NCBI GenBank assembly: GCA_007449985.2
Contig: VIIQ02000180.1
Coordinates: 151,501-215,500, forward strand
Length of the DNA: 64,000 bases
DNA from: Desmodesmus armatus
Taxonomy: Eukaryota > Chlorophyta > Chlorophyceae > Sphaeropleales > Scenedesmaceae
Reading direction: 5' to 3'
Numbering within the stretch: position 1 is the stretch's first letter; the number at the start of each line of letters is the position of its first letter. This document shows, in pieces, positions 1 to 64,000 of this stretch. A program made the translations under genes and the position numbers. The notes beneath the pieces were generated by a model. It made no database searches. It was not told the DNA's origin and saw nothing but the letters and a program-made list of their open reading frames with translations.

Positions 1-35
1 TTCCTGTCAGGTGGGGTGGCACTCGACTATACAAA

Positions 36-140
36 GATTGGTATGTTGGTATGGGTTGGTATGTTAGTATGCGTATTGGTATGTTGGTATGGGTATTGGT
101 ATGTTGGTATGGGTATTGGTATGTTTGTATGTGATTGTAC
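36..140. repeat. GGTATGTT-type minisatellite
   Basis: A unit of about 20 bases built on TTGGTATG and GGGTATTGG words repeats roughly four times with small changes. It lies upstream of the first recognisable ATPase exon and so is probably intronic. It is not the TTTTAGGG telomere repeat of green algae. I see no supportable exon in the rest of 1-367. Confidence 0.8.
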
Positions 141-367
141 ACCATGTCAAAGGGCATGATTAGCCCAATGTGAAGTCTAGGTCAGATGTTAGGCAGGTAT
201 CGTAGACCCTGATCAGGGAGTTACTGCTGCGGTGTTGTGTGGGCTGTGCAGCAGGAGTTTTTGTTGAGTGCGGGAGACAACAAGGGACTTTCTGGTTGTC
301 TGTATGTCTCAATGATGTGCCCCGTACCTGCCTGAAACCCGCCCTGTTCTCACCCTTACTGTTGCAG

Positions 368-6692
<6,325 letters not shown>

Positions 6693-6959
6693 TGTGTGGG
6701 TGTGGGTGAAAACAGTGGTGGGATAATGTTGTGTGCGTGGGTGCTGATAGGGGCTTTTTCGTAATACAAATACTGGCAGTACAGCCGCTTGTCTGCAGGG
6801 GCCTGTAAGTTTTCTTGAAGAAGTAGCCAGCAACGTTGGAGGGCTTACAGCAAAGGCCCTGGGAGGCAGGCGGGGTTAAAAGTTTGCTGCCTGGCATCGA
6901 ATGGCGTGCCAAAGAGCTGGCCCTACCACCTGGCAGGCTAGAAGAGCTAGCCCTCCTGC

Positions 6960-7125
6960 CAGCCAGGCCGGAGTGGTATACCAACACCGGCCACCTGCCT
7001 CATCAGCTGCACCAGCAGCAACAAGTAGTACACCCATACCAGCCACCTAGCTCATCACCTGCAGCAGCAGAACAAGCAGTATACCCATACCAGCCACCTA
7101 GGCCATCTGCAGCAGCAGCAGCAAC
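6960..7125. repeat. ~57-bp minisatellite, three units
   Basis: Blocks containing ACCCATACCAGCCACCTAG followed by CAGCAG-rich sequence repeat about every 57 bases and run up to the 3' end of the first tRNA gene. An open frame crosses it (Tyr-Gln-Pro-Pro repeats), but it reads through the tRNA antisense and is not credible as a gene. Between 6693 and 6960 I see only the ATPase 3' flank. Confidence 0.7.
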
Positions 7126-7131
7126 AAGATA

Positions 7132-7205
7132 TGACCACGGGAGGGCTCGAACCTCCAGCCTCTGGTTCCGTAGACCAGCGTTCTATCCAATTGAACTACG
7201 CGGCC
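7132..7205 (-). tRNA. tRNA-Arg (anticodon ACG), copy 1
   Basis: A 74-base cloverleaf. The acceptor stem GGCCGCG/CGTGGTC pairs with G-U pairs allowed, and the D arm is GTTC...GAAC. The anticodon stem CTGGT/ACCAG holds the loop CTACGGA, so the anticodon is ACG and would read CGN Arg codons after A-to-I editing. The T arm is GGAGG-TTCGAGC-CCTCC with discriminator A. No intron is seen and CCA is not encoded. Internal A- and B-box regions look intact. The 5' flank is shared with the two other copies. Confidence 0.95.
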
Positions 7206-7391
7206 GAGAGTGCTTTGAAGGTCGGATGCATAATTGGTGATTTATTCCATCTATAAACGTGGGTGATCAATCAGGGTTTAGCAGCCGGGCGGCATTTCTG
7301 AGGGTCGCATATGCGTGCCATTTTCACCTCAGCGTAGCTTGAACAACTTCAATTTTACACTGGTGCGGCTGCCCTGGGCAACGGGCCCATC

Positions 7392-8392
7392 ATGTGCCTG
7401 GGCATGCCGTAAAACTGCCTCGCATCAGCACGGCGCTGCAACATGTGCCAGGGGCTGTCCCAGCCCAGCCTCGCTGGTGTGTTTCGCCCCTATTATAGTC
7501 AGTAGTTATTCCTCTTGTGTCTGTGCCGCGGATCAGGAGGCAGCCTGTGCAGCACGGGCTGAGCTCAGCCATCGCGATGTGCTGACGTGGGTCTTTCACG
7601 TAGGCCGCGCGCTGGGGTTGTTGCGTCGTCCCTTGTTTTGTTGGTTTCTGTGTTTGTGTTGTGGCTGTTTCGGACCAGCGTTTGGCCAGCACAGTGGGCT
7701 GTCGGACCGGTGGGGCAGTAGCAGTTGACAGCAGTAGCTGGAGAGCTGGAGCTGGAGCTCGAGCAGCAGCTGGCGTGCAGCATCACGCACAGTGTTGATT
7801 ATCTTCACTGTGCCGTGGTTTTGTCGCGTTTACAGCAGCAGCAGCAGCAGCTTTGGCTGGATCAGCAGCAGTCCGCTGAGTCAGCAGGCAGGTGCTGGTG
7901 TGCAGCAGCAGTGGCAGCAGAACACAGGCAAGGGCCATGCAGTGGCCTTGGGCCTGGTTGTAGGGGGCAGTGTTGCTGGCCTGTGAACGGTGCAGGTGCT
8001 TGGGCGCGCTGACTTGGGGCAGCCCGGTATACAAAGGTGTCGCTCTGACACCCCGGGCACCTGTCTTGGGGGTGTGTATCGCAGCACAGCTGGAGCCTTT
8101 CTTCCACATTGTGTTCGAAGTGGTTGCCCCGGGGGCATGGGGGTGTGTGTTCGGCTTGGTACTGGTGGAAGCCCTCTTGTCTGTGTGGCTGGCTTTGTGG
8201 GGTTGAAGCCTTGCCTGTGGTCCCCTCCTTTCAGACAGTCTCCTCTGCAGACATCTATGGTGGCGGGTTCTCTCCTTTCCGTGCTGTCTGTTCCCGTCCT
8301 TGTAGGTCCTGCAAAGGACTTTGGTTCCCTTCCGATGCTGGGTGTCGTTGCAGCGTAGCTGCGTGTGTCGCCCTGTAACCCCTTCTTCTTCA
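7392..8392 (+). mobile_element. TTC-tailed retroelement, ~1.0-kb copy with perfect 12-bp TSD
   Basis: AACGGGCCCATC occurs immediately before (7380-7391) and immediately after (8393-8404) this block, a perfect target-site duplication. The element ends in GTAACCCC followed by (TTC)n, as expected for target-primed reverse transcription. A second ~955-bp copy is at 29709-30663. No reverse transcriptase or other recognisable domain is present, and the open frames are short, Cys-rich and unlikely to be real. It is a non-autonomous non-LTR or SINE-like element. Confidence 0.85.
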
Positions 8393-8443
8393 AACGGGCC
8401 CATCGAGAAGGTTGTTGTGGATTTGGTCACACCTCCAAGACAG

Positions 8444-8487
8444 ACTGCCAGTTTGGACCCGTGTGACACCTTCAGTCATTCATTTTA
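8444..8487 (+). mobile_element. 44-bp micro-insertion, (TTCA)-tailed, 13-bp TSD
   Basis: ACCTCCAAGACAG flanks it perfectly on both sides (8431-8443 and 8488-8500). The insert ends in ACCCGTGTGACACCTTC plus a degenerate CATT tail. This is the same 3' terminal core as the copies at 9517 and 28960-29013. Confidence 0.8.
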
Positions 8488-8494
8488 ACCTCCA

Positions 8495-8820
8495 AGACAG
8501 GTGCCCGGCGTGTTGGGGTGACACCGTTTGCATATCGGGCAGCCCCAAGTCAGCGCACCCAACTTGGCAAGCACCTGCACGGTTCAAAGGCAAGCAGCAC
8601 TGCCCCCTACGATCAGGCCCAAGGCCACTGTATGGCCCTTGCCTGTGTTCTGCTGTCGCTGCTGCTGCACACAAGCACCCTGCCTGCTGACCCAGCGAAC
8701 TGCTGCTGATCCAGCCGAAGCTGCTGCTGCTGCCGTCCAAAACGCCACTCACCACAGAACAGTGAAGATGTGCAACACTGCACGTGATGCTGCGCGCCAG
8801 CTGCTGCTCCAGTTGCTCCA
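8495..8820 (-). mobile_element. Diverged inverted copy of part of the 1-kb retroelement
   Basis: Read on the minus strand this matches 7735-8066, including the GGCCTTGGGCCTG... and GGATCAGCAGCAG... blocks, at clearly lower identity than the 29.7-kb copy. With 7392-8392 it forms a potential hairpin with a spacer of about 430 bases. Confidence 0.8.
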
Positions 8821-9516
8821 CACATTAAGTTGCGACTCTTGTGCGACTCACTCCAAACTTGTGTAACTGCTGACGAGACATGGTGGTGCTGTTGCAGTGT
8901 GTCTGTCGTTGTGTGCTTTGTTGGGCAAGAGGAGCTATAGCGGACTTCGAATTCGTGCGCAAGCAGCAGTGAAGCTGCCAGCAGTGTGTGCAGATGTGCA
9001 GTGTGCGGTACAAGATCTTGCGCCATACACTGTGTGTCTCCAGTTTTGGGGCAGTGAAGGTAAGTGGACATACTTGCTGCAGGAAGCCCTCTGCGCGGCT
9101 TGCAGGCTGGTCAATGTGTGTGTGCAGAGTCGCATGTATATCCTTGGTGCTGCTTGCTCCCTGCAGGTATGTGATCTTTACAAAATCTGCTACAACAACA
9201 GCAGCAACAAGGAACACATCATGCAGCATCAGATGCAACCTGTGAGGCAAATGGCAAAGCTGCCTGTGCGTACCGTATGGTAAAATTTTCCAAATCAAAA
9301 CACTACACCACCCATGCAAGGTGTGCGTGCAGGCAACCACACAACCGCTGTGCATTGCGCCAATGTATTGTGCCACACAGCAACCTCGGGTGTCAGTCTT
9401 GCCTGCAAACTGGCCCTCAAACACAGCCCCCTGGCAGAGGCTCAGCAATCACCGGCAAGCTGGCACCATGCCAAGTGACTTGGGGGACGGGCATGCTTGA
9501 TTGAGGTGGATGACAC

Positions 9517-9561
9517 CCCACGTAGTTGCGTGAGAAACCCGTGTAACACCTTCATTCATTC
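9517..9561 (+). mobile_element. 45-bp micro-insertion, (TTCA)-tailed, 12-bp TSD
   Basis: GGTGGATGACAC is repeated exactly at 9505-9516 and 9562-9573. The insert consists only of the family's 3' core (ACGTAGTTGCGTGAGAAACC and CGTGTAACACC) and its TTCATTCATTC tail. It is an extremely 5'-truncated copy. Confidence 0.88.
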
Positions 9562-9649
9562 GGTGGATGACACATGACCAACTAGGAGTAACGATCGCAC
9601 AGCTGCATAGCGGCAGCAGCTGAGGTGTTCTGCATCTATGTGCAGCTGG

Positions 9650-10870
9650 TTTAGGGCTGCCAACCCGGTATCCCAGGCTGGCATATCTCACTGGTGAGGC
9701 TTTGCGTCGGGCAGTTGGTTTTGCCTGATTGCTGTGTATATGGCCAGCCGGTGGGACTCCGCCCCCCTGGTAAAAAATCTGGGCAATGGCAGGCAAACCC
9801 TGTGCGACTATCACATCCACATGCCATCATGGCCCAATCAAAGCTGCCAGCCATGCCGGCAGCCTTTCATACTGGCCTGCTACGGCCTGATGGGCTAGGC
9901 TGAGCAACTGTGACAATATTGATGCAACAACGTTGGAGGGCGTTTTGTGGTGCCCAACTTGGTTTCTTGAGAGTCTCAAAAACAACGCAGCCACACCTCT
10001 GCTCTGAGAGGTTTTGTGGAAAACCAAAAACAAACCTGACATGTACAAACACCAGACCACATTCCAAGCGTCCATGCAAGTCCCACATGACTCAGAAACA
10101 CAGTGGCGTTCATTTGCTGTTGCCTATCCTGGCATGCCGTGCGCAGCAGTGCGTTCACACATCGGCAACAACACCAGTCTGGCTTTTGCAAGCCCATTGA
10201 GAAATTACAAGGAGCTCCTCTGTTGACAACAGAACCACCCACTGGGTGCATGGCATGCACATCACACCCCACACAGTATAAAACGGAACCACTAGCCACA
10301 CATCACGCACCACACACTACAGTCGAACCCTGTCTCCGTCACCAGTGCCAACTCTACCAGCCCTCTTCTCCCTCTATCCGGAATGAGGACAATTTTACAT
10401 AAGAGACCAAGTTAGCAGTGGCCGACAACCCTCAAGGCTCATGGTGAGGCCCTTCATGAGGTCATGACTGCCACAGCACTTCACGCCAATGCTGTCAATG
10501 CTGTCAAGGAACTCCTGAACTCAATCAGAAGCTTTCATGCAGGTGTGCAACATCATGATGCAAGTGATCACTTGCAGATGACTGCAGGTATAGCTAACCC
10601 AGGTAGGGGAGCAGCATTGCTCGCTCATTGGTGTGACTCACGGTACAGTGTGCCAACATACAACAGTGTACTGCAGATATCATGGCAAGCTAGGTCACAG
10701 CGTGGTAAGGTCTGGTATGCCACGAGGGCTTGTTCAGGCCCTGCGGATGCTGAAGCACCTACAACAAGGGCCGTCATGACCGCCCACCATGCCTCACCCC
10801 CGTCATTATCATATGTATCACAGCCCAAGATGTCTGCTTTTGTGAACTCGCTGCGCATATAGCGGTCAGC
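9650..10870 (-). pseudogene. Old dispersed repeat with coding-like remnants, copy 1
   Basis: Read on the minus strand, several blocks are colinear with 23440-24140. One block holds the ATGACGGCCCTTGTT word and the CATACCAGACCT word. Another reads MWDLHGRLECGL here against MWELHGRLGPGL there. Part of it (QGGG...-GH near 9740-9790) also resembles 59660-59740. The frames are broken and I recognise no transposase or polymerase motif. I see no other gene in 8821-11408; 10873-11200 holds only TGTACACACA-type simple sequence. Confidence 0.55.
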
Positions 10871-11408
10871 AAATGCAATGTGATGCAGCTTTGAAACAGG
10901 ATGCAGTGCAAGCTTCAGTTAAATGGTGCAACCACTGGCATGGTGACAACTCGATGGCACGTTCCAACGTTGCTGGCCCACACGCGTACATGTGCCAAGT
11001 GTGCAGGTGTACACACAGTGTGAAGGTGTACACGCACACATGTGCATGTACATGTATGCATTGTGCCCCACTGGGGCATTGTGCCGCACTGGCATGTGCC
11101 TTGTGGGCTCTTGAACATGTGAATGAAGAAACCCAAGACAAAGAAAAACGAAAATGAAGAAACCAAAGAGCTTGCTTGGACCAACCCTCTAGAGCATAGG
11201 TGCTCTGCTGTGGCATGTTGTTTTACTCCCCTAGGAGCTGGCTGTGACAAAATCCAGAACCACCCTTGGGTGAACACGTATGTCAGCTGGCAACTGCGCT
11301 TGAAGCGCCACTAGCAATGCCACACATTGTGGACGCTGGGCCCCGGCACAACACCACCCATGTGCACACCATCTCAGGAACCAGCACACTGAAGCCATGG
11401 CAGGGGCT

Positions 11409-14011
11409 TCAGATGCGCGACCAAGTGCTGGCTGATTCCTGTGGGGGTGTAGGTTTGTGCGGATCACAAACGGCTGACAGGTCAGGCTTGGTGTTCAGGT
11501 CGAACTCAAAAGAGTTGCCTGGCTTGCCTGAAAGCCACGCCCCCACTCGGCTGAAGCCGCTGCCTTTCGGCATGATCTGGTAATCAGTCATTGAGAAAGC
11601 AAGCATTTCCCCCAATGCCTCCTGTGTTGTGCGCTCCATAGTTTTTTTGTCGCAGGCCTTTGGATTGAAAACAAAGCAGTCAGTGTGCCATGCAGCTGAC
11701 GTAGTGTCTGTTAGCAACTTCTCTGTCGAAAACCTTTTTGCTGCTGCCACGCGCAGAGGCAGAGCATCTGCTATGAGATACCACACCACCCTTTGCCCTG
11801 GTGCGGCGAATGCCTGCTCTAACAGCCGCGCACACTCAAAGTATGGCATGACCTGCTGCAGTTGTTCTTCTCCCAGGGTCTCGTTGTGTTGGTCTCGAAA
11901 CACTTGATCCCCCAGGCGAACTTTGATGCCTATCTTCAACGCCTTTGCGTCTTGCAGTATGGACCATGTTTGATGGTAGAGGGCTTGCACTGGCGTGCTT
12001 GGAGCGCAGAGGTAGAACCAGCTGCACATGAACGCTGTTTCGGGTGTCAAGCCATACTCACTTGACCATTGCTGCTTGTGGTGTGGGTTGTTGAAGACAG
12101 CAGATGTGTCACCCCTGTTGCTGAGTGACATTACGTATGGCACCTCAGGGTTCTGATAGGGAAAGAGTGACAGGTTGGTGCTGCGCAACCAAGCTGGGGT
12201 CTTGGGAGTGTTCATCATTGACTGGCGGAAGTTGGTGCTGCTGTTGAATTGTCCCGTGGGCGGCAGCTGATCAGGTTCTGCAAGCAAGCATCACCAACCA
12301 CATGGATTGTCAACATACCCAACTGGCGCACTAGTACTGATATTAGTATGGTCTAGCAAAAGCTCCAAGCTACCGCATCAGACGAGTGGGAACGTTATCA
12401 ATCTGCTCAAGATGCATGCACACAGTGTGCGGCATTGAAGCATCCTGTTGGTCAGTGTCCCTCAGTCTGCATGCAGTTGCTTTGAAGCTGCTGCATGCTG
12501 ACATGGTGCCTCGCTGGTCTGACAACACACCATGTATGCACTCCCCGACATGAGGCTGAAACCCAAAACATGGTAAGTGTTTGCTGCACCTAGCTGGTTG
12601 GCAGGGCACACTTGCAACTTGCGGTGACAGGCCATCTGAACCAACCTGAATAATCATCGTGGGCCACAAAGTTTCGTGAGAGGACCTCGCTGGGCAGCAC
12701 TTGAGGGTGTGTCCAGTTCACAAAGGGTTGTGCACATGCGGCACTCAATGGGGGCAGGTAACTATGGGTCACCATGGTGAAGGCACGCCTTGACAGCAGC
12801 GCAAGGTAGAACTGGGTGACCAGACCTGTGAGGAGCAAGGAGGAGCCGAATGAGAACCATCAGCGCTGAATAGTTGCTTTGCTGGTGCCATACACTGTTG
12901 CTGGAGCCGACGGTCGGTTGGCCTGCTACTGTGACTGAGGTGGGAAGTGCGCCTCTTTTACTGCTGCTGTTGCGCACTCTATCGGGCAGCTGCCAACCCT
13001 TCTGCCACCTCTAGTTAGGCTCGGGAACCGCAAGTCAAGGTGGCAAGAGCCGCTGTTGATTACTGTGTAATTATGTGCCAGTGTTGACAATGCGCGCCAC
13101 CCAACACAGAAGACCAACACCAGATGTCAGGCTAGAGCGTGCTGCGTCTTGTTCAACAGCTCTCTGCATACTGCATGTCAATCGCCTAACTGGCCGGGCT
13201 CTGTACCCTGTACATGCATGTGCTGTCACCTAGTGGCCATGACCCATGACTCAGCAGGAAAACAAACAGAGATCTGAGTTGCTGGAGGCATGTGTGTTGA
13301 ATAGTACCCAAAACCACGTCTGACCCCCTCTCCCCCCCCTTTTGCAAGCACCACACCACATATCATAGTGGTCATATACTCCACGTGTTGCAAGATGTGG
13401 CTCCGAGCATGGCATGCAGATACTGTAAGGTGCAAAGAGCCCTTCAAGAGATCGCAACCTCTTGCTGGCCAATCGGCCACCTGAAATGCGTGACAAAATG
13501 GATCCGTGTGCACAAGTGTGCCCACCGCTACAGCCTGTAGGTTCAGTCGATGCATGGGTTGAGGCTGAGCTTGTAGCTCACCGGTCATGCGATCAGCCAG
13601 TCCATTGTAGCCTGCTACAGACACCAAGTAGCGAGGTGCTGCCCTGCCTGATACGATGTCAGCATGCAGCTTGGCGTACTCCAGACCCCATTTGTCGTAG
13701 TTGCAGCGCTGCGTCTGAGGAAAGTGCGTCTTGAGCACCTCTGCTGCTGCAGGGTTGATGGCTGGTACGGCTCTGGGAGTAGATCCAGTGTTGGTGCCTC
13801 TCACTGCATGTGCTGTCTGCCCAACTTCCGATGTTCTCCTGTTTTTCTGGCTCCTCAGAACAGGCTTGTTCGTTTGTAATGCTGGCTTATTGCTGAGAAG
13901 AACCAAGAGTATGCCCAGCCCGCCAAGCAGCAGCAGCACTACTAGGCGGGGGTTTCTGAATGCAGCGGTCTGTCCTTTGATCGTGAACGAGAAAATGTTT
14001 CGTTCATTCAT
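11409..14011 (-). CDS. Type II membrane glycosyltransferase, fucosyltransferase-like (GT-B)
   Basis: Three exons, 13582-14011, 12646-12825 and 11409-12277, join in phase to give 492 residues. The start is the first Met (MNERNIF) ahead of a single membrane anchor at about residues 22-41 (LVVLLLLGGLGILLVLLS). This gives the cytosol-stem-lumen layout of Golgi transferases. Conserved-looking blocks are YNGLADRMTG then LVTQFYLALLSRRAF, FVNWTHPQ, KIGIKVRLGD (the HxRxGD-like donor-site block), WYLIADALPLRVAAAK and SMTDYQIMPKGSGFSRVGAW. This order is that of the fucosyltransferase superfamily (GT37/GT23-like). The HxRxGD histidine is Lys here, which is common in divergent members. The donor GTTGGT of exon 2 is weak, yet the phase agrees. 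Substrate and linkage cannot be read from the sequence. Confidence 0.78.
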
Positions 14012-15147
14012 GGTCTTAACAGCTTGTGCTAGCTACATGCGACAATATAATCGCAAGTTGCATGCAAGTTGGCGCGTGCGAAGGCAGATGAAATAAATCT
14101 ATCATCGATGCGCATCACGTTTGCGCATTTTATCAAGAACTACGAACGTAACGAGTCCTACACTGAGTGCCATGCCGTAGGGAACATGTCACATGACCCA
14201 TGTGTGCTAAGCCTGGAATCAAGTGTACAGATGTCTGGCTAAGTTTGTGTGCGCAGTTGCCCCAAATACGCACCCCACACACCACAAACCTATGAATAAA
14301 CAGTGCTGACTACCGTGACACAGCTGCTGGCGATGATCGTTTGGTGAACAGTGTGTTGCGAGCCTGTAGGTAGGCAGGCATGACTGCTGTGCATGCCAAT
14401 GCAGAGCATTGTCCCAGTACTTTAGCATTGCCCCAGTACTAGCTACATCAACCGGGTGAGCTTGTCACGTCATGTCCCTATCTTCCCTATCCAGACCCAT
14501 CCTACCGCAGGGCTTCCAGGTGCAGCTGTTAGCCTGTGTGTCCATCAGCTTCAGTTGCCACACTGGCCCTGGCCCTCAACTAAGATGACTCAACACAAAG
14601 ATGACAAAGGTGAGTGTTACACCATCACTTGCGGCTGCAGAATGGGCTTGGCTGGCTCACAAATGGTTGTCAGTGGTTTTGGTGACTGTTGGGCGCACTG
14701 GGCGTGAGGCTGCCCCTCAACGCTGAAGGAACAGGCAAGCGCAAGGCACCTCCATGCAACAGTCGGCAATCAACCAGCATCATTGCTCAGCGGATCATCA
14801 TGCCATGCGGCATGCCACCGGTGGCGTTCAGCTCAAAGTAGACTGTCCAGAGCCTTCATGCAGTCTGGTGTTTGGTCCAGTGCAATGCAGGCTCTCTGAT
14901 CGTGACCGCCATTGTATGGTCAAGCCATGATCACGTGCACTGCCGCAGTCCAGGATAGTGTTTGAGGCTGCAACTGCGCTGCCCCTGGTGACCAGAACAG
15001 CGGCTTATTGCTAGTAGCGGCAGCTGTGCCTGCTGCCTTGCATGTCCAATTGGTTTGCAAGTGGAAAGGTTTGATACGTATACCTAATGCACCACTCCTG
15101 AACTTGGGGAACATGCCGCATGGGCCATGGCATGCATTGGCCATGGC
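14012..15147. other. Intergenic stretch, no gene recognised
   Basis: This holds the 5' flank of the minus-strand glycosyltransferase. The A+T-richer stretch around 14040-14160 is the likely promoter. The rest is scattered CA/TG-rich sequence. No conserved coding block or RNA was seen. Confidence 0.5.
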
Positions 15148-15278
15148 TTCTCTCCTTTCCATGTTGTCCGTCCCGTCCTTGTGGGTCCTGCAAAGGTTCA
15201 TGCTTTCCCTATACGGCGCTGGGTTTCGTAGCAGCGTAGCTGCGTGTGCAACTCGCGTAACCTCATCTTCTTCTTTTC
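15148..15278 (+). mobile_element. ~130-bp TTC-tailed retroelement fragment
   Basis: It matches the last ~125 bases of the 1-kb element (TTCTCTCCTTTCC, CCTGCAAAGG, GCAGCGTAGCTGCGTGTG, then a TAACCTCATCTTCTTCTT tail) with moderate divergence. GCCATGGC flanks both sides (15140-15147 and 15279-15286), a plausible 8-bp target-site duplication within a CCATGG-rich context. Confidence 0.72.
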
Positions 15279-15452
15279 GCCATGGCCATGGCCAAATGCG
15301 GCGGGATGAACAACAGCAGCGACACAGCAGGGCTTACACAACCCACGGCAGGGGGATCAAGGAGCAGCTGCGTGATGGAGTGGTCTCAGCTTGTTTGCTT
15401 GTTTTACAGAATGAAGCGCGATTAACAGGAAGGGCAAGGGCAGTAGCTGTAC

Positions 15453-17396
15453 CTGTGGTATGTGCAGCAGCTGTAAAAATAATAGAATTTTGGTTTTGTC
15501 CAATTTTTGTGAAAATGAAGTTTCTGTGGTGTCTGGGTGATCAATATATTGTTACATAATGAAGCCACGCCCCAGAACAGCCAACATGGTGTTGCTGCTT
15601 AGGGTGCAAAACCTGCCAAAACAAGTGAAAAATGACTTGGCTGTTTTTCCCACGAAGATCAATTTTGTGATGTATGCCAGTGCCCCACAGCATTGACCTT
15701 GTACACACCATGCCAGGTCCAATCCCCACAGGGAACATAATGTACATGCTTGCACCCCAGAAGGATTGCGCACTAGGCCAGTCAAGACAAGTTATATCCA
15801 GCCAAATGCGGAGACAACACTACCAGCACTAGGCACGCAACACAGCCAAGCAGAACAGATGCACTACTACAGTCAGCCACTGGCTGACTGCGGCAGAACA
15901 GATGCAGCACACTAGTCCAAAATACATGTGCCGACTGTCACAAGCCGCAAACATGCAGCCTTGTGCAGGCCACCCCCCCCCCCCCAGCCTGGGGGTGCTG
16001 AGCACGGCAGCTGTCCTCCCTCCCTCCCTCCTTTGTCTGCTTTTTTCCAGGGTGCCTGTCAGTGCCATGTTGGCCTTGTACGGTGAATTCATCTGGGGCT
16101 TCCTTCTCTGGGATGTCGTGCAGCACTCAGCGCCCTCTTAGCGACCACTTGTAGCAACCTGATGTCACCCTGCAGCAGCACACATAGTTGCAACACCATC
16201 ATGTGAGGGTGCAAGGTATTACATACAGCATATCGATCATACAAAAGCCACTAATGATACACTGCACCTGCAGGCCAGCTGCTGTGGAGAGCATGTAGTC
16301 TGTTACAAGCTGCATAGCGCCTGACATACTTCTGCGCCAAGTTGAACGCTTCAGGCTCATGCACATAGCGCCCATGCTTTCACTGCCAACATGCATTATG
16401 CCTATGACCTTGGAGCTTTGACCCATCCCTGCCATCCACATAGCTTCACCCCTGTTTTGACTGCACTGCACCGCTGCTGTTGCATGGGTGCAACCATCCT
16501 TCACTACATCCTGACACTGCCTCACCTTGAGGGAGTTCTTCTGTGGCTTTCATCACCCACACATAACGGTGCCAACATCATGGCCCAAGTGTTGCATGAC
16601 CTGCAGCAACAACAGCAGCAACAAGCAATGTTGTGCGAACGCATGCCATGCAGTAGCACTGCTGCACAGCCGTCATGTTCGCTGGTTGGCTGCAGCACCC
16701 CTGTTGATGACTGTTTGGACCGTCCTAGGCAATATCCCTATCTAGAGCCTGCCACTGAACTGCTGCTAATTGGATACTGCGCTGCAACTGCATCAGATAA
16801 GGTGTCAGGCAGTCCCAAGAATGGCACCACCCTGTACACGCCAACAGACACTAGCATGTCGCTCTCACCTTTTGACAGCCCTGCCACTATGCGCAATCAG
16901 CCCGGCAACCAGTAACAGCAGCCTTGCCCTTGCCCTTCACCATTCCTGAGGCAGCATGGCAGCAGCACCATGATGTACAGTCAAGTACTATGAGGGCTGC
17001 CCTGGCAGCATTATTGGGTAGCTTACATGCAGCTGTACGGTCATCACAAACATGCTGAACCACATGCATTTGGCCTGCTATTTGGCCAAAGGGTTGTTTT
17101 GCTCAGTGGTGGCATGCATACTGGCCGCAAGCAACCAAACATGGACACGAGCGGAGCATGATTATAAGCTGGGAAATGCTGCATTGCACTGCTTGACATG
17201 ATAGCTGCTTGGGCCAGGGTGCCCTTTGCCAAACAGTATGACCACCCTTTCCAGGAGTCCTCCCCCATACAAACACATTGTGCCACTCACCTGCTGCTTT
17301 GAGCTATACATCGCTCATCAGGCTCTGACCGCTTGCAGGACCCTGCCACTGCATTCATGTGGAGGCATGCCTGCTCTGGTGCTTCGAGCTGCTTGG
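15453..17396. repeat. 1.94-kb direct tandem repeat, unit 1
   Basis: The sequence starting TGTGGTATGTGCAGCAGC is repeated from 17397 with an offset of 1944 bases that slips to 1942 and then 1932 through small indels. Identity is very high by eye. The unit holds a (C)n stretch at 15968, a Gln-rich open frame (16391-16915) and no recognised domain. No terminal repeats or tail were found. It is a recent segmental tandem duplication of unknown content, not an LTR pair, because nothing lies between the copies. Confidence 0.9.
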
Positions 17397-19333
17397 GTGT
17401 GGTATGTGCAGCAGCTGTAAAAATAATGAAATTTTGGTTTTGTCCATTTTCTGTGAAAGTGAAGTTTCTGTGGTGTCTGGGTGATCAATGTATTGTTACA
17501 TAATGAAGCCACACCCCAGGACAGCCAACATGGTGTTGCTGCTTAGGGTGCAAAACCTGCCAAAACAAGTGAAAAATGACTTGGCTGTTTTTCCCACAAA
17601 AATCAATCTTGTGATGTAAGCCAGTGCCCCACAGCATTGACCTTGTACACACCATGCCAGGTCCAATCCCCACAGGGAACATAATGTACATGCTTGCACC
17701 CCAGAAGGATTGCGCACTAGGCCAGTCAAGACAAGTTATATCCAGCCAAATGCGGAGACAACACTACCAGCACTAGGCACGCAACACAGCCAAGCAGAAC
17801 AGATGCACTACTACAGTCAGCCACTGGCTGACTGCGGCAGAACAGATGCAGCACACTAGTCCAAAATACATGTGCCGACTGTCACAAGCCGCAAACATGC
17901 AGCCTTGTGCAGGCCACCCCCCCCCCCCCCCAGCCTGGGGGTGCTGAGCACGGCAGCTGTCAAAACATCCCTCCTTTGTCTGCTTTTTTTCAGGGTGCCT
18001 GTTAGTGCCATGTTGGCCTTGTACGGTGGGTTCATCTGGGGCTTCCTTCTCTGGGATGTCGTGCAGCACTCAGCGCCCTCTTAGCGACCACTTGTAGCAA
18101 CCTGATGTCACCCTGCAGCAGCACGCATAGTTGCAACACCATCATGTGAGGGTGCAAGGTATTACATACAGCATATCGATCATACAAAAGCTATTAATGA
18201 TACACTGCACCTGCAGCCAGCTGCTGTGGAGAGCATGTAGTCTGTTACAAGCTGCATAGCGCCTGACACACTTCTTCGCCAAGTTGAATGCTTCAGGCTC
18301 ATGCACATAGCGCCCATGCTTTCACTGCCAACATGCATTATGCCTATGACCTTGGAGCTTTGACCCATCCCTGCCATCCACTTAGCTTCACCCCTGTTTT
18401 GACTGCACTGCACCGCTGCTGTTGCATGGGTGCAAACATCCTTCACTACATCCTGACACTGCCTCACCTTGAGGGAGTTTATCTGTGGCTTGCATCACCC
18501 ACACATAACGGTGCCAACATCATGGCCCCAGTGCTGCATGACCTGCAGCAACAACAGCAGCAACAAGCAATGTTGTGCGAACGCATGCCATGCAGTAGCA
18601 CCGCTGCACAGCCGTCATGTTCGCTGGTTGGCTGCAGCACCCCTGTTGATGACTGTTTGGACCGTCCTAGGCAATATCCCTATCTAGAGCCTGCCACTGA
18701 ACTGCTGCTAATTGGATACTGCGCTGCAACTGCATCAGATAAGGTGTCAGGCAGTCCCAAGAATGGCACCACCCTGTACTCGCCAACAGACACTAGCATG
18801 TCGCTCTCACCTTTCGACAGCCCTGCCACTATGCGCAATCAGCCCGGCAACCAGTAAAAGCAGCCTTGCCCTTGCCCTTCACCATTCCTGAGGCAGCATG
18901 GCAGCAGCACCATGATGTACAGTCAAGTACTATGAGGGCTGCCCTGGCAGCATTATTGGGTAGCTTACATGCAGCTGTACGGTCATCACAAACATGCTGA
19001 ACCACATGCATTTGGCCTGCTATTTGGCCAAAGGGTTGTTTTGCTCAGTGGTGGCATGCATACTGGCCGCAAGCAACCAAACATGGACACGAGCGGAGCA
19101 TGATTATAAGCTGGGAAATGCTGCATTGCACTGCTTGACATGATAGCTGCTTGGGCCAGGGTGCCCTTTGCCAAACAGTATGACCACCCTTTCCAGGAGT
19201 CCTCCCCCCATACAAACACATTGTGCCACTCACCTGCTGCTTTGAGCTAGCAGGCTCTGACCGCCTGCAGGACCCTGCCACTGCATTCAAGTGGAGGCAT
19301 GCCTGCTCTGGTGCTTCGAGTTGCTTGGGCGAA
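17397..19333. repeat. 1.94-kb direct tandem repeat, unit 2
   Basis: This is the second copy. Differences include loss of 12 bases near 19248 and a replaced stretch at 17960-17967 beside the poly-C. The open frame at 18288-18857 remains open, with only a few substitutions relative to the first copy. That conservation is as expected for recent duplication and is not by itself proof of coding. 19334-20358 contains nothing I can assign. Confidence 0.9.
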
Positions 19334-20358
19334 GAGGTGTTCAGCCTGCTCATGACGATGTTGATGAAGCTGCAGAGCAGCTCGTGCTGCTGCTGCTGCT
19401 GACTCCTGCCCTAGTGTCACGTGCTGACACACATCTTCGCATGGAACCTTCCACAGTGCATGCCTGCAGTGTCAGCTACACCTCAGCATACTGCCCCAGC
19501 AGTAAGTACTGAGTACTCAGCAGTAGCTCTGACATCTCAGCCGCGTGTGCCTTACCACGTGACAAACGAAGTATATCTTCATCAAACTGAAACCGTCTAT
19601 GTTAAGCGAAGCTGGTCTCCTGACAGCTGCACCGGGAAAAAGCACTGTCATCGAATCGTTTTGGGGGGCACAGCGCAGACGGCCAGATACGGACTGTTGC
19701 CTTGGACAGACGTGTTCTTTTGTTATTTGGTGTGAGGAAAGGACGCCCAGCACCGAGTTCGGGAGACAGGGTAGCATATCAATCGGCTTACCGCCTATAC
19801 CATCCGCCTGACCCCCACCACGCCTCAAACGGCCTGTCTAGCCACGCAGCATCAATACTTGTTTTGTTATAAGTTCATATCTGCGTCCGACAGGCCCGAA
19901 CGCTGTCTCCACAACACGGGCATCTGCACCAGTTGTGCACCTTTGCAGCAAGTTTGCTCCCATTATCACTATGGCACCCCCCCTGTCTGAGGGCAGAATT
20001 GCAGGAATTAGGGAACGTAGATTAGATCAGTGCAGGAACCTAGAATCCGGCCAAAATTGCCATTTCTTTTTAGTGAAACGCGTGGTGTGGAATGTGAGGA
20101 ATATCAGCCTGCTGCTAGCATTCTTTATCACACCTGCCACTCAGTGACATATGTCGACTGCACACAGCGTAAAATACTCCATTTTTACTCAAAACATATC
20201 AGTATGCCAGATGGCAGGCACGGCGGGCATGTTGGCGGGTGACTTCTGTACTTCGCGCCTCGAGTGCACAGTAGTGCGTTTGGCAGCATGCAGTCGAAAA
20301 TAGGGACGTCAAACGTCATCTCAACTCAGAAAACCACAAAATATAGCACAAGGCGCCC

Positions 20359-23132
20359 ATGACACTCATGTACAGCAAAGGAAGGGTGTCCTTGAGAGGG
20401 TTGCTGGTCTTGTCCTCTGTGCTGGCTGCTGGAATCTTGCTGCTTCTACATCAACATGTTCAGGTGGGACTGATTCAAGGGAAACGATGCTGCGCACCTG
20501 CCTGTGAAGCGACCAGCTGCAGACTGAAGCAGTCACTGATGCCTGTGAGCAGCTGCATGAACCACACTACATTCCAGCCCTCCAAGCATCAGGCTGCAGG
20601 ATCCCCAGTAACTCTTGCTAACGTGCTTTTTGGAGGCTTATGAAGGCCGCACCACCAGCTGTGCATGCATGGGGCATGCTCACCAAAAAGCCTGACAATA
20701 CTCATGATGCAACAGTACTGCAGCCGGCAGCACGTGTACATGATTACACATCAGTCACGCCGAATGTTGCAGGACCCTCTGGTTGTACATCTGCAATGCA
20801 ACAGGAGCACCACTCAAAACATTTACGCTGCTGCGATTCCTCTTCAGGATCCATATACCAAGCAAACCCCACGCACCCTGTGGCCTGGCTCCAAAGGCCT
20901 CCATGGCATATCAGCCGCACACCAAAGCTGCTGGCAGTGCATCCAACCAGAGTGGAGGAAACACTTCATCTTTGCAAACTCGACTAAGGGGCACCTTGAT
21001 GCCTGCCCAGACAGCAGCAGCTGGCCTCCTGGCCTGTGGACAGCACCAAGCACCAGATCAGGGGTCGATAGCGCAGCTGCAGTTGCTGCTGTCAGTTGGT
21101 CCCCGCCTGTTGGCATGCCTCACCAACGCCCAGCTGTGCCTGGTGAGCCTGCTGTGCTTCCTGCAACGTTGATGGCACAGCAAGCAATATGGCGCAACCA
21201 GCACCCCGCAGACTGCAGCAAGGCAAAGTTTGTGGTGTATGAAGCCATACCCAGGTGAGTCCATGAGCTCTTGAGTTTCATAGCTACAGGTGTAACTTTG
21301 ATTTGAATTGATTGATTTGAGTGTGTGGGAAGCATCACTCAGTGCCAAGCACAAAGCCTGCTGTTGGAATGTCCTGGCTTGTTTGATGTGATTTGAGACC
21401 ACTCAGTGTAGGGTCCCTCCAGCAGGCAGCCACCTCTAGCAGTTAGCTTGGGTTCTCTGTCACCTTCAGCAGCGCAGTTGCTCTAGTATGTACGCCAGCC
21501 TTACACCAGTGGTGGCCGCACAGTAGCAGGGACGTTGAGCTGGGGAGGACCCTCTGCCAGCTCAATGGTGATAAGGGAACTCTGTACATTGGTCCTACTC
21601 ATGTATTACATGTTCATCAGTATGTGCACAGGTTCAAACAGTGCAGCACACAGCACGCATTACCCAAGAGTTGGTCCCCCGCCGCTCTTTGCTGCACTGC
21701 ATGGCATGCCATTTTCACAATGCATACCTTCTAGCACCGTCTTACTGTTAACAAATGCACACCTTTCCGGATGCTGTCTGCTTGCAGTGGTTTTGGCTCC
21801 GTGCTGCATGCACAAGGTGCTGCACTGTCAGCAGCCATGGAAACCGGCCGCGTTTTTCTGGAGGCTCCTGGAAACGACTTTGCAGCCACCTCATACTGTG
21901 GCAGCAACACAACCCTGGACACATGCTACTTCCTGCCCCTCAGCAACTGTAGCCTGGAGGAGGCAGGGGTGACCACCAAAGAGCTCAATACAGCACCAGT
22001 GCTAGCCCTTGCAGACTTGACGCGCTATGCTGCATCCGACCCTGCATCACCTCGGGTTGTACTCATGAGTATAGAGCAAACAGCTACGGTGCGTACTTTC
22101 ACGCCGTTGCAGTTCAGTCAGGCTCTGGACGCAGCCGGGCTACCCACAAGCCGGAGGTATTGGTGGTGGCGGGCACAAGCTGTTGCTTTCATTGTCAGGC
22201 CGAACGTGCGCACACAGCGTGAGATTGTCCAACGCAAGGAGCAGAAGCTGAGGGGCATGCCGCTGCAAACCGGCTGCATCAGCATGTTTGTGCGCCATGG
22301 TGACAAAGTGGTGGAAGCGAAGGTCTGGGACGATGCTGCATATGAGGCAGCCGCACAGCAGCTGCGCGAGATCGACAGCAGCCTCACCCGCCAGCTCTTC
22401 CTAGCTACTGATGATCCAGCCAGCATCACCTACTTCAACTCGACAGCCCGCAATTTGCACACCACGGTGTTGGAAATGAAGCTGAGGTGAGTGCATGCTG
22501 GGTGGTGCTGACTTGGACATGGAGACACACCAGGGTTTTGTTGAGTTGCACAGCATGACCAGTCATCATCACTGCTCTAGGAGAGCCTCCACTGGCAGCC
22601 TGGGGCGTACCTCTACGGGGTCGACATGCCCAGGGATATAGGAAATAACATCACCGAGGCAGCGGGATGCAGCAGCACGACTGCTGGTGGAACTAGTTTG
22701 CCATGGCCATGTGGCGCACAATCAGTGCTGCCATAAGGCAATGGCAACAGGGTACCCTGTTTGCATGTGTTGCTGTAAATTTACAGCTGTACTAGCAATG
22801 CACTGTGTATGACTGGTGTGTGATGCAGCGTCCCACCTTTGCCCCTGTCTTTGCATGTGTGCAGGCCTGATCCGACCAAGCCGCTGAACAAGTGGGGTGA
22901 CATGAAGGGGTTGGACTTGGGTTCATCCAGTGAGGAAACGCTGGACTTCCTAACCACCCTGGATCTTTCATTGTCTTGCGATGGATTCGTGGCTTCCTTT
23001 CTCTCAAACTGGGCTCGGTTGATACAGGAGCTGAGGTCCACTGTGCGTTGCAAAGCACACAGGGTGTTCCTGGATGTTGGCACTGAGCTGATGCATGACC
23101 CAGCTGTTGGGGGGTTGGATCTCAACTGGTGA
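20359..23132 (+). CDS. FUT8/GT23-like fucosyltransferase, 5' exons uncertain
   Basis: Phase-consistent exons are one ending at 21254, then 21788-22486 and 22865-23132 (stop TGA). Motifs run in the order of alpha-1,6-fucosyltransferases: IWRNQHPADCSKAKFVVYE, SGFGSVLHAQGAALSAAME (spanning the first junction), MFVRHGDKVVEAKVW (HxRxGDK donor-site loop), LFLATDDPASITYF, and CDGFVASFLSNWARLIQEL near the end. FUT8 relatives add fucose to the N-glycan core in the Golgi; the true acceptor here is unknown. A likely first exon, 20359-20463, encodes a short cytosolic tail and a membrane anchor (LRGLLVLSSVLAAGILLLL) and ends at a GTGGGA donor. The start of the following exon is not resolved: a TGA at 20641 must be spliced out, and an acceptor at 20715 would fit. 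The stop codon lies inside a retroelement target-site duplication. Confidence 0.75.
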
Positions 23133-23139
23133 GGGCGTG

Positions 23140-23254
23140 GTGGCGGGTTCTCTCCTTTCCGTGCTGTCTGTTCCCGTCCTTGTGGGTCCTGCAAAGGACT
23201 TTGCTGGGTGTCGTTGCAGCGTAGCTGCGTGTGTGGCCCCTTCTTCTTCTTCTT
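23140..23254 (+). mobile_element. 115-bp TTC-tailed retroelement at the GT23-like stop codon, 14-bp TSD
   Basis: CTGGTGAGGGCGTG is duplicated perfectly at 23126-23139 and 23255-23268, and the first copy contains the gene's TGA stop. The insert is the 3' end of the 1-kb family, including CTCTCCTTTCCGTGCTG and GTTGCAGCGTAGCTGCGTG plus a (TTC)n tail. The coding frame is intact, so the insertion only changed the 3' untranslated region. Confidence 0.9.
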
Positions 23255-23439
23255 CTGGTGAGGGCGTGCGTGTGTATGACACCATGGCAACCCCCCTGGG
23301 TGCAACCTGCTATTGTCAGTAATGCACTGCACTTCTGTAGCACTGCCGGGCATTCTTCTCCAAAGGTGCCCATCGCTTGCATTTGCTGACCTGCTGTATA
23401 TCTAGCAGACTCCCACTGTTCGTCCGTATGAGTAAACAT

Positions 23440-24140
23440 GTTTGGCCACGGTAGCCCATGGTGGGGACCAAGGTGGGCACTTATGACGGCCCTTGTTCAA
23501 GGCCTGAAGAAGCCCTTACCCCATACCAGACCTGGTCACGCTGTTATCTGGCCTACCATTTCGGCAATTTTTGTGTACAAAGTTGAAGTGGGGTACAGTG
23601 GACCCTCAGGCGGGCAGATCCACGAGCCAGCAATTGCAGGGCATGCCTGCACAAATGCTTCGCCTTGAATGTGTGATTGCGTGCTTGTCAGCACTGATTC
23701 TCTTTGACTCAGAGTCCGGGCCATGACCCCATGATGGCTTTCACAATCGGCCTTGAGGGTCTGTAAGCAACTGTGACAAGTAGTGTATGTGGCGGGTGCA
23801 TTTGTTGTCAAGATATGAATCTGTGTAGCCTTCAGTGTCTTGTCGACCATGAAAATTTGGTCGCCACCTAAGGCAGCCAAGCCAGGGTTTTTGTTGCTGT
23901 GTGAACGGCACTGCTGCCGGGATAGGCAACGCTGTTGGCAACAGTTGAAAGACGCTATGTGTACACCATGTGGGAGTTGCATGGACGCTTAGGTCCTGGG
24001 CTGCTGGTGTTTGTCAGACTTGCTGAGGAAGAGAGTTGTTGGGTCATGCTGTTGAGATTTGAGCCACACCATTTGCCTGCTGCAGCTGCACCAATTGTCA
24101 CATGCATGTGTGCAGTTGCTGAGGCTACTCATTATTGATA
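23440..24140 (+). pseudogene. Old dispersed repeat with coding-like remnants, copy 2
   Basis: This is the partner of 9650-10870 (which is on the other strand). Colinear blocks are at 23457-23560 and 23964-24080. No intact frame or known domain is present. Confidence 0.55.
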
Positions 24141-24409
24141 AGTCTGACGCAGATAGTGTGAAAGGTTGCCGACATGTGGCATTGCCAGCAACTATGATTT
24201 GGGCCACGATGGAGTGTGTTGATTCATGTGCTTTACAGGGTTTGCCCACCGTTGGCTAGATTAGGGGTGGCAGCTCAACCCAGCTGCACAAAGTTGCAGG
24301 TCAGCTCAACTGCTGCCCTGAATCTGTTTGACCGTTGCACGCAGTGGGTACCATGTGAACGCCCCCTCCAGGAGCGCCAACTCACCCACCGCTGCGCCCC
24401 TGGGCTGTT

Positions 24410-24499
24410 TTTGAAGAAGAAGGGGTTACACGGGCGGCTCAAGCAGCTACGTTGCAACGACACCCAGCATCGGAAGGGAACCAGGGATCCTTTGCAGGA
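24410..24499 (-). mobile_element. 90-bp TTC-tailed retroelement, 12-bp TSD
   Basis: On the plus strand it begins with the complement of the tail (GAAGAAGAAGGGGTTACACG) and ends at GCAGGA. CCCTGGGCTGTT is repeated exactly at 24398-24409 and 24500-24511. In 24512-25639 I see a possible short exon (24948-25010, reading YDRYIVDAAANSAAVEIAAD) and a CAG run at 25247-25290, but no identifiable gene. Confidence 0.88.
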
Positions 24500-25909
24500 C
24501 CCTGGGCTGTTGGTCACAAACCCTCATGATTGCCATGCAGGCCAAACTGACACTAGTGGTGTCTTTGTGGCACACTGCATTGCATGGGTGGGTGCCCACG
24601 CGTGAATACTGTTTGCGATGTGCACTAGCTAGTGTGCATTGGTACATCGGCTTTGCCACTTGCCCCGCGTGTAGTCACCACCCGGTGCATTAGTAATGTT
24701 GCATGATGTTGTCATTCTTTGTAAACGGCAACAAGGGAAACAGTGGCACGTGCACAGATGGTTCCAGCCAGGGCAGTCATGGGTTGTTTTGGGGTTTAGG
24801 GTTGTTGTGGTCACAGGTCCAGGAGCTGTGCTGGGATTGCAGGAAGAAGAAGAAGTGAACCGCCGGAAAGAAAACCCTGGGATTGTAGGGTTGAAGGACC
24901 AGTCCTGAAAGGTTCCCCTTGCAGTGTAACACTCCTGTTTACAGTACGACAGATACATTGTTGATGCTGCTGCCAACAGTGCTGCTGTTGAGATAGCCGC
25001 AGACCTGTTGGATGCAGGTGCAAGTGTGCATTCACTTAGGCTTACACGCATCCGCACTTGCATACAAGCCAATTGCGGGCCTGCTGCAGCAAATGGTCCC
25101 ACGTCACCGCCGCACCACTGGACACACAACGTGAGACACACCATACAGTTTCAGTGCTGCTCGCTACTGCTTCTGGTCTTCACTGATACAGTTACAGGCA
25201 CGGGCGTACACACCATACAACCTCTTGGGAAGGCCCTGGCCCCTGGCAGCAGCAGCAGCAGTGACAGCAGCAGCAGCAGCAGCAGCAGCAGGCGATGAAG
25301 TCATTGAAACCATACACAGGATCAGCACATACCATCTGTGGTACTCATGCCATACCAGGGGCGTCTCTCAATTTCATTGGCGTCTCTCAGGGCCCTCGCA
25401 GTGGATGCGGCACATACGTACTTGAGGAGAAAAGGCAGCAACACTCTATGATGCTCCATGCACTTGTCTACCTTCGGCGCATCAGCCACTTCCCCAAGCT
25501 CGAGCTTGGGCCCCTCATGCTCACATCAGGGCAGTGATATCCCTTCAGCCTGATCAGAGTGCACAGCATGTAGTGATACCAACTGTCTTTTGAACTGCTG
25601 GAGGGTTGTCAGAGGGCCACCAGCTGGGCTGCAGCAGATGCCCTACACTGGCCCAAGCTGTGCACGAAGAAAGGAGGGTGACGCTGGAGCTTGATCCAGG
25701 AACAGCTTCCACATGCGCTGAATGGTGTCAGGCGGAAAGATCTGACACGAGAATCCAGGGAGACAAACAGGAACTCAAGTTGTTCCGATGAGTTGCTTCC
25801 CCGTCGCCGCCTTCGACCTATGTTGCCTGAACAAAGAAGATATAAATGGACGCCATTCATGACGCTGATATGCAGTCTACGCCACAAAAACGCACTTTGA
25901 GATTTTGGC

Positions 25910-26735
25910 GGTCAGTCAGTCAGTGTTCGTTACAAAGAGGCCTCAAGGACCCAGCCAACCCGATGCAAGCCCCGGGACCCAATCCATGTCCCGCCCTTGT
26001 AACTCAAGGCGCCACCAATCCTACTCAAGACAGCCCAACCACCTGTGGCACACAAGCTGTGTTAGCATGAAACACGCACAAGGCATAAAGCGAACGGATG
26101 CGCGGCCAAGAACGCACATGCACATGCTGACGCAGACAAGCAGGCAGTGAAAGAGCTGACATGGCAATGCAAGCATGACTAGCTGACCCAACCCAAGCTG
26201 GCACATGCATCACTGCCCCCGCCCCGTCGGCGGTCAGTCAGTCAGTCAGTGTTCGTTACAAAGAGGCACTCACTCACTCACTCATTGTTCGTTACATTGA
26301 GATCCCCGAAAGACCCAGCCCACACCATGTAAGCTCAGGGACCCAAACCATGAGGCAGTCAGTCAGTGTTCGTTACAAAGAGGCCTCAAGGACCCAGCCA
26401 ACCCGATGCAAGCCCCGGGACCCAATCCATGTCCCGCCCTTGTAACTCAAGGCGCCACCAATCCTACTCAAGACAGCCCAACCACCGAGGCGGTCAGTCA
26501 GTCAGTGTTCGTTACAAAGAGGCCTCAAGGACCCAGCCAACCCGATGCAAGCCCCGGGACCCAATCCATGTCCCCAGTCCATGTCACCGAGGCACTCACT
26601 CACTCATTGTTCGTTACATTGAGATCCCCGAAAGACCCAGCCCACACCATGTAAGCTCAGGGACCCAAACCATGTCCCTCCAATGCAACTTAAGGCGCCA
26701 CCTCCTTCTCAAGAGCAGCGAACCACCTGCAACAC
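25910..26735. repeat. P/Q satellite array (GTTCGTTACA units)
   Basis: Two related units of about 140 bases alternate. P contains GTTCGTTACAAAGAGGCC and CGATGCAAGCCCCGGGACCC. Q contains GTTCGTTACATTGAGATCCC and TGTAAGCTCAGGGACCC. Copies start near 25912 (P), 26270 (Q), 26354 (P), 26492 (P) and 26593 (Q), separated by (CAGT)n or (ACTC)n. The sequence 3' of the first P and the last Q is also related (GGCATAAAGCG...GCGCGGCCA). Confidence 0.85.
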
Positions 26736-27795
26736 ACAAGGTTAGGCAACATGCAAACATGTACAAGGCATAAAGCGTCTGAATGCGCGGCCATTGAAGC
26801 ACATGGGGCCTGCAGAGCAGCCAAGCATGCAGTGACACGCTGTCCCAACAAGCGAACAACCATGGCAAGCAAGGCACCTGCTCCCGGTGCTGCTGCTGGG
26901 GGAATGAATGAAGGTGTTACACGGGTTTCTCAAGCAACTACGTTGCAACTGAACCCAGCCACGGATGGACACAACCAGCACGGAAGGGGGCCGTTCGGAC
27001 AAACCCCACCATCAAAAGCTTGTCACGCACACTCAGTGTGCTTCCAGATTGCGAACACAGAGATATAATACACTGGAAGGACTGAATGGCGCCAACGGCA
27101 CTGCTTCTCGCACCTGCAGGGTTGCGACAAGAAAGGGCGGACGGAACAGAAAACAGCGAACACACAGCTGCGAGCCACAAAACACTCCCACATGTTGCAG
27201 TGGGCGCACGTGGGGCAACTTCACCGACACCACCAGTCGCTGCACTGTTCACAAGCCAGCAGGATAGAAGTCACACAGCAGCCAGCAACTCACATGTCAC
27301 CACATGCAGAAGCTCAATGCCTAACTACCCGCAAACCGTTGCCTCCTGACAGCACCACATGCCATGCAATGAAAGGCTGCTGTGTGAGCGCAAGCCCCTG
27401 CGCCCGCTTAGGGATGATTGCAGAAACCGCAAAGTCAGCCAAGACGCGCCAAAACTCCCCAACAGCAGCACGCCCTGCAATGCGCTCTACCGTCAGCAGA
27501 GGCAACGCAGGACCTGCTGGGGGAATGAATGAAGGGGGAACAGAAAAGTTCAAAACACGAGCGTGGGAACCAGCACGTGGCACAGACGCCCGCACTGGCC
27601 GAACCACTGCAACTGTGCACTGACCAGGCAGGCTGCTCCACACTGCTGCTGTTGATGCTGCCAAGCCTTCCTCCAGCTCCAGCACCAGTTCCAGCGCTGC
27701 AAAAACCGAGGCAGACTGCTAAACCCTGACTGACAACACAGGCACATATAGGGCATTTTCGGCCCTGCGCACATCCGACCCTTGAAAGCACTCTC

Positions 27796-27869
27796 GGCCG
27801 CGTAGTTCAATTGGATAGAACGCTGGTCTACGGAACCAGAGGCTGGAGGTTCGAGCCCTCCCGTGGTCA
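27796..27869 (+). tRNA. tRNA-Arg (anticodon ACG), copy 2
   Basis: All 74 bases match the first copy. The 5' flank CATCCGACCCTTGAAAGCAC with a TATAGGG box ~55 bases upstream, and the 3' flank CATTGCGTATTGCTGCTG, are shared with copy 3. It sits in block Z of the palindrome's left arm. It is probably functional, since internal promoter boxes are intact. Confidence 0.95.
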
Positions 27870-28544
27870 TTGCGTATTGCTGCTGCTGCTGCTGTTGATC
27901 TGCATAGCTCCTGCGACTGGCTGCTGCTGCTGCTTGTCTTTGTTTGTGGGGCGGGGAAAATGGGGAGGGGGGGGGGGGGGCAGCCGTGCATGGTGGCAAC
28001 ACAAACACCGCCACAGATATCAGGCCCCCTACGGCAGGCCTCCCTCTGACACACCAACGCAGGGGGACAGGGGCAGCGGGGCTTCTTGCACACGGCAGCT
28101 TGGGGGTTGAGCAAGTGGCACACCTTCTAAGGGGTGGGGGGGGGGCTATCTTGTCGACAGCATCAAAGATTGGATTAGTAGGGGATCAGCTCACCCTCAT
28201 GGGAAGGGGGGGGGGGGAGGCTATGCATTTATGAACCTAGCGTACATGCAAAAAATGTGATGTCATCAAGGGTAGCCAAGGGGTAGCTGAAGACTTGTGA
28301 CAAGACTATGAGCACAGCTGAACGAATGATGTGTCGCAATGTGCAGTTTTGTGTTGATGCCTTGCACTGGCCCAACGCAAGCAGCACCACTGTCCCGCCC
28401 CCTTGCTTTGCTGGGAAGGAGGGGGGGGGGGGGGGGGGGAGGGAGCACCCCCCCCCGGGTGACACACAAGCATCAGCAGCAGACAGCAGGTCCACCCCAT
28501 GTTGGGGAAACACGCCGGCCGTTGCCAACAGCAGCAGCAGCAGC

Positions 28545-29280
28545 AATACGCAATGACCACGGGAGGGCTCGAACCTCCAGCCTCTGGTTCCGTAGACCAG
28601 CGTTCTATCCAATTGAACTACGCGGCCGAGAGTGCTTTCAAGGGTCGGATGCGCGCATGGCCGAAAATGCCCTCTATGGGCGTGTGTTGTCAGTCAGGGT
28701 TTAGCACGTGCGCCCACTGCAACATGTGGGAGTGTTTTGTGGCTCGCAGCTGTGTGTTCGCTGTTTTCTGTTCCGTCCGCCCTTTCTTGTCGCAACCCTG
28801 CAGGTGCGAGAAGCAGTGCCGTTGGCGCCATTCAGTCCTTCCAGTGTATTATATCTCTGTGTTCGCAATCTGGAAGCACACTGAGTGTGCGTGACAAGCT
28901 TTTGATGGTGGGGTTTGTCCGAACGGCCCCCTTCCGTGCTGGTTGTGTCCATCCGTGGCTGGGTTCAGTTGCAACGTAGTTGCTTGAGAAACCCGTGTAA
29001 CACCTTCATTCATTCAGTCGCGCCAAAATCTCAAAGTGCGTTTTTGTGGCGTAGACTGCATATCAGCGTCATGAATGGCGTCCATAAATCATCATCATCA
29101 TTTATATCTTCTTTGTTCAGGCAACATAGGTCGAAGGCGGCGACGGGGAGCAACTCATCGGAACAACTTGAGTTCCTGGCTGTTTCTCTCACTGGATTCT
29201 TCTTGAAACCCTTCTTCGTTTCACCACTCAGCGCAAAGGTGGGAAGATACTGTTTCGGATATAAACCTGGAGCTGCATCT
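28545..29280. repeat. Right arm of the mirrored palindrome (Z'-Y'-X', contiguous)
   Basis: Reverse complement of the left-arm blocks: Z' 28545-28708 with a tRNA, Y' 28710-29013, and X' 29020-29190, with weaker similarity to about 29280. Y' ends in the (TTCA)-tailed retroelement core (GTTGCAACGTAGTTGC and CGTGTAACACCTTCATTCATTC-type end). The loop 27881-28544 holds long G runs (27964, 28137, 28207, 28424), a C run (28449) and no gene. Confidence 0.88.
28554..28627 (-). tRNA. tRNA-Arg (anticodon ACG), copy 3
   Basis: The 74-base sequence is the same as the other two copies, in inverted orientation relative to copy 2. It shares about 85 bases of 5' flank with copies 1 and 2 (GCTAAACCCTGA..., a TATAGA/GG box, CATCCGACC) and a CTG-rich 3' flank. 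Confidence 0.95.
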
Positions 29281-29333
29281 TCCTTGCCTGGCATGATGGT
29301 GGTGGTGTTCGTCGCTCCCAACAGACAGCACAG

Positions 29334-29382
<49 letters not shown>
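29334..29382. repeat. 49-base poly-C tract
   Basis: An uninterrupted run of 49 C residues lies between the palindrome's right arm and a truncated retroelement. The exact length is likely uncertain in any assembly. Confidence 0.95.
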
Positions 29383-29383
<1 letters not shown>

Positions 29384-29396
29384 CCCCGCCGCCCCC

Positions 29397-29626
29397 CAGC
29401 CCTCTTGTCTGTGTGGCTGGCTTTGTGGGTTGAAGCCTTGCCTGTGGTCCCCTCCTTTCAGACAGTCTCCTCTGCAGACGCCTGTGATGGCGGGTACTCT
29501 CCTTTCTGTCCGTTCCCGTCATTGTAGGTCCTGCAAAGGACTTTGGTTCCCTCCCGATGCTGGGTGGTGTTGCAGCGTAGCTGCGTGTGTCGTCCTGTAA
29601 CCCCTTGTTCTTCTTCTTCAGTCAAA
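29397..29626 (+). mobile_element. ~230-bp 5'-truncated TTC-tailed retroelement
   Basis: It matches 8167-8392 (CCCTCTTGTCTGTGTGGCTGG near the start, GTAACCCCTTGTTCTTCTTC-type end). The left end abuts the C-rich tract, so a target-site duplication cannot be judged. Confidence 0.85.
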
Positions 29627-29708
29627 CCCCCCGTGCTGAGCTAGCACTCAACAGGCTGTGGCTGTGGCCAGGTTGACTGATGCAGGGCCGAAACAACACC
29701 AGGGCAAG

Positions 29709-30663
29709 AGCGGCGCTGCAACATGCGCCAGGGGCTGTCCCAGCCCAGCCTCGCTGGTGTGTTTCGCCCCTATTATAGTCAGTAGTTATTCCTCTTGTGT
29801 CTGTGCCGCGGATCAGGAGGCAGCCTGTGCAGCACGGGCTGAGCTCAGCCATCGCGATGTGCTGACGTGGGCCTTTCACGTTGGCCTCTCGCTGGGGTTG
29901 TTGTGTGGTCCCTTGTTTTGTTGGTTTCTGTGTTTGTGTTGTGGCTGTTTCGGACCGGCGTTTGGCCAGCACAGTGGGCTGTCGGCACGGTGGGGCAGTA
30001 GCAGTTGACAGCAGTAGCTGGAGAGCTGGAGCTGGAGCAGCAGCTGGCGTGCAGCATCACGTACAGTGTTGGTTATCTTCACTGTGCCGTGGTTTGGTCG
30101 CGTTTACAGCAGCAGCAGCAGCTTTGGCTGGATCAGCAGCAGTCCGCTGAGTCAGCAGGCAGGTGCTGGTGTGCAGCAGCAGTGGCAGCAGAACGCAGGC
30201 AAGGGCCGTGCAGTGGCCTTGGGCCTGGTTGTAGGGGGCAGTGTTGCTGGCCTGTGAACGGTGCAGGTGCTTGGGCGCGCTGACTTGGGGCAGCCCGGTA
30301 TACAAAGGTGTCGCTCTGACACCCCGGGCACCTGTCTTGGGGGTGTGTATCGCAGCACAGCTGGAGCCTTTCTTCCACATTGTGTTCGAAGTGGTCGCCC
30401 CGGGGCATGGGGGTGTGTGTTCGGCTTGGTACTGGTGGAAGCCCTCTTGTCTGTGTGGCTGGCTTTGTGGGGTTGAAGCCTTGCCTGTGGTCCCCTCCTT
30501 TCAGACAGTCTCCTCTGCAGACATCTATGGTGGCGGGTTCTCTCCTTTCCGTGCTGTCTGTTCCCGTCCTTGTGGGTCCTGCAAAGGACTTTGGTTCCCT
30601 TCCGATGCTGGGTGTCGTTGCAGCGTAGCTGCGTGTGTCGCCCTGTAACCCCTTCTTCTTCTT
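29709..30663 (+). mobile_element. TTC-tailed retroelement, ~955-bp copy
   Basis: Near-identical to 7431-8392, ending in GTAACCCC(TTC)n. CACCAGGGCAAG (29697-29708) and CACCAGGGTAAG (30664-30675) flank it, a 12-bp target-site duplication with one mismatch. It is about 40 bases shorter at the 5' end than the copy at 7392. No coding domain was recognised. Confidence 0.87.
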
Positions 30664-30675
30664 CACCAGGGTAAG

Positions 30676-33249
30676 GTGCTACACATGACTTAAGCAGGGT
30701 TCATGGATTTCAGGCCAGAGCACAGCTTACCAGGTCACTGCTTGCCCTTCTATTTCTGCTACTACTGCTTTCCTCATGAGCTGGTGCCACCCTTTGACGT
30801 TAACACCCCCCTCCCCCAGCGTTCCAACAACACCTAAATGCGCCTTACTTCATGGGCCCACCCCTGGAGTTGCCTTGGAGTGGCAGCAGCTGCATGCAGC
30901 AAAGCTGTGTCAGAGCCACTGGCAACACCTTTCCCTCTTGTTTTATGTCCAAGTGGGGCGCATCCCCCACCGGCTAGCCACACACAACTCAGTCAGGTTG
31001 CCTGACTGCCGGGGGCCGGAGGCTCACCTCACCTTTCCCTCTTGGCCCCCTGGCGAACAGCTCCTCAAGGCAGTGCTGACTTGTCAACGACATCACCCAA
31101 TGCTTGTGAGGGGGGACACTGCTGCATCCCCTGCTGCTAAGAGCCCCCTTGAGCGGCAGGAGAGGAGAAGGCAAATGTCAGCCCACATAGGTGCTCCATG
31201 CTGAATGGACCATGCACCATCACTGCACTCACCTTTTACGTTCATGCAAGCTGGACGTATCACTGTTCCATGGCATGAGCTCCAACCCCTGATAGTGTCC
31301 TTGCTGCCGGCCTGGCTGCCTTATTGCCTGCCCGCATCCTGGCCTGCCTGCTTGCCTGCTAGCCTGCCTGCCCTCCTGCTGCTTGTCTGCCCGCCGGCCT
31401 GACTCGCTTGCCTGGCCGCCTGCTGGTCTGCTGTTGGTCTGCCTGCCCTGCCTGCCAGCCTGCCTGCTTGCCTGCCTGCCTGGCCTCCTGCTGCTTGTCT
31501 GCCCGCGAGCCGCCGGCTGCCTCCCTGCCTGGCCTCCCGCTAGCCTGCTGCTGGTCTGCTTGCCAGCCTGTCTGCTAGCTTGCCTGGCCGCCTGCTGGCC
31601 TGGTCACTTGCCCTTGCATGCCTGGCTGTCTCTCTGTTCAAGCTGATGTAGAAGCTTCAGCTGCTTTGATCTGCACATACAAGCAGTCGGCAGCTGTGAG
31701 CAGGAGCCAAAAACAGACACTCTCTGCAGTGTTGTGCTGCAGGGACGGAATCCCTTTGTTGTGCCTGCATGCTGCACAAGATGTAGTGCTGCAGTGCTGC
31801 ACAAGATAGGAGAGGACCCCTCTGGCAGTGCCAGCATACACTGCATGCTGCCTTGTGACGTGATAGGCTGTGTTATGCAGTAGGTCTCCTCCCCCCCCCC
31901 TTCAACCCTACCCTAGCCCCCGTATGCTTGCGCAGCCAAGTCTCTAGGCCAATGCCACGCCAGTGGCAGTTGTGCAAGTGGCAAGCGCAGCGACTGCAGT
32001 CACTGAGCTCATTATGCAGTCCCTCGGATTACTGACGGTGTTGGATACACACACTCACCCAGACAGTTTTGGGGCTGCATGTTAGACAGTGCAAGGCCCA
32101 GGCTGAGCAGACAGACACCTGCTGCTCCACCAACTGTGGGCTGACAGGGTGGAGGGTGGTTGCAAGCACCGTATTGCAACCAACATGGTGCCACAGGTGG
32201 CTCTCCATGAGCTTCCTGATCCACACAAATGGTACCAGTCAGCTTTCAGCAGCCCACAGATGTCTGGTGATGTGAAGATTGGCTGTCAGTTGGCTACAGA
32301 AACAGCTGGGAAGCACAGGCAAGAACAGGCTGCATCACGTATACCCATTGCCTGTGCATGGCCAGCCACGAAACTGGCATTGAAGAGATGTCTTCCCTAG
32401 GTTCTTGCTCACCTAGCATCTCCTGGCTTTCCTGTGGGCTGCACTTTGCTGAATGTTTTGGCCTGAGAGTATTTGTGTGCTTGGAGAGGTGCCTAAACCC
32501 AGACAGTGAGCGATAGAAATAACCGCTTGAGCCTGCGTTTGCGGGGCTTGCTATTCAGTACAATGTGCGAGTAACCGAAACCGTTGGTGTTTGAACAGTC
32601 AACTTGAAGCTGGCCAACGTCTTGATACAGAGATCTTGCTTGCAGTTGCGGCTGAAGGAGTAAAAGAAGAGTATTGGGGTCCGGAAGCTGGTGGGGGAAC
32701 AGTAGCTGCTGGGATCGTAGTGGGGAACCAACGGGCACACGTTAGTGTGAACACACTGTGGGAATGAAAAAGCAAGATGCAAATGAATGCAAGGGGCCGC
32801 CACCCGTATGAAGTGCTGGTCCTCTCATCTGCTTCACCTCACGTTGCACCCAGGTATTAAGTAAATGGGGGCCTCCAATCTCTGGAAGGCACACCTTACA
32901 CGTACACTCCGTCCATTGATCATGATCACTCACGACTGCCTTCCGTCTGCTGCCTGCTCTACATGCACCACTACACAGACTTCTCAGGTGACAATTCACT
33001 GCAGCTTGGCAAACATGCAGGTTTGATTTGCTGCAATAGTCCAAGGTTAACGTTAATAACGTTGTTGCATCGTGTTGACTGGTGACGCACCACCGTGACG
33101 TCAAGCGAGCGTTCGGCAAAAAAGGCAGATTGTGGTACACTAGAAACAAAATCTTGGTGTACCCCTAACAAGTTAGTCGCCTCGCTCGTTGTTCAGTGAC
33201 TTCAACCTGAAGCGTTGTGCCTGTCCTACAATACAACCACAGCAACATC
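30676..33249. other. Intergenic, no gene recognised
   Basis: 30676-31300 and 31640-33200 show only short, unconserved open frames. The 250 bases before 33250 are the likely promoter of the NTF2-like gene (GTTAACGTTAATAACGTT is a near-palindrome at about 33045-33062). Confidence 0.45.
31300..31620. repeat. Degenerate (CCTG)n-rich tract
   Basis: Tetranucleotide CCTG/CTTG/CCTC words in the pyrimidine-rich strand run for about 320 bases with frequent substitutions. Confidence 0.85.
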
Positions 33250-36200
33250 ATGGCAGCCAATATGGATAAGGAGACACTGGAGTACATCATGCGTGGCATA
33301 ACGTCACGTGACAGGTAAATGCATAACTTGTGCCAACAGCTTGCCACATCCACCCCTGCAGCTGGGGTTGCTGTGTCACAGGTCTGAGTGTGGGCACAAG
33401 TGGCACCCTCTGACACCACAACTAAAGGATGCTGGTACCGTGGCACGTGATGGATTAGCGCAAATGTCCAGTGTAACAGCCAGTCAGGCTAACCTCAAGC
33501 TGTAAGTGCTTGCAGGGCGCTGCAGAGGCACATTGCTGACACATACTTGGCAGATGATGTCAAGTTCACCCACATGCTGGGCGATGTGCAGGGCCGGGAG
33601 TCACTCTATGGAGTCTACAGGGCAGCAGTTTCAGGTACGACAGTTCCCCTGCAGGGGGGCTTTGATGAGGTGGATGCAAGACATGGGTGCAGGAGAGCAA
33701 AGTTATACTGCACCCATGGGTGCTGCAGATGCTGTGCAGCAACTGCATGCATGCATGCGCTGACGCAGTGTGCACACCAACAGGCCAGCCATCAGTGATT
33801 CCTGAGGGCCAGCCTGCTGGCTCACTGCAACAGGATGCAGGATCTCAGTTGCTGCATCAGTGATTTCCCCCGGTACAGTGTACCTTGAGGCTCAGGTAGA
33901 GAAATGAAAGTGCCCCTCCATCATCATCCACCACATCCCCCTCCCTGCAACTGAATGGCCTTCCAGCCCAGCGTGAGGTTTCTGGCAGCAGCCCCCACTC
34001 TCATGTTTCCCTCACCCCCTCCCTTCCACTCAGCCCTGTTCCCCCCTCCTTTCTACTGCCTCCCCCCCTGCACCCCCTTGATCCTGCAGCAGCATGTAGG
34101 CAGCATGTAGGCAGCAGCGCATGCCATGCTGCTGCTGCCCCCTGAGCAGTGTTGGCTCCACCGGGTGGAGCCACCTCTGCACCCCCCCCCTCCCCCTCCC
34201 CCCCCCCCGCCCAGGAGCCTCCTGAGGGTGCCCCTCTTCTTGGCTTTGGGTTTGGTCTTTCCACAGCACACTGTGCTACGGTAGGGAGTGACTCTTGCAG
34301 CAGTGTGGCTCTGAGTGAGATGCATGGGGTGCCCGTGATGTTCAACCAGTCTAGAGTATTGTCCGCACAACTTGTGCCACCGGGACTAGCCATGCTGCTG
34401 TTGCTGCCGCCACGCAGGCATTGAATACCAGCTGCGTGTTGTTGACATAACGCTTGATGCTGCTGGGTGCAAGGCTGCCTGCTGGGTGGACCTCAACATC
34501 AAGGTGGCACCTTTCTACATCAAGCGCTACCACGCACCAACCATTGTCATGGTGAGCAACGTGCTAAATGACCACACACAGCACCTCTACCATCACTGAC
34601 CGCATGCTATTGATGTGCGCAAGGTGCCCAATTAAGTTGGCCCTGCACACAGCCATTGGCAAACTGTTTGCCAAACGGGATGCCAAACTACATGGGCTAA
34701 CAGATTACACACGTGCCATTGCCAGTTTGGTCACTCATGGCTGTGCCGTCTGTGGCTTAAATTATAGTGGGATTCGAGCAGAAGTTAGCCGCTGCATGTG
34801 AAGAGTGCGACCACTCATCCTCATCCCTGCTGCTGACGCTGCTGACGCCGCCCCCGCCGCACTGCTCCTGCTCCTGCTGCTGCTTTTGCTGGTGGCAGCT
34901 GCGCTGGCGGCGTTGTGAGGATGGACTGTGAGTGTCACTGACGGGGGCAGAAAGCGAGCAGTCCTAAACTGTTGCTGTGACAGCCAGCTCATGCGTCCGA
35001 AGCATGTTGGCAACATGGTAACATAATGCACCTGAAGTTTTGATGTTGCTGATTGCAGTCGTAGCTACTCAATCAGCACAACAAATAGGGTGGCTGCTGC
35101 ACAGGTAATTGTTGGTGGCCTGCATGCAACACCACCCTTGGATCTTGCTGCACTACTTGAAAGCTGCACCAGCGCCTAGGCGACCTCGATGCTGCAATCA
35201 AGTTGAGCCTCCAATCCACATGCTACTGTTCTTACATTTGCTGCTGCCACTGCTGCTGCCGCCGCTGCAGGTGCCGCATCACTGAGCAGATTGACCACCA
35301 CAGCTTCTTTGTTTTCATGTGGGTCTTTGGCTGGCCACTGTCAGCATTCTATGACCTCTTCACAAGGTGAGGGGGGAAGGGCAAAGAAGGGGGATGAGAG
35401 GGGGGCACAACAGGCGCCAGACTGGCTGGGGACCATGTTGTTGGGTTACAGAGGGGGGGGGGGCTCCCATTGACAGGCCACCGTGTTGAACACTGCCTGG
35501 GACCATGGGGGGTCAAGGGAAGCCTGCGGCTCATCAGGCCTGGGAGTACTAGTGCCGATAGTATGTCAGATTTTGACAGTCTTTCTAGAAGTGGGTTCAT
35601 GGTGAAGGTTGCTCTTGGCAGCGTGGCGGTTTTTCAGTGACGAGCTCCCTCTGACATGCGGCTCCATGCCAGCAGTGCCACAGTGTACTGTTGTTGGCAT
35701 GCGGGCCGTCACCAGGACAGCTTTGCCAAATACAGCATAGTGCCAGTTGATGCCTCAACTGTACTGGCGGTGACTTGCCAGCAGCGATCGATTGGTTCAT
35801 GCTCCTCTGTCACTGTTCACACAGGAAGGTTGCTTGCTAAGCAGTGTACAGCAGTGCTAGGTTACCTGCGAGTCGATGTTGACGGTGACAGTGCATGTAT
35901 GTGATGTGCATCTGCTGACACTCCCCATCCCTCTGCCCTCTCACCCCGTTTACCCTCTCTGCAGGCGTCTGACAGGCAGGCTGATGTCCCTGACAGGTTT
36001 TGGTGTCGATGCAGTTGAGGATGCAGCAGCAGCAGCCCTTGACGTTAGCACCCGCACCCTGGGCTGGGGCCTGCAGCAGGCCCTGCCACAGTCAGTGCTG
36101 GACAGTGTGACACAGCTGCTGCCCTCTGAATGGAGCAGCAGGCTGGGGCTTGGGCAGCAGCAGCAGCAGGAGCAGGAGCAGCAGCTGAAGAGCAGGGTTG

Positions 36201-36286
36201 AGCTGCAGGAAGGTAGTGTGCAGCCGCAGCTGGTGCAGCAAGCCGATGATGTTTTTGCTGGTGGGTCGATGACTGACAGCAGTTGA
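33250..36286 (+). CDS. NTF2/SnoaL-like fold protein with C-terminal hydrophobic segment
   Basis: Supported exons are 33250-33314 (MAANMDKETLEYIM...), 33516-33634, 34418-34551, one from about 35272 to 35366, and 35965-36286. The readable order is ALQRHIADTYLADDVKFTHML then GRESLYGVYRA, IEYQLRVVDITL, ACWVDLNIKVAPFYIKRY, CRITEQIDHHSFFVFMWVFGW and a Gln-rich tail ending MTDSS. A Y-x-DDV-x-F strand, a GR-x-x-Y helix, a four-strand sheet and a final I-x-x-x-D-H-x-S strand are the pattern of NTF2-like (SnoaL/DUF2358-type) proteins. That assignment is inferred from the pattern. FFVFMWVFGWPLSAFY is hydrophobic enough to be membrane-associated. The junction between 34551 and 35272 does not keep phase as drawn, so an exon there is missing or mis-bounded. 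Confidence 0.6.
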
Positions 36287-36313
36287 TGTGATTTAGGCGG
36301 ATGGGACAGAGGC

Positions 36314-36475
36314 TGTCTGCAGCAGGCCCTGTCACAGTCAGTGCTGGACAGTGTGGCGCAGGTGCTGCCCTCTGACTGGAGCAGCAGGCTGGGGCTTCAG
36401 CAGCAGCAGCAGCAGCAGCAGCAGGGCAGTAAGTGGCAGGAAGGCAGTGCGCAGCCGTTGATGCAGCAGACATGG
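36314..36475 (+). other. Duplicate of the last coding segment, downstream of the stop
   Basis: It repeats 36069-36245 (LQQAL-QSVLDSV then LPS-WSSRLGL then a Gln run and EGS-QP). It starts ~30 bases after the stop codon and has diverged moderately. It is untranslated unless spliced differently. Confidence 0.85.
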
Positions 36476-36794
36476 GTTGTGCGTGATGGTTCTCCATTAG
36501 CTGCTGCAGCTTGGGACTCATATGCAATTGCAGGGGGGTGCCCAAACTGGCTCCCCTGTTGCCTAAACAGCTTGGATCCACCAAAGCACGTTTAACCCAA
36601 AACCGGGGCTGCGTCCGTTCTGATCGCCAACTTGGGCAATGGTGGCTGGAGTTGCCGCGCAGCTTGCGCAGTCTCATAGACTGTCAGGTACTCTATCATG
36701 ATGATATGATCATAGACGACAATGATTGTAACAACACGATGCTACCTCTTCCTTACAGGCCCCTCCATAGCTGTCAGCGGCAAGCCGCCCACAC

Positions 36795-36830
36795 ATCACA
36801 TCACACATCACACATCACATCACAGCTTGA
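36795..36830. repeat. CACAT/CATCA microsatellite
   Basis: CACATCACATCACACATCAC-type pentamer repeats. A GAGAGT repeat follows at 37210-37233. I see no gene in 36476-37547. Confidence 0.7.
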
Positions 36831-38674
36831 TGCTGTCACACTGTGGCAGGGCAGTCCAGTGTGGCCCAAGTGCTACTAGGTGACTGTAGTAGTCTGCACC
36901 GCTGGCAGCTGCATAGGCTGGGCCCAGCCCCATGGGGCTGTAGCGGCAGAGCTGTTGCACGGCTGACGCACACACTGCAGTAGCCAGAGCCTCATTGTTG
37001 CCAGTCAAGGTTGGGCGGGTTCAGGAGGCCTCCAGGGCAGATTGGTCAGCAGCAGCCAGGGTGTTGGTGCAGCGGGAAGCTGCATGTCAGACCCAAACCA
37101 GTCCACACATGGCATGTGTCCCAGTGCAGCATGTAATCATGCCCATTCCCAATGTTGCTGCCTCCCATGCTGCCTAGTAACTGCTTGCGGCCATTGGAAG
37201 CCATTTAGCCTGAGAGTGAGAGTGAGAGTGAGGGCCACTTAGAGTGAGGGAACAGAATGCCCGCAAAGTTTGCGCAGTACTGCTGCCAGCAACCAAACTT
37301 GTGCTGCTGCACATCCTTGTTGAGCAGACAGCAGTTGTCGCTAGCATTTCAATCAGCCGATGGTGCCACCACCAGTGTGACAGTCACACTGTGGTTCTGT
37401 GTCAAGCTGACATGGAACAGTGGCCAGTGGGCAACCAGCATCGTGTCCGACACGTTTTGACAACGCAAGTACTGTACAGTACAGTATCAGGGACAAGTCC
37501 CCACAAGTGATCCGTCACCACAAAAGGGCACCTTGTGTGTGGTGCCTGTGGCAGACCTCAGGTGGCGCCTCATGGCATGCGCCAGTGGCAGCACCATGAA
37601 CGTAATCAAACATGCACTGCATGACAGGCAACCACTGTGCAGTGCATTGCTTGCTGTGGGTGCGCGCATTGGTACACAAATTGTGCACAGCAGGTCGGCG
37701 ACCCCGTAGCTACTGAGTGCATCTACACAAGCACTCAGGCTGCAGTGACTTGTCTGTCTGACCACAGCACGGTGTGTGCCTCCGCTATTGCTGTTCATCA
37801 ATGGGTTGCAGCTGCAGGCACTACCTGGATGCTGTCTTTGTTTCAAAAATGTAACAGTAATATTGGCATATCGTCCTAAAGGAATTGAAGCAATACAGAA
37901 CAGCCTGGCCATCAAGCTATACTTGACAGGACAGCTTGGCACTTGCACTGCAGTCTAGCGCACTGCAGAGCAGTCCAGCATTCACAACAGACTTCTCAGA
38001 TCAACTCGGAGTTGAGCCCGCCCGGGCAGCCGCCTGCAGGCAACCAGCAGCCTGCAGGCAGCCACTGGCAGCAGCAGCAAGCCTTTTGATGCATGCAGTG
38101 GTAGGGTGGGCTTTGGCACAGACAGCCACCTGCGTGCATGCAGTCAGGCAGGGCAGTTTTGCTACCTGTGTGCTCCGAGCCAAGGCTTGGCATGCCATGC
38201 TAAGCCATGCTGTTTTCTTACTATGGTGTTTGGATGCATGACTGCGGGACAGCACACCCATTGGGTGCCGGGTGAAGCACATTGATAAAACCAGCAGAAA
38301 GAGGGCGCTCGATGTTTGTAGCTCTTTTGGAACTGTGCATACCAACATGTGAGCATTCAGCGCAAAGCAGGCACCTCTGAGTCTGGCCAGGTCACCTGCT
38401 GCAGGCGGTCAACTGCTGCTGCTGCCAGCAGGCAGAAGCACATGGTGGTGTGCTTTGGACACAGGTATCAGTGTCTGATTTAAACGTGTCCATTGTTGCT
38501 CGGTACTAGTACTGTGCTTGCCATGTTGTCAGGGCTGCGCCAACATGTAGGATGACTGGAAGGACTGAGGTGGGATAGGATGGGAGCTGCCCAATGTAAA
38601 TTGAATATCGTAGCACGTTTGTGCTATGATGGATCTTGAACCTCTACTTGCCTTGTGGCGCCAGAGGGGCAGCA

Positions 38675-38911
38675 GTGCTGGGCCCAGCACATCACGTCAC
38701 ACCGTGGAGTCCGAGGCTCGGACTAGGACCTAGTGTTAAGCGATAAAAGGCCGTTCACTGCAGCTTTTTGGTCCACATCGTCGCCTGCATTGAGAGTCAT
38801 TCAGTACAGATTCCCCTCGGGATCTCCTCGCAAATTCTGACAACTGCGCACCAGTGCACCCGTGTCCACATCTAGTGGTCACAACACGTAGATCACAACC
38901 ACCGCACTAAG
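38675..38911 (+). promoter_or_regulatory. LRR gene A promoter with perfect palindromes and leader exon
   Basis: GTGCTGGGCCCAGCAC at 38675-38690 is a perfect 16-base palindrome, followed by ATCACGTCAC. GTCCGAGGCTCGGAC at 38709-38723 is a 7-base inverted repeat with a one-base centre. A TATA-like GATAAAAGG is at 38742-38750. A probable untranslated leader exon then ends at a CTAAG|GTGAGC donor (intron from 38912), spliced to the ACAG|GATG acceptor just before the start codon. The 16-base palindrome is conserved at 50804-50819 in front of copy D. Confidence 0.6.
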
Positions 38912-39115
38912 GTGAGCAATAGCGTGCCGTAGACAAGGGCCTGTGATCATGATCAGTGCTAAAGCCCCTGTTGAGCACTGCTTTCCAATGCAGGTTCCTG
39001 CTGCTGCCCTGTCTCTCCATGGCCTTGGGTAGAGGGATCGCATTGCCAATCATCAACGTCAAATGCCAAAACTTCCTTCGTGTTCTGCCGTTCCTCTGCT
39101 GCTGCCCCGCACAGG

Positions 39116-41111
39116 ATGGCAGGCGCTGAGCTTGAGTCCTCGTTGCTGCTGGCCCTGCCGGACCCCTGGCTGCTGCGGGTGCTGCAGTGCTGTGCAGCAG
39201 ACGACCAGCGCAGCCTGTTCAGTGCCGCCAGGGCTCACAGCAGGCTGCACCAGGCAGCTGTGGAGGCGTTGGGCAGCATCACAGCGCATGCGTCCGAACA
39301 GCAGCAGATGGACGGCATCATGGTGTACCTTGACAAGCACGGTCAGCACGTGAACAGCATTGACATCAGACGTAGGGATGACGATTTCCCAGAGCTGCCC
39401 CCACAGCTGCAGCTCCGCCAGCTGCCCCCACAGCTGCAGCTCAGCAGCCTGCAGCTTCATCACATTGGCCTGCAGCTGCAGCCAGGTGATGGCTCTCAGG
39501 GTGTGCTGGGGTCTGCTGCCACAGTCGCAGCCCTCAAGCAGCTGCGTCTGGACGACTGCAGTGTGCTTGACAGTGGGCCCGCTAAGGCGCTGGCTGCAGC
39601 CCTGCCGCAGCTGCCTGCTGGGCTGGAGCACCTCAGCATCAACGGTATGCTACTCCCTCAATATCGTTCGGGCACGGCGAGGATTGTCGGGGTGCATCAG
39701 CTGCAGCACCTCCAGCACCTCACCTACCTTGAGCTGGGCGTGGGTGTGGAGTTCAGCCGATCCAGCCTTGACGTGCAGCCACTGCAGGCCTTTTCTCGGC
39801 TAGCAGGTCTCAAGCTTGATTATGTGCATGTTGCCATCACCTCCAGCATGCTGTCAGGCATGCAGCACCTGACACGCCTGGAGCTGGGGGGCCTAGATGG
39901 AGTAGAGCCAGATGCCCTGGCTGGTATGACCCAGCTGCAGCACCTATCCTGGTACCACTGCGAGAAACTTGGGGGTGCAGCAGGGAAGGCGCAGCTGCTG
40001 TCCCACCTGCAGCCCCTGCAGCAGCTAACACACCTCAGCCTTTACGACAGCTTGCAGGATGAAGAAGCGGGAAAGAAGAAGAAGAAGAAGAGTTACACGG
40101 TGAACAAGCACCTGACAACCCTCCTGCATCAGCCTACGCGGCCCTGACAGCCAGCAGCAAGCTGCAGCACCTTGACATCAGCCACTACATATTGCCAGCA
40201 GGTGTGTGGCAGCACATGTTCCCTGCTGGCAGGCTGTTGCCAAGCCTGCAGACTGTGGCAGTCGCTTGTGTCGAAGAGCCATCAGGCGAGGATGCCCACT
40301 CTCCTGAGGGCAGCCGTCTTGTCAGCTGCTGCCCTAGCCTGCGGCGGCTGATGATGACGAGGCTGCAGTGCAGTGCGGAGCTGTTGGCCCCACTGCGAGG
40401 GCTGAGCGGGCTGCAGACACTGGAGTGCTGCTTTCAAGATGCCACAGCAGAGGTTGTGCAGGCGCTGTGTCAGATGACAGCACTGAGGTGGCTGAATGTG
40501 CAGGGCTCTGCGCACCTGAAGGAGGAGGGGTTGTTGCTGCAACTGACACAGCTGAAGCAGCTGACCAGCCTGGAGTGTGAGGAGCGCACGGGTACAGGAA
40601 ACATCAAATTATCAGGTGAGCTGCATAGTCTTGGATTTTAATCTTGTTGCATGTGTTTCATGTTTGGGTGTTGCTTCCTGACAGCACCAGCAGCGCCAGT
40701 CGAGGTATGTGCCTTGCATGCAATGTCTCCTTGTGCTGCTTTCGTACTGGTGTGATGGACCAGGGCCACTTGTCCTGCAGATCATCTCCAAGTTGGAGAG
40801 CCCCTGTGTGCTGGGCAGCATCAATAGCTGTCAATCACCGAAGCTGCCAACCAAGAAAGAAAGAATATGCCACCACCTATCACGACGTCAGTCGCACACT
40901 GCTGCATTCATGCCGCATGCACATGAACACATCAAGTGGCACTTCAAGTGACGCACTAGTACTGCGTCGACTGTTGCATCGTCTGCTGTTGCCGCTGTTG
41001 TCGTTGGCAGGTGGTGACGAGCCCGTGTGGCGCCAGCTGGCGCGGCTCTTCCTAGACCACTCTGACCCCACAGTGGCACAGCAGGCGGCTGCAGCACTGG
41101 CGGAAGTGTAG
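39116..41111 (+). pseudogene. F-box-like LRR gene A, frameshifted by a 44-bp net insertion
   Basis: Exons 39116-40615 and 41011-41111 match B and C throughout. The N-terminus MAGAELESSLLLALPDPWLL...RSLFSAARAHSRL looks like a degenerate F-box helix set, and LxxLxxLxL repeats follow. At 40059-40115 the 13 bases found in B are replaced by 57 bases that include (GAA)n and GAGTTACACGG. This shifts the frame and brings a stop at 40145-40147, leaving a 343-residue protein. Without the extra 44 bases the exons total 519 codons, so this is the only frame-breaking change. The truncated product keeps the F-box-like part and most repeats, so residual function is possible. Confidence 0.85.
40059..40115 (-). 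mobile_element. Probable retroelement 3' fragment inserted in LRR gene A
   Basis: A (GAA)n run is followed by GAGTTACACGG-TGAACAAGCAC, resembling the inverted family end at 24410 (GAAGAAGAAGGGGTTACACG then GCTCAAGCAG). No clear target-site duplication is visible, so the assignment rests on tail plus core similarity. Confidence 0.6.
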
Positions 41112-42625
41112 TGACCAGGCAGCAACAAAATCGGCAGGTGGGTGTAGTACTGCTGCCACGACCAGGCTCTGGGGCCACAGTTCTGCCAACATGGTGCATC
41201 AACTTGTAAGTAATAGTTAATCAATGTTGCACGCATAGCCACTAGCTTTGAAAGCTTGAGAACTCAGTGAGTGACACGGTGCCAGCCATTCAGTGATGTC
41301 TTGCATGCCATGCCATGTGACATATGGAGGAGACAACATGCCTCCGGGAGGTTGCAGGGGTTGGGCGTGCAGGGTATTCAGGCGCACATCGAAACTGCCA
41401 GCTAGCTCTGGGGACCTAATCACAACCGACTCAGACCAATCAGGCGTCCAGTGATCAAGGCGACAACATGCCTGGACAGTTTGGAGCTCAGCCTGCCCCC
41501 TGCTTTTTGCCGTTACTTGTCCTGCAGTTGGCCATGCTCTTGTTGGTATGTGCGTGAGGATGGTCAGGGTGGGCCCAACACACGGCACTACTGCCGGAGC
41601 TGCCTCAGGGGACGCTGGGCAGCAGCTGCAGCCTGTGACCTCACCGTGTACTGTCTCACGAGGCGTCTGATGCTGAGCAGCATGTCTGTGAAGCATCTAG
41701 TGTGCATGCGGAGATACAGTGTGTCTTGTTTTTGGCTGCCTCTTCTTGTTGAAGCTGTTGTTATGTCATGCTGGGCTTGTTGTGGCCGCAGTGTGGTCCA
41801 TGAGAGGCCTTGGCAGCAGGCAGTGTCAGGGATTTGCAGCCGGCGCCAAGGGGAGTATTGCGTGGATCTTCCGTATGCACACTACGCTTGCAGTAGCCAT
41901 ACTTGGGACAGCATACTGTGCTGTAGCGAGTCTGGCGACGGGAATCCTTTTCACCAGTTCGAGCAGGGGGTGAGATTAGGAGGTGTGGCAGTGGGGATTG
42001 ATGGGTGTCCAGGTCTGGCAGGTCAGGGTTGTTTGCTTGCTGTGCAACCTTGTCTGCCCTGTCCACTGTTTGAGGTTGGTGTGGCACCATGCTGGGCTGA
42101 GACACGGCTTTTGCAGCCTCTTTCCTGGCACTTGTTCATGGACAGTTTGCATGGATTGTGTGTAGCCGGCATATGCCAAGGCCCTTGGCGAATATCTGCT
42201 GGCGGTTCTGGAGGGCAGGGTGTTAGCGGTGTTGGTGGATGTGCATGCTGCTGTTGTGAGTGTCTGGGGCGTGCAGTAGTTCTTGCATGCTAATCGTCCA
42301 ATTGTTTTGAAGGTCAGGTTAGGGGGGCAGGTGCCGCATGCTGGCATGCTGCGGCTGGAAAGCTTGTGCATTACGGGTGGTGAGCGCAGGGTGTGGTGGA
42401 TGATGGGGACAGGGCAGCACATCTTTTGCGTCTGCTGCTTGTTGGAAAGCTTGGAACATGTTGCTGCGTTTGCATGCTGGCGGGGACTCTTGTGCAGTAT
42501 GAAGTCGCACGTGCGCCTTGAAGGTGTCTGCATGTCTGTAGTAGGTCAGGTGGTGATGGTTGTGTTGTGTGTGTACTTGTGTATGTCATGCCTTATGTTG
42601 GGCTTTGCCTGTGTGGCTTTCATAA

Positions 42626-42652
42626 GCTGGCTGGCTGGCTTGGTGGCTGGTC

Positions 42653-42731
<79 letters not shown>
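42626..42731. repeat. (GGCT)n microsatellite
   Basis: About 25 GGCT units, nearly perfect after 42652. The matching place in the D unit (about 54660) has no expansion. Confidence 0.95.
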
Positions 42732-42840
42732 GTGAACTTCTCCACAATGGCAGCACAGCTGTCCTTGATAATGTGTTGTGTGGCATTGTAGTCAGTTGAG
42801 ATGAGTTGAGTTGAGTTGTAAGTTGTTGCTACCGGAAAGT

Positions 42841-43594
42841 TACAGAACCAGTTGTTGCTGCCGCTGCTGCCCACCATCGTGCGCATGCATGCATCTGTAT
42901 CCAGCCCAAAATTGAGAGAACATAAGGCTGCCAGTGTTTGTACATCATTTGCCCCAGACTCAGAGAGTGATGATGTTGCAGCCTGCCATGCATGCACATC
43001 CTTCAACACACATGCACAGCAGCTGCCGTTGTGTACTGACGACCTGTGGGTCTCACATGAGGCTGAATGAAAGCGAGGTGTCCAAATCACTTGGAAGGTA
43101 GGAGGATGCTTGGGCATTGATGCAGGGCCTGGGTCTTCCTGACATGATGGGCAGCAGTACTTGTGTTGTTCATAGCACAACACATCACGTGATGCACACT
43201 TCAGGTCCAACACCGGCTCAACCAAACCGTAAGTATGACAAACGGAAAAATCGTCTGACAGTGTAGAGATCCGCTTCTTTCAAGCACAAGCATGTTGTAG
43301 CCTTGCAAATCCTTCGTCTTGTTGGCTTGATCTGCACACTCCGAATCAAGCTGTGTGCAAGCAGTGGTTCGTTGACGGCGATTGCGAGATTCACAGTGCT
43401 AGGAAGTACCTGAGGTAGGCAACATCACAGACAGGGGTTCAGCACTGTCCAACGATACAGGCAGCACAGTGACTGAGTGCTGCTGTTCGCCCCACATGGA
43501 CAACTGAAGTGCCACAGCATGTCAAAGCCTTCAGCAGTACGGTTGTCACGTAAATTCCTCTGTCTGTCATCGTGTGATTTGCTGTGTCCACAGG
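42841..43594. promoter_or_regulatory. 5' flank of LRR gene B
   Basis: It contains a perfect palindrome CATCACGTGATG (43183-43194, with a CACGTG core) and two possible leader donors (ACC|GTAAGT at 43229, CTGAG|GTAGGC near 43414). It ends in the CCACAG|GATG acceptor shared by all four paralogues. No coding sequence was recognised before 43595. Confidence 0.45.
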
Positions 43595-45568
43595 ATGGCA
43601 GCAGTTGAGGGGTCCTTGCTGCTAATACTGCCGGACCCCTGCCTGCTGCTGGTGCTGCAGTGCTGTGCAGCAGATGACCACCGCAGCCTGTTCAGTGCGT
43701 CCAGGGCTCACAGCAGGCTGCACCAGGCAGCTGTGGTGGCGCTACGCAGCATCAAGGCACACGTGTCCCAACAGCAGCAGATGGACGACGTGATGGGGTA
43801 TCTCGGCAAGCACGGTCAGCATGTGGACAGCCTTAAGCTTGAGGGAGCTAAGGATCTCTCAACCCACCTCCTCCAGTTGCCCCCACAGCTGCAGCTCACC
43901 AGCCTGCAGCTTGTGGGCCTCAGGCTGCAGCTGCAGCCGGGCTCTGGCTCCCAGGGCGTGCTGGGGCCTGCTGCCGGGGTAGCAGCCCTCAAACAACTGC
44001 GGCTCATTGCCTGCCGGCTGCTTGACCATGCGCCGGACGAGGCGCTGGCTGCAGCACTGGCGCAGCTGCCTGGGCTGCAGCACCTTGGCTTCAACTGCAT
44101 ACATGCTCATTGGCACAGGGTGCCATTCCCACTCGGCACATTGCAGCAGCTGCAGCACCTCACACACCTGGAGTTTGCTTGCGTGAACATTGAGGGCCCC
44201 GGTGCTGCCAGCCCTGCCCTTCAGTCCCTGCAGGCCTTGACTGGGCTAGTGTCTTTCAGGCATTTCCACCCAGTAGAAGGCGATACTGCAATCACCAACA
44301 GCACGCTTTTGCGCATGCAGCACCTTACGCGCCTGGAGCTGATAGACGGGGTGGACCTAGAGCCAGGTGCCCTGGCTGGTAAGACCCAGCTGCAGCACCT
44401 TGTTTTTCACAGCTGCGGAGTAGCTGGGGGTGCAGCTGGGGTTGCCAAGCTGCTGTCCCACCTGCAGCCCCTGCAGCAGCTGACACACCTCAGCCTCAAC
44501 TCGAGCTTGCAGGTTGTTGACGGCAGCAACCCTCCTGCATCAGCCTACGCAGCCCTGACAGCGAGCAGCCAGCTGCAGCACCTCGACATCAGTTACTGCA
44601 CACTGCCAGCAGGTGTGTGGCAGCACCTGTTCCCTACTGGCAGGCTGCTGCCAAAGCTGCAGGCATTCATCATCACACGCGTTGAGCAGCCATCAGGCGA
44701 CTTTGCCCAGGCTTCCGAAGGCAGCCGCCTTGTCAGCTGCTGCCCTTGCCTGCGGTCTCTCTTCATGAGGGATCTGCACAACCCAGAGCTGGTGCAGGGG
44801 CTGAGGGGGCTGCTGACACTGCACTGCAGCTGGGGAGATGCAACAGCCCAGTTTGTGCAGGCGGTGTGTCAGCTGACAGGGCTGAGGGAGCTAGATGTGT
44901 GGGGCTCTGGGCGCGTGCAAAATGAGGGGTTGCTGCTGCAGCTGACGCAGCTGAAGCAGCTGACCAGCCTGTATTATGAGGCCACAAGCGGCGGCCTTGA
45001 ACGTGAGATTGACTTGTCAGGTGAGGTGCACTGGGTTGGGTCGTATCGTTGTTGCTTGCTATCATGTTTGGGCGTGCTTGTTCAAAACACCAGCAGCACC
45101 AGGCTGGTCATGTGTGCCTCGCCCCATGTCGCCTTGTGTCACTATCATACATGGGTGACACACCTTGTGTCACTATCATACATGGGTGACACACCAGAGC
45201 CATTATCCCAGGGCCCCATGTGTGCTGTGTAGCATCATGTCAAGCATGGGTTCATGGCGGCATGCATCACTTGGATGAGGCTGGTTCACATACAAACAGC
45301 AGTAGACATGCATGCAGTGCTAATGCTAGCAATCCTATTCCATAGCGTCCACGGAACCATCGACATATTGCATCCTGCATGCGTCGGGTACATCCCCTGT
45401 GGCACTTCAATCGATGCACTGCGCTGACTGCTGTCTTGACTGCTGTGGTTGCCGTCGTCGGCAGGTGGTGACGAGCCGGTGTGGCAGCAGTTGCTGCAGC
45501 TCCACCTGGGCGATGCTGACCCTGGAGTGGCACAGCAGGCGGCTGCAGCACTGGCAGGATTGCAGTGA
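43595..45568 (+). CDS. F-box-like LRR protein B, intact (509 aa)
   Basis: Exons 43595-45020 and 45465-45568 join in phase 1. Residues ~10-45 (LPDPCLLLVLQCCAADDHRSL then SRLHQAAV) resemble a short F-box: an LPD-start helix followed by RSLFSA. If real, it would recruit SKP1 and make this an SCF ubiquitin-ligase substrate receptor; that is inference. About 12 leucine-rich repeats of the form LQHLTHLEL / LQPLQQLTHLSLN follow. The last exon adds the conserved tail DEPVWQQLLQLHL...PGVAQQAAAALAGLQ. The start Met follows a CACAG|G acceptor, implying an untranslated leader exon. A second intron lies in the 3' UTR. Ligand or substrate is unknown. No transmembrane or kinase part is present. Confidence 0.85.
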
Positions 45569-45592
45569 ACAGACAACAAGCACAAGCAGCAG

Positions 45593-46913
45593 GTGGGTCT
45601 TTTGCTGGTCTGATCATGCGGGGTCCCTAGTGTTGGAGGGAGGCTGCAGAGCGTGGGTGTGCAACATGCGACAGCCAGTTCCACTAAGTTAGCGCTGAGG
45701 GGCCCATGAGCACTGAGGGGTAGATGCCAGTCATATTGACTGATTATCACTGGCAGTGATGGTGTTATGATCACACCACACCTGCGTTGAGGCTCAAGGG
45801 CGGATGGACGAGTGACTCAGTGGCTGAGGTGTCACCTTGCCTGCACTGGAATAGAGCTCATCCTGCCCCCTGCTGTGTGCCGCCGCCTGTCCTGCAGGTG
45901 GGCTGTGTGTGCTCAGTATGTGCCCAAGGGTTGGTGGGGGCCCCAGGACTCACCACTGCCAGAGTGGCCGCAGCCTTACGTGAGGGGAGGAAGAGGAACA
46001 GCTGCGCCTGCTAGCAGCTGGTGGGAAGGACCTATTGCTGAGCAGCACACTAGTGGTATCGTACGTAGGTGTCGCCCGACAAGGTTTGTGTGGGCCAAAA
46101 AGTTGGGGAGGCTGGGGTGCTGGACAGCTTCGTTGAGCTTTGGGTCCTAGGGGCTTTTCAAGCACACGGTAGTTGTGCTGCTGGTTTGTGACTGTGCTGC
46201 CTTCAGTCAAGCTTGGGTGTGCTTGCTTTGGGTTGGGTGGGTTGGGTTGCCGGCTCTGATTTGTTGGGTTTGGTTTGGTTTGGGTGAGTTTGCATTGAAC
46301 CCCAACAACTGAGGCGGCTGCAAGGACTGTGACGAACAGGAACTTGTTCAAGTGATGACCCCCTTTTAAAGATGGCCTTTGTCTTGTTGGCTAGCTTTGA
46401 ATAACAAAGAATGGAATTGATGTGGGAGGATGTGAGTTCCGCCTGACTTGCGGGCTGTTCGGCAGCAGTGTTGAGCTCCAGCCATAGCACAACATACCAC
46501 ACACCCCAGGGATCAACAACTTGTGCAGTAAACCGCAGGGATGGCATGCCAAGCACAGACAACGTATGATGTTGAATATGTTCCTCCTTCCACGCACTGT
46601 CGCCGCCTGAAAAATCCCTTCACCTCAGATCGGTTGAGCTGATCTGCACATCGCAAGAGTGGTCCACCAGAATAGTTCAGTGACTTCGATTGGAAAACAT
46701 CACGTATAGGGTCCATTCAAGGTGCGAAACAGTGGTACATGCAGGGGATCAACGCTGGTCATGACAGCTTCACTTACAGTCTGTCAGCACAGTACTGCTG
46801 TTCTCCAACCCAGGGCAGCGTGAGCGAGATCGCTACAACACATCTTGCCTCCGGCATTCAAAACACATATACGTAGCTTCTTTTGTTGCCGTGTGCGTTG
46901 CTGCTCCCACAGG
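45593..46913. other. 3' UTR intron/exon of gene B and 5' flank of gene C
   Basis: The 3' UTR donor GCAGCAG|GTGGGT starts at 45593 and its acceptor CCTGCAG ends at 45897. 46204-46290 is (GGTTT/GGGTT)-rich. No separate gene was seen. A 31-base direct repeat (GTGTCACTATCATACATGGG-containing) occurs at about 45137-45193 in gene B's coding intron. Confidence 0.55.
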
Positions 46914-48787
46914 ATGGCAGCATGTGAGGGGTCCTTGCTGCTGGCACTGCCAGACCCCTGCCTGCTGCAGGTGCTGCAGTGCTGTGCAGCAGCAGGCCCC
47001 CGTAGCCTGTTCAGTGCCGTCAGGGCCCACAGCAGGCTGCACCAGGCAGCTGTGGTGGTGCTGCACAGCATCATAGCACAGGTGTCCCAACAGCAGCAGA
47101 TGGACAGCGTGATGGTGTATCTGGGCAAGCACAGTCAGCATGTGAACAACCTGCAGCTTACCGGGGCTGATGAGTATTTCAGCCGCATTCAGGTTCGCCA
47201 GCTGCCCCCACAGCTGCAGCTCAGCAGCCTTCAGCTTGAGGGCCTCAGCCTGCAGCTGCAATCAGGCAATGGCTTGCAGGGTGTGCTGGGGGCTGCTACT
47301 ACGGTGGCAGCCCTCAAACAGCTGCGGCTGACGCACTGCCAGCTGCTTGACAACAGGCAGGATGAAGCGCTGGCTGCAGCACTGTCGCAGATGCCTGTTG
47401 GGCTGGAGCGCCTTAGCATCAACGACCTGTTTGGTGGCCAGAGGCACCGGGTGCAGTTTCCAGCTGGCGCAATGCAGCAGCTGCAGCACCTGACCTACCT
47501 TGAGCTTGTTGACATCAATGTAGCGGCTCCTGTCGAGGCTGACCCTGCCCTGCAGCCGCTGCAGGCCTTGACCAGGCTAGTAGACTTCAAGCTTGACGGT
47601 CTGCAAGCAGTGATGCCCTCCAGCATGCTGTCAGGCATGCAGCACCTCACACACCTGGAGCTGTCAGGCAAGCTAGAGCCAGATGCCCTGGCTGGTACGA
47701 CCCAGCTGCAGCACCTGTGTTTGAGCTTCTGCCGGGTGCGTAAGGGTGCAGCAGGGGTGGCACAGCTGTTGTCCCACCTGAAACCCCTACAGCAGCTGAC
47801 ACACCTGTCCCTGAATGGCAGCTTGCAGGCTGTTGCTCGGAGCAGCCCTTCCGCATCAGCGTATGCAGCCCTGACAGCCAGCAGCAAGCTGCAGCACCTT
47901 TTTGTCAGCTACTGCACACTGCCAACAGATGTGTGGCAGCATGTGTTCCAGGCTGGCAGGCGGCTGCCAAACCTGCAGGTTCTTGCCATGGCAGCTGTCA
48001 AGCAGCCAAACGGCGAGCTTGCCAAGCCTCCTGAGGGCAGCCGCCTTGTCAGCTGCTGCCCTGGCCTGCGGTTGCTGAAGTTGGGGTCGGTGCAGTGCAG
48101 TGCGCAATCGCTAGCCCTGCTGCAGGGGCTGAGCGGACTGCGGACACTGGAGTGCAACTGGGGAAAGGTCACACCAGAGGTTGTGCAGGCAGTGGGTCAG
48201 CTGACGGGGCTGAGGAAGCTTACCGTTTGGAGCCCTGGGTGTATGAAGGAGGAGGGACTGCTGCTGCACCTGACAAAGCTGCAGCAGCTGACCGTGCTGC
48301 ATTGCTTGACAGACGGAGAGTTTGCATTTGATCTGCAAATCGACTTATCAAGTAAGGTGCACATGTTTAGATGAACGATTGCTGGTTCAGCATGTCAGCC
48401 TAACAACATAGTGTTGATTCCTCACAAAGAATGCAGCACCAGGCTGGCTGTACAGTGCGTCTTGCCTGTTGTGTGTCCTCGTGTCGCAGTAGTAGGTGTG
48501 TGACAGAGCCTTGTCACAGGGCCACTGGGTTCTAGCACTGCTGAGCGGCTGTCATGCAAGTATTCATGGCGGCATGCAGCACTTGAATGTGGGTGTGTGC
48601 ATACTGCATGCGTCGGGTGACTTCACGATGTGTGACTGCAGATGACGCGCTGCCTTTACTGCTGCTGCTGTCATTGTTGGCAGGTGGTCATGAGCCCGTG
48701 TGGCGCCAGCTGGCGCGGCTCCACCTTGACCACCCCGACCCTGGAGTGGCACAGCAGGCGGCTGCAGCACTGGCAGACTCACAGTGA
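46914..48787 (+). CDS. F-box-like LRR protein C, intact (513 aa)
   Basis: Exons 46914-48351 (donor A|GTAAGG) and 48684-48787 join in phase 1 to 513 residues. Architecture is as in gene B: MAACEGSLLLALPDPCLL, RSLFSAVRAHSRLHQAA, LRR array with LQHLTYLEL and LQHLCLSFC repeats, LKPLQQLTHLSLNGSLQ, VSCCPGLRLLKL, then the tail EPVWRQLARLHL and PGVAQQAAAALADSQ. The LRRs differ from B mainly on the variable repeat faces, as expected if ligand specificity is diverging. No frame defects are present. The upstream flank has weak similarity to B (CAGCACAGT then GCTGCTGTTC) and not to A or D. Confidence 0.86.
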
Positions 48788-49974
48788 CCAGGCAGCAACT
48801 CTATCGGCAGGTGGGGGTACTGCCAAGCTGGCCCCTAGTGTTGGAGGCATGCTGCAGAGGCCGGTCATGCATTGTGTCCAGGCGCACCATGCATGACAGG
48901 CGCACCATGCATGAGAGCCAGCTTGCCGTGAGGGGCCCAATGCACTGAGGCATCACCCCCATTGAGGCTTGAGGGCAGGTGAACCAGCCACGCAGTGAGT
49001 GGCTCAGATAGGATGTCTGCACCTGCTTTGGAGCTCAGTGTGTTCCCTGATGTGCGTCGTGTGCCCTACAGGTGGGGTTATGTATGCGGATCGTGTGCGT
49101 GAGGAGGAAGGGCTGGTATTCTATGGCTGCGATTATGTGCTGCGGTGTGGGCATGAGCGGCCTGAGCAGTGGGCAGTGTCAGGGGATTTTCAGCTGGAGC
49201 CGAGGGGAGCAGTGCATGGAGCTTGCCCTAAGCAGAGTCTCTGTGTCGTCGGAAGTCTGACGTTGAACTCTATCACCGGCTTGGGCAGGGATATTAGATA
49301 GGAGTTGTGGCAGCGGGAGCTGCCAGGGCCCAGGTTCACCTGGGCAACGTTGCCACCAGTCAGGGTTATTGTTACTTGCTTTGCAACCTCCCCTGCGTGC
49401 TCAGTGTGTGAGGTTGCTGTTGGTGAAATTCAGCTGCATCCTTTATTGGCGTATGCAGAGGCGTATGCATGTTTGTACGTCTTGAGGACAGTTGGTTGGT
49501 GTGCATGCTGGTGTTGGGACTGTTTTGGGGCATGCGCATGTGGCTGTGCATGTTGGCGTTGTGAATGTCAGCGTTGACAGGGGCAGGCGCCGCTTGCTAG
49601 CATGTGTGCTGCTGCTGAACAGCTTGGTGGATGCTGAAGTTGTGCGTGTTCCAGCGCAGGGTGTGGTAAATTATGGGGACAGGGCAGCGCCTTTGTTGCG
49701 TTTGCTGTCAATTGGAGGGCTTGGAGCATCTGCTGGGTTTGCATGCTGGTGGTCACCGTTGTGCAGTCAAGAAGCGCACGGAAGGTGTCTGCATGCTGGT
49801 AGTAGGGTGGGGCTTGGTGAGTGCTTGTGATTGGTGGAGACTGCTCTCCAAAGGCAGCTTTTTCAGGTGGTGGTACCGTATGGTGACAGTGACTGGGCTG
49901 CCCGTAGAACAGCATGCCCAATGGAGCCACTGACGTGCTTGCCACGATGTGTGTGGTTTGAGGGGAGAACGGTC
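48788..49974. other. 3' flank of gene C with UTR intron
   Basis: Donor TCGGCAG|GTGGGG (intron from 48811) and acceptor CCCTACAG (end 49071) match the other copies. The following sequence (GTGCATGCTG, GGCAGGCGCC and CAGCGCAGGGTGTGG words) is related to the 3' flanks of A and D. No other gene was seen. Confidence 0.55.
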
Positions 49975-52900
49975 ACCTGTGGCAGACCTCTGGTGGCGCC
50001 TGGTGGCATGCGCCAGCTGCAGCACCATCAATGCAATCAACCATGCCAAGCCGTGCAGTGCAATCCAGCGCAGTGCAGTGCAGAGCAGTGCGGCTGCAAA
50101 AGAGTCGCGCCCTTTAGGCAGCCAGCACTCAAGCCTTATGCAGCATGCATGTGTAGGGTGTGCATTGTGACAGACAGCCGCCTGCTTGTTTGCCATCAGG
50201 CAGGGCAGTGTTGCTACCTGTGTGCTCACTTGGCATGCCGTTTTGTGCCCTTATCATACATCTGCAAGAGCAGCGTGCGCACGGGCCACAGAGAACTCAG
50301 GGGTTTGAGAGGGGGCATGCTGTCGGGGTTGATTGCCTCAGGTTGTGATGTCTGGTGCTGGGGACGCGTCCCCAGCACCCACAGGATGCCCAGCGGGTGC
50401 TGGGTGGAGAAATTTGATGGTTTCAACAGGTCAGAGGGCCTTCAATGTTGGTATGCAGCTTGCACTCTGCACACGAACATCTGCGCATTTAGGCAAAAGC
50501 AGGCACCTGTGAGCCACGTCGACTGCTGCCGGCGGTCAACTTCTGCTGCTGCTGCCAGCAGGCAGAAGCACATGGTGGTGTGGTTTGCATATAAGGCTCA
50601 GTGTTTGAGTGAACCTTTTCCAATGTTGCGGGGTACAGTGCATGCAATGTTGTCAGGGCTGACATGCATCCAGATGGGATGGGGTGGGAGCTGCCTAAGC
50701 CAAATTTGCATGGTAATGTGCCTTCAAGGCTTAATGGACGGACCACGGTTTGATTGTGATGGAGCTTGAGAGTCCACTTGCCTTATGGCGCTAGGGGGCA
50801 GCAGTGCTGGGCCCAGCACATCACGTCACACCTTGGAGTCTGAGGCTCGGACTAGGACCACCAACGGTTTAGTAAACCTCAGCAATGCATTTTTGAGCGA
50901 GAAAAACTTTGTTCAGTGCAGCATCGTGGCCAAAATCGTTGCCTGCTCTGCAACCTTCTTCTATGCAGATTGCCCTCTAGATCTCCTCGCAAACTTCCGC
51001 AACTGCACACCACGAACCCCTTGTCCACACTTAGCGGTCGAAGCACGTAGAGGACAGGTCCAGCACCAAGATTAGCATTAGCGCGCCATAGACAAGGGCC
51101 TGTGATCCGCCCCTGTTGAGCATGCTATCCGCTTTTCCACTGCAGATTCCTGCTGCTGCCCTGTTCCCCCATCGCTTCGGGCACGATGATGGCGACCTAT
51201 TGGTTTCGATAATCGTTGAGATGCACCAAGTTTATGCTGTGTTCCGGTTCTGCCCCGCACAGGATGGCAGGTGCTGATCTGGATGTCATGGAGTCCGTGT
51301 TGCTGGTGGACCTGCCGGACCCCTGCCTGCCGCGGGTGCTGCAGGGCTGTGCAGCAGACCAACGCAGCCTGTTCAATGCCGCCAGGGCCCACAGCAGGCT
51401 GCACCAGGAAGCTGCACGGGTGCTGCACAGCATCACAGCACGCGTGCGCACCATCACAGCACCCGTACGGTGTCCCAACAGCAGCAGATGGACAGCATCA
51501 TGCTGTACCTTGACAAGCACGGTCAGCATGTGAACAGCCTTGATATAAGGGAGAAGAGGATGACATGATCGGACCGCAAGGGTCGCTTCGCCAGCTGCCC
51601 CCACAGCTGCAGCTCAGCAGCCTGCAGCTTGACAAACTCAGCTTGCAGTTGCAGCCGGGCAATGGCTCCCAGGGTGTGCTGGGGGCTGCTGCTGCAGTAG
51701 CAGCCCTCAAGCAGCTGCGGCTGACAGACTGCAAAGTGCTTGACAGTGGGCCAGCTGAGGCGCTGGCTGCGGCACTGTCGCAGCTGCCTGCTGGGCTGGA
51801 GCACCTCTGCATCAGCTGTATGGGGGTTGGTGGGGGCGCGGTGAAGCTTCCCGCTGACGTGATGCACCAGCTGCAGCACCTCCAGCACCTTACCTACCTT
51901 GAGCTGGGTGAGGCTAGCAGCTGGTTCGTTAGAGTCCTGACCTGCAGCCGCTGCAGGGCTTGACTGGGCTAGAATGCCTCAAGCTTGAGCGCATCGGGGT
52001 TGTCGTCACCTCCAGCATGCTGTCAGGCATGCAGCGCCTGACACGCTTGGAGCTGAAAGCAGAGATACAGCCAAATGCCCTGGCTGGTTTGACCCAGCTG
52101 CACGACTTGTGTTTCAGCTTATGTGTCGTACGTGGGGGTGCAGACGGGGTGGCACAGCTGCTGTCTGACCTGCAGCCTATGCAGCTGACAAACTTGAGCC
52201 TGGATGGGGGCTTGCGCACGGTTGAGCGCAGCTTCCCTCCAGCATCAGCCTATGCAGCCCTGACAGCCAGCACCGAGCTGCAGCACCTTGACATCACCCA
52301 CTGCGCACTGCCAGAGGGTGTGTGGCAGCATGTGTTCCCGTCCGGCAGGCAGCTGCCAAACCTGCAGTCAGTCGATTTCACAGGTGCCATGCAGCCAACA
52401 GGCAGTTATGCCCAGGCTCCTGAAGGCAGCCGCCTTGTCAGCTGCTGCCCTGCCCTGCGGTCGTTGAAGATGGGGTTGCTGCAGTGCAGTGCAGAGTCGC
52501 TGGCCCCACTGCAGGGGCTGAGCGGGCTGCAGACACTGCACTTCGGCTGGGATGAAGCCACAGCAGAGGTTGTGCAGGCGGTGTGTCAGCTGACAGGGCT
52601 GAGGGAGCTGGAGGTGTGGTGCTCTGCGCGCTTGAAGGAGGAGGGGTCATTGCTGCAGCTGACGCAGCTGCAGCAGCTGACTGCGCTGCATGACGGGCCC
52701 CTGTCTGAAGCAAACTACGAGATCAACTTTTCATGTGAGGCGCACATATGCATACTATGCAAGTAGTAGTTCTGTACAGGCTTGGCTTGTGTCGTATGGG
52801 TTGTATCCAATCTGTTTGTGATTCATATGTTGCTATTACTTCCAGACAAATACAGCAGCCTCAGGCTGGTTATGTGCCTTGCCCACAAGTGTCCTCGTGT

Positions 52901-54925
52901 CACTTTTCAGTCGGGGGGAAAGACTAGAGCCGCTAGTCCCAAGGCCCCCTGTGTGCTAGGTTGTCTCCGCTGTCCCACAAGCTATGCAGAGGCCTCATGG
53001 GGCATGCCAGTGGCATCACTTGAATGTGGGAGGCTGGTATGGCGCATGCATCGGATGACTCCACCATGTGGCGCTACATCTGACACACTGCCTTGACTGC
53101 TGCTGCTGCTGTTGCTGTTGTTGGCAGGCTACCTGGGTGTAGAGCCCGTGTGGCGTCAGCTGGCGCGGGTCCACCTGAACCACCCCGACCCTGGAGTGGC
53201 ACAGCAGGCAGCTGCAGCACTGGCGGGAGTGTAGGTGACCAGGCAGCAAGACAAGCGGCAGGTGGGTGCACTGCTGCCATCACCCGGCTCTGGGTCCCTA
53301 GTGTGGTCGATACCTCGCTGGGCGGAGGCTTCACAGGGAGGGCATGCAGTCTTGCCAAGACCAACATGCAGGACAGCCAGCTAAGTAGCGTTATACTATA
53401 GTAATGCTGAGGGTCTGATGCACTGAGCCTATTGAGGCTCAAGGGCAGATGAGCAAGTTCTGCCGCTCATTGACTTTATGAGACAACAGAATGTTGGCAC
53501 TGTTGTGGAGCTCAGCGTGCCCCTTGCTGCGTGTTGTCTGCCCTGCAGGCGGTGTGTGTCGTGTGCGTGCGTGGTGATATCATTGATGATGGTGGACCTG
53601 CCACTTGACACGACCGCCTAAGCCGCGCCTCAGGGGACAGTGAAGGGAAGCAGCATCATGTGGACCAGTCATGTACTGTCTGGGCCTCAGGCGCCTGACG
53701 CTAAGCAGCATGTCTATGAATCATCGAGTGTGCATGCGGGCGGCCGCATATACGCCGGCGTACATGTACATGTGGTTGCTTGTTACTTGATGCTTGTTGG
53801 TTGTGAAGCTGCCGTGATGTTGTGCTGGAAATGCTATGGGTGCCGTGGTTGGCTGCAGTGTGGTGCACGAGCTGCTTTGGCAGCAGACAGTGTCAGGGTC
53901 GTGCAGCTGGAGCTCAGGGAGCAGTGCGTGGTTTTTGCTCAAGCATGATTTCAACATAATTTGTGATGTGGGGTGTCTGGTGTTGGAATCCTCTCACTGG
54001 CTGGAGCAGGGCTGTTGGTTGGGAGGAATGGCAGCTGGATTTGCTGGGCGCCCAGGTTGCCGGCAGTCAGGGCTGTCGCTTGCTTTGCAACCTTGCTTGC
54101 CTGCTGTCCTGTGTTGCGCTTTTGGAAGCAGGTTTCCCGCCTTTCCCCTGGAACTTGTCAATAAACAGTTTGCATGGTTCGTAGCCAGCGTATGCCTTGA
54201 CGGTTCTGTTGGAGGATTCTGACGGCAGGGTGTTTGGGGGGTGCTGGCTGGTGTGCATCGCTGCTGTTGGGAGCATTAGATTCATGCGGCTGGTTATGCA
54301 TGCTGGCTGTTGAGTTGCGGTTTATAAGGGCAGGTGCCACATGCTGGCATGTCTGTTGCTGCTTGAAAGCTTGGTGCATGCTTAAGGTGTTTGCGCTAGG
54401 CGGTGAGCGTAGGCTGTGGGGAACGATGGTGTCAACAAGGGCAGCGCCTACTGGCAGCGCTATGTTGTGTCTGTTGCTTGTCTGGGCATGTTGCTGCTTG
54501 GAGCATGTTCCTGTTTTTGCATGCTGACGGCGACCGTTGTGCTGTTGTGGAGCTGCATTGAAGGTGTGTGCATGTGTTCAGTAGGCAAGGTAGTGATGAT
54601 TGTGTGGTGTATGTGCTTGTGTTTGTCACAAGATGTCGAGCTGAGCTTGTGTGACTTTCATCAGCAGCAGAGTGCCGCCGGTCGATGTGTGCCAAGCTTG
54701 CAGCCTGGTTCAGGGAGTTCCTGAAACTAGCTTGTTCTGTTTTCCCTGCGGGCAGGGCGGGAAAGGGGGGGGGGGCGCACTCCCTGGCGTTGCTGTCTGC
54801 TTCAGCGCTCAGCTGGTGCGAACAGCAGCACAGTTGGGAGCACAACTGTCCTTGATACTATGTTGGGTGTTGTATAGTTGTCATACCGATAAGTTGAGTT
54901 GTAAGTTGTTGTTACTGCTGGTACC
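49975..54925. repeat. Segmental duplication unit carrying LRR gene D
   Basis: Colinear with 37548-42840 from CTGTGGCAGACCTC through GAGTTGTAAGTTGTTG. It differs in many small indels and lacks the (GGCT)n expansion. Confidence 0.82.
51264..53234 (+). pseudogene. F-box-like LRR gene D, three frameshifts
   Basis: Exons by homology are 51264-52734 and 53128-53234. The frame changes near 51450-51480 (a tandem duplication of a CATCACAGCAC block plus five bases, +26 in all), again near 51560, and again near 51930-51960, after which the original frame returns through LRRs to the tail EPVWRQLARVHL. The first shift gives a stop at 51531-51533 after 89 codons. The upstream leader-exon donor present in A (AAG|GTGAGC) reads AAGATTAGC at 51068-51076, and the TATA-like box is lost. 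Defects in both frame and transcript structure mark a dying copy. Confidence 0.85.
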
Positions 54926-55288
54926 CGCCAGTGAGCATCTGTGCGCAGCAGCCAAAATCTGTCTCTCTGAGCATCACTGCACCAGCTTGGCCAGATGAGT
55001 TGCAGATGTGCACACCGAGCTTGATGGCATAAGCACTAGAACCCTTCACAGGGACCTTGAACAACCTACCAGCATACACAAACAGACTGACAACACCGCA
55101 TGAGCATTGCTCCCAGCTGAGCAATGCGCGGGAATCTGAATGCATCCGAAACTACTGTTGGAGCGTGTGCTGCCGCACTCTTGAGAGGCAGGACAGCAAC
55201 AGCAGCACAGAAACTTTCTGTGGCACAGACAGCCCTGTCCTCTTCAGGGGGCTGTCATAGGGTCGTCGATTGAATAACAAATGCCAAG
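53235..55288. other. 3' flank of gene D; no gene recognised
   Basis: UTR donor GCGGCAG|GTGGGT (intron from 53262) and acceptor CCCTGCAG (end 53548) are conserved. The region after 53640 parallels the 3' flank of A. 54926-55288 is unassigned and will include the 3' UTR of the antiporter gene on the other strand. Confidence 0.5.
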
Positions 55289-58200
55289 TCATGCAGAGGT
55301 CCGGGCCGGGGCCTGTCCAGGGTGATGCCCCTGCACCCTTGATGATCGCACAGCCCTCACTCCTCCCTCACACATCATCCTCATCAGCTCCACTGCAGGG
55401 GCAATGCTCTGACCCAACAGCTTCCTGGACGACAGCCAGGAGGGGCAGCCGGCAACACCCCCACCCTGCTGCTGCTGCTGTGTATGGCTGTTGTCTTCCC
55501 TGCCGGCTGGTGCTGCCACTGCTGCTGCTGCTGCTGCTGCTGTGTCAGTGTCTGCGGCCCTGCTGTTAGAGGAGGTGGTGTTTGTGTGTGTTGTGTGTCG
55601 TGTGACCAGCAGTAGGGCGCCTGTGGGTCCTGCTGAGGCAGCCTGGGCTGTGCTGGTGTACCTGGGGGCGGGGTGATAGATAAGAGAGGGGGGGAGGGGG
55701 AGTGCAGGGCAACAGGGGGCCAGCATGAGAGGGTCAAAGATGGGGTAAGAGGGGAGACAGGGGTGGTGGTGGTGCCAGGGATTATGGGGAGTGTCAGTGG
55801 TGTGGAATCATACCACCTGAGGCAGCCGGTGTTGTGCAAGCGCACATGTGTGGGGTGGGGACGTGGCGACCGATATGAGGTCACACACGGCCCTTTCCTC
55901 AACTAACGCTAAATGCCTGGCATTTTAGCGTCATCTCTCTCTCTCTGTGGCAAATCCGGGTGGTGCAACAAGAAGGCCATACCTCCTCTTCACCCCCAAT
56001 CCCACAAAGCCCCCCCCCCCCCCCCCCCCCCGGGAACCCCACCTGTCCTCCGGGCTATCAAAGAGCTCAGGGCCCCAGGTTGGCACTGCCCTGGCAGGGC
56101 CCCCTCCTCAAAGCCCCTCCTCCTGTCTTCCTTACAATGGCAGCCACCCCTGCCTCAACCCCTTCCCGCCCATCTCCCCACCCCACCCCCTCACCCCTCC
56201 CTGCCTGGCGCCACACACCCCACACCCCACACACACACCTGTCCTCCAGGGTGTCAAAGAGCTCAGGGCCCCAGGCCAGTAGTGCTGGCGCACGCCACAG
56301 CCGCAGCACTGAACCAGCAGGGCAGGACCCACCCACACTGATACTGCCAGCAGCAACAGCAGCAGCAGCAGGACCGGCAGCAGCAGCACTAGCAGCAGAG
56401 CGTGACTTGCCCTGAACAGGCCCCGCCTGCTGCTACCAGCTGCTGCTGCTGGAGTGGTGGCGCTGTTGCTGCTGGTGCTGGTGCTGCTGCTGCTGCTGCT
56501 GCTGGTGCTGTGTGTGCGCAAGCTGCCATCGAGCAGAAGGATGGAGGAGGTCTGGGTGAAGGACTGGCCTGCAGGTGGGGGCAGGGGGGGGGGGTAGTAA
56601 GGAGGGAGGAACGTGTGAGCAAGGTGAAAGTGGTGGAAGGGAGGGAGTGACAGGCAGCAAGATGTGGGGAGGAATGGGGACAAACCAACTGGAATAGCGC
56701 TATAGTATAAGCCCAGTATCAGCATCAACGGCACAGGGGACATAACTTATTGGTTGAACCAGCAATGCTTGTTGCATACAGCCAGCCACGACACAGGTGT
56801 TAGGACTTACCAGGTGCGAGTGTCACCAAGCTTGCCCCCCTGATACCGTCCCTCAACTGCAGGCCAGCAGCAGCAGCACGCTGACGCAGCAGCTGCTGCA
56901 CACCAGGCTCCAACACACCACCCCTCACTCCCTGATGCGCTGAAGCCTCCACCTCCCCCACACCACCACCCAACCCTGCTACTGCTGCTGCTGCTGCTGC
57001 TGCTGCTGTGGGTGCATTGCTGCTGGTGTCACCGCCATCGAACAGCAGCAGTGACTCATCTGTGTCACCGCTGCTGCCGTGTGGTGTGTCAAAGGCTGCG
57101 GAGAGGAGGTCAGCAAGTGCCTGGCTGTCTGCTGCTGCTGCTGGGGTGCTGTTGCTGCTGAGGTCTAGGAGGGCTGCAGGAGTCGCTGCAGCTTTGATGA
57201 GCTCTGCTGGGGCGGCAGCTGGGAGGTGTAGGCCAGCACAGACTGCAGGAAAACACAGCAGATGGGGACAGGTGGGGTGTGTTACCATAGATGATACATG
57301 TGTTTAGAGACTATGCCAGTCATAGGCAAGCAACAATTGAACCAGGCAGTTGCATAGTCCCCCAAACCCTCACTCCTTTGTCCTTCGCCCCCTCCCAAAA
57401 AAGCCTGGGCGCCCACACGTTTGCATCACCCTCCATCCCACCCACCGTCACTGCCTCCTGCAGGTGTTGTGCCAGCCGGTTTGAGTGTCCCGCAGGCCAT
57501 CCTGTCCAGCAGCATGACTCCAGCCTGGCGGTGCATGTCCAGCAGCAGCTGAGCAAACGCAGCAGGACTCAGCCCGCTGTCTGTGACACCACCCGGTGAC
57601 ATCAGCAGACCAGGGGGGATGTCTGCGCTGCTGCGACCTGCAGGGGCACATGATGGGGGAGTATGTTACATTGACATTTCACCAAGCAGCAATGGCATTG
57701 TCCACCAGGGTCGAGCCAGGTGAACCTGGGGGAGAGCGAAGGTGCTTGAAACGATTCCGGGAAGTTCGGCGGTGGTGACGGGGGGGGGGGGGGAGGCAGG
57801 GCTTTATTCGCTATCAGTACGACCAGCTGGTGACACCAGCAGGCCAGCAGGGATGTTTGGGTGCTGAAGGACACACGATGCGGTGACATAGAGGTTCTTG
57901 TTTGTGGGATGCCGGGCAAGTGCTGGTGAGGTTGGTGGTGGTCCATACAATCGGAACACTCTCTACGCAGTACAGCTGCAACACACAGTGTGACTGACTG
58001 TGTGCTGACAGCATCATGCTCAGTGATCAGCAGGCCACTGGCTAAGTGCATGTGAGCTCAACGACAATGAGCCAACAACAGCAACAGCAACAGCAACGCC
58101 AATGCCATCACTCGCACCTGCTGCAGCTGTTGCAGCAACAGCTGCTGTGCCATGAAGGTCGTGGGTCGACCTGCTGCTGCTGCTGCTGCCGCTGTTGGCG

Positions 58201-61200
58201 GCCTGTATGGCAGGTCCCGCGCGCTGCCTGATTGTTGACAGAAGGCGCATGGGCAGGTGCAGCAGCATGGGACCACGACCCATGGCATTGCCCTGTCGAC
58301 AGCAGCACACGCACACAGCGGTGCAGGACATGGAAATTGCAGCGTCAAATGCTGCACAGCGCTCATGCGCATACTTCCCAAACCGCAGGCGAATGCAGCA
58401 ACTGAGGCAGAACATAACAAGCTGTCATCTTTATTGTTGGCAAATATATCAAGCAGCGTATGATGACGATATGACTCCGTCAAGCTGTTCGCACCTGGCC
58501 CCAGGCGCCGATCAGTCCGTTGCCGGGCAGGTCGTGCCCGATAGTGCTGGGAATGATGCCTACGCTGCCGCCAATGCCCACAAAGCGGCTCGCCTGCTGC
58601 CCCGCCCGGTCGCTCCACCTCGACCCGCACCAAACCGAACAGCACGATGACACGCCTGGAGGGCTGGCGCGCTGCAGAGCAGACGTGCAGACACAATTCT
58701 CTCAGGGGCAAATCCTGAGGGAAAGGTGCGTGCAGCCGGGCTGACACAACCAGGCTAAACCACGAGTCAAAAAACTGCGTGTTGCATGGCCAAAGCTGGC
58801 AATAGTGGGGCTCCTGTCACGTAACTACCACAACACTCTTTATGACGTCGGGAAGTCAGCTGCATCTTAGCGACATTCACCAATGATGCAAATGTACCCT
58901 TTTGCCAACACGCCCTCACCCGGCGCGGTATGATGCACTGTCCGGGGCGATACGACTTGAGCTCCCCGTACGCGCGCAGCCACAGCAGCAGGTCCTCGGG
59001 AGCAGCGGCGAGGCAGGGCAGGCGCCGTAGCACGTCCATGATGCCGGGGTTCTCCCAGTTTGGACCCCGCGATTCCAGCCTGCAATGAAGCAAACATGCA
59101 GCAGCGTATGACCAGGTGCGCGATACATTGCGGCAGTAACGAAGCCGCGAAATTGCGGTCCTGGCCTCGATGAATCGTGTACATATCAAGACGAGATTGT
59201 AAGCGACAGATGCTCAGGGCACACAGCCACGGCAACAAAAGTTGCAATCATCAGCACAAGGCAACAGATACGAACCAGTCCAGACCAACAAGGCTCGCGT
59301 CATACGCACATGCAAGTCGATTCTATGCTGATGATGGGCACTCTCGTGTTCACGCACCTGTGCAGTCGCCTCTCCAGCAGCTCCTGTAGCTCCTCACCAG
59401 TCAACTCATCAACAGCACCAACCTGGGCAGGGAGGTAAGGACAGGATAGCGGGGCAGGAGAGGCAGATGAGCAGGGAACGCACACATGGCATTCCGCATG
59501 CGTTTCGCGGGAGGTTTACAAAAGATTAGACCACTGGTCCGAGCCAAGCGTGGCAGTGGCTTGCCCCTACCTACAGGGGCAATAGTATTCACGGCTTTCA
59601 GTGGCCAAAGGCGTGGCAAAACCGTGCCATGCAGGCTGCCCAACCAATCAATGCACCAGGAAAGGACCATGTGTTGCGTGTGTGGCCAGCCGTGGGTGGG
59701 GCCGCCCCCCTGAAAAAATAAACCGATGTGGTGCTCGTCAGGCCGCGGCTGCCCCACCCCTTTAGTGCACCATGAATGATTCACCTGCACCATGCGCTCC
59801 ACAAAGCCAGCTGCCTGCGCGCCACGGCCAGCTTCACCCTATGCGTCTGCAGACACACCACACACGTGGTCGGCCTCATACAGCAGCATGTACACAGCAG
59901 AGTAGACATGTACCCGTGTACATGTTTCATGCTTGCATGGACAGCGCTGGCCGTGCACAGCCCTACATGCATCTGCATGTGAGACGTGTCAGCAGATGCT
60001 GAGTGTGCAAGTATACCCCCCCTAGCAGGGTGTGCAGCTACCAGTGAGCGGCGTGCAACTGCAAGAGTGTGTCCCATCAAGCTAACCCTACCTGCAGCGC
60101 TGCAAACTCGTCTGGTGCCTCAAGCTGTCTGTCCATGATGAAACGCCACACGGCAGCAGCCTGGTCACGAAGCTCCTCCTGGACAGGGAGGGGGGCAGTG
60201 CATGATCAAGGGGGTTGGGGGAGCGGGTTGGGAGGCGGGGAAGGATGCACAGCAGCAGCCTGATCATGAAGCTCCTCCTGACAAGGCGTGGGGGGGGGGG
60301 AGGTTTTTTTTGGGGGGGGGGGGGATGAGCGTGTGGGAGAGGGCGGCAGAGCCACATAAAAAAACAGGGTGTTTGGGGGAGTGGTGCGAGCGTAGGAGGA
60401 GGGGGGGGTTGCTGAGCACACTTCCACCGGCAGCCTGTTCAGTCTGACATGCGTCTCGCCCCTGTTACATCACCACACACATGCATGCATTACCCCCTTT
60501 GCATTGGCCATGGCGCATGCCGCACGGACACATGTAGCAGTAATTGAAGCCGTTACACGGGTGACGCAAGCAACTACGTTGCAACTGAATGCAGCTACGG
60601 AGGGGGGCAACCGGCACGGAAGGGGGCCGTCCGGACAATCCACACCCTCAAAAGCTGTACACACACCTGCAGCAGTGCTGATGCTGGTGTCCTCGAGTGC
60701 CTCATGAGTTTGGCGACTGGGCTGACAGTCAGGGCCAGCCACAACTCAAGACCAACCTCCAGCGCAGTCACAGCAGCCTGAAACACACAGAAGAGGAGGG
60801 GGGGGGGAGGGGAGGGTGAGACATGCACAGCTCCAGCCTGTGTGTGTCACTGCATGCACAGTGTAAGCTAGCGCATTGCAAGCTGCATGTCATCATGACA
60901 ACATGGTACTGATTATGATATCAGTTGCTGCCTTCAATACAACAACACCCAGACATCCAAGTTTTCTGTGTTAGCAGAGTACCCTTTCCCATGCCCCCTA
61001 AGGGTAACTGGGTCCACGTGCGCAAAGGCAACATCCTCAAAATGCATGACATGAGCACTCGCCATGGTAGCATGGCTATAGTTGCAGGGGTCGACAGGCA
61101 ACCAGTACACTGTCAAAACAGCATGAATGTGCAAGGTGGTCCCCCCCCCCCCCCCCCCCCCCCCCCGCGCGCCTCTCACCTTTCCCAGGTGTTGCCTGAG

Positions 61201-61741
61201 GTAGTGACTGCATTTGTTCAGCACAGCACTCAGCAGCGCTCGCAGGGAGCCACAACCTGCGTGTTTATACACACGTGTGTCATGTTGGGAGGGAATCAAA
61301 AGTGCAACCGAATACTGCGCATATCAGGCAATGGCTGGTGACACATAGTGAGCAAAAAAACAGGCGCTGTGCAAGTGCTAACACAGGCTGAGGTAATTCA
61401 TTGCAGGCTCCTGCGAGGTGCAAGTTGCACAACATACCCTGCTAGAGGCCAGCTGCAGCCCCCTTCCCACCACCCACCACCAACACACACACACACACTC
61501 GCACCTGACCTTTCCCTCTGGCCTGCTCCAAGGAAGAACCCCCCCCCCACACACACACACATGTGTGTGTACACACATACACACACATCTACCCCCCCCC
61601 CCCCAGTGCTACCGCCCCCCCCCCTCCTCACCTCCGGTCTGTCGCAGCAGTGCTGCCTGGTAGCGCCTGAGCTGCAGGTGGAGGGAGGCCAGGCTGGACA
61701 CCCACCCCCAACGCCTCAGCTCACCACCACACTGACAACAC

Positions 61742-61774
<33 letters not shown>

Positions 61775-63352
61775 CCGAAGGTCACAGCACAATGGAGGAG
61801 AGCAAGAGATGCCGCCGCTGTCCCGGCAATGTTCAACATCATGCATAAGGCCCTGCGCTCACTGGTGCCTCAGCAAACTTTGACTGCAACACCACCTGTG
61901 GAAAGAACTGCCCAGTGGTGAAAGCATATGTGTTTGACTTTGCCCCACAAAACAATCACACTCCACGTTCGACGAGTCGCACCTCCTTCCACACGTTGAG
62001 GGGCACCCCAGGACGTGACAGTGCCGCATCACAGGCGAAGTCCAAGCTGCGCAGGCTGCTCTTTGACAGCAGACCCTCAGCTGCCTTGAAGCGGAAGTGA
62101 CGCTTCAGCCCACCCAACAGGACATACGGCACTCCTCAAGGTACTGGGGTAGTGGGGGGGGGGATGGTGTGTGTGTGTGTGTGGGGGGGGGGGGGGCAGG
62201 GGGGGGAGGGGGGGGGGGCAGGGGGGGGAGGGGGGGGGGGGCAAGCGACTCACTCTTGCCAGCCAAGCACACACTCAAGTGGAGCAGATGCATACGCATT
62301 ATCTTTGAAGATGCGGGGTCATGTGTTGACAGCAGACCCTTGGCAGCCTTGAAGCGGAAGTGACGCTTCAGCCCGCCCAGCAGAGACATACGGCACTCCT
62401 CAAGGTACTGTGGGTAGCGGCGGAAGGGGGGGGGGGGGAGGCGGGGTGCAGTTCGGTATGGGGGGAGTGTGTGTGTGTGGGGGGGGGGGCTTCATCAGTC
62501 AGGAGTGACTACTGGGCATTCACATCCGAGAGAAGACATTGTCGCTCGATCACAGCCAAAGCTTTGGCCTTAAGGGGCCATGGGTGCAGCAGCAGCCCCT
62601 CGGCTGCCGGCAGCCTTGAAGCGGAAGCGACGCTTCAGCCCACCCAGCAGAGACATGCGGCACTCCTCTAGGTACTGGGGTGGCAGAAGATGGGGTGCAG
62701 TTGGGGGGGTGGGAGGGGGCAAGGGGGATTCAGTGCTTCCAGCCAACTACGGCATCACCACAACGAAAAAAACTTTTTTCAAGCATTTTTTCAAGCAAAA
62801 TTTGAAGCAAAATTTGAAGCAATTCTCCGTTGTTGCGGAAGCCGGGCATCCCCCCCCCCCCCCCGCCCCTCTTTCACCCTCTTCCCCCCCCCCACCACCC
62901 ACCCACCCCCTCCAACTCCCCCCTCAATCCCGTTCAGGCGGTTTGCACCCCCCCACCTCACCCCCTCTGGCGCCCCCTCCTCTGAAGCCCCCTCCCCCCC
63001 CCAGCCAGTCACACCTTCTCTGCCCCCCTTCCTCCGTTCAGGCGGTTCCCCCCAAGTGGGCGCTGCAAGGGCGACAGCAGCCCTGCAACAGCATGTGCAA
63101 GTGGACATCTGACACTGTCCTGGAGGGAATGGGGGACTCCGGGGCGAGATGGGGGCTGGCAGCGGACAGATGGGGGGAGAAACATGATCATGCTGTGCAC
63201 ATGCTGGTAAGGGCACACAAGCAATGAAAGCTGGCAAGATTACTTGCAACAAACAGTACAGGAGATCTTGCCTCTGTGCAGAAGGCTGAGGCCCACCTGC
63301 TCCTGAGTGAGTGAGTCATCCTCACTGATGTCACTCATTCGTCGAGGTCGGC
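55289..63352 (-). CDS. SOS1-like Na+/H+ antiporter, C-terminal cytosolic half (5' part outside window)
   Basis: Exons checked by phase are 63297-63352 (MSDISEDDSLTQEQ), 61632-61852, 61180-61256, 60667-60777, 60092-60178, 59785-59814, 59358-59422, 58920-59079 and the last, 55289-55661. The order matches the cytosolic region of plant SOS1: YLEECRMSLLGGLKRHF / GLLSKSSLRSLDFACDAAL; WGWVSSLASLHLQLRRYQAAL; DQAAAVWRFIMDRQLEAP; DELTGEELQELLERRLHRL; then a cyclic-nucleotide-binding-like start (PCLAAAPEDLL...GELKSYRPGQCI), with VIVLFGLVRVEVERP and GGSVGIIPSTIGHDLPG near 58540-58660 in different frames. SOS1 exports Na+ at the plasma membrane, and this half is regulatory. The transporter domain should lie beyond 64000. 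Exons between 58920 and 55661 are Ala/Gln/Ser-rich and poorly defined (57446-57637 and 56811-57240 are likely). The 61983-62143 exon has a one-base deletion. Confidence 0.62.
56038..56080 (-). other. Second copy of an exon 3' edge with donor
   Basis: TGGGGCCCTGAGCTCTTTGA and a GAGGACAG|GTG donor appear both here and at 56237-56277. Read as protein they are GPELFDSPEDR here and GPELFDTLEDR there. Both donors have the phase needed to join the exon at 55661, so either could be used. Confidence 0.8.
57811..57865 (-). other. Diverged partial copy of the 57446-57637 exon
   Basis: Minus-strand reading NIPAGLLVSPAGRTDS resembles DIPPGLLMSPGGVTDS at 57578-57625 (about three quarters identical by eye). 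A G run lies between the copies. Confidence 0.5.
59480..59760 (-). mobile_element. Repeat remnant within an antiporter intron
   Basis: GGCCAGCC-GTGGG then CCGCCCCCCTG-AAAAA at 59678-59722 matches 9739-9780. Read on the minus strand, a QGGG...W/GH pattern is shared. No termini were identified. Confidence 0.4.
60247..60286 (-). other. Decoy 5' edge of the 60092-60178 antiporter exon
   Basis: GTCAG|GAGGAGCTTCATGATCAGG copies the real acceptor and first bases (GTCCAG|GAGGAGCTTCGTGACCAGG), then diverges. It lies about 100 bases upstream in gene orientation, with G-rich filler between. Confidence 0.8.
60543..60668 (-). mobile_element. ~125-bp retroelement fragment in an antiporter intron
   Basis: It matches 26920-27035 (GTTACACGGG, CAAGCAACTACGTTGCAACT, GGCACGGAAGGGGGCCGT, CAAAAGCT). 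It directly abuts the donor of the 60667-60777 exon. No clear target-site duplication. Confidence 0.75.
61141..61166. repeat. 26-base poly-C tract
   Basis: A pure C run just downstream, in gene orientation, of the 61180-61256 exon donor. Similar C/G runs are at 61591, 62191-62240, 62848 and 63581. Confidence 0.9.
61983..62143 (-). pseudogene. Antiporter exon, third tandem copy, with one-base deletion
   Basis: The exon starts CAG|TACCTTGAGGAGTGCC and alone carries the full continuation (GLLSKSSLRSLDFACD then RPGVPLNVWKE). Compared with the copies at 62407 and 62674, one base is missing in the MSLLGG stretch, so the frame reads MSCWVG-stop unless the base is a sequencing error. Confidence 0.75.
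62240..62407 (-). other. Antiporter exon, second tandem copy (partial)
   Basis: Acceptor plus YLEECRMSLLGGLKRHFRFK then AAKGLLST in frame, after which similarity to the full exon stops. The open frame continues with unrelated codons into a G-rich tract. Confidence 0.8.
62560..62674 (-). other. Antiporter exon, first tandem copy (partial)
   Basis: Acceptor plus YLEECRMSLLGGLKRRFRFK then AAGSRG, ending at a stop after MAP. It is in phase with the preceding MSDISEDDSLTQEQ exon, so inclusion would truncate the protein. Confidence 0.8.
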
Positions 63353-64000
63353 CTGGTGGGGTTTAAAGTGGGTCCCATCCGCCAGGGTGTAGCCCTGCAC
63401 CCAAACAGAGGTGCGAGCTCCAAAGGTGCCCTGTAATGCAGCACGATCCGGTCGGGTATGAGACTGCGCACTTGCATATCAAGGTGCCGGTTGTTAAAAT
63501 ATGGACCGCAACAACAGGTCATAGGAGGAACACATGCAAATCGCCCAACCAAAGCAAGGGGGCCCTCCCGCTCACCCTCCCCCCCCCCCCCCCACACACA
63601 CACACCGAGGCACGCAAACACACTCCTTGCCCCCCTTCTGATCTCCCATCCCCCTCCCCCCCACCCCCATCCACACACAACTTGTGTTCAATACACCACA
63701 CTCACCCTTGGCACTCCCTTTCCAGCCCTGCCCCCCCCCCCCCCGCTGCCGTGGTTGTGGCAAACTGACATGAACCATCCCCCTCACCCCACCTCGCACA
63801 CACGCAAACACGCTTGTTTGCCCCCTCCCTCCCCCCAACCACCACCACCACCACACACATTCTCGCCCCATCCCCCAGCCCCCAACCCCCGCTCACCCAT
63901 CCAACCCCCACCCACCCCCATGCATGTGTCAACACTCCTTGTTCCCCTAACACCCCCCACCCCATACCTACACTCACCCTTGGCGCTCCCTTCGCTGCCT
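63353..64000. repeat. C-rich/CA-rich low-complexity end of window
   Basis: Poly-C runs alternate with CACA blocks, especially 63580-63960. No exon could be supported. It is probably a long intron of the antiporter gene. Confidence 0.6.

Follow-up and report, generated by a model that had tools for sequence, protein, structure and literature searches.

Element A, a non-autonomous element of Desmodesmus armatus, and L1-type LINEs with a common 3' core lie in head-to-tail arrays that probably grow 5'-ward by reuse of a nick site

The window analysed here, a stretch of 64,000 nucleotides from the green alga Desmodesmus armatus (contig VIIQ02000180.1, positions 151,501 to 215,500), carries mostly dispersed copies of retroelements with similar 3' ends (Table 1). 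The nine mutually related stretches listed in a first-pass annotation are present at their coordinates, as are the exact flanking repeats reported at five of them (12 bp at 7380/8393, 13 bp at 8431/8488, 12 bp at 9505/9562, 14 bp at 23126/23255 and 12 bp at 24398/24500); as a correction to that annotation, the copies at 24410-24499 and 60543-60668 are in minus orientation. By eye, a 12-bp repeat with one mismatch (CACCAGGGCAAG/CACCAGGGTAAG) flanks 29709-30663 and an 8-bp repeat (GCCATGGC) flanks 15148-15278, and no convincing repeat was seen by eye at 29397-29626, where the flank is poly-C, or at 60543-60668. The 3' core said to be shared by all nine does recur, but 8444-8487 lacks the GTTGCARCGTAGYTGC part and 9517-9561 keeps only its end; both of these stubs carry a (TTCA) tail and were assigned to a LINE, LINE-B, and not to the 1-kb element, designated A. 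Four extra bases (7392-7395) separate the left target duplication from the start of A, and the window holds further copies beyond the nine, namely LINE-B ends, a LINE-C run and an internal piece of A. Additionally, for an open reading frame in the window with an AAA domain, the protein of highest identity among the best 120 of 7,237 matches is from Monoraphidium minutum, at 77% across 29% of the query.

Table 1. Retroelement copies and associated features in the window.
Feature	Coordinates	Strand	Remarks
Left copy of 12-bp target duplication AACGGGCCCATC	7380..7391	+	
Element A, full length, 997 b	7396..8392	+	defined 5' end, shared 3' core, (TTC)n tail
Inner hairpin of 3' core, GCAGC-GTA-GCTGC	8350..8362	+	
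Right copy of 12-bp target duplication	8393..8404	+	
44-bp stub, (TTCA)-tailed LINE-B type	8444..8487	+	13-bp duplication 8431-8443/8488-8500
Internal piece of element A, positions 363-678, 84%, without 3' end	8488..8812	-	
45-bp stub, LINE-B type	9517..9561	+	12-bp duplication 9505-9516/9562-9573
Diverged A-type 3' end, 80%	15148..15278	+	8-bp GCCATGGC repeat by eye
Truncated A, 84%	23140..23254	+	14-bp duplication 23126-23139/23255-23268
Truncated A-type end, 91%, some LINE-B-like bases	24410..24499	-	12-bp duplication 24398-24409/24500-24511
Several truncated LINE-C 3' ends, one orientation	25911..26835	-	six overlapping or adjacent matches
LINE-B last 611 b, 99.7%, including last 66 codons of ORF2 (27514-27317)	26910..27519	-	
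LINE-B last 303 b, 100%	28705..29007	+	
Truncated A, 92%	29397..29626	+	
A from position 36, 97%	29709..30663	+	12-bp duplication, one mismatch, 29697-29708/30664-30675, by eye
Diverged LINE-B-type 3' end, 84%	60543..60668	-	

The nine stretches had been read as one family, whereas they mix two: element A, which has a fixed 5' end and a length of about 1 kb, and 3' stubs of LINE-B. In genome searches that scored the best candidates only (40 of 265, 40 of 98 and 40 of 426, making copy numbers lower bounds), 39 of 40 scored matches to the 5' part of A start at query base 1-9. The flanks upstream of this start differ among the printed loci, except where loci overlap or are duplicated, and a target duplication is visible by eye in roughly two thirds of the 22 printed A loci. 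The 1-kb copies represent a separate non-autonomous element, complete or nearly so, that has a 5' end of its own. The exact A-type tail pattern, ending in (TTC)n, occurs at 192 places in the assembly, compared with none for the pattern read backwards. Only mechanical reading frames were found in A, the longest being 73 aa on the A strand and 108 aa on the complementary one. Rfam cmscan at E values up to 5 detected no tRNA-, 5S- or 7SL-derived head, although a pol III head of a kind not listed there is possible, and its two matches, to KCNQ1OT1_1 (E 0.0029) and mir-6132 (E 0.43), fall far below the gathering scores. Apart from the 3' end and stretches that are short or of low complexity, the body of A shows no resemblance to the fetched LINE parts; matches to the 5' region of LINE-B are likewise short or of low complexity, and A positions 729-793 have a 68-b, 79% match to a stretch between LINE-A copies at locus L071.

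The prediction that a LINE with the same kind of 3' UTR core would exist was borne out by LINEs of that sort in the assembly. The core is common to A, LINE-A and LINE-B: the LINE-A 3' UTR ends in TTTGCAGCGTAGCTGCTTGATCACGGTGTAACAC(TTC)n, LINE-B carries a (TTCA)n version, and a further family, LINE-C, has an (ACTG)n tail. Both reading frames of LINE-B are open, and LINE-A and LINE-C were recovered in part, LINE-A without its 5' end, from which the 5' part of A may derive. ORF2 of LINE-B (1,439 aa) matches Exo_endo_phos (E 2e-8) and RVT_1 (E 8e-26) above the cut-offs and zf-RVT below it (E 4e-4, 21.5 bits, cut-off 27.5); just 5' of it, ORF1 is an open frame of at least 587 codons with no Pfam match. 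Against solved structures, the best match of ORF2 is human L1 ORF2p (E 8e-33), with R2 at E 1e-16. By this predicted domain make-up, an APE-like endonuclease and a reverse transcriptase in ORF2 preceded by ORF1, LINE-B fits the L1 type of LINE. The description of the window as encoding no enzyme is nearly right; a search for LINE-B ORF1 and ORF2 and for parts of LINE-A and LINE-C proteins found only the end of LINE-B ORF2 listed in Table 1.

Several candidates were set aside in assembling these families. A 311-b "(TTCA) family", considered as a second short element, is the end of the LINE-B 3' UTR, its apparently fixed start arising because the query began there. A TGA within the alignment of many LINE copies, considered as recoding, is the normal stop of LINE-B ORF2, the query frame being merely longer. 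Among eight of the 150 scored RVT_1 places considered as the partner of A, Ty3-type elements were rejected, as were the elements L063-L068, in which the core pattern is absent from the 4.4-4.5 kb downstream of the reverse transcriptase matches.

As judged from aligned sequences, an RNA with two stems can form from the 3' core of A, LINE-A and LINE-B, and compensatory changes occur in it. Across 18 distinct LINE-A-type ends, 83.1% of cells pair in the two-stem model compared with 77.8% after shuffling (1/500 shuffles), the covariation score is 0.190 compared with 0.103 (1/500 shuffles), and fewer cells pair when the model is slid along the alignment than when it is in register. One outer-stem pair covaries as GC 7, CG 6, AU 1, GU 1 and other 3 among these ends, and in a compensated pair LINE-B has GCAAC/GTTGC where LINE-A and A have GCAGC/GCTGC. 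Covariation of the inner hairpin alone is weak, its score being reached by 20/500 shuffles; sliding it by -3 raises covariation from 0.093 to 0.168 but lowers the cells paired from 93.0% to 76.6%. RNAalifold gave no covariation bonus (term 0.01), and 100-base ends fold relative to shuffles with z of -3.33 for A, -1.22 (slightly better) for LINE-A and 0.16 (no better) for LINE-B. Of the features of a stringent-type pair of LINE and non-autonomous element, a similar 3' end and a conserved predicted 3' stem-loop are present, and mobilisation of the partner in trans by the LINE protein is presumed.

Target-primed reverse transcription (TPRT) with strong 5' truncation is well supported. Of 152 copies with both flanks, most of them taken from loci selected by a match to A so that clusters are over-represented, 84 carry a non-tail flanking repeat of at least 9 bases, compared with 115 of 5,789 flank-swapped pairs (2.0%); this excludes the outcome, named beforehand as refuting, that no further copies would carry flanking duplications. 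Among 50 truncated copies, 35 show an overlap of duplication and element at the 5' side by at least 1 base and 21 by at least 2, as a raw, uncontrolled count.

Evidence for arrays comes mostly from outside the window. Among the first 100 of the 192 A tails, which are spread over 39 contigs, 37 adjacent pairs within 1.5 kb are on the same strand and none is on opposite strands. The left flank lies within a resident A or LINE copy in 77 of 107 insertions, all 77 in the same orientation, array members not being independent. Same-strand pairs within a merged stretch had at least 8 bases after the tail in common in 108 of 346 cases, compared with 77 of 11,005 different-contig pairs and 0 of 30 opposite-strand pairs. 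Consecutive copies, often of A and LINE-B mixed, are spaced by one local target sequence, and the target words vary from array to array, arguing against a single fixed target of the R1 kind. No strong nick motif was seen at 43 sites not behind a tail, where only G is rare at +1 (1/43). A location at assembly ends was not supported, A-bearing contigs giving no clear excess near ends (10/32 within 20 kb compared with 8.2 expected).

The spacers also keep traces of the order of insertion, which is 5'-ward in most of the informative junctions. In array C45, the outer flank reads GGTCACAGG|AACC and the nine units upstream (378 to 2330) read GGTCACAGGGT, whose GT is the 5' end of the A copy adjoining the outer flank. 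Within 12 arrays chosen after viewing, 35 triples comprise 18 for entry on the 5' side, 1 against (by one base) and 16 uninformative, and 10 of the 18 supporting triples rest on at least 2 bases and 8 on one base. The count leaves out 7 of the 19 printed arrays, likewise set aside after viewing, and those of the seven with triples give 7 for, 2 against and 8 uninformative. The informative junctions therefore indicate that new copies entered the duplication 5' of the previous copy, and hence that one nick was reused.

These triples bear on the possibility that a resident (TTC)n or (TTCA)n tract draws the particle, with a nick at the junction of tail and target and entry on the 3' side. Such tail-guided entry was favoured at first as the cause of the arrays, with the left duplication directly behind a resident tail in 34 of the 84 copies with a non-tail duplication, or 53 of 107 under a looser rule. 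The same arrangement is equally expected under 5'-side entry, however, because the tail of the newer copy lands before the duplication of the older one; with the triples running 18 to 1 and, in the left-out arrays, 7 to 2 for 5'-side entry, tail guidance was dropped and is regarded as unlikely. Zepp, a LINE of Coccomyxa, has been described as inserting into copies already present, which could also be read in this tail-guided way.

Less probable still is an origin of the arrays from a few insertions multiplied by unequal crossing-over or segmental duplication, the latter named beforehand as refuting if it accounted for all copies. The last two units of C131 start identically, and duplication does explain some copies, with identical blocks in C174 (units 585 b apart), C97 (about 1,920 b) and C180 (about 1,640 b). 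It does not explain arrays of mixed family and truncation point. Seven grouped copies in C45 include both A and LINE-B, are truncated at different points and have individual tail types, which counts against duplication because copies of a single unit would be alike in family, length and tail. The earlier reading of a single LINE family, in which A would be the 3' portion of some longer LINE, draws on the alike core and tail and on the LINEs that carry this core, and was rejected as very improbable given the common start point, the differing flanks with their duplications and the poor match of the body of A to LINE parts, LINE-B included.

Overall, it is probable that L1-type LINEs and their parasite A insert by TPRT and that reuse of the regenerated 5' nick site builds head-to-tail arrays in the 5' direction. 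The LINE enzyme would recognise the two-stem RNA at the 3' end, composed of the inner hairpin GCARC-GUA-GYUGC and the outer stem and followed by UGUAAC and short tail repeats; it would nick one strand, prime on the nick and often stop early, with the 5' side often closed by 1-3 bases of microhomology and duplications mostly of 12-14 bp. The original left flank and the target sequence would stay intact 5' of each insertion, leaving the nick site usable again, so that the next A or LINE-B copy could enter the same site in the same orientation upstream of the resident, and repeated rounds would yield arrays whose units are spaced by one local target sequence. The enzyme that moves A is presumably that of LINE-A or LINE-B, the 3' RNA structure is the likely feature bound, and the intact left side would account for the reuse of sites.

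Array-building thus seems to resemble that inferred for Drosophila R1, but with a different target in each array. Two papers on the tandem R1 arrays of Drosophila 28S genes infer that new copies insert into the duplication lying 5' of the resident (PMC2718515, PMC3414825). They describe ancestral-type R1 arrays with a similar duplication length (14 bp), 5' microhomology and copies spaced by the target duplication, arrays in which non-autonomous elements (R2/R1 hybrid SIDEs) are interspersed among LINE copies, and 3' recognition of the stringent type, which is presumed in D. armatus. Unlike R1, with its one fixed 28S target, the spacer varies by array here, and the best solved relatives of the LINE are L1.

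A broader proposal, to which we give about even odds, is that L1-type LINEs lacking a fixed target come back repeatedly to a single nick, the first chance target becoming an address common to autonomous and non-autonomous families, since TPRT preserves it 5' of the insertion, and the arrays growing 5'-ward and recording insertion order. If true, tandem growth of the R1 type would be a general outcome of TPRT, not one confined to site-specific LINEs, and nick reuse could be a route to Zepp-like clusters.

Zepp of Coccomyxa and ZeppL of Chlamydomonas are likewise green-algal L1 LINEs whose 5'-truncated copies cluster because new ones insert into those already present (PMC3446292, PMC8226300). 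One centromeric cluster per chromosome characterises Zepp and ZeppL; here the first 100 A tails fall on 39 contigs unassigned to chromosomes, contigs bearing A give no clear excess near their ends, and a non-autonomous element joins in. Zepp and L1-1_CR have poly(A) ends, unlike the (TTC)n, (TTCA)n and (ACTG)n tails found here. Spacers that keep traces of insertion order make the direction of LINE array growth directly readable, for which no such statement was found in the Zepp passages. The literature search found nothing on the set of A and LINEs or on 5'-ward growth of L1 arrays, though the families may be catalogued in Repbase.

The closest algal parallel is the Chlamydomonas pair SINEX-3_CR and L1-1_CR, with about 80 b of 3' end in common, the one algal L1-clade pair of this sort listed in the review passages (PMC3747384). 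Both cases combine a green-algal non-autonomous element with an L1-type LINE that has a common 3' end; SINEX-3_CR is listed there as tRNA-derived with an (A)n tail, whereas A is 1 kb long, ends in (TTC)n and has no tRNA-like head by Rfam. With its short hairpin, compensatory changes and different tails, the set of A, LINE-A and LINE-B offers natural material for testing how algal L1-type LINEs recognise 3' ends.

The whole assembly (115.8 Mb, 831 contigs) was searched with the last 120 bases of window positions 7392-8392. The best 40 of 265 candidates were scored and contained 47 matches, 40 of which are identical over at least 119 bases. The window, which covers positions 151501-215500 of contig C176, has a GC content of 56.4%. 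The first-pass annotation had described a single LINE-type family in it, and its nine stretches and five exact flanking repeats are present in the sequence. The copies represent two families instead: element A, a non-autonomous element of about 1 kb with a (TTC)n tail and its own 5' end, and stubs with (TTCA) tails, which are LINE ends. The first 409 bases of element A gave 40 matches, 39 starting at query base 1-9; the query starts at the same point, hence proof of a real 5' end was sought in the flanks. Among the 22 loci printed, the upstream sequence varies (the exceptions being the overlapping loci L007/L033 and repeated blocks at L022/L023 and L059) and, judged by eye, ends in a repeat of the post-tail sequence in about two thirds. 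Therefore, the window copy at 7396-8392 is a full-length element A. Of 90 A matches reaching the 3' end in the fetched loci, 33 start no more than 12 bases from the 5' end and 57 later, with split matches counted unjoined. Element A has no long ORF, and its body contains no clear LINE part and no match near a gathering score in Rfam.

Two LINEs of the same assembly, LINE-A and LINE-B, close their 3' UTR with the same core, as the first-pass annotation had proposed for a partner LINE. A third, LINE-C, was found behind one RVT_1 match; its 3' UTR ends in (ACTG)n with TGTAAC kept before the tail. Head-to-tail behind it lies a 5'-truncated LINE-A, which closes its 3' UTR with the core and (TTC)n. 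A protein search with the C-terminal part of LINE-A yielded 91 matches (90 scored of 271 candidates), most of them to a second LINE at about 60% identity, LINE-B. One LINE-B copy has both frames open, with ORF1, ORF2 (1,439 aa) and then a 3' UTR that closes with the core and (TTCA)n; in Pfam, its ORF2 matches Exo_endo_phos and RVT_1 over the cut-off and zf-RVT under it, and the solved structures most closely related to it are those of human L1 ORF2p. When the assembly was searched with the LINE-B 3' end, at least 53 matches were obtained, of which 42 are identical across all 116 bases; LINE-B therefore moved recently. The claim that the window encodes no enzyme nearly holds: of the LINE proteins searched, the last 66 codons of LINE-B ORF2, and only these, remain there. 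Additionally, a 68-base, 79% match to A positions 729-793 lies between LINE-A copies at locus L071 and is possibly a hint at the origin of A's body. The window also contains three tRNA-Arg(ACG) genes of equal Rfam score, two of which face each other and are flanked by LINE-B ends on opposite strands, and three ORFs whose matches to leucine-rich repeats fall short of the curated cut-offs and which may form a local LRR gene cluster. Among the 120 proteins listed as matches to a window ORF with an AAA domain, the highest identities are to green-algal proteins, from Monoraphidium minutum (77% over 29% of the query) and Trebouxia (69% over 31%), so that the DNA is probably that of a green alga.

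Positions of the elements and neighboring features in the window and elsewhere in the assembly
Feature	Position	Strand or size
Full-length element A	window 7396-8392	
LINE end, (TTCA) tail	window 8444	
LINE end, (TTCA) tail	window 9517	
LINE end, (TTCA) tail	window 60543	
LINE-B end, (TTCA) tail	window 26910-27519	-
LINE-B end, (TTCA) tail	window 28705-29007	+
tRNA-Arg(ACG)	window 7132-7205	
tRNA-Arg(ACG)	window 27796-27869	
tRNA-Arg(ACG)	window 28554-28627	
ORFs with leucine-rich-repeat matches	window 43574-52763	
LINE-C 3' end	locus L069, 1967-2405	reverse
Match to A 729-793	locus L071, 1890-1956	68 b
Doubled core	locus L030, contig C45 ~52100	
Block duplication inside array	C174:104.6-105.8 kb	585 b
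Block duplication inside array	C97:343-347 kb	~1,920 b
Block duplication inside array	C180:19-24 kb	~1,640 b

The mark of target-primed reverse transcription (TPRT) seen in the window extends to the assembly. Within 44 merged stretches, 159 3'-complete A and LINE-B copies were collected, 152 with both flanks. Flanking repeats of at least 9 bases occurred in 107 of the 152 vs. 13% of swapped pairs, a count inflated by tail repeats; with tail-like matches removed, they occurred in 84 of 152 copies vs. 115 of 5,789 swapped flank pairs (2.0%). The length distribution of the repeats has its peak at 12-14. Among 50 truncated copies with repeats of 9-20 bases (tail-like ones excluded), raw counts show 35 in which duplication and element have at least one base in common and 21 in which they have at least two; for R1 and R2, microhomologies have been reported (PMC2718515).

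The copies are clustered in one orientation. Of the 192 A tails, the first 100 were analyzed, and 53 of these lie no more than 1.5 kb from another A tail. Adjacent pairs were 37 same-strand and 0 opposite within 1.5 kb, vs. ~0.25 neighbors expected at random, and 49 and 1 within 10 kb. Of 107 insertions (repeats of at least 9 by the first rule, tail-like matches included), 77 have a left flank that matches A, LINE-A, LINE-B or LINE-C, with the same orientation in all 77, and all nine insertions inside a resident copy, matching on both sides, share its orientation; members of one array cannot be taken as independent events here. Fourteen of the 107, three from the window, match none of the four elements on either side, the LINE-A and LINE-C queries being partial. 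As a landing site, the LINE-C 3' UTR was hit at TCCCGGGGC at two places on contig C1 and one on C45.

Within an array, copies are separated by one local target word. At least 8 bases after the tail are shared by 108 of 346 same-strand pairs within a merged stretch vs. 77 of 11,005 different-contig pairs and 0 of 30 opposite-strand pairs. In total, 70 of 152 copies belong to groups sharing a post-tail word; several mix A and LINE-B (e.g., contigs C45, C39, C237, C542, C1, C224 and C794), and some consist of duplicated blocks (C180, part of C97 and C174). Block duplications lie inside arrays; therefore, arrays change by recombination too. The repeated word has a nearly constant left edge and a variable right edge, in agreement with a mechanism in which the first nick would be constant and the second cut variable. 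No strong motif was found at 43 sites not behind a tail; G is rare as first duplicated base (1/43), partly perhaps through the edge definition. A nick may be reused because the endonuclease has loose specificity, because the particle is tethered to resident copies or because one particle inserts in bursts.

The direction of growth was read from spacer triples. Where spacers 1 and 2 agree further than 2 and 3, the additional bases derive from the right element's 5' end, so the left element came later, entering on the 5' side; where spacers 1 and 3 agree best, the middle element entered on the 3' side. From 19 candidate arrays printed, 12 were counted, picked after the output was seen because their target word is found mainly as a spacer (C224 has two further occurrences, within LINE-B bodies, which enter uninformative triples). 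Of their 35 triples, 18 favor entry on the 5' side, 10 of them by at least two bases and 8 by a single base; one, in C39, favors 3'-side entry by one base, and 16 are uninformative. Seven arrays were excluded: C97 is a partly duplicated block, element bodies also contain the word in C225, C45:58215 and C29, and no triple was obtained from C174, C242 and C1:665200; the four with triples gave 7 for 5'-side entry, 2 against and 8 uninformative. In the clearest case, C45:51603, the outer flank reads GGTCACAGG followed by AACC and the nine preceding units read GGTCACAGGGT. The GT in these units represents the 5' end of the A copy adjoining the outer flank and cannot derive from the flank itself. 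Therefore, reuse of the 5' duplication explains these arrays. A resident tail precedes the duplication in 34 of 84 copies, which can be a consequence of such reuse.

The arrays have the same anatomy as the R1 tandem arrays described by Stage and Eickbush, whose copies are separated by a 14-bp duplication and for which entry into the duplication at the residents' 5' end is inferred (PMC2718515); R1 has one target, whereas here the word changes from array to array. Non-autonomous R2/R1 SIDEs are described as interspersed in R1 tandem arrays of D. willistoni (PMC3414825), and Zepp clusters as nested insertion into existing copies (PMC3446292, PMC8226300). The closest algal non-autonomous/LINE pair in the papers cited here is SINEX-3_CR with L1-1_CR (PMC3747384).

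The R and Y positions of the shared core, GTTGCARCGTAGYTGC, are hairpin partners. The inner hairpin is GCAGC-GTA-GCTGC in A and LINE-A and GCAAC-GTA-GTTGC in LINE-B; its pattern was not matched at the LINE-C 3' end. A second, outer stem can be drawn as CCGU/ACGG or CGGU/ACCG in LINE-A-type ends and, by eye, as GGGUU/AACCC in LINE-B and GGGUG/CGCCC in A. Element A thus has the inner hairpin and tail of LINE-A and an outer stem closer to LINE-B. Across 21 LINE-A-type ends (18 distinct), two stems paired 83.1% of cells vs. a shuffled mean of 77.8%, with a covariation score of 0.190 vs. 0.103, each reached in 1 of 500 shuffles; slid versions paired only 18.8-61.9%. The three double-change pairs were not unusual (186/500). 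The inner hairpin alone paired 93.0% of cells in all 26 ends (28/500 shuffles as high), with weaker covariation (20/500); slid by -3, it had a higher covariation score and fewer paired cells. Related sequences inflate such shuffle tests, and most weight is therefore placed on the outer pair in LINE-A-type ends (GC 7, CG 6, AU 1, GU 1, other 3). RNAalifold found parts of both stems in the same alignment, with no covariation bonus (term 0.01). Folded singly, A outperformed its shuffles (z -3.33), LINE-A barely did so (-1.22) and LINE-B did not (0.16). Finally, a short A copy on C45 starts with a second, partial core copy (GTGTCGTTGCAGCGTAGCT, then again GGGTGTCGTTGCAGCGTAGCTGC), a structure that a restart of the polymerase at the hairpin might leave.
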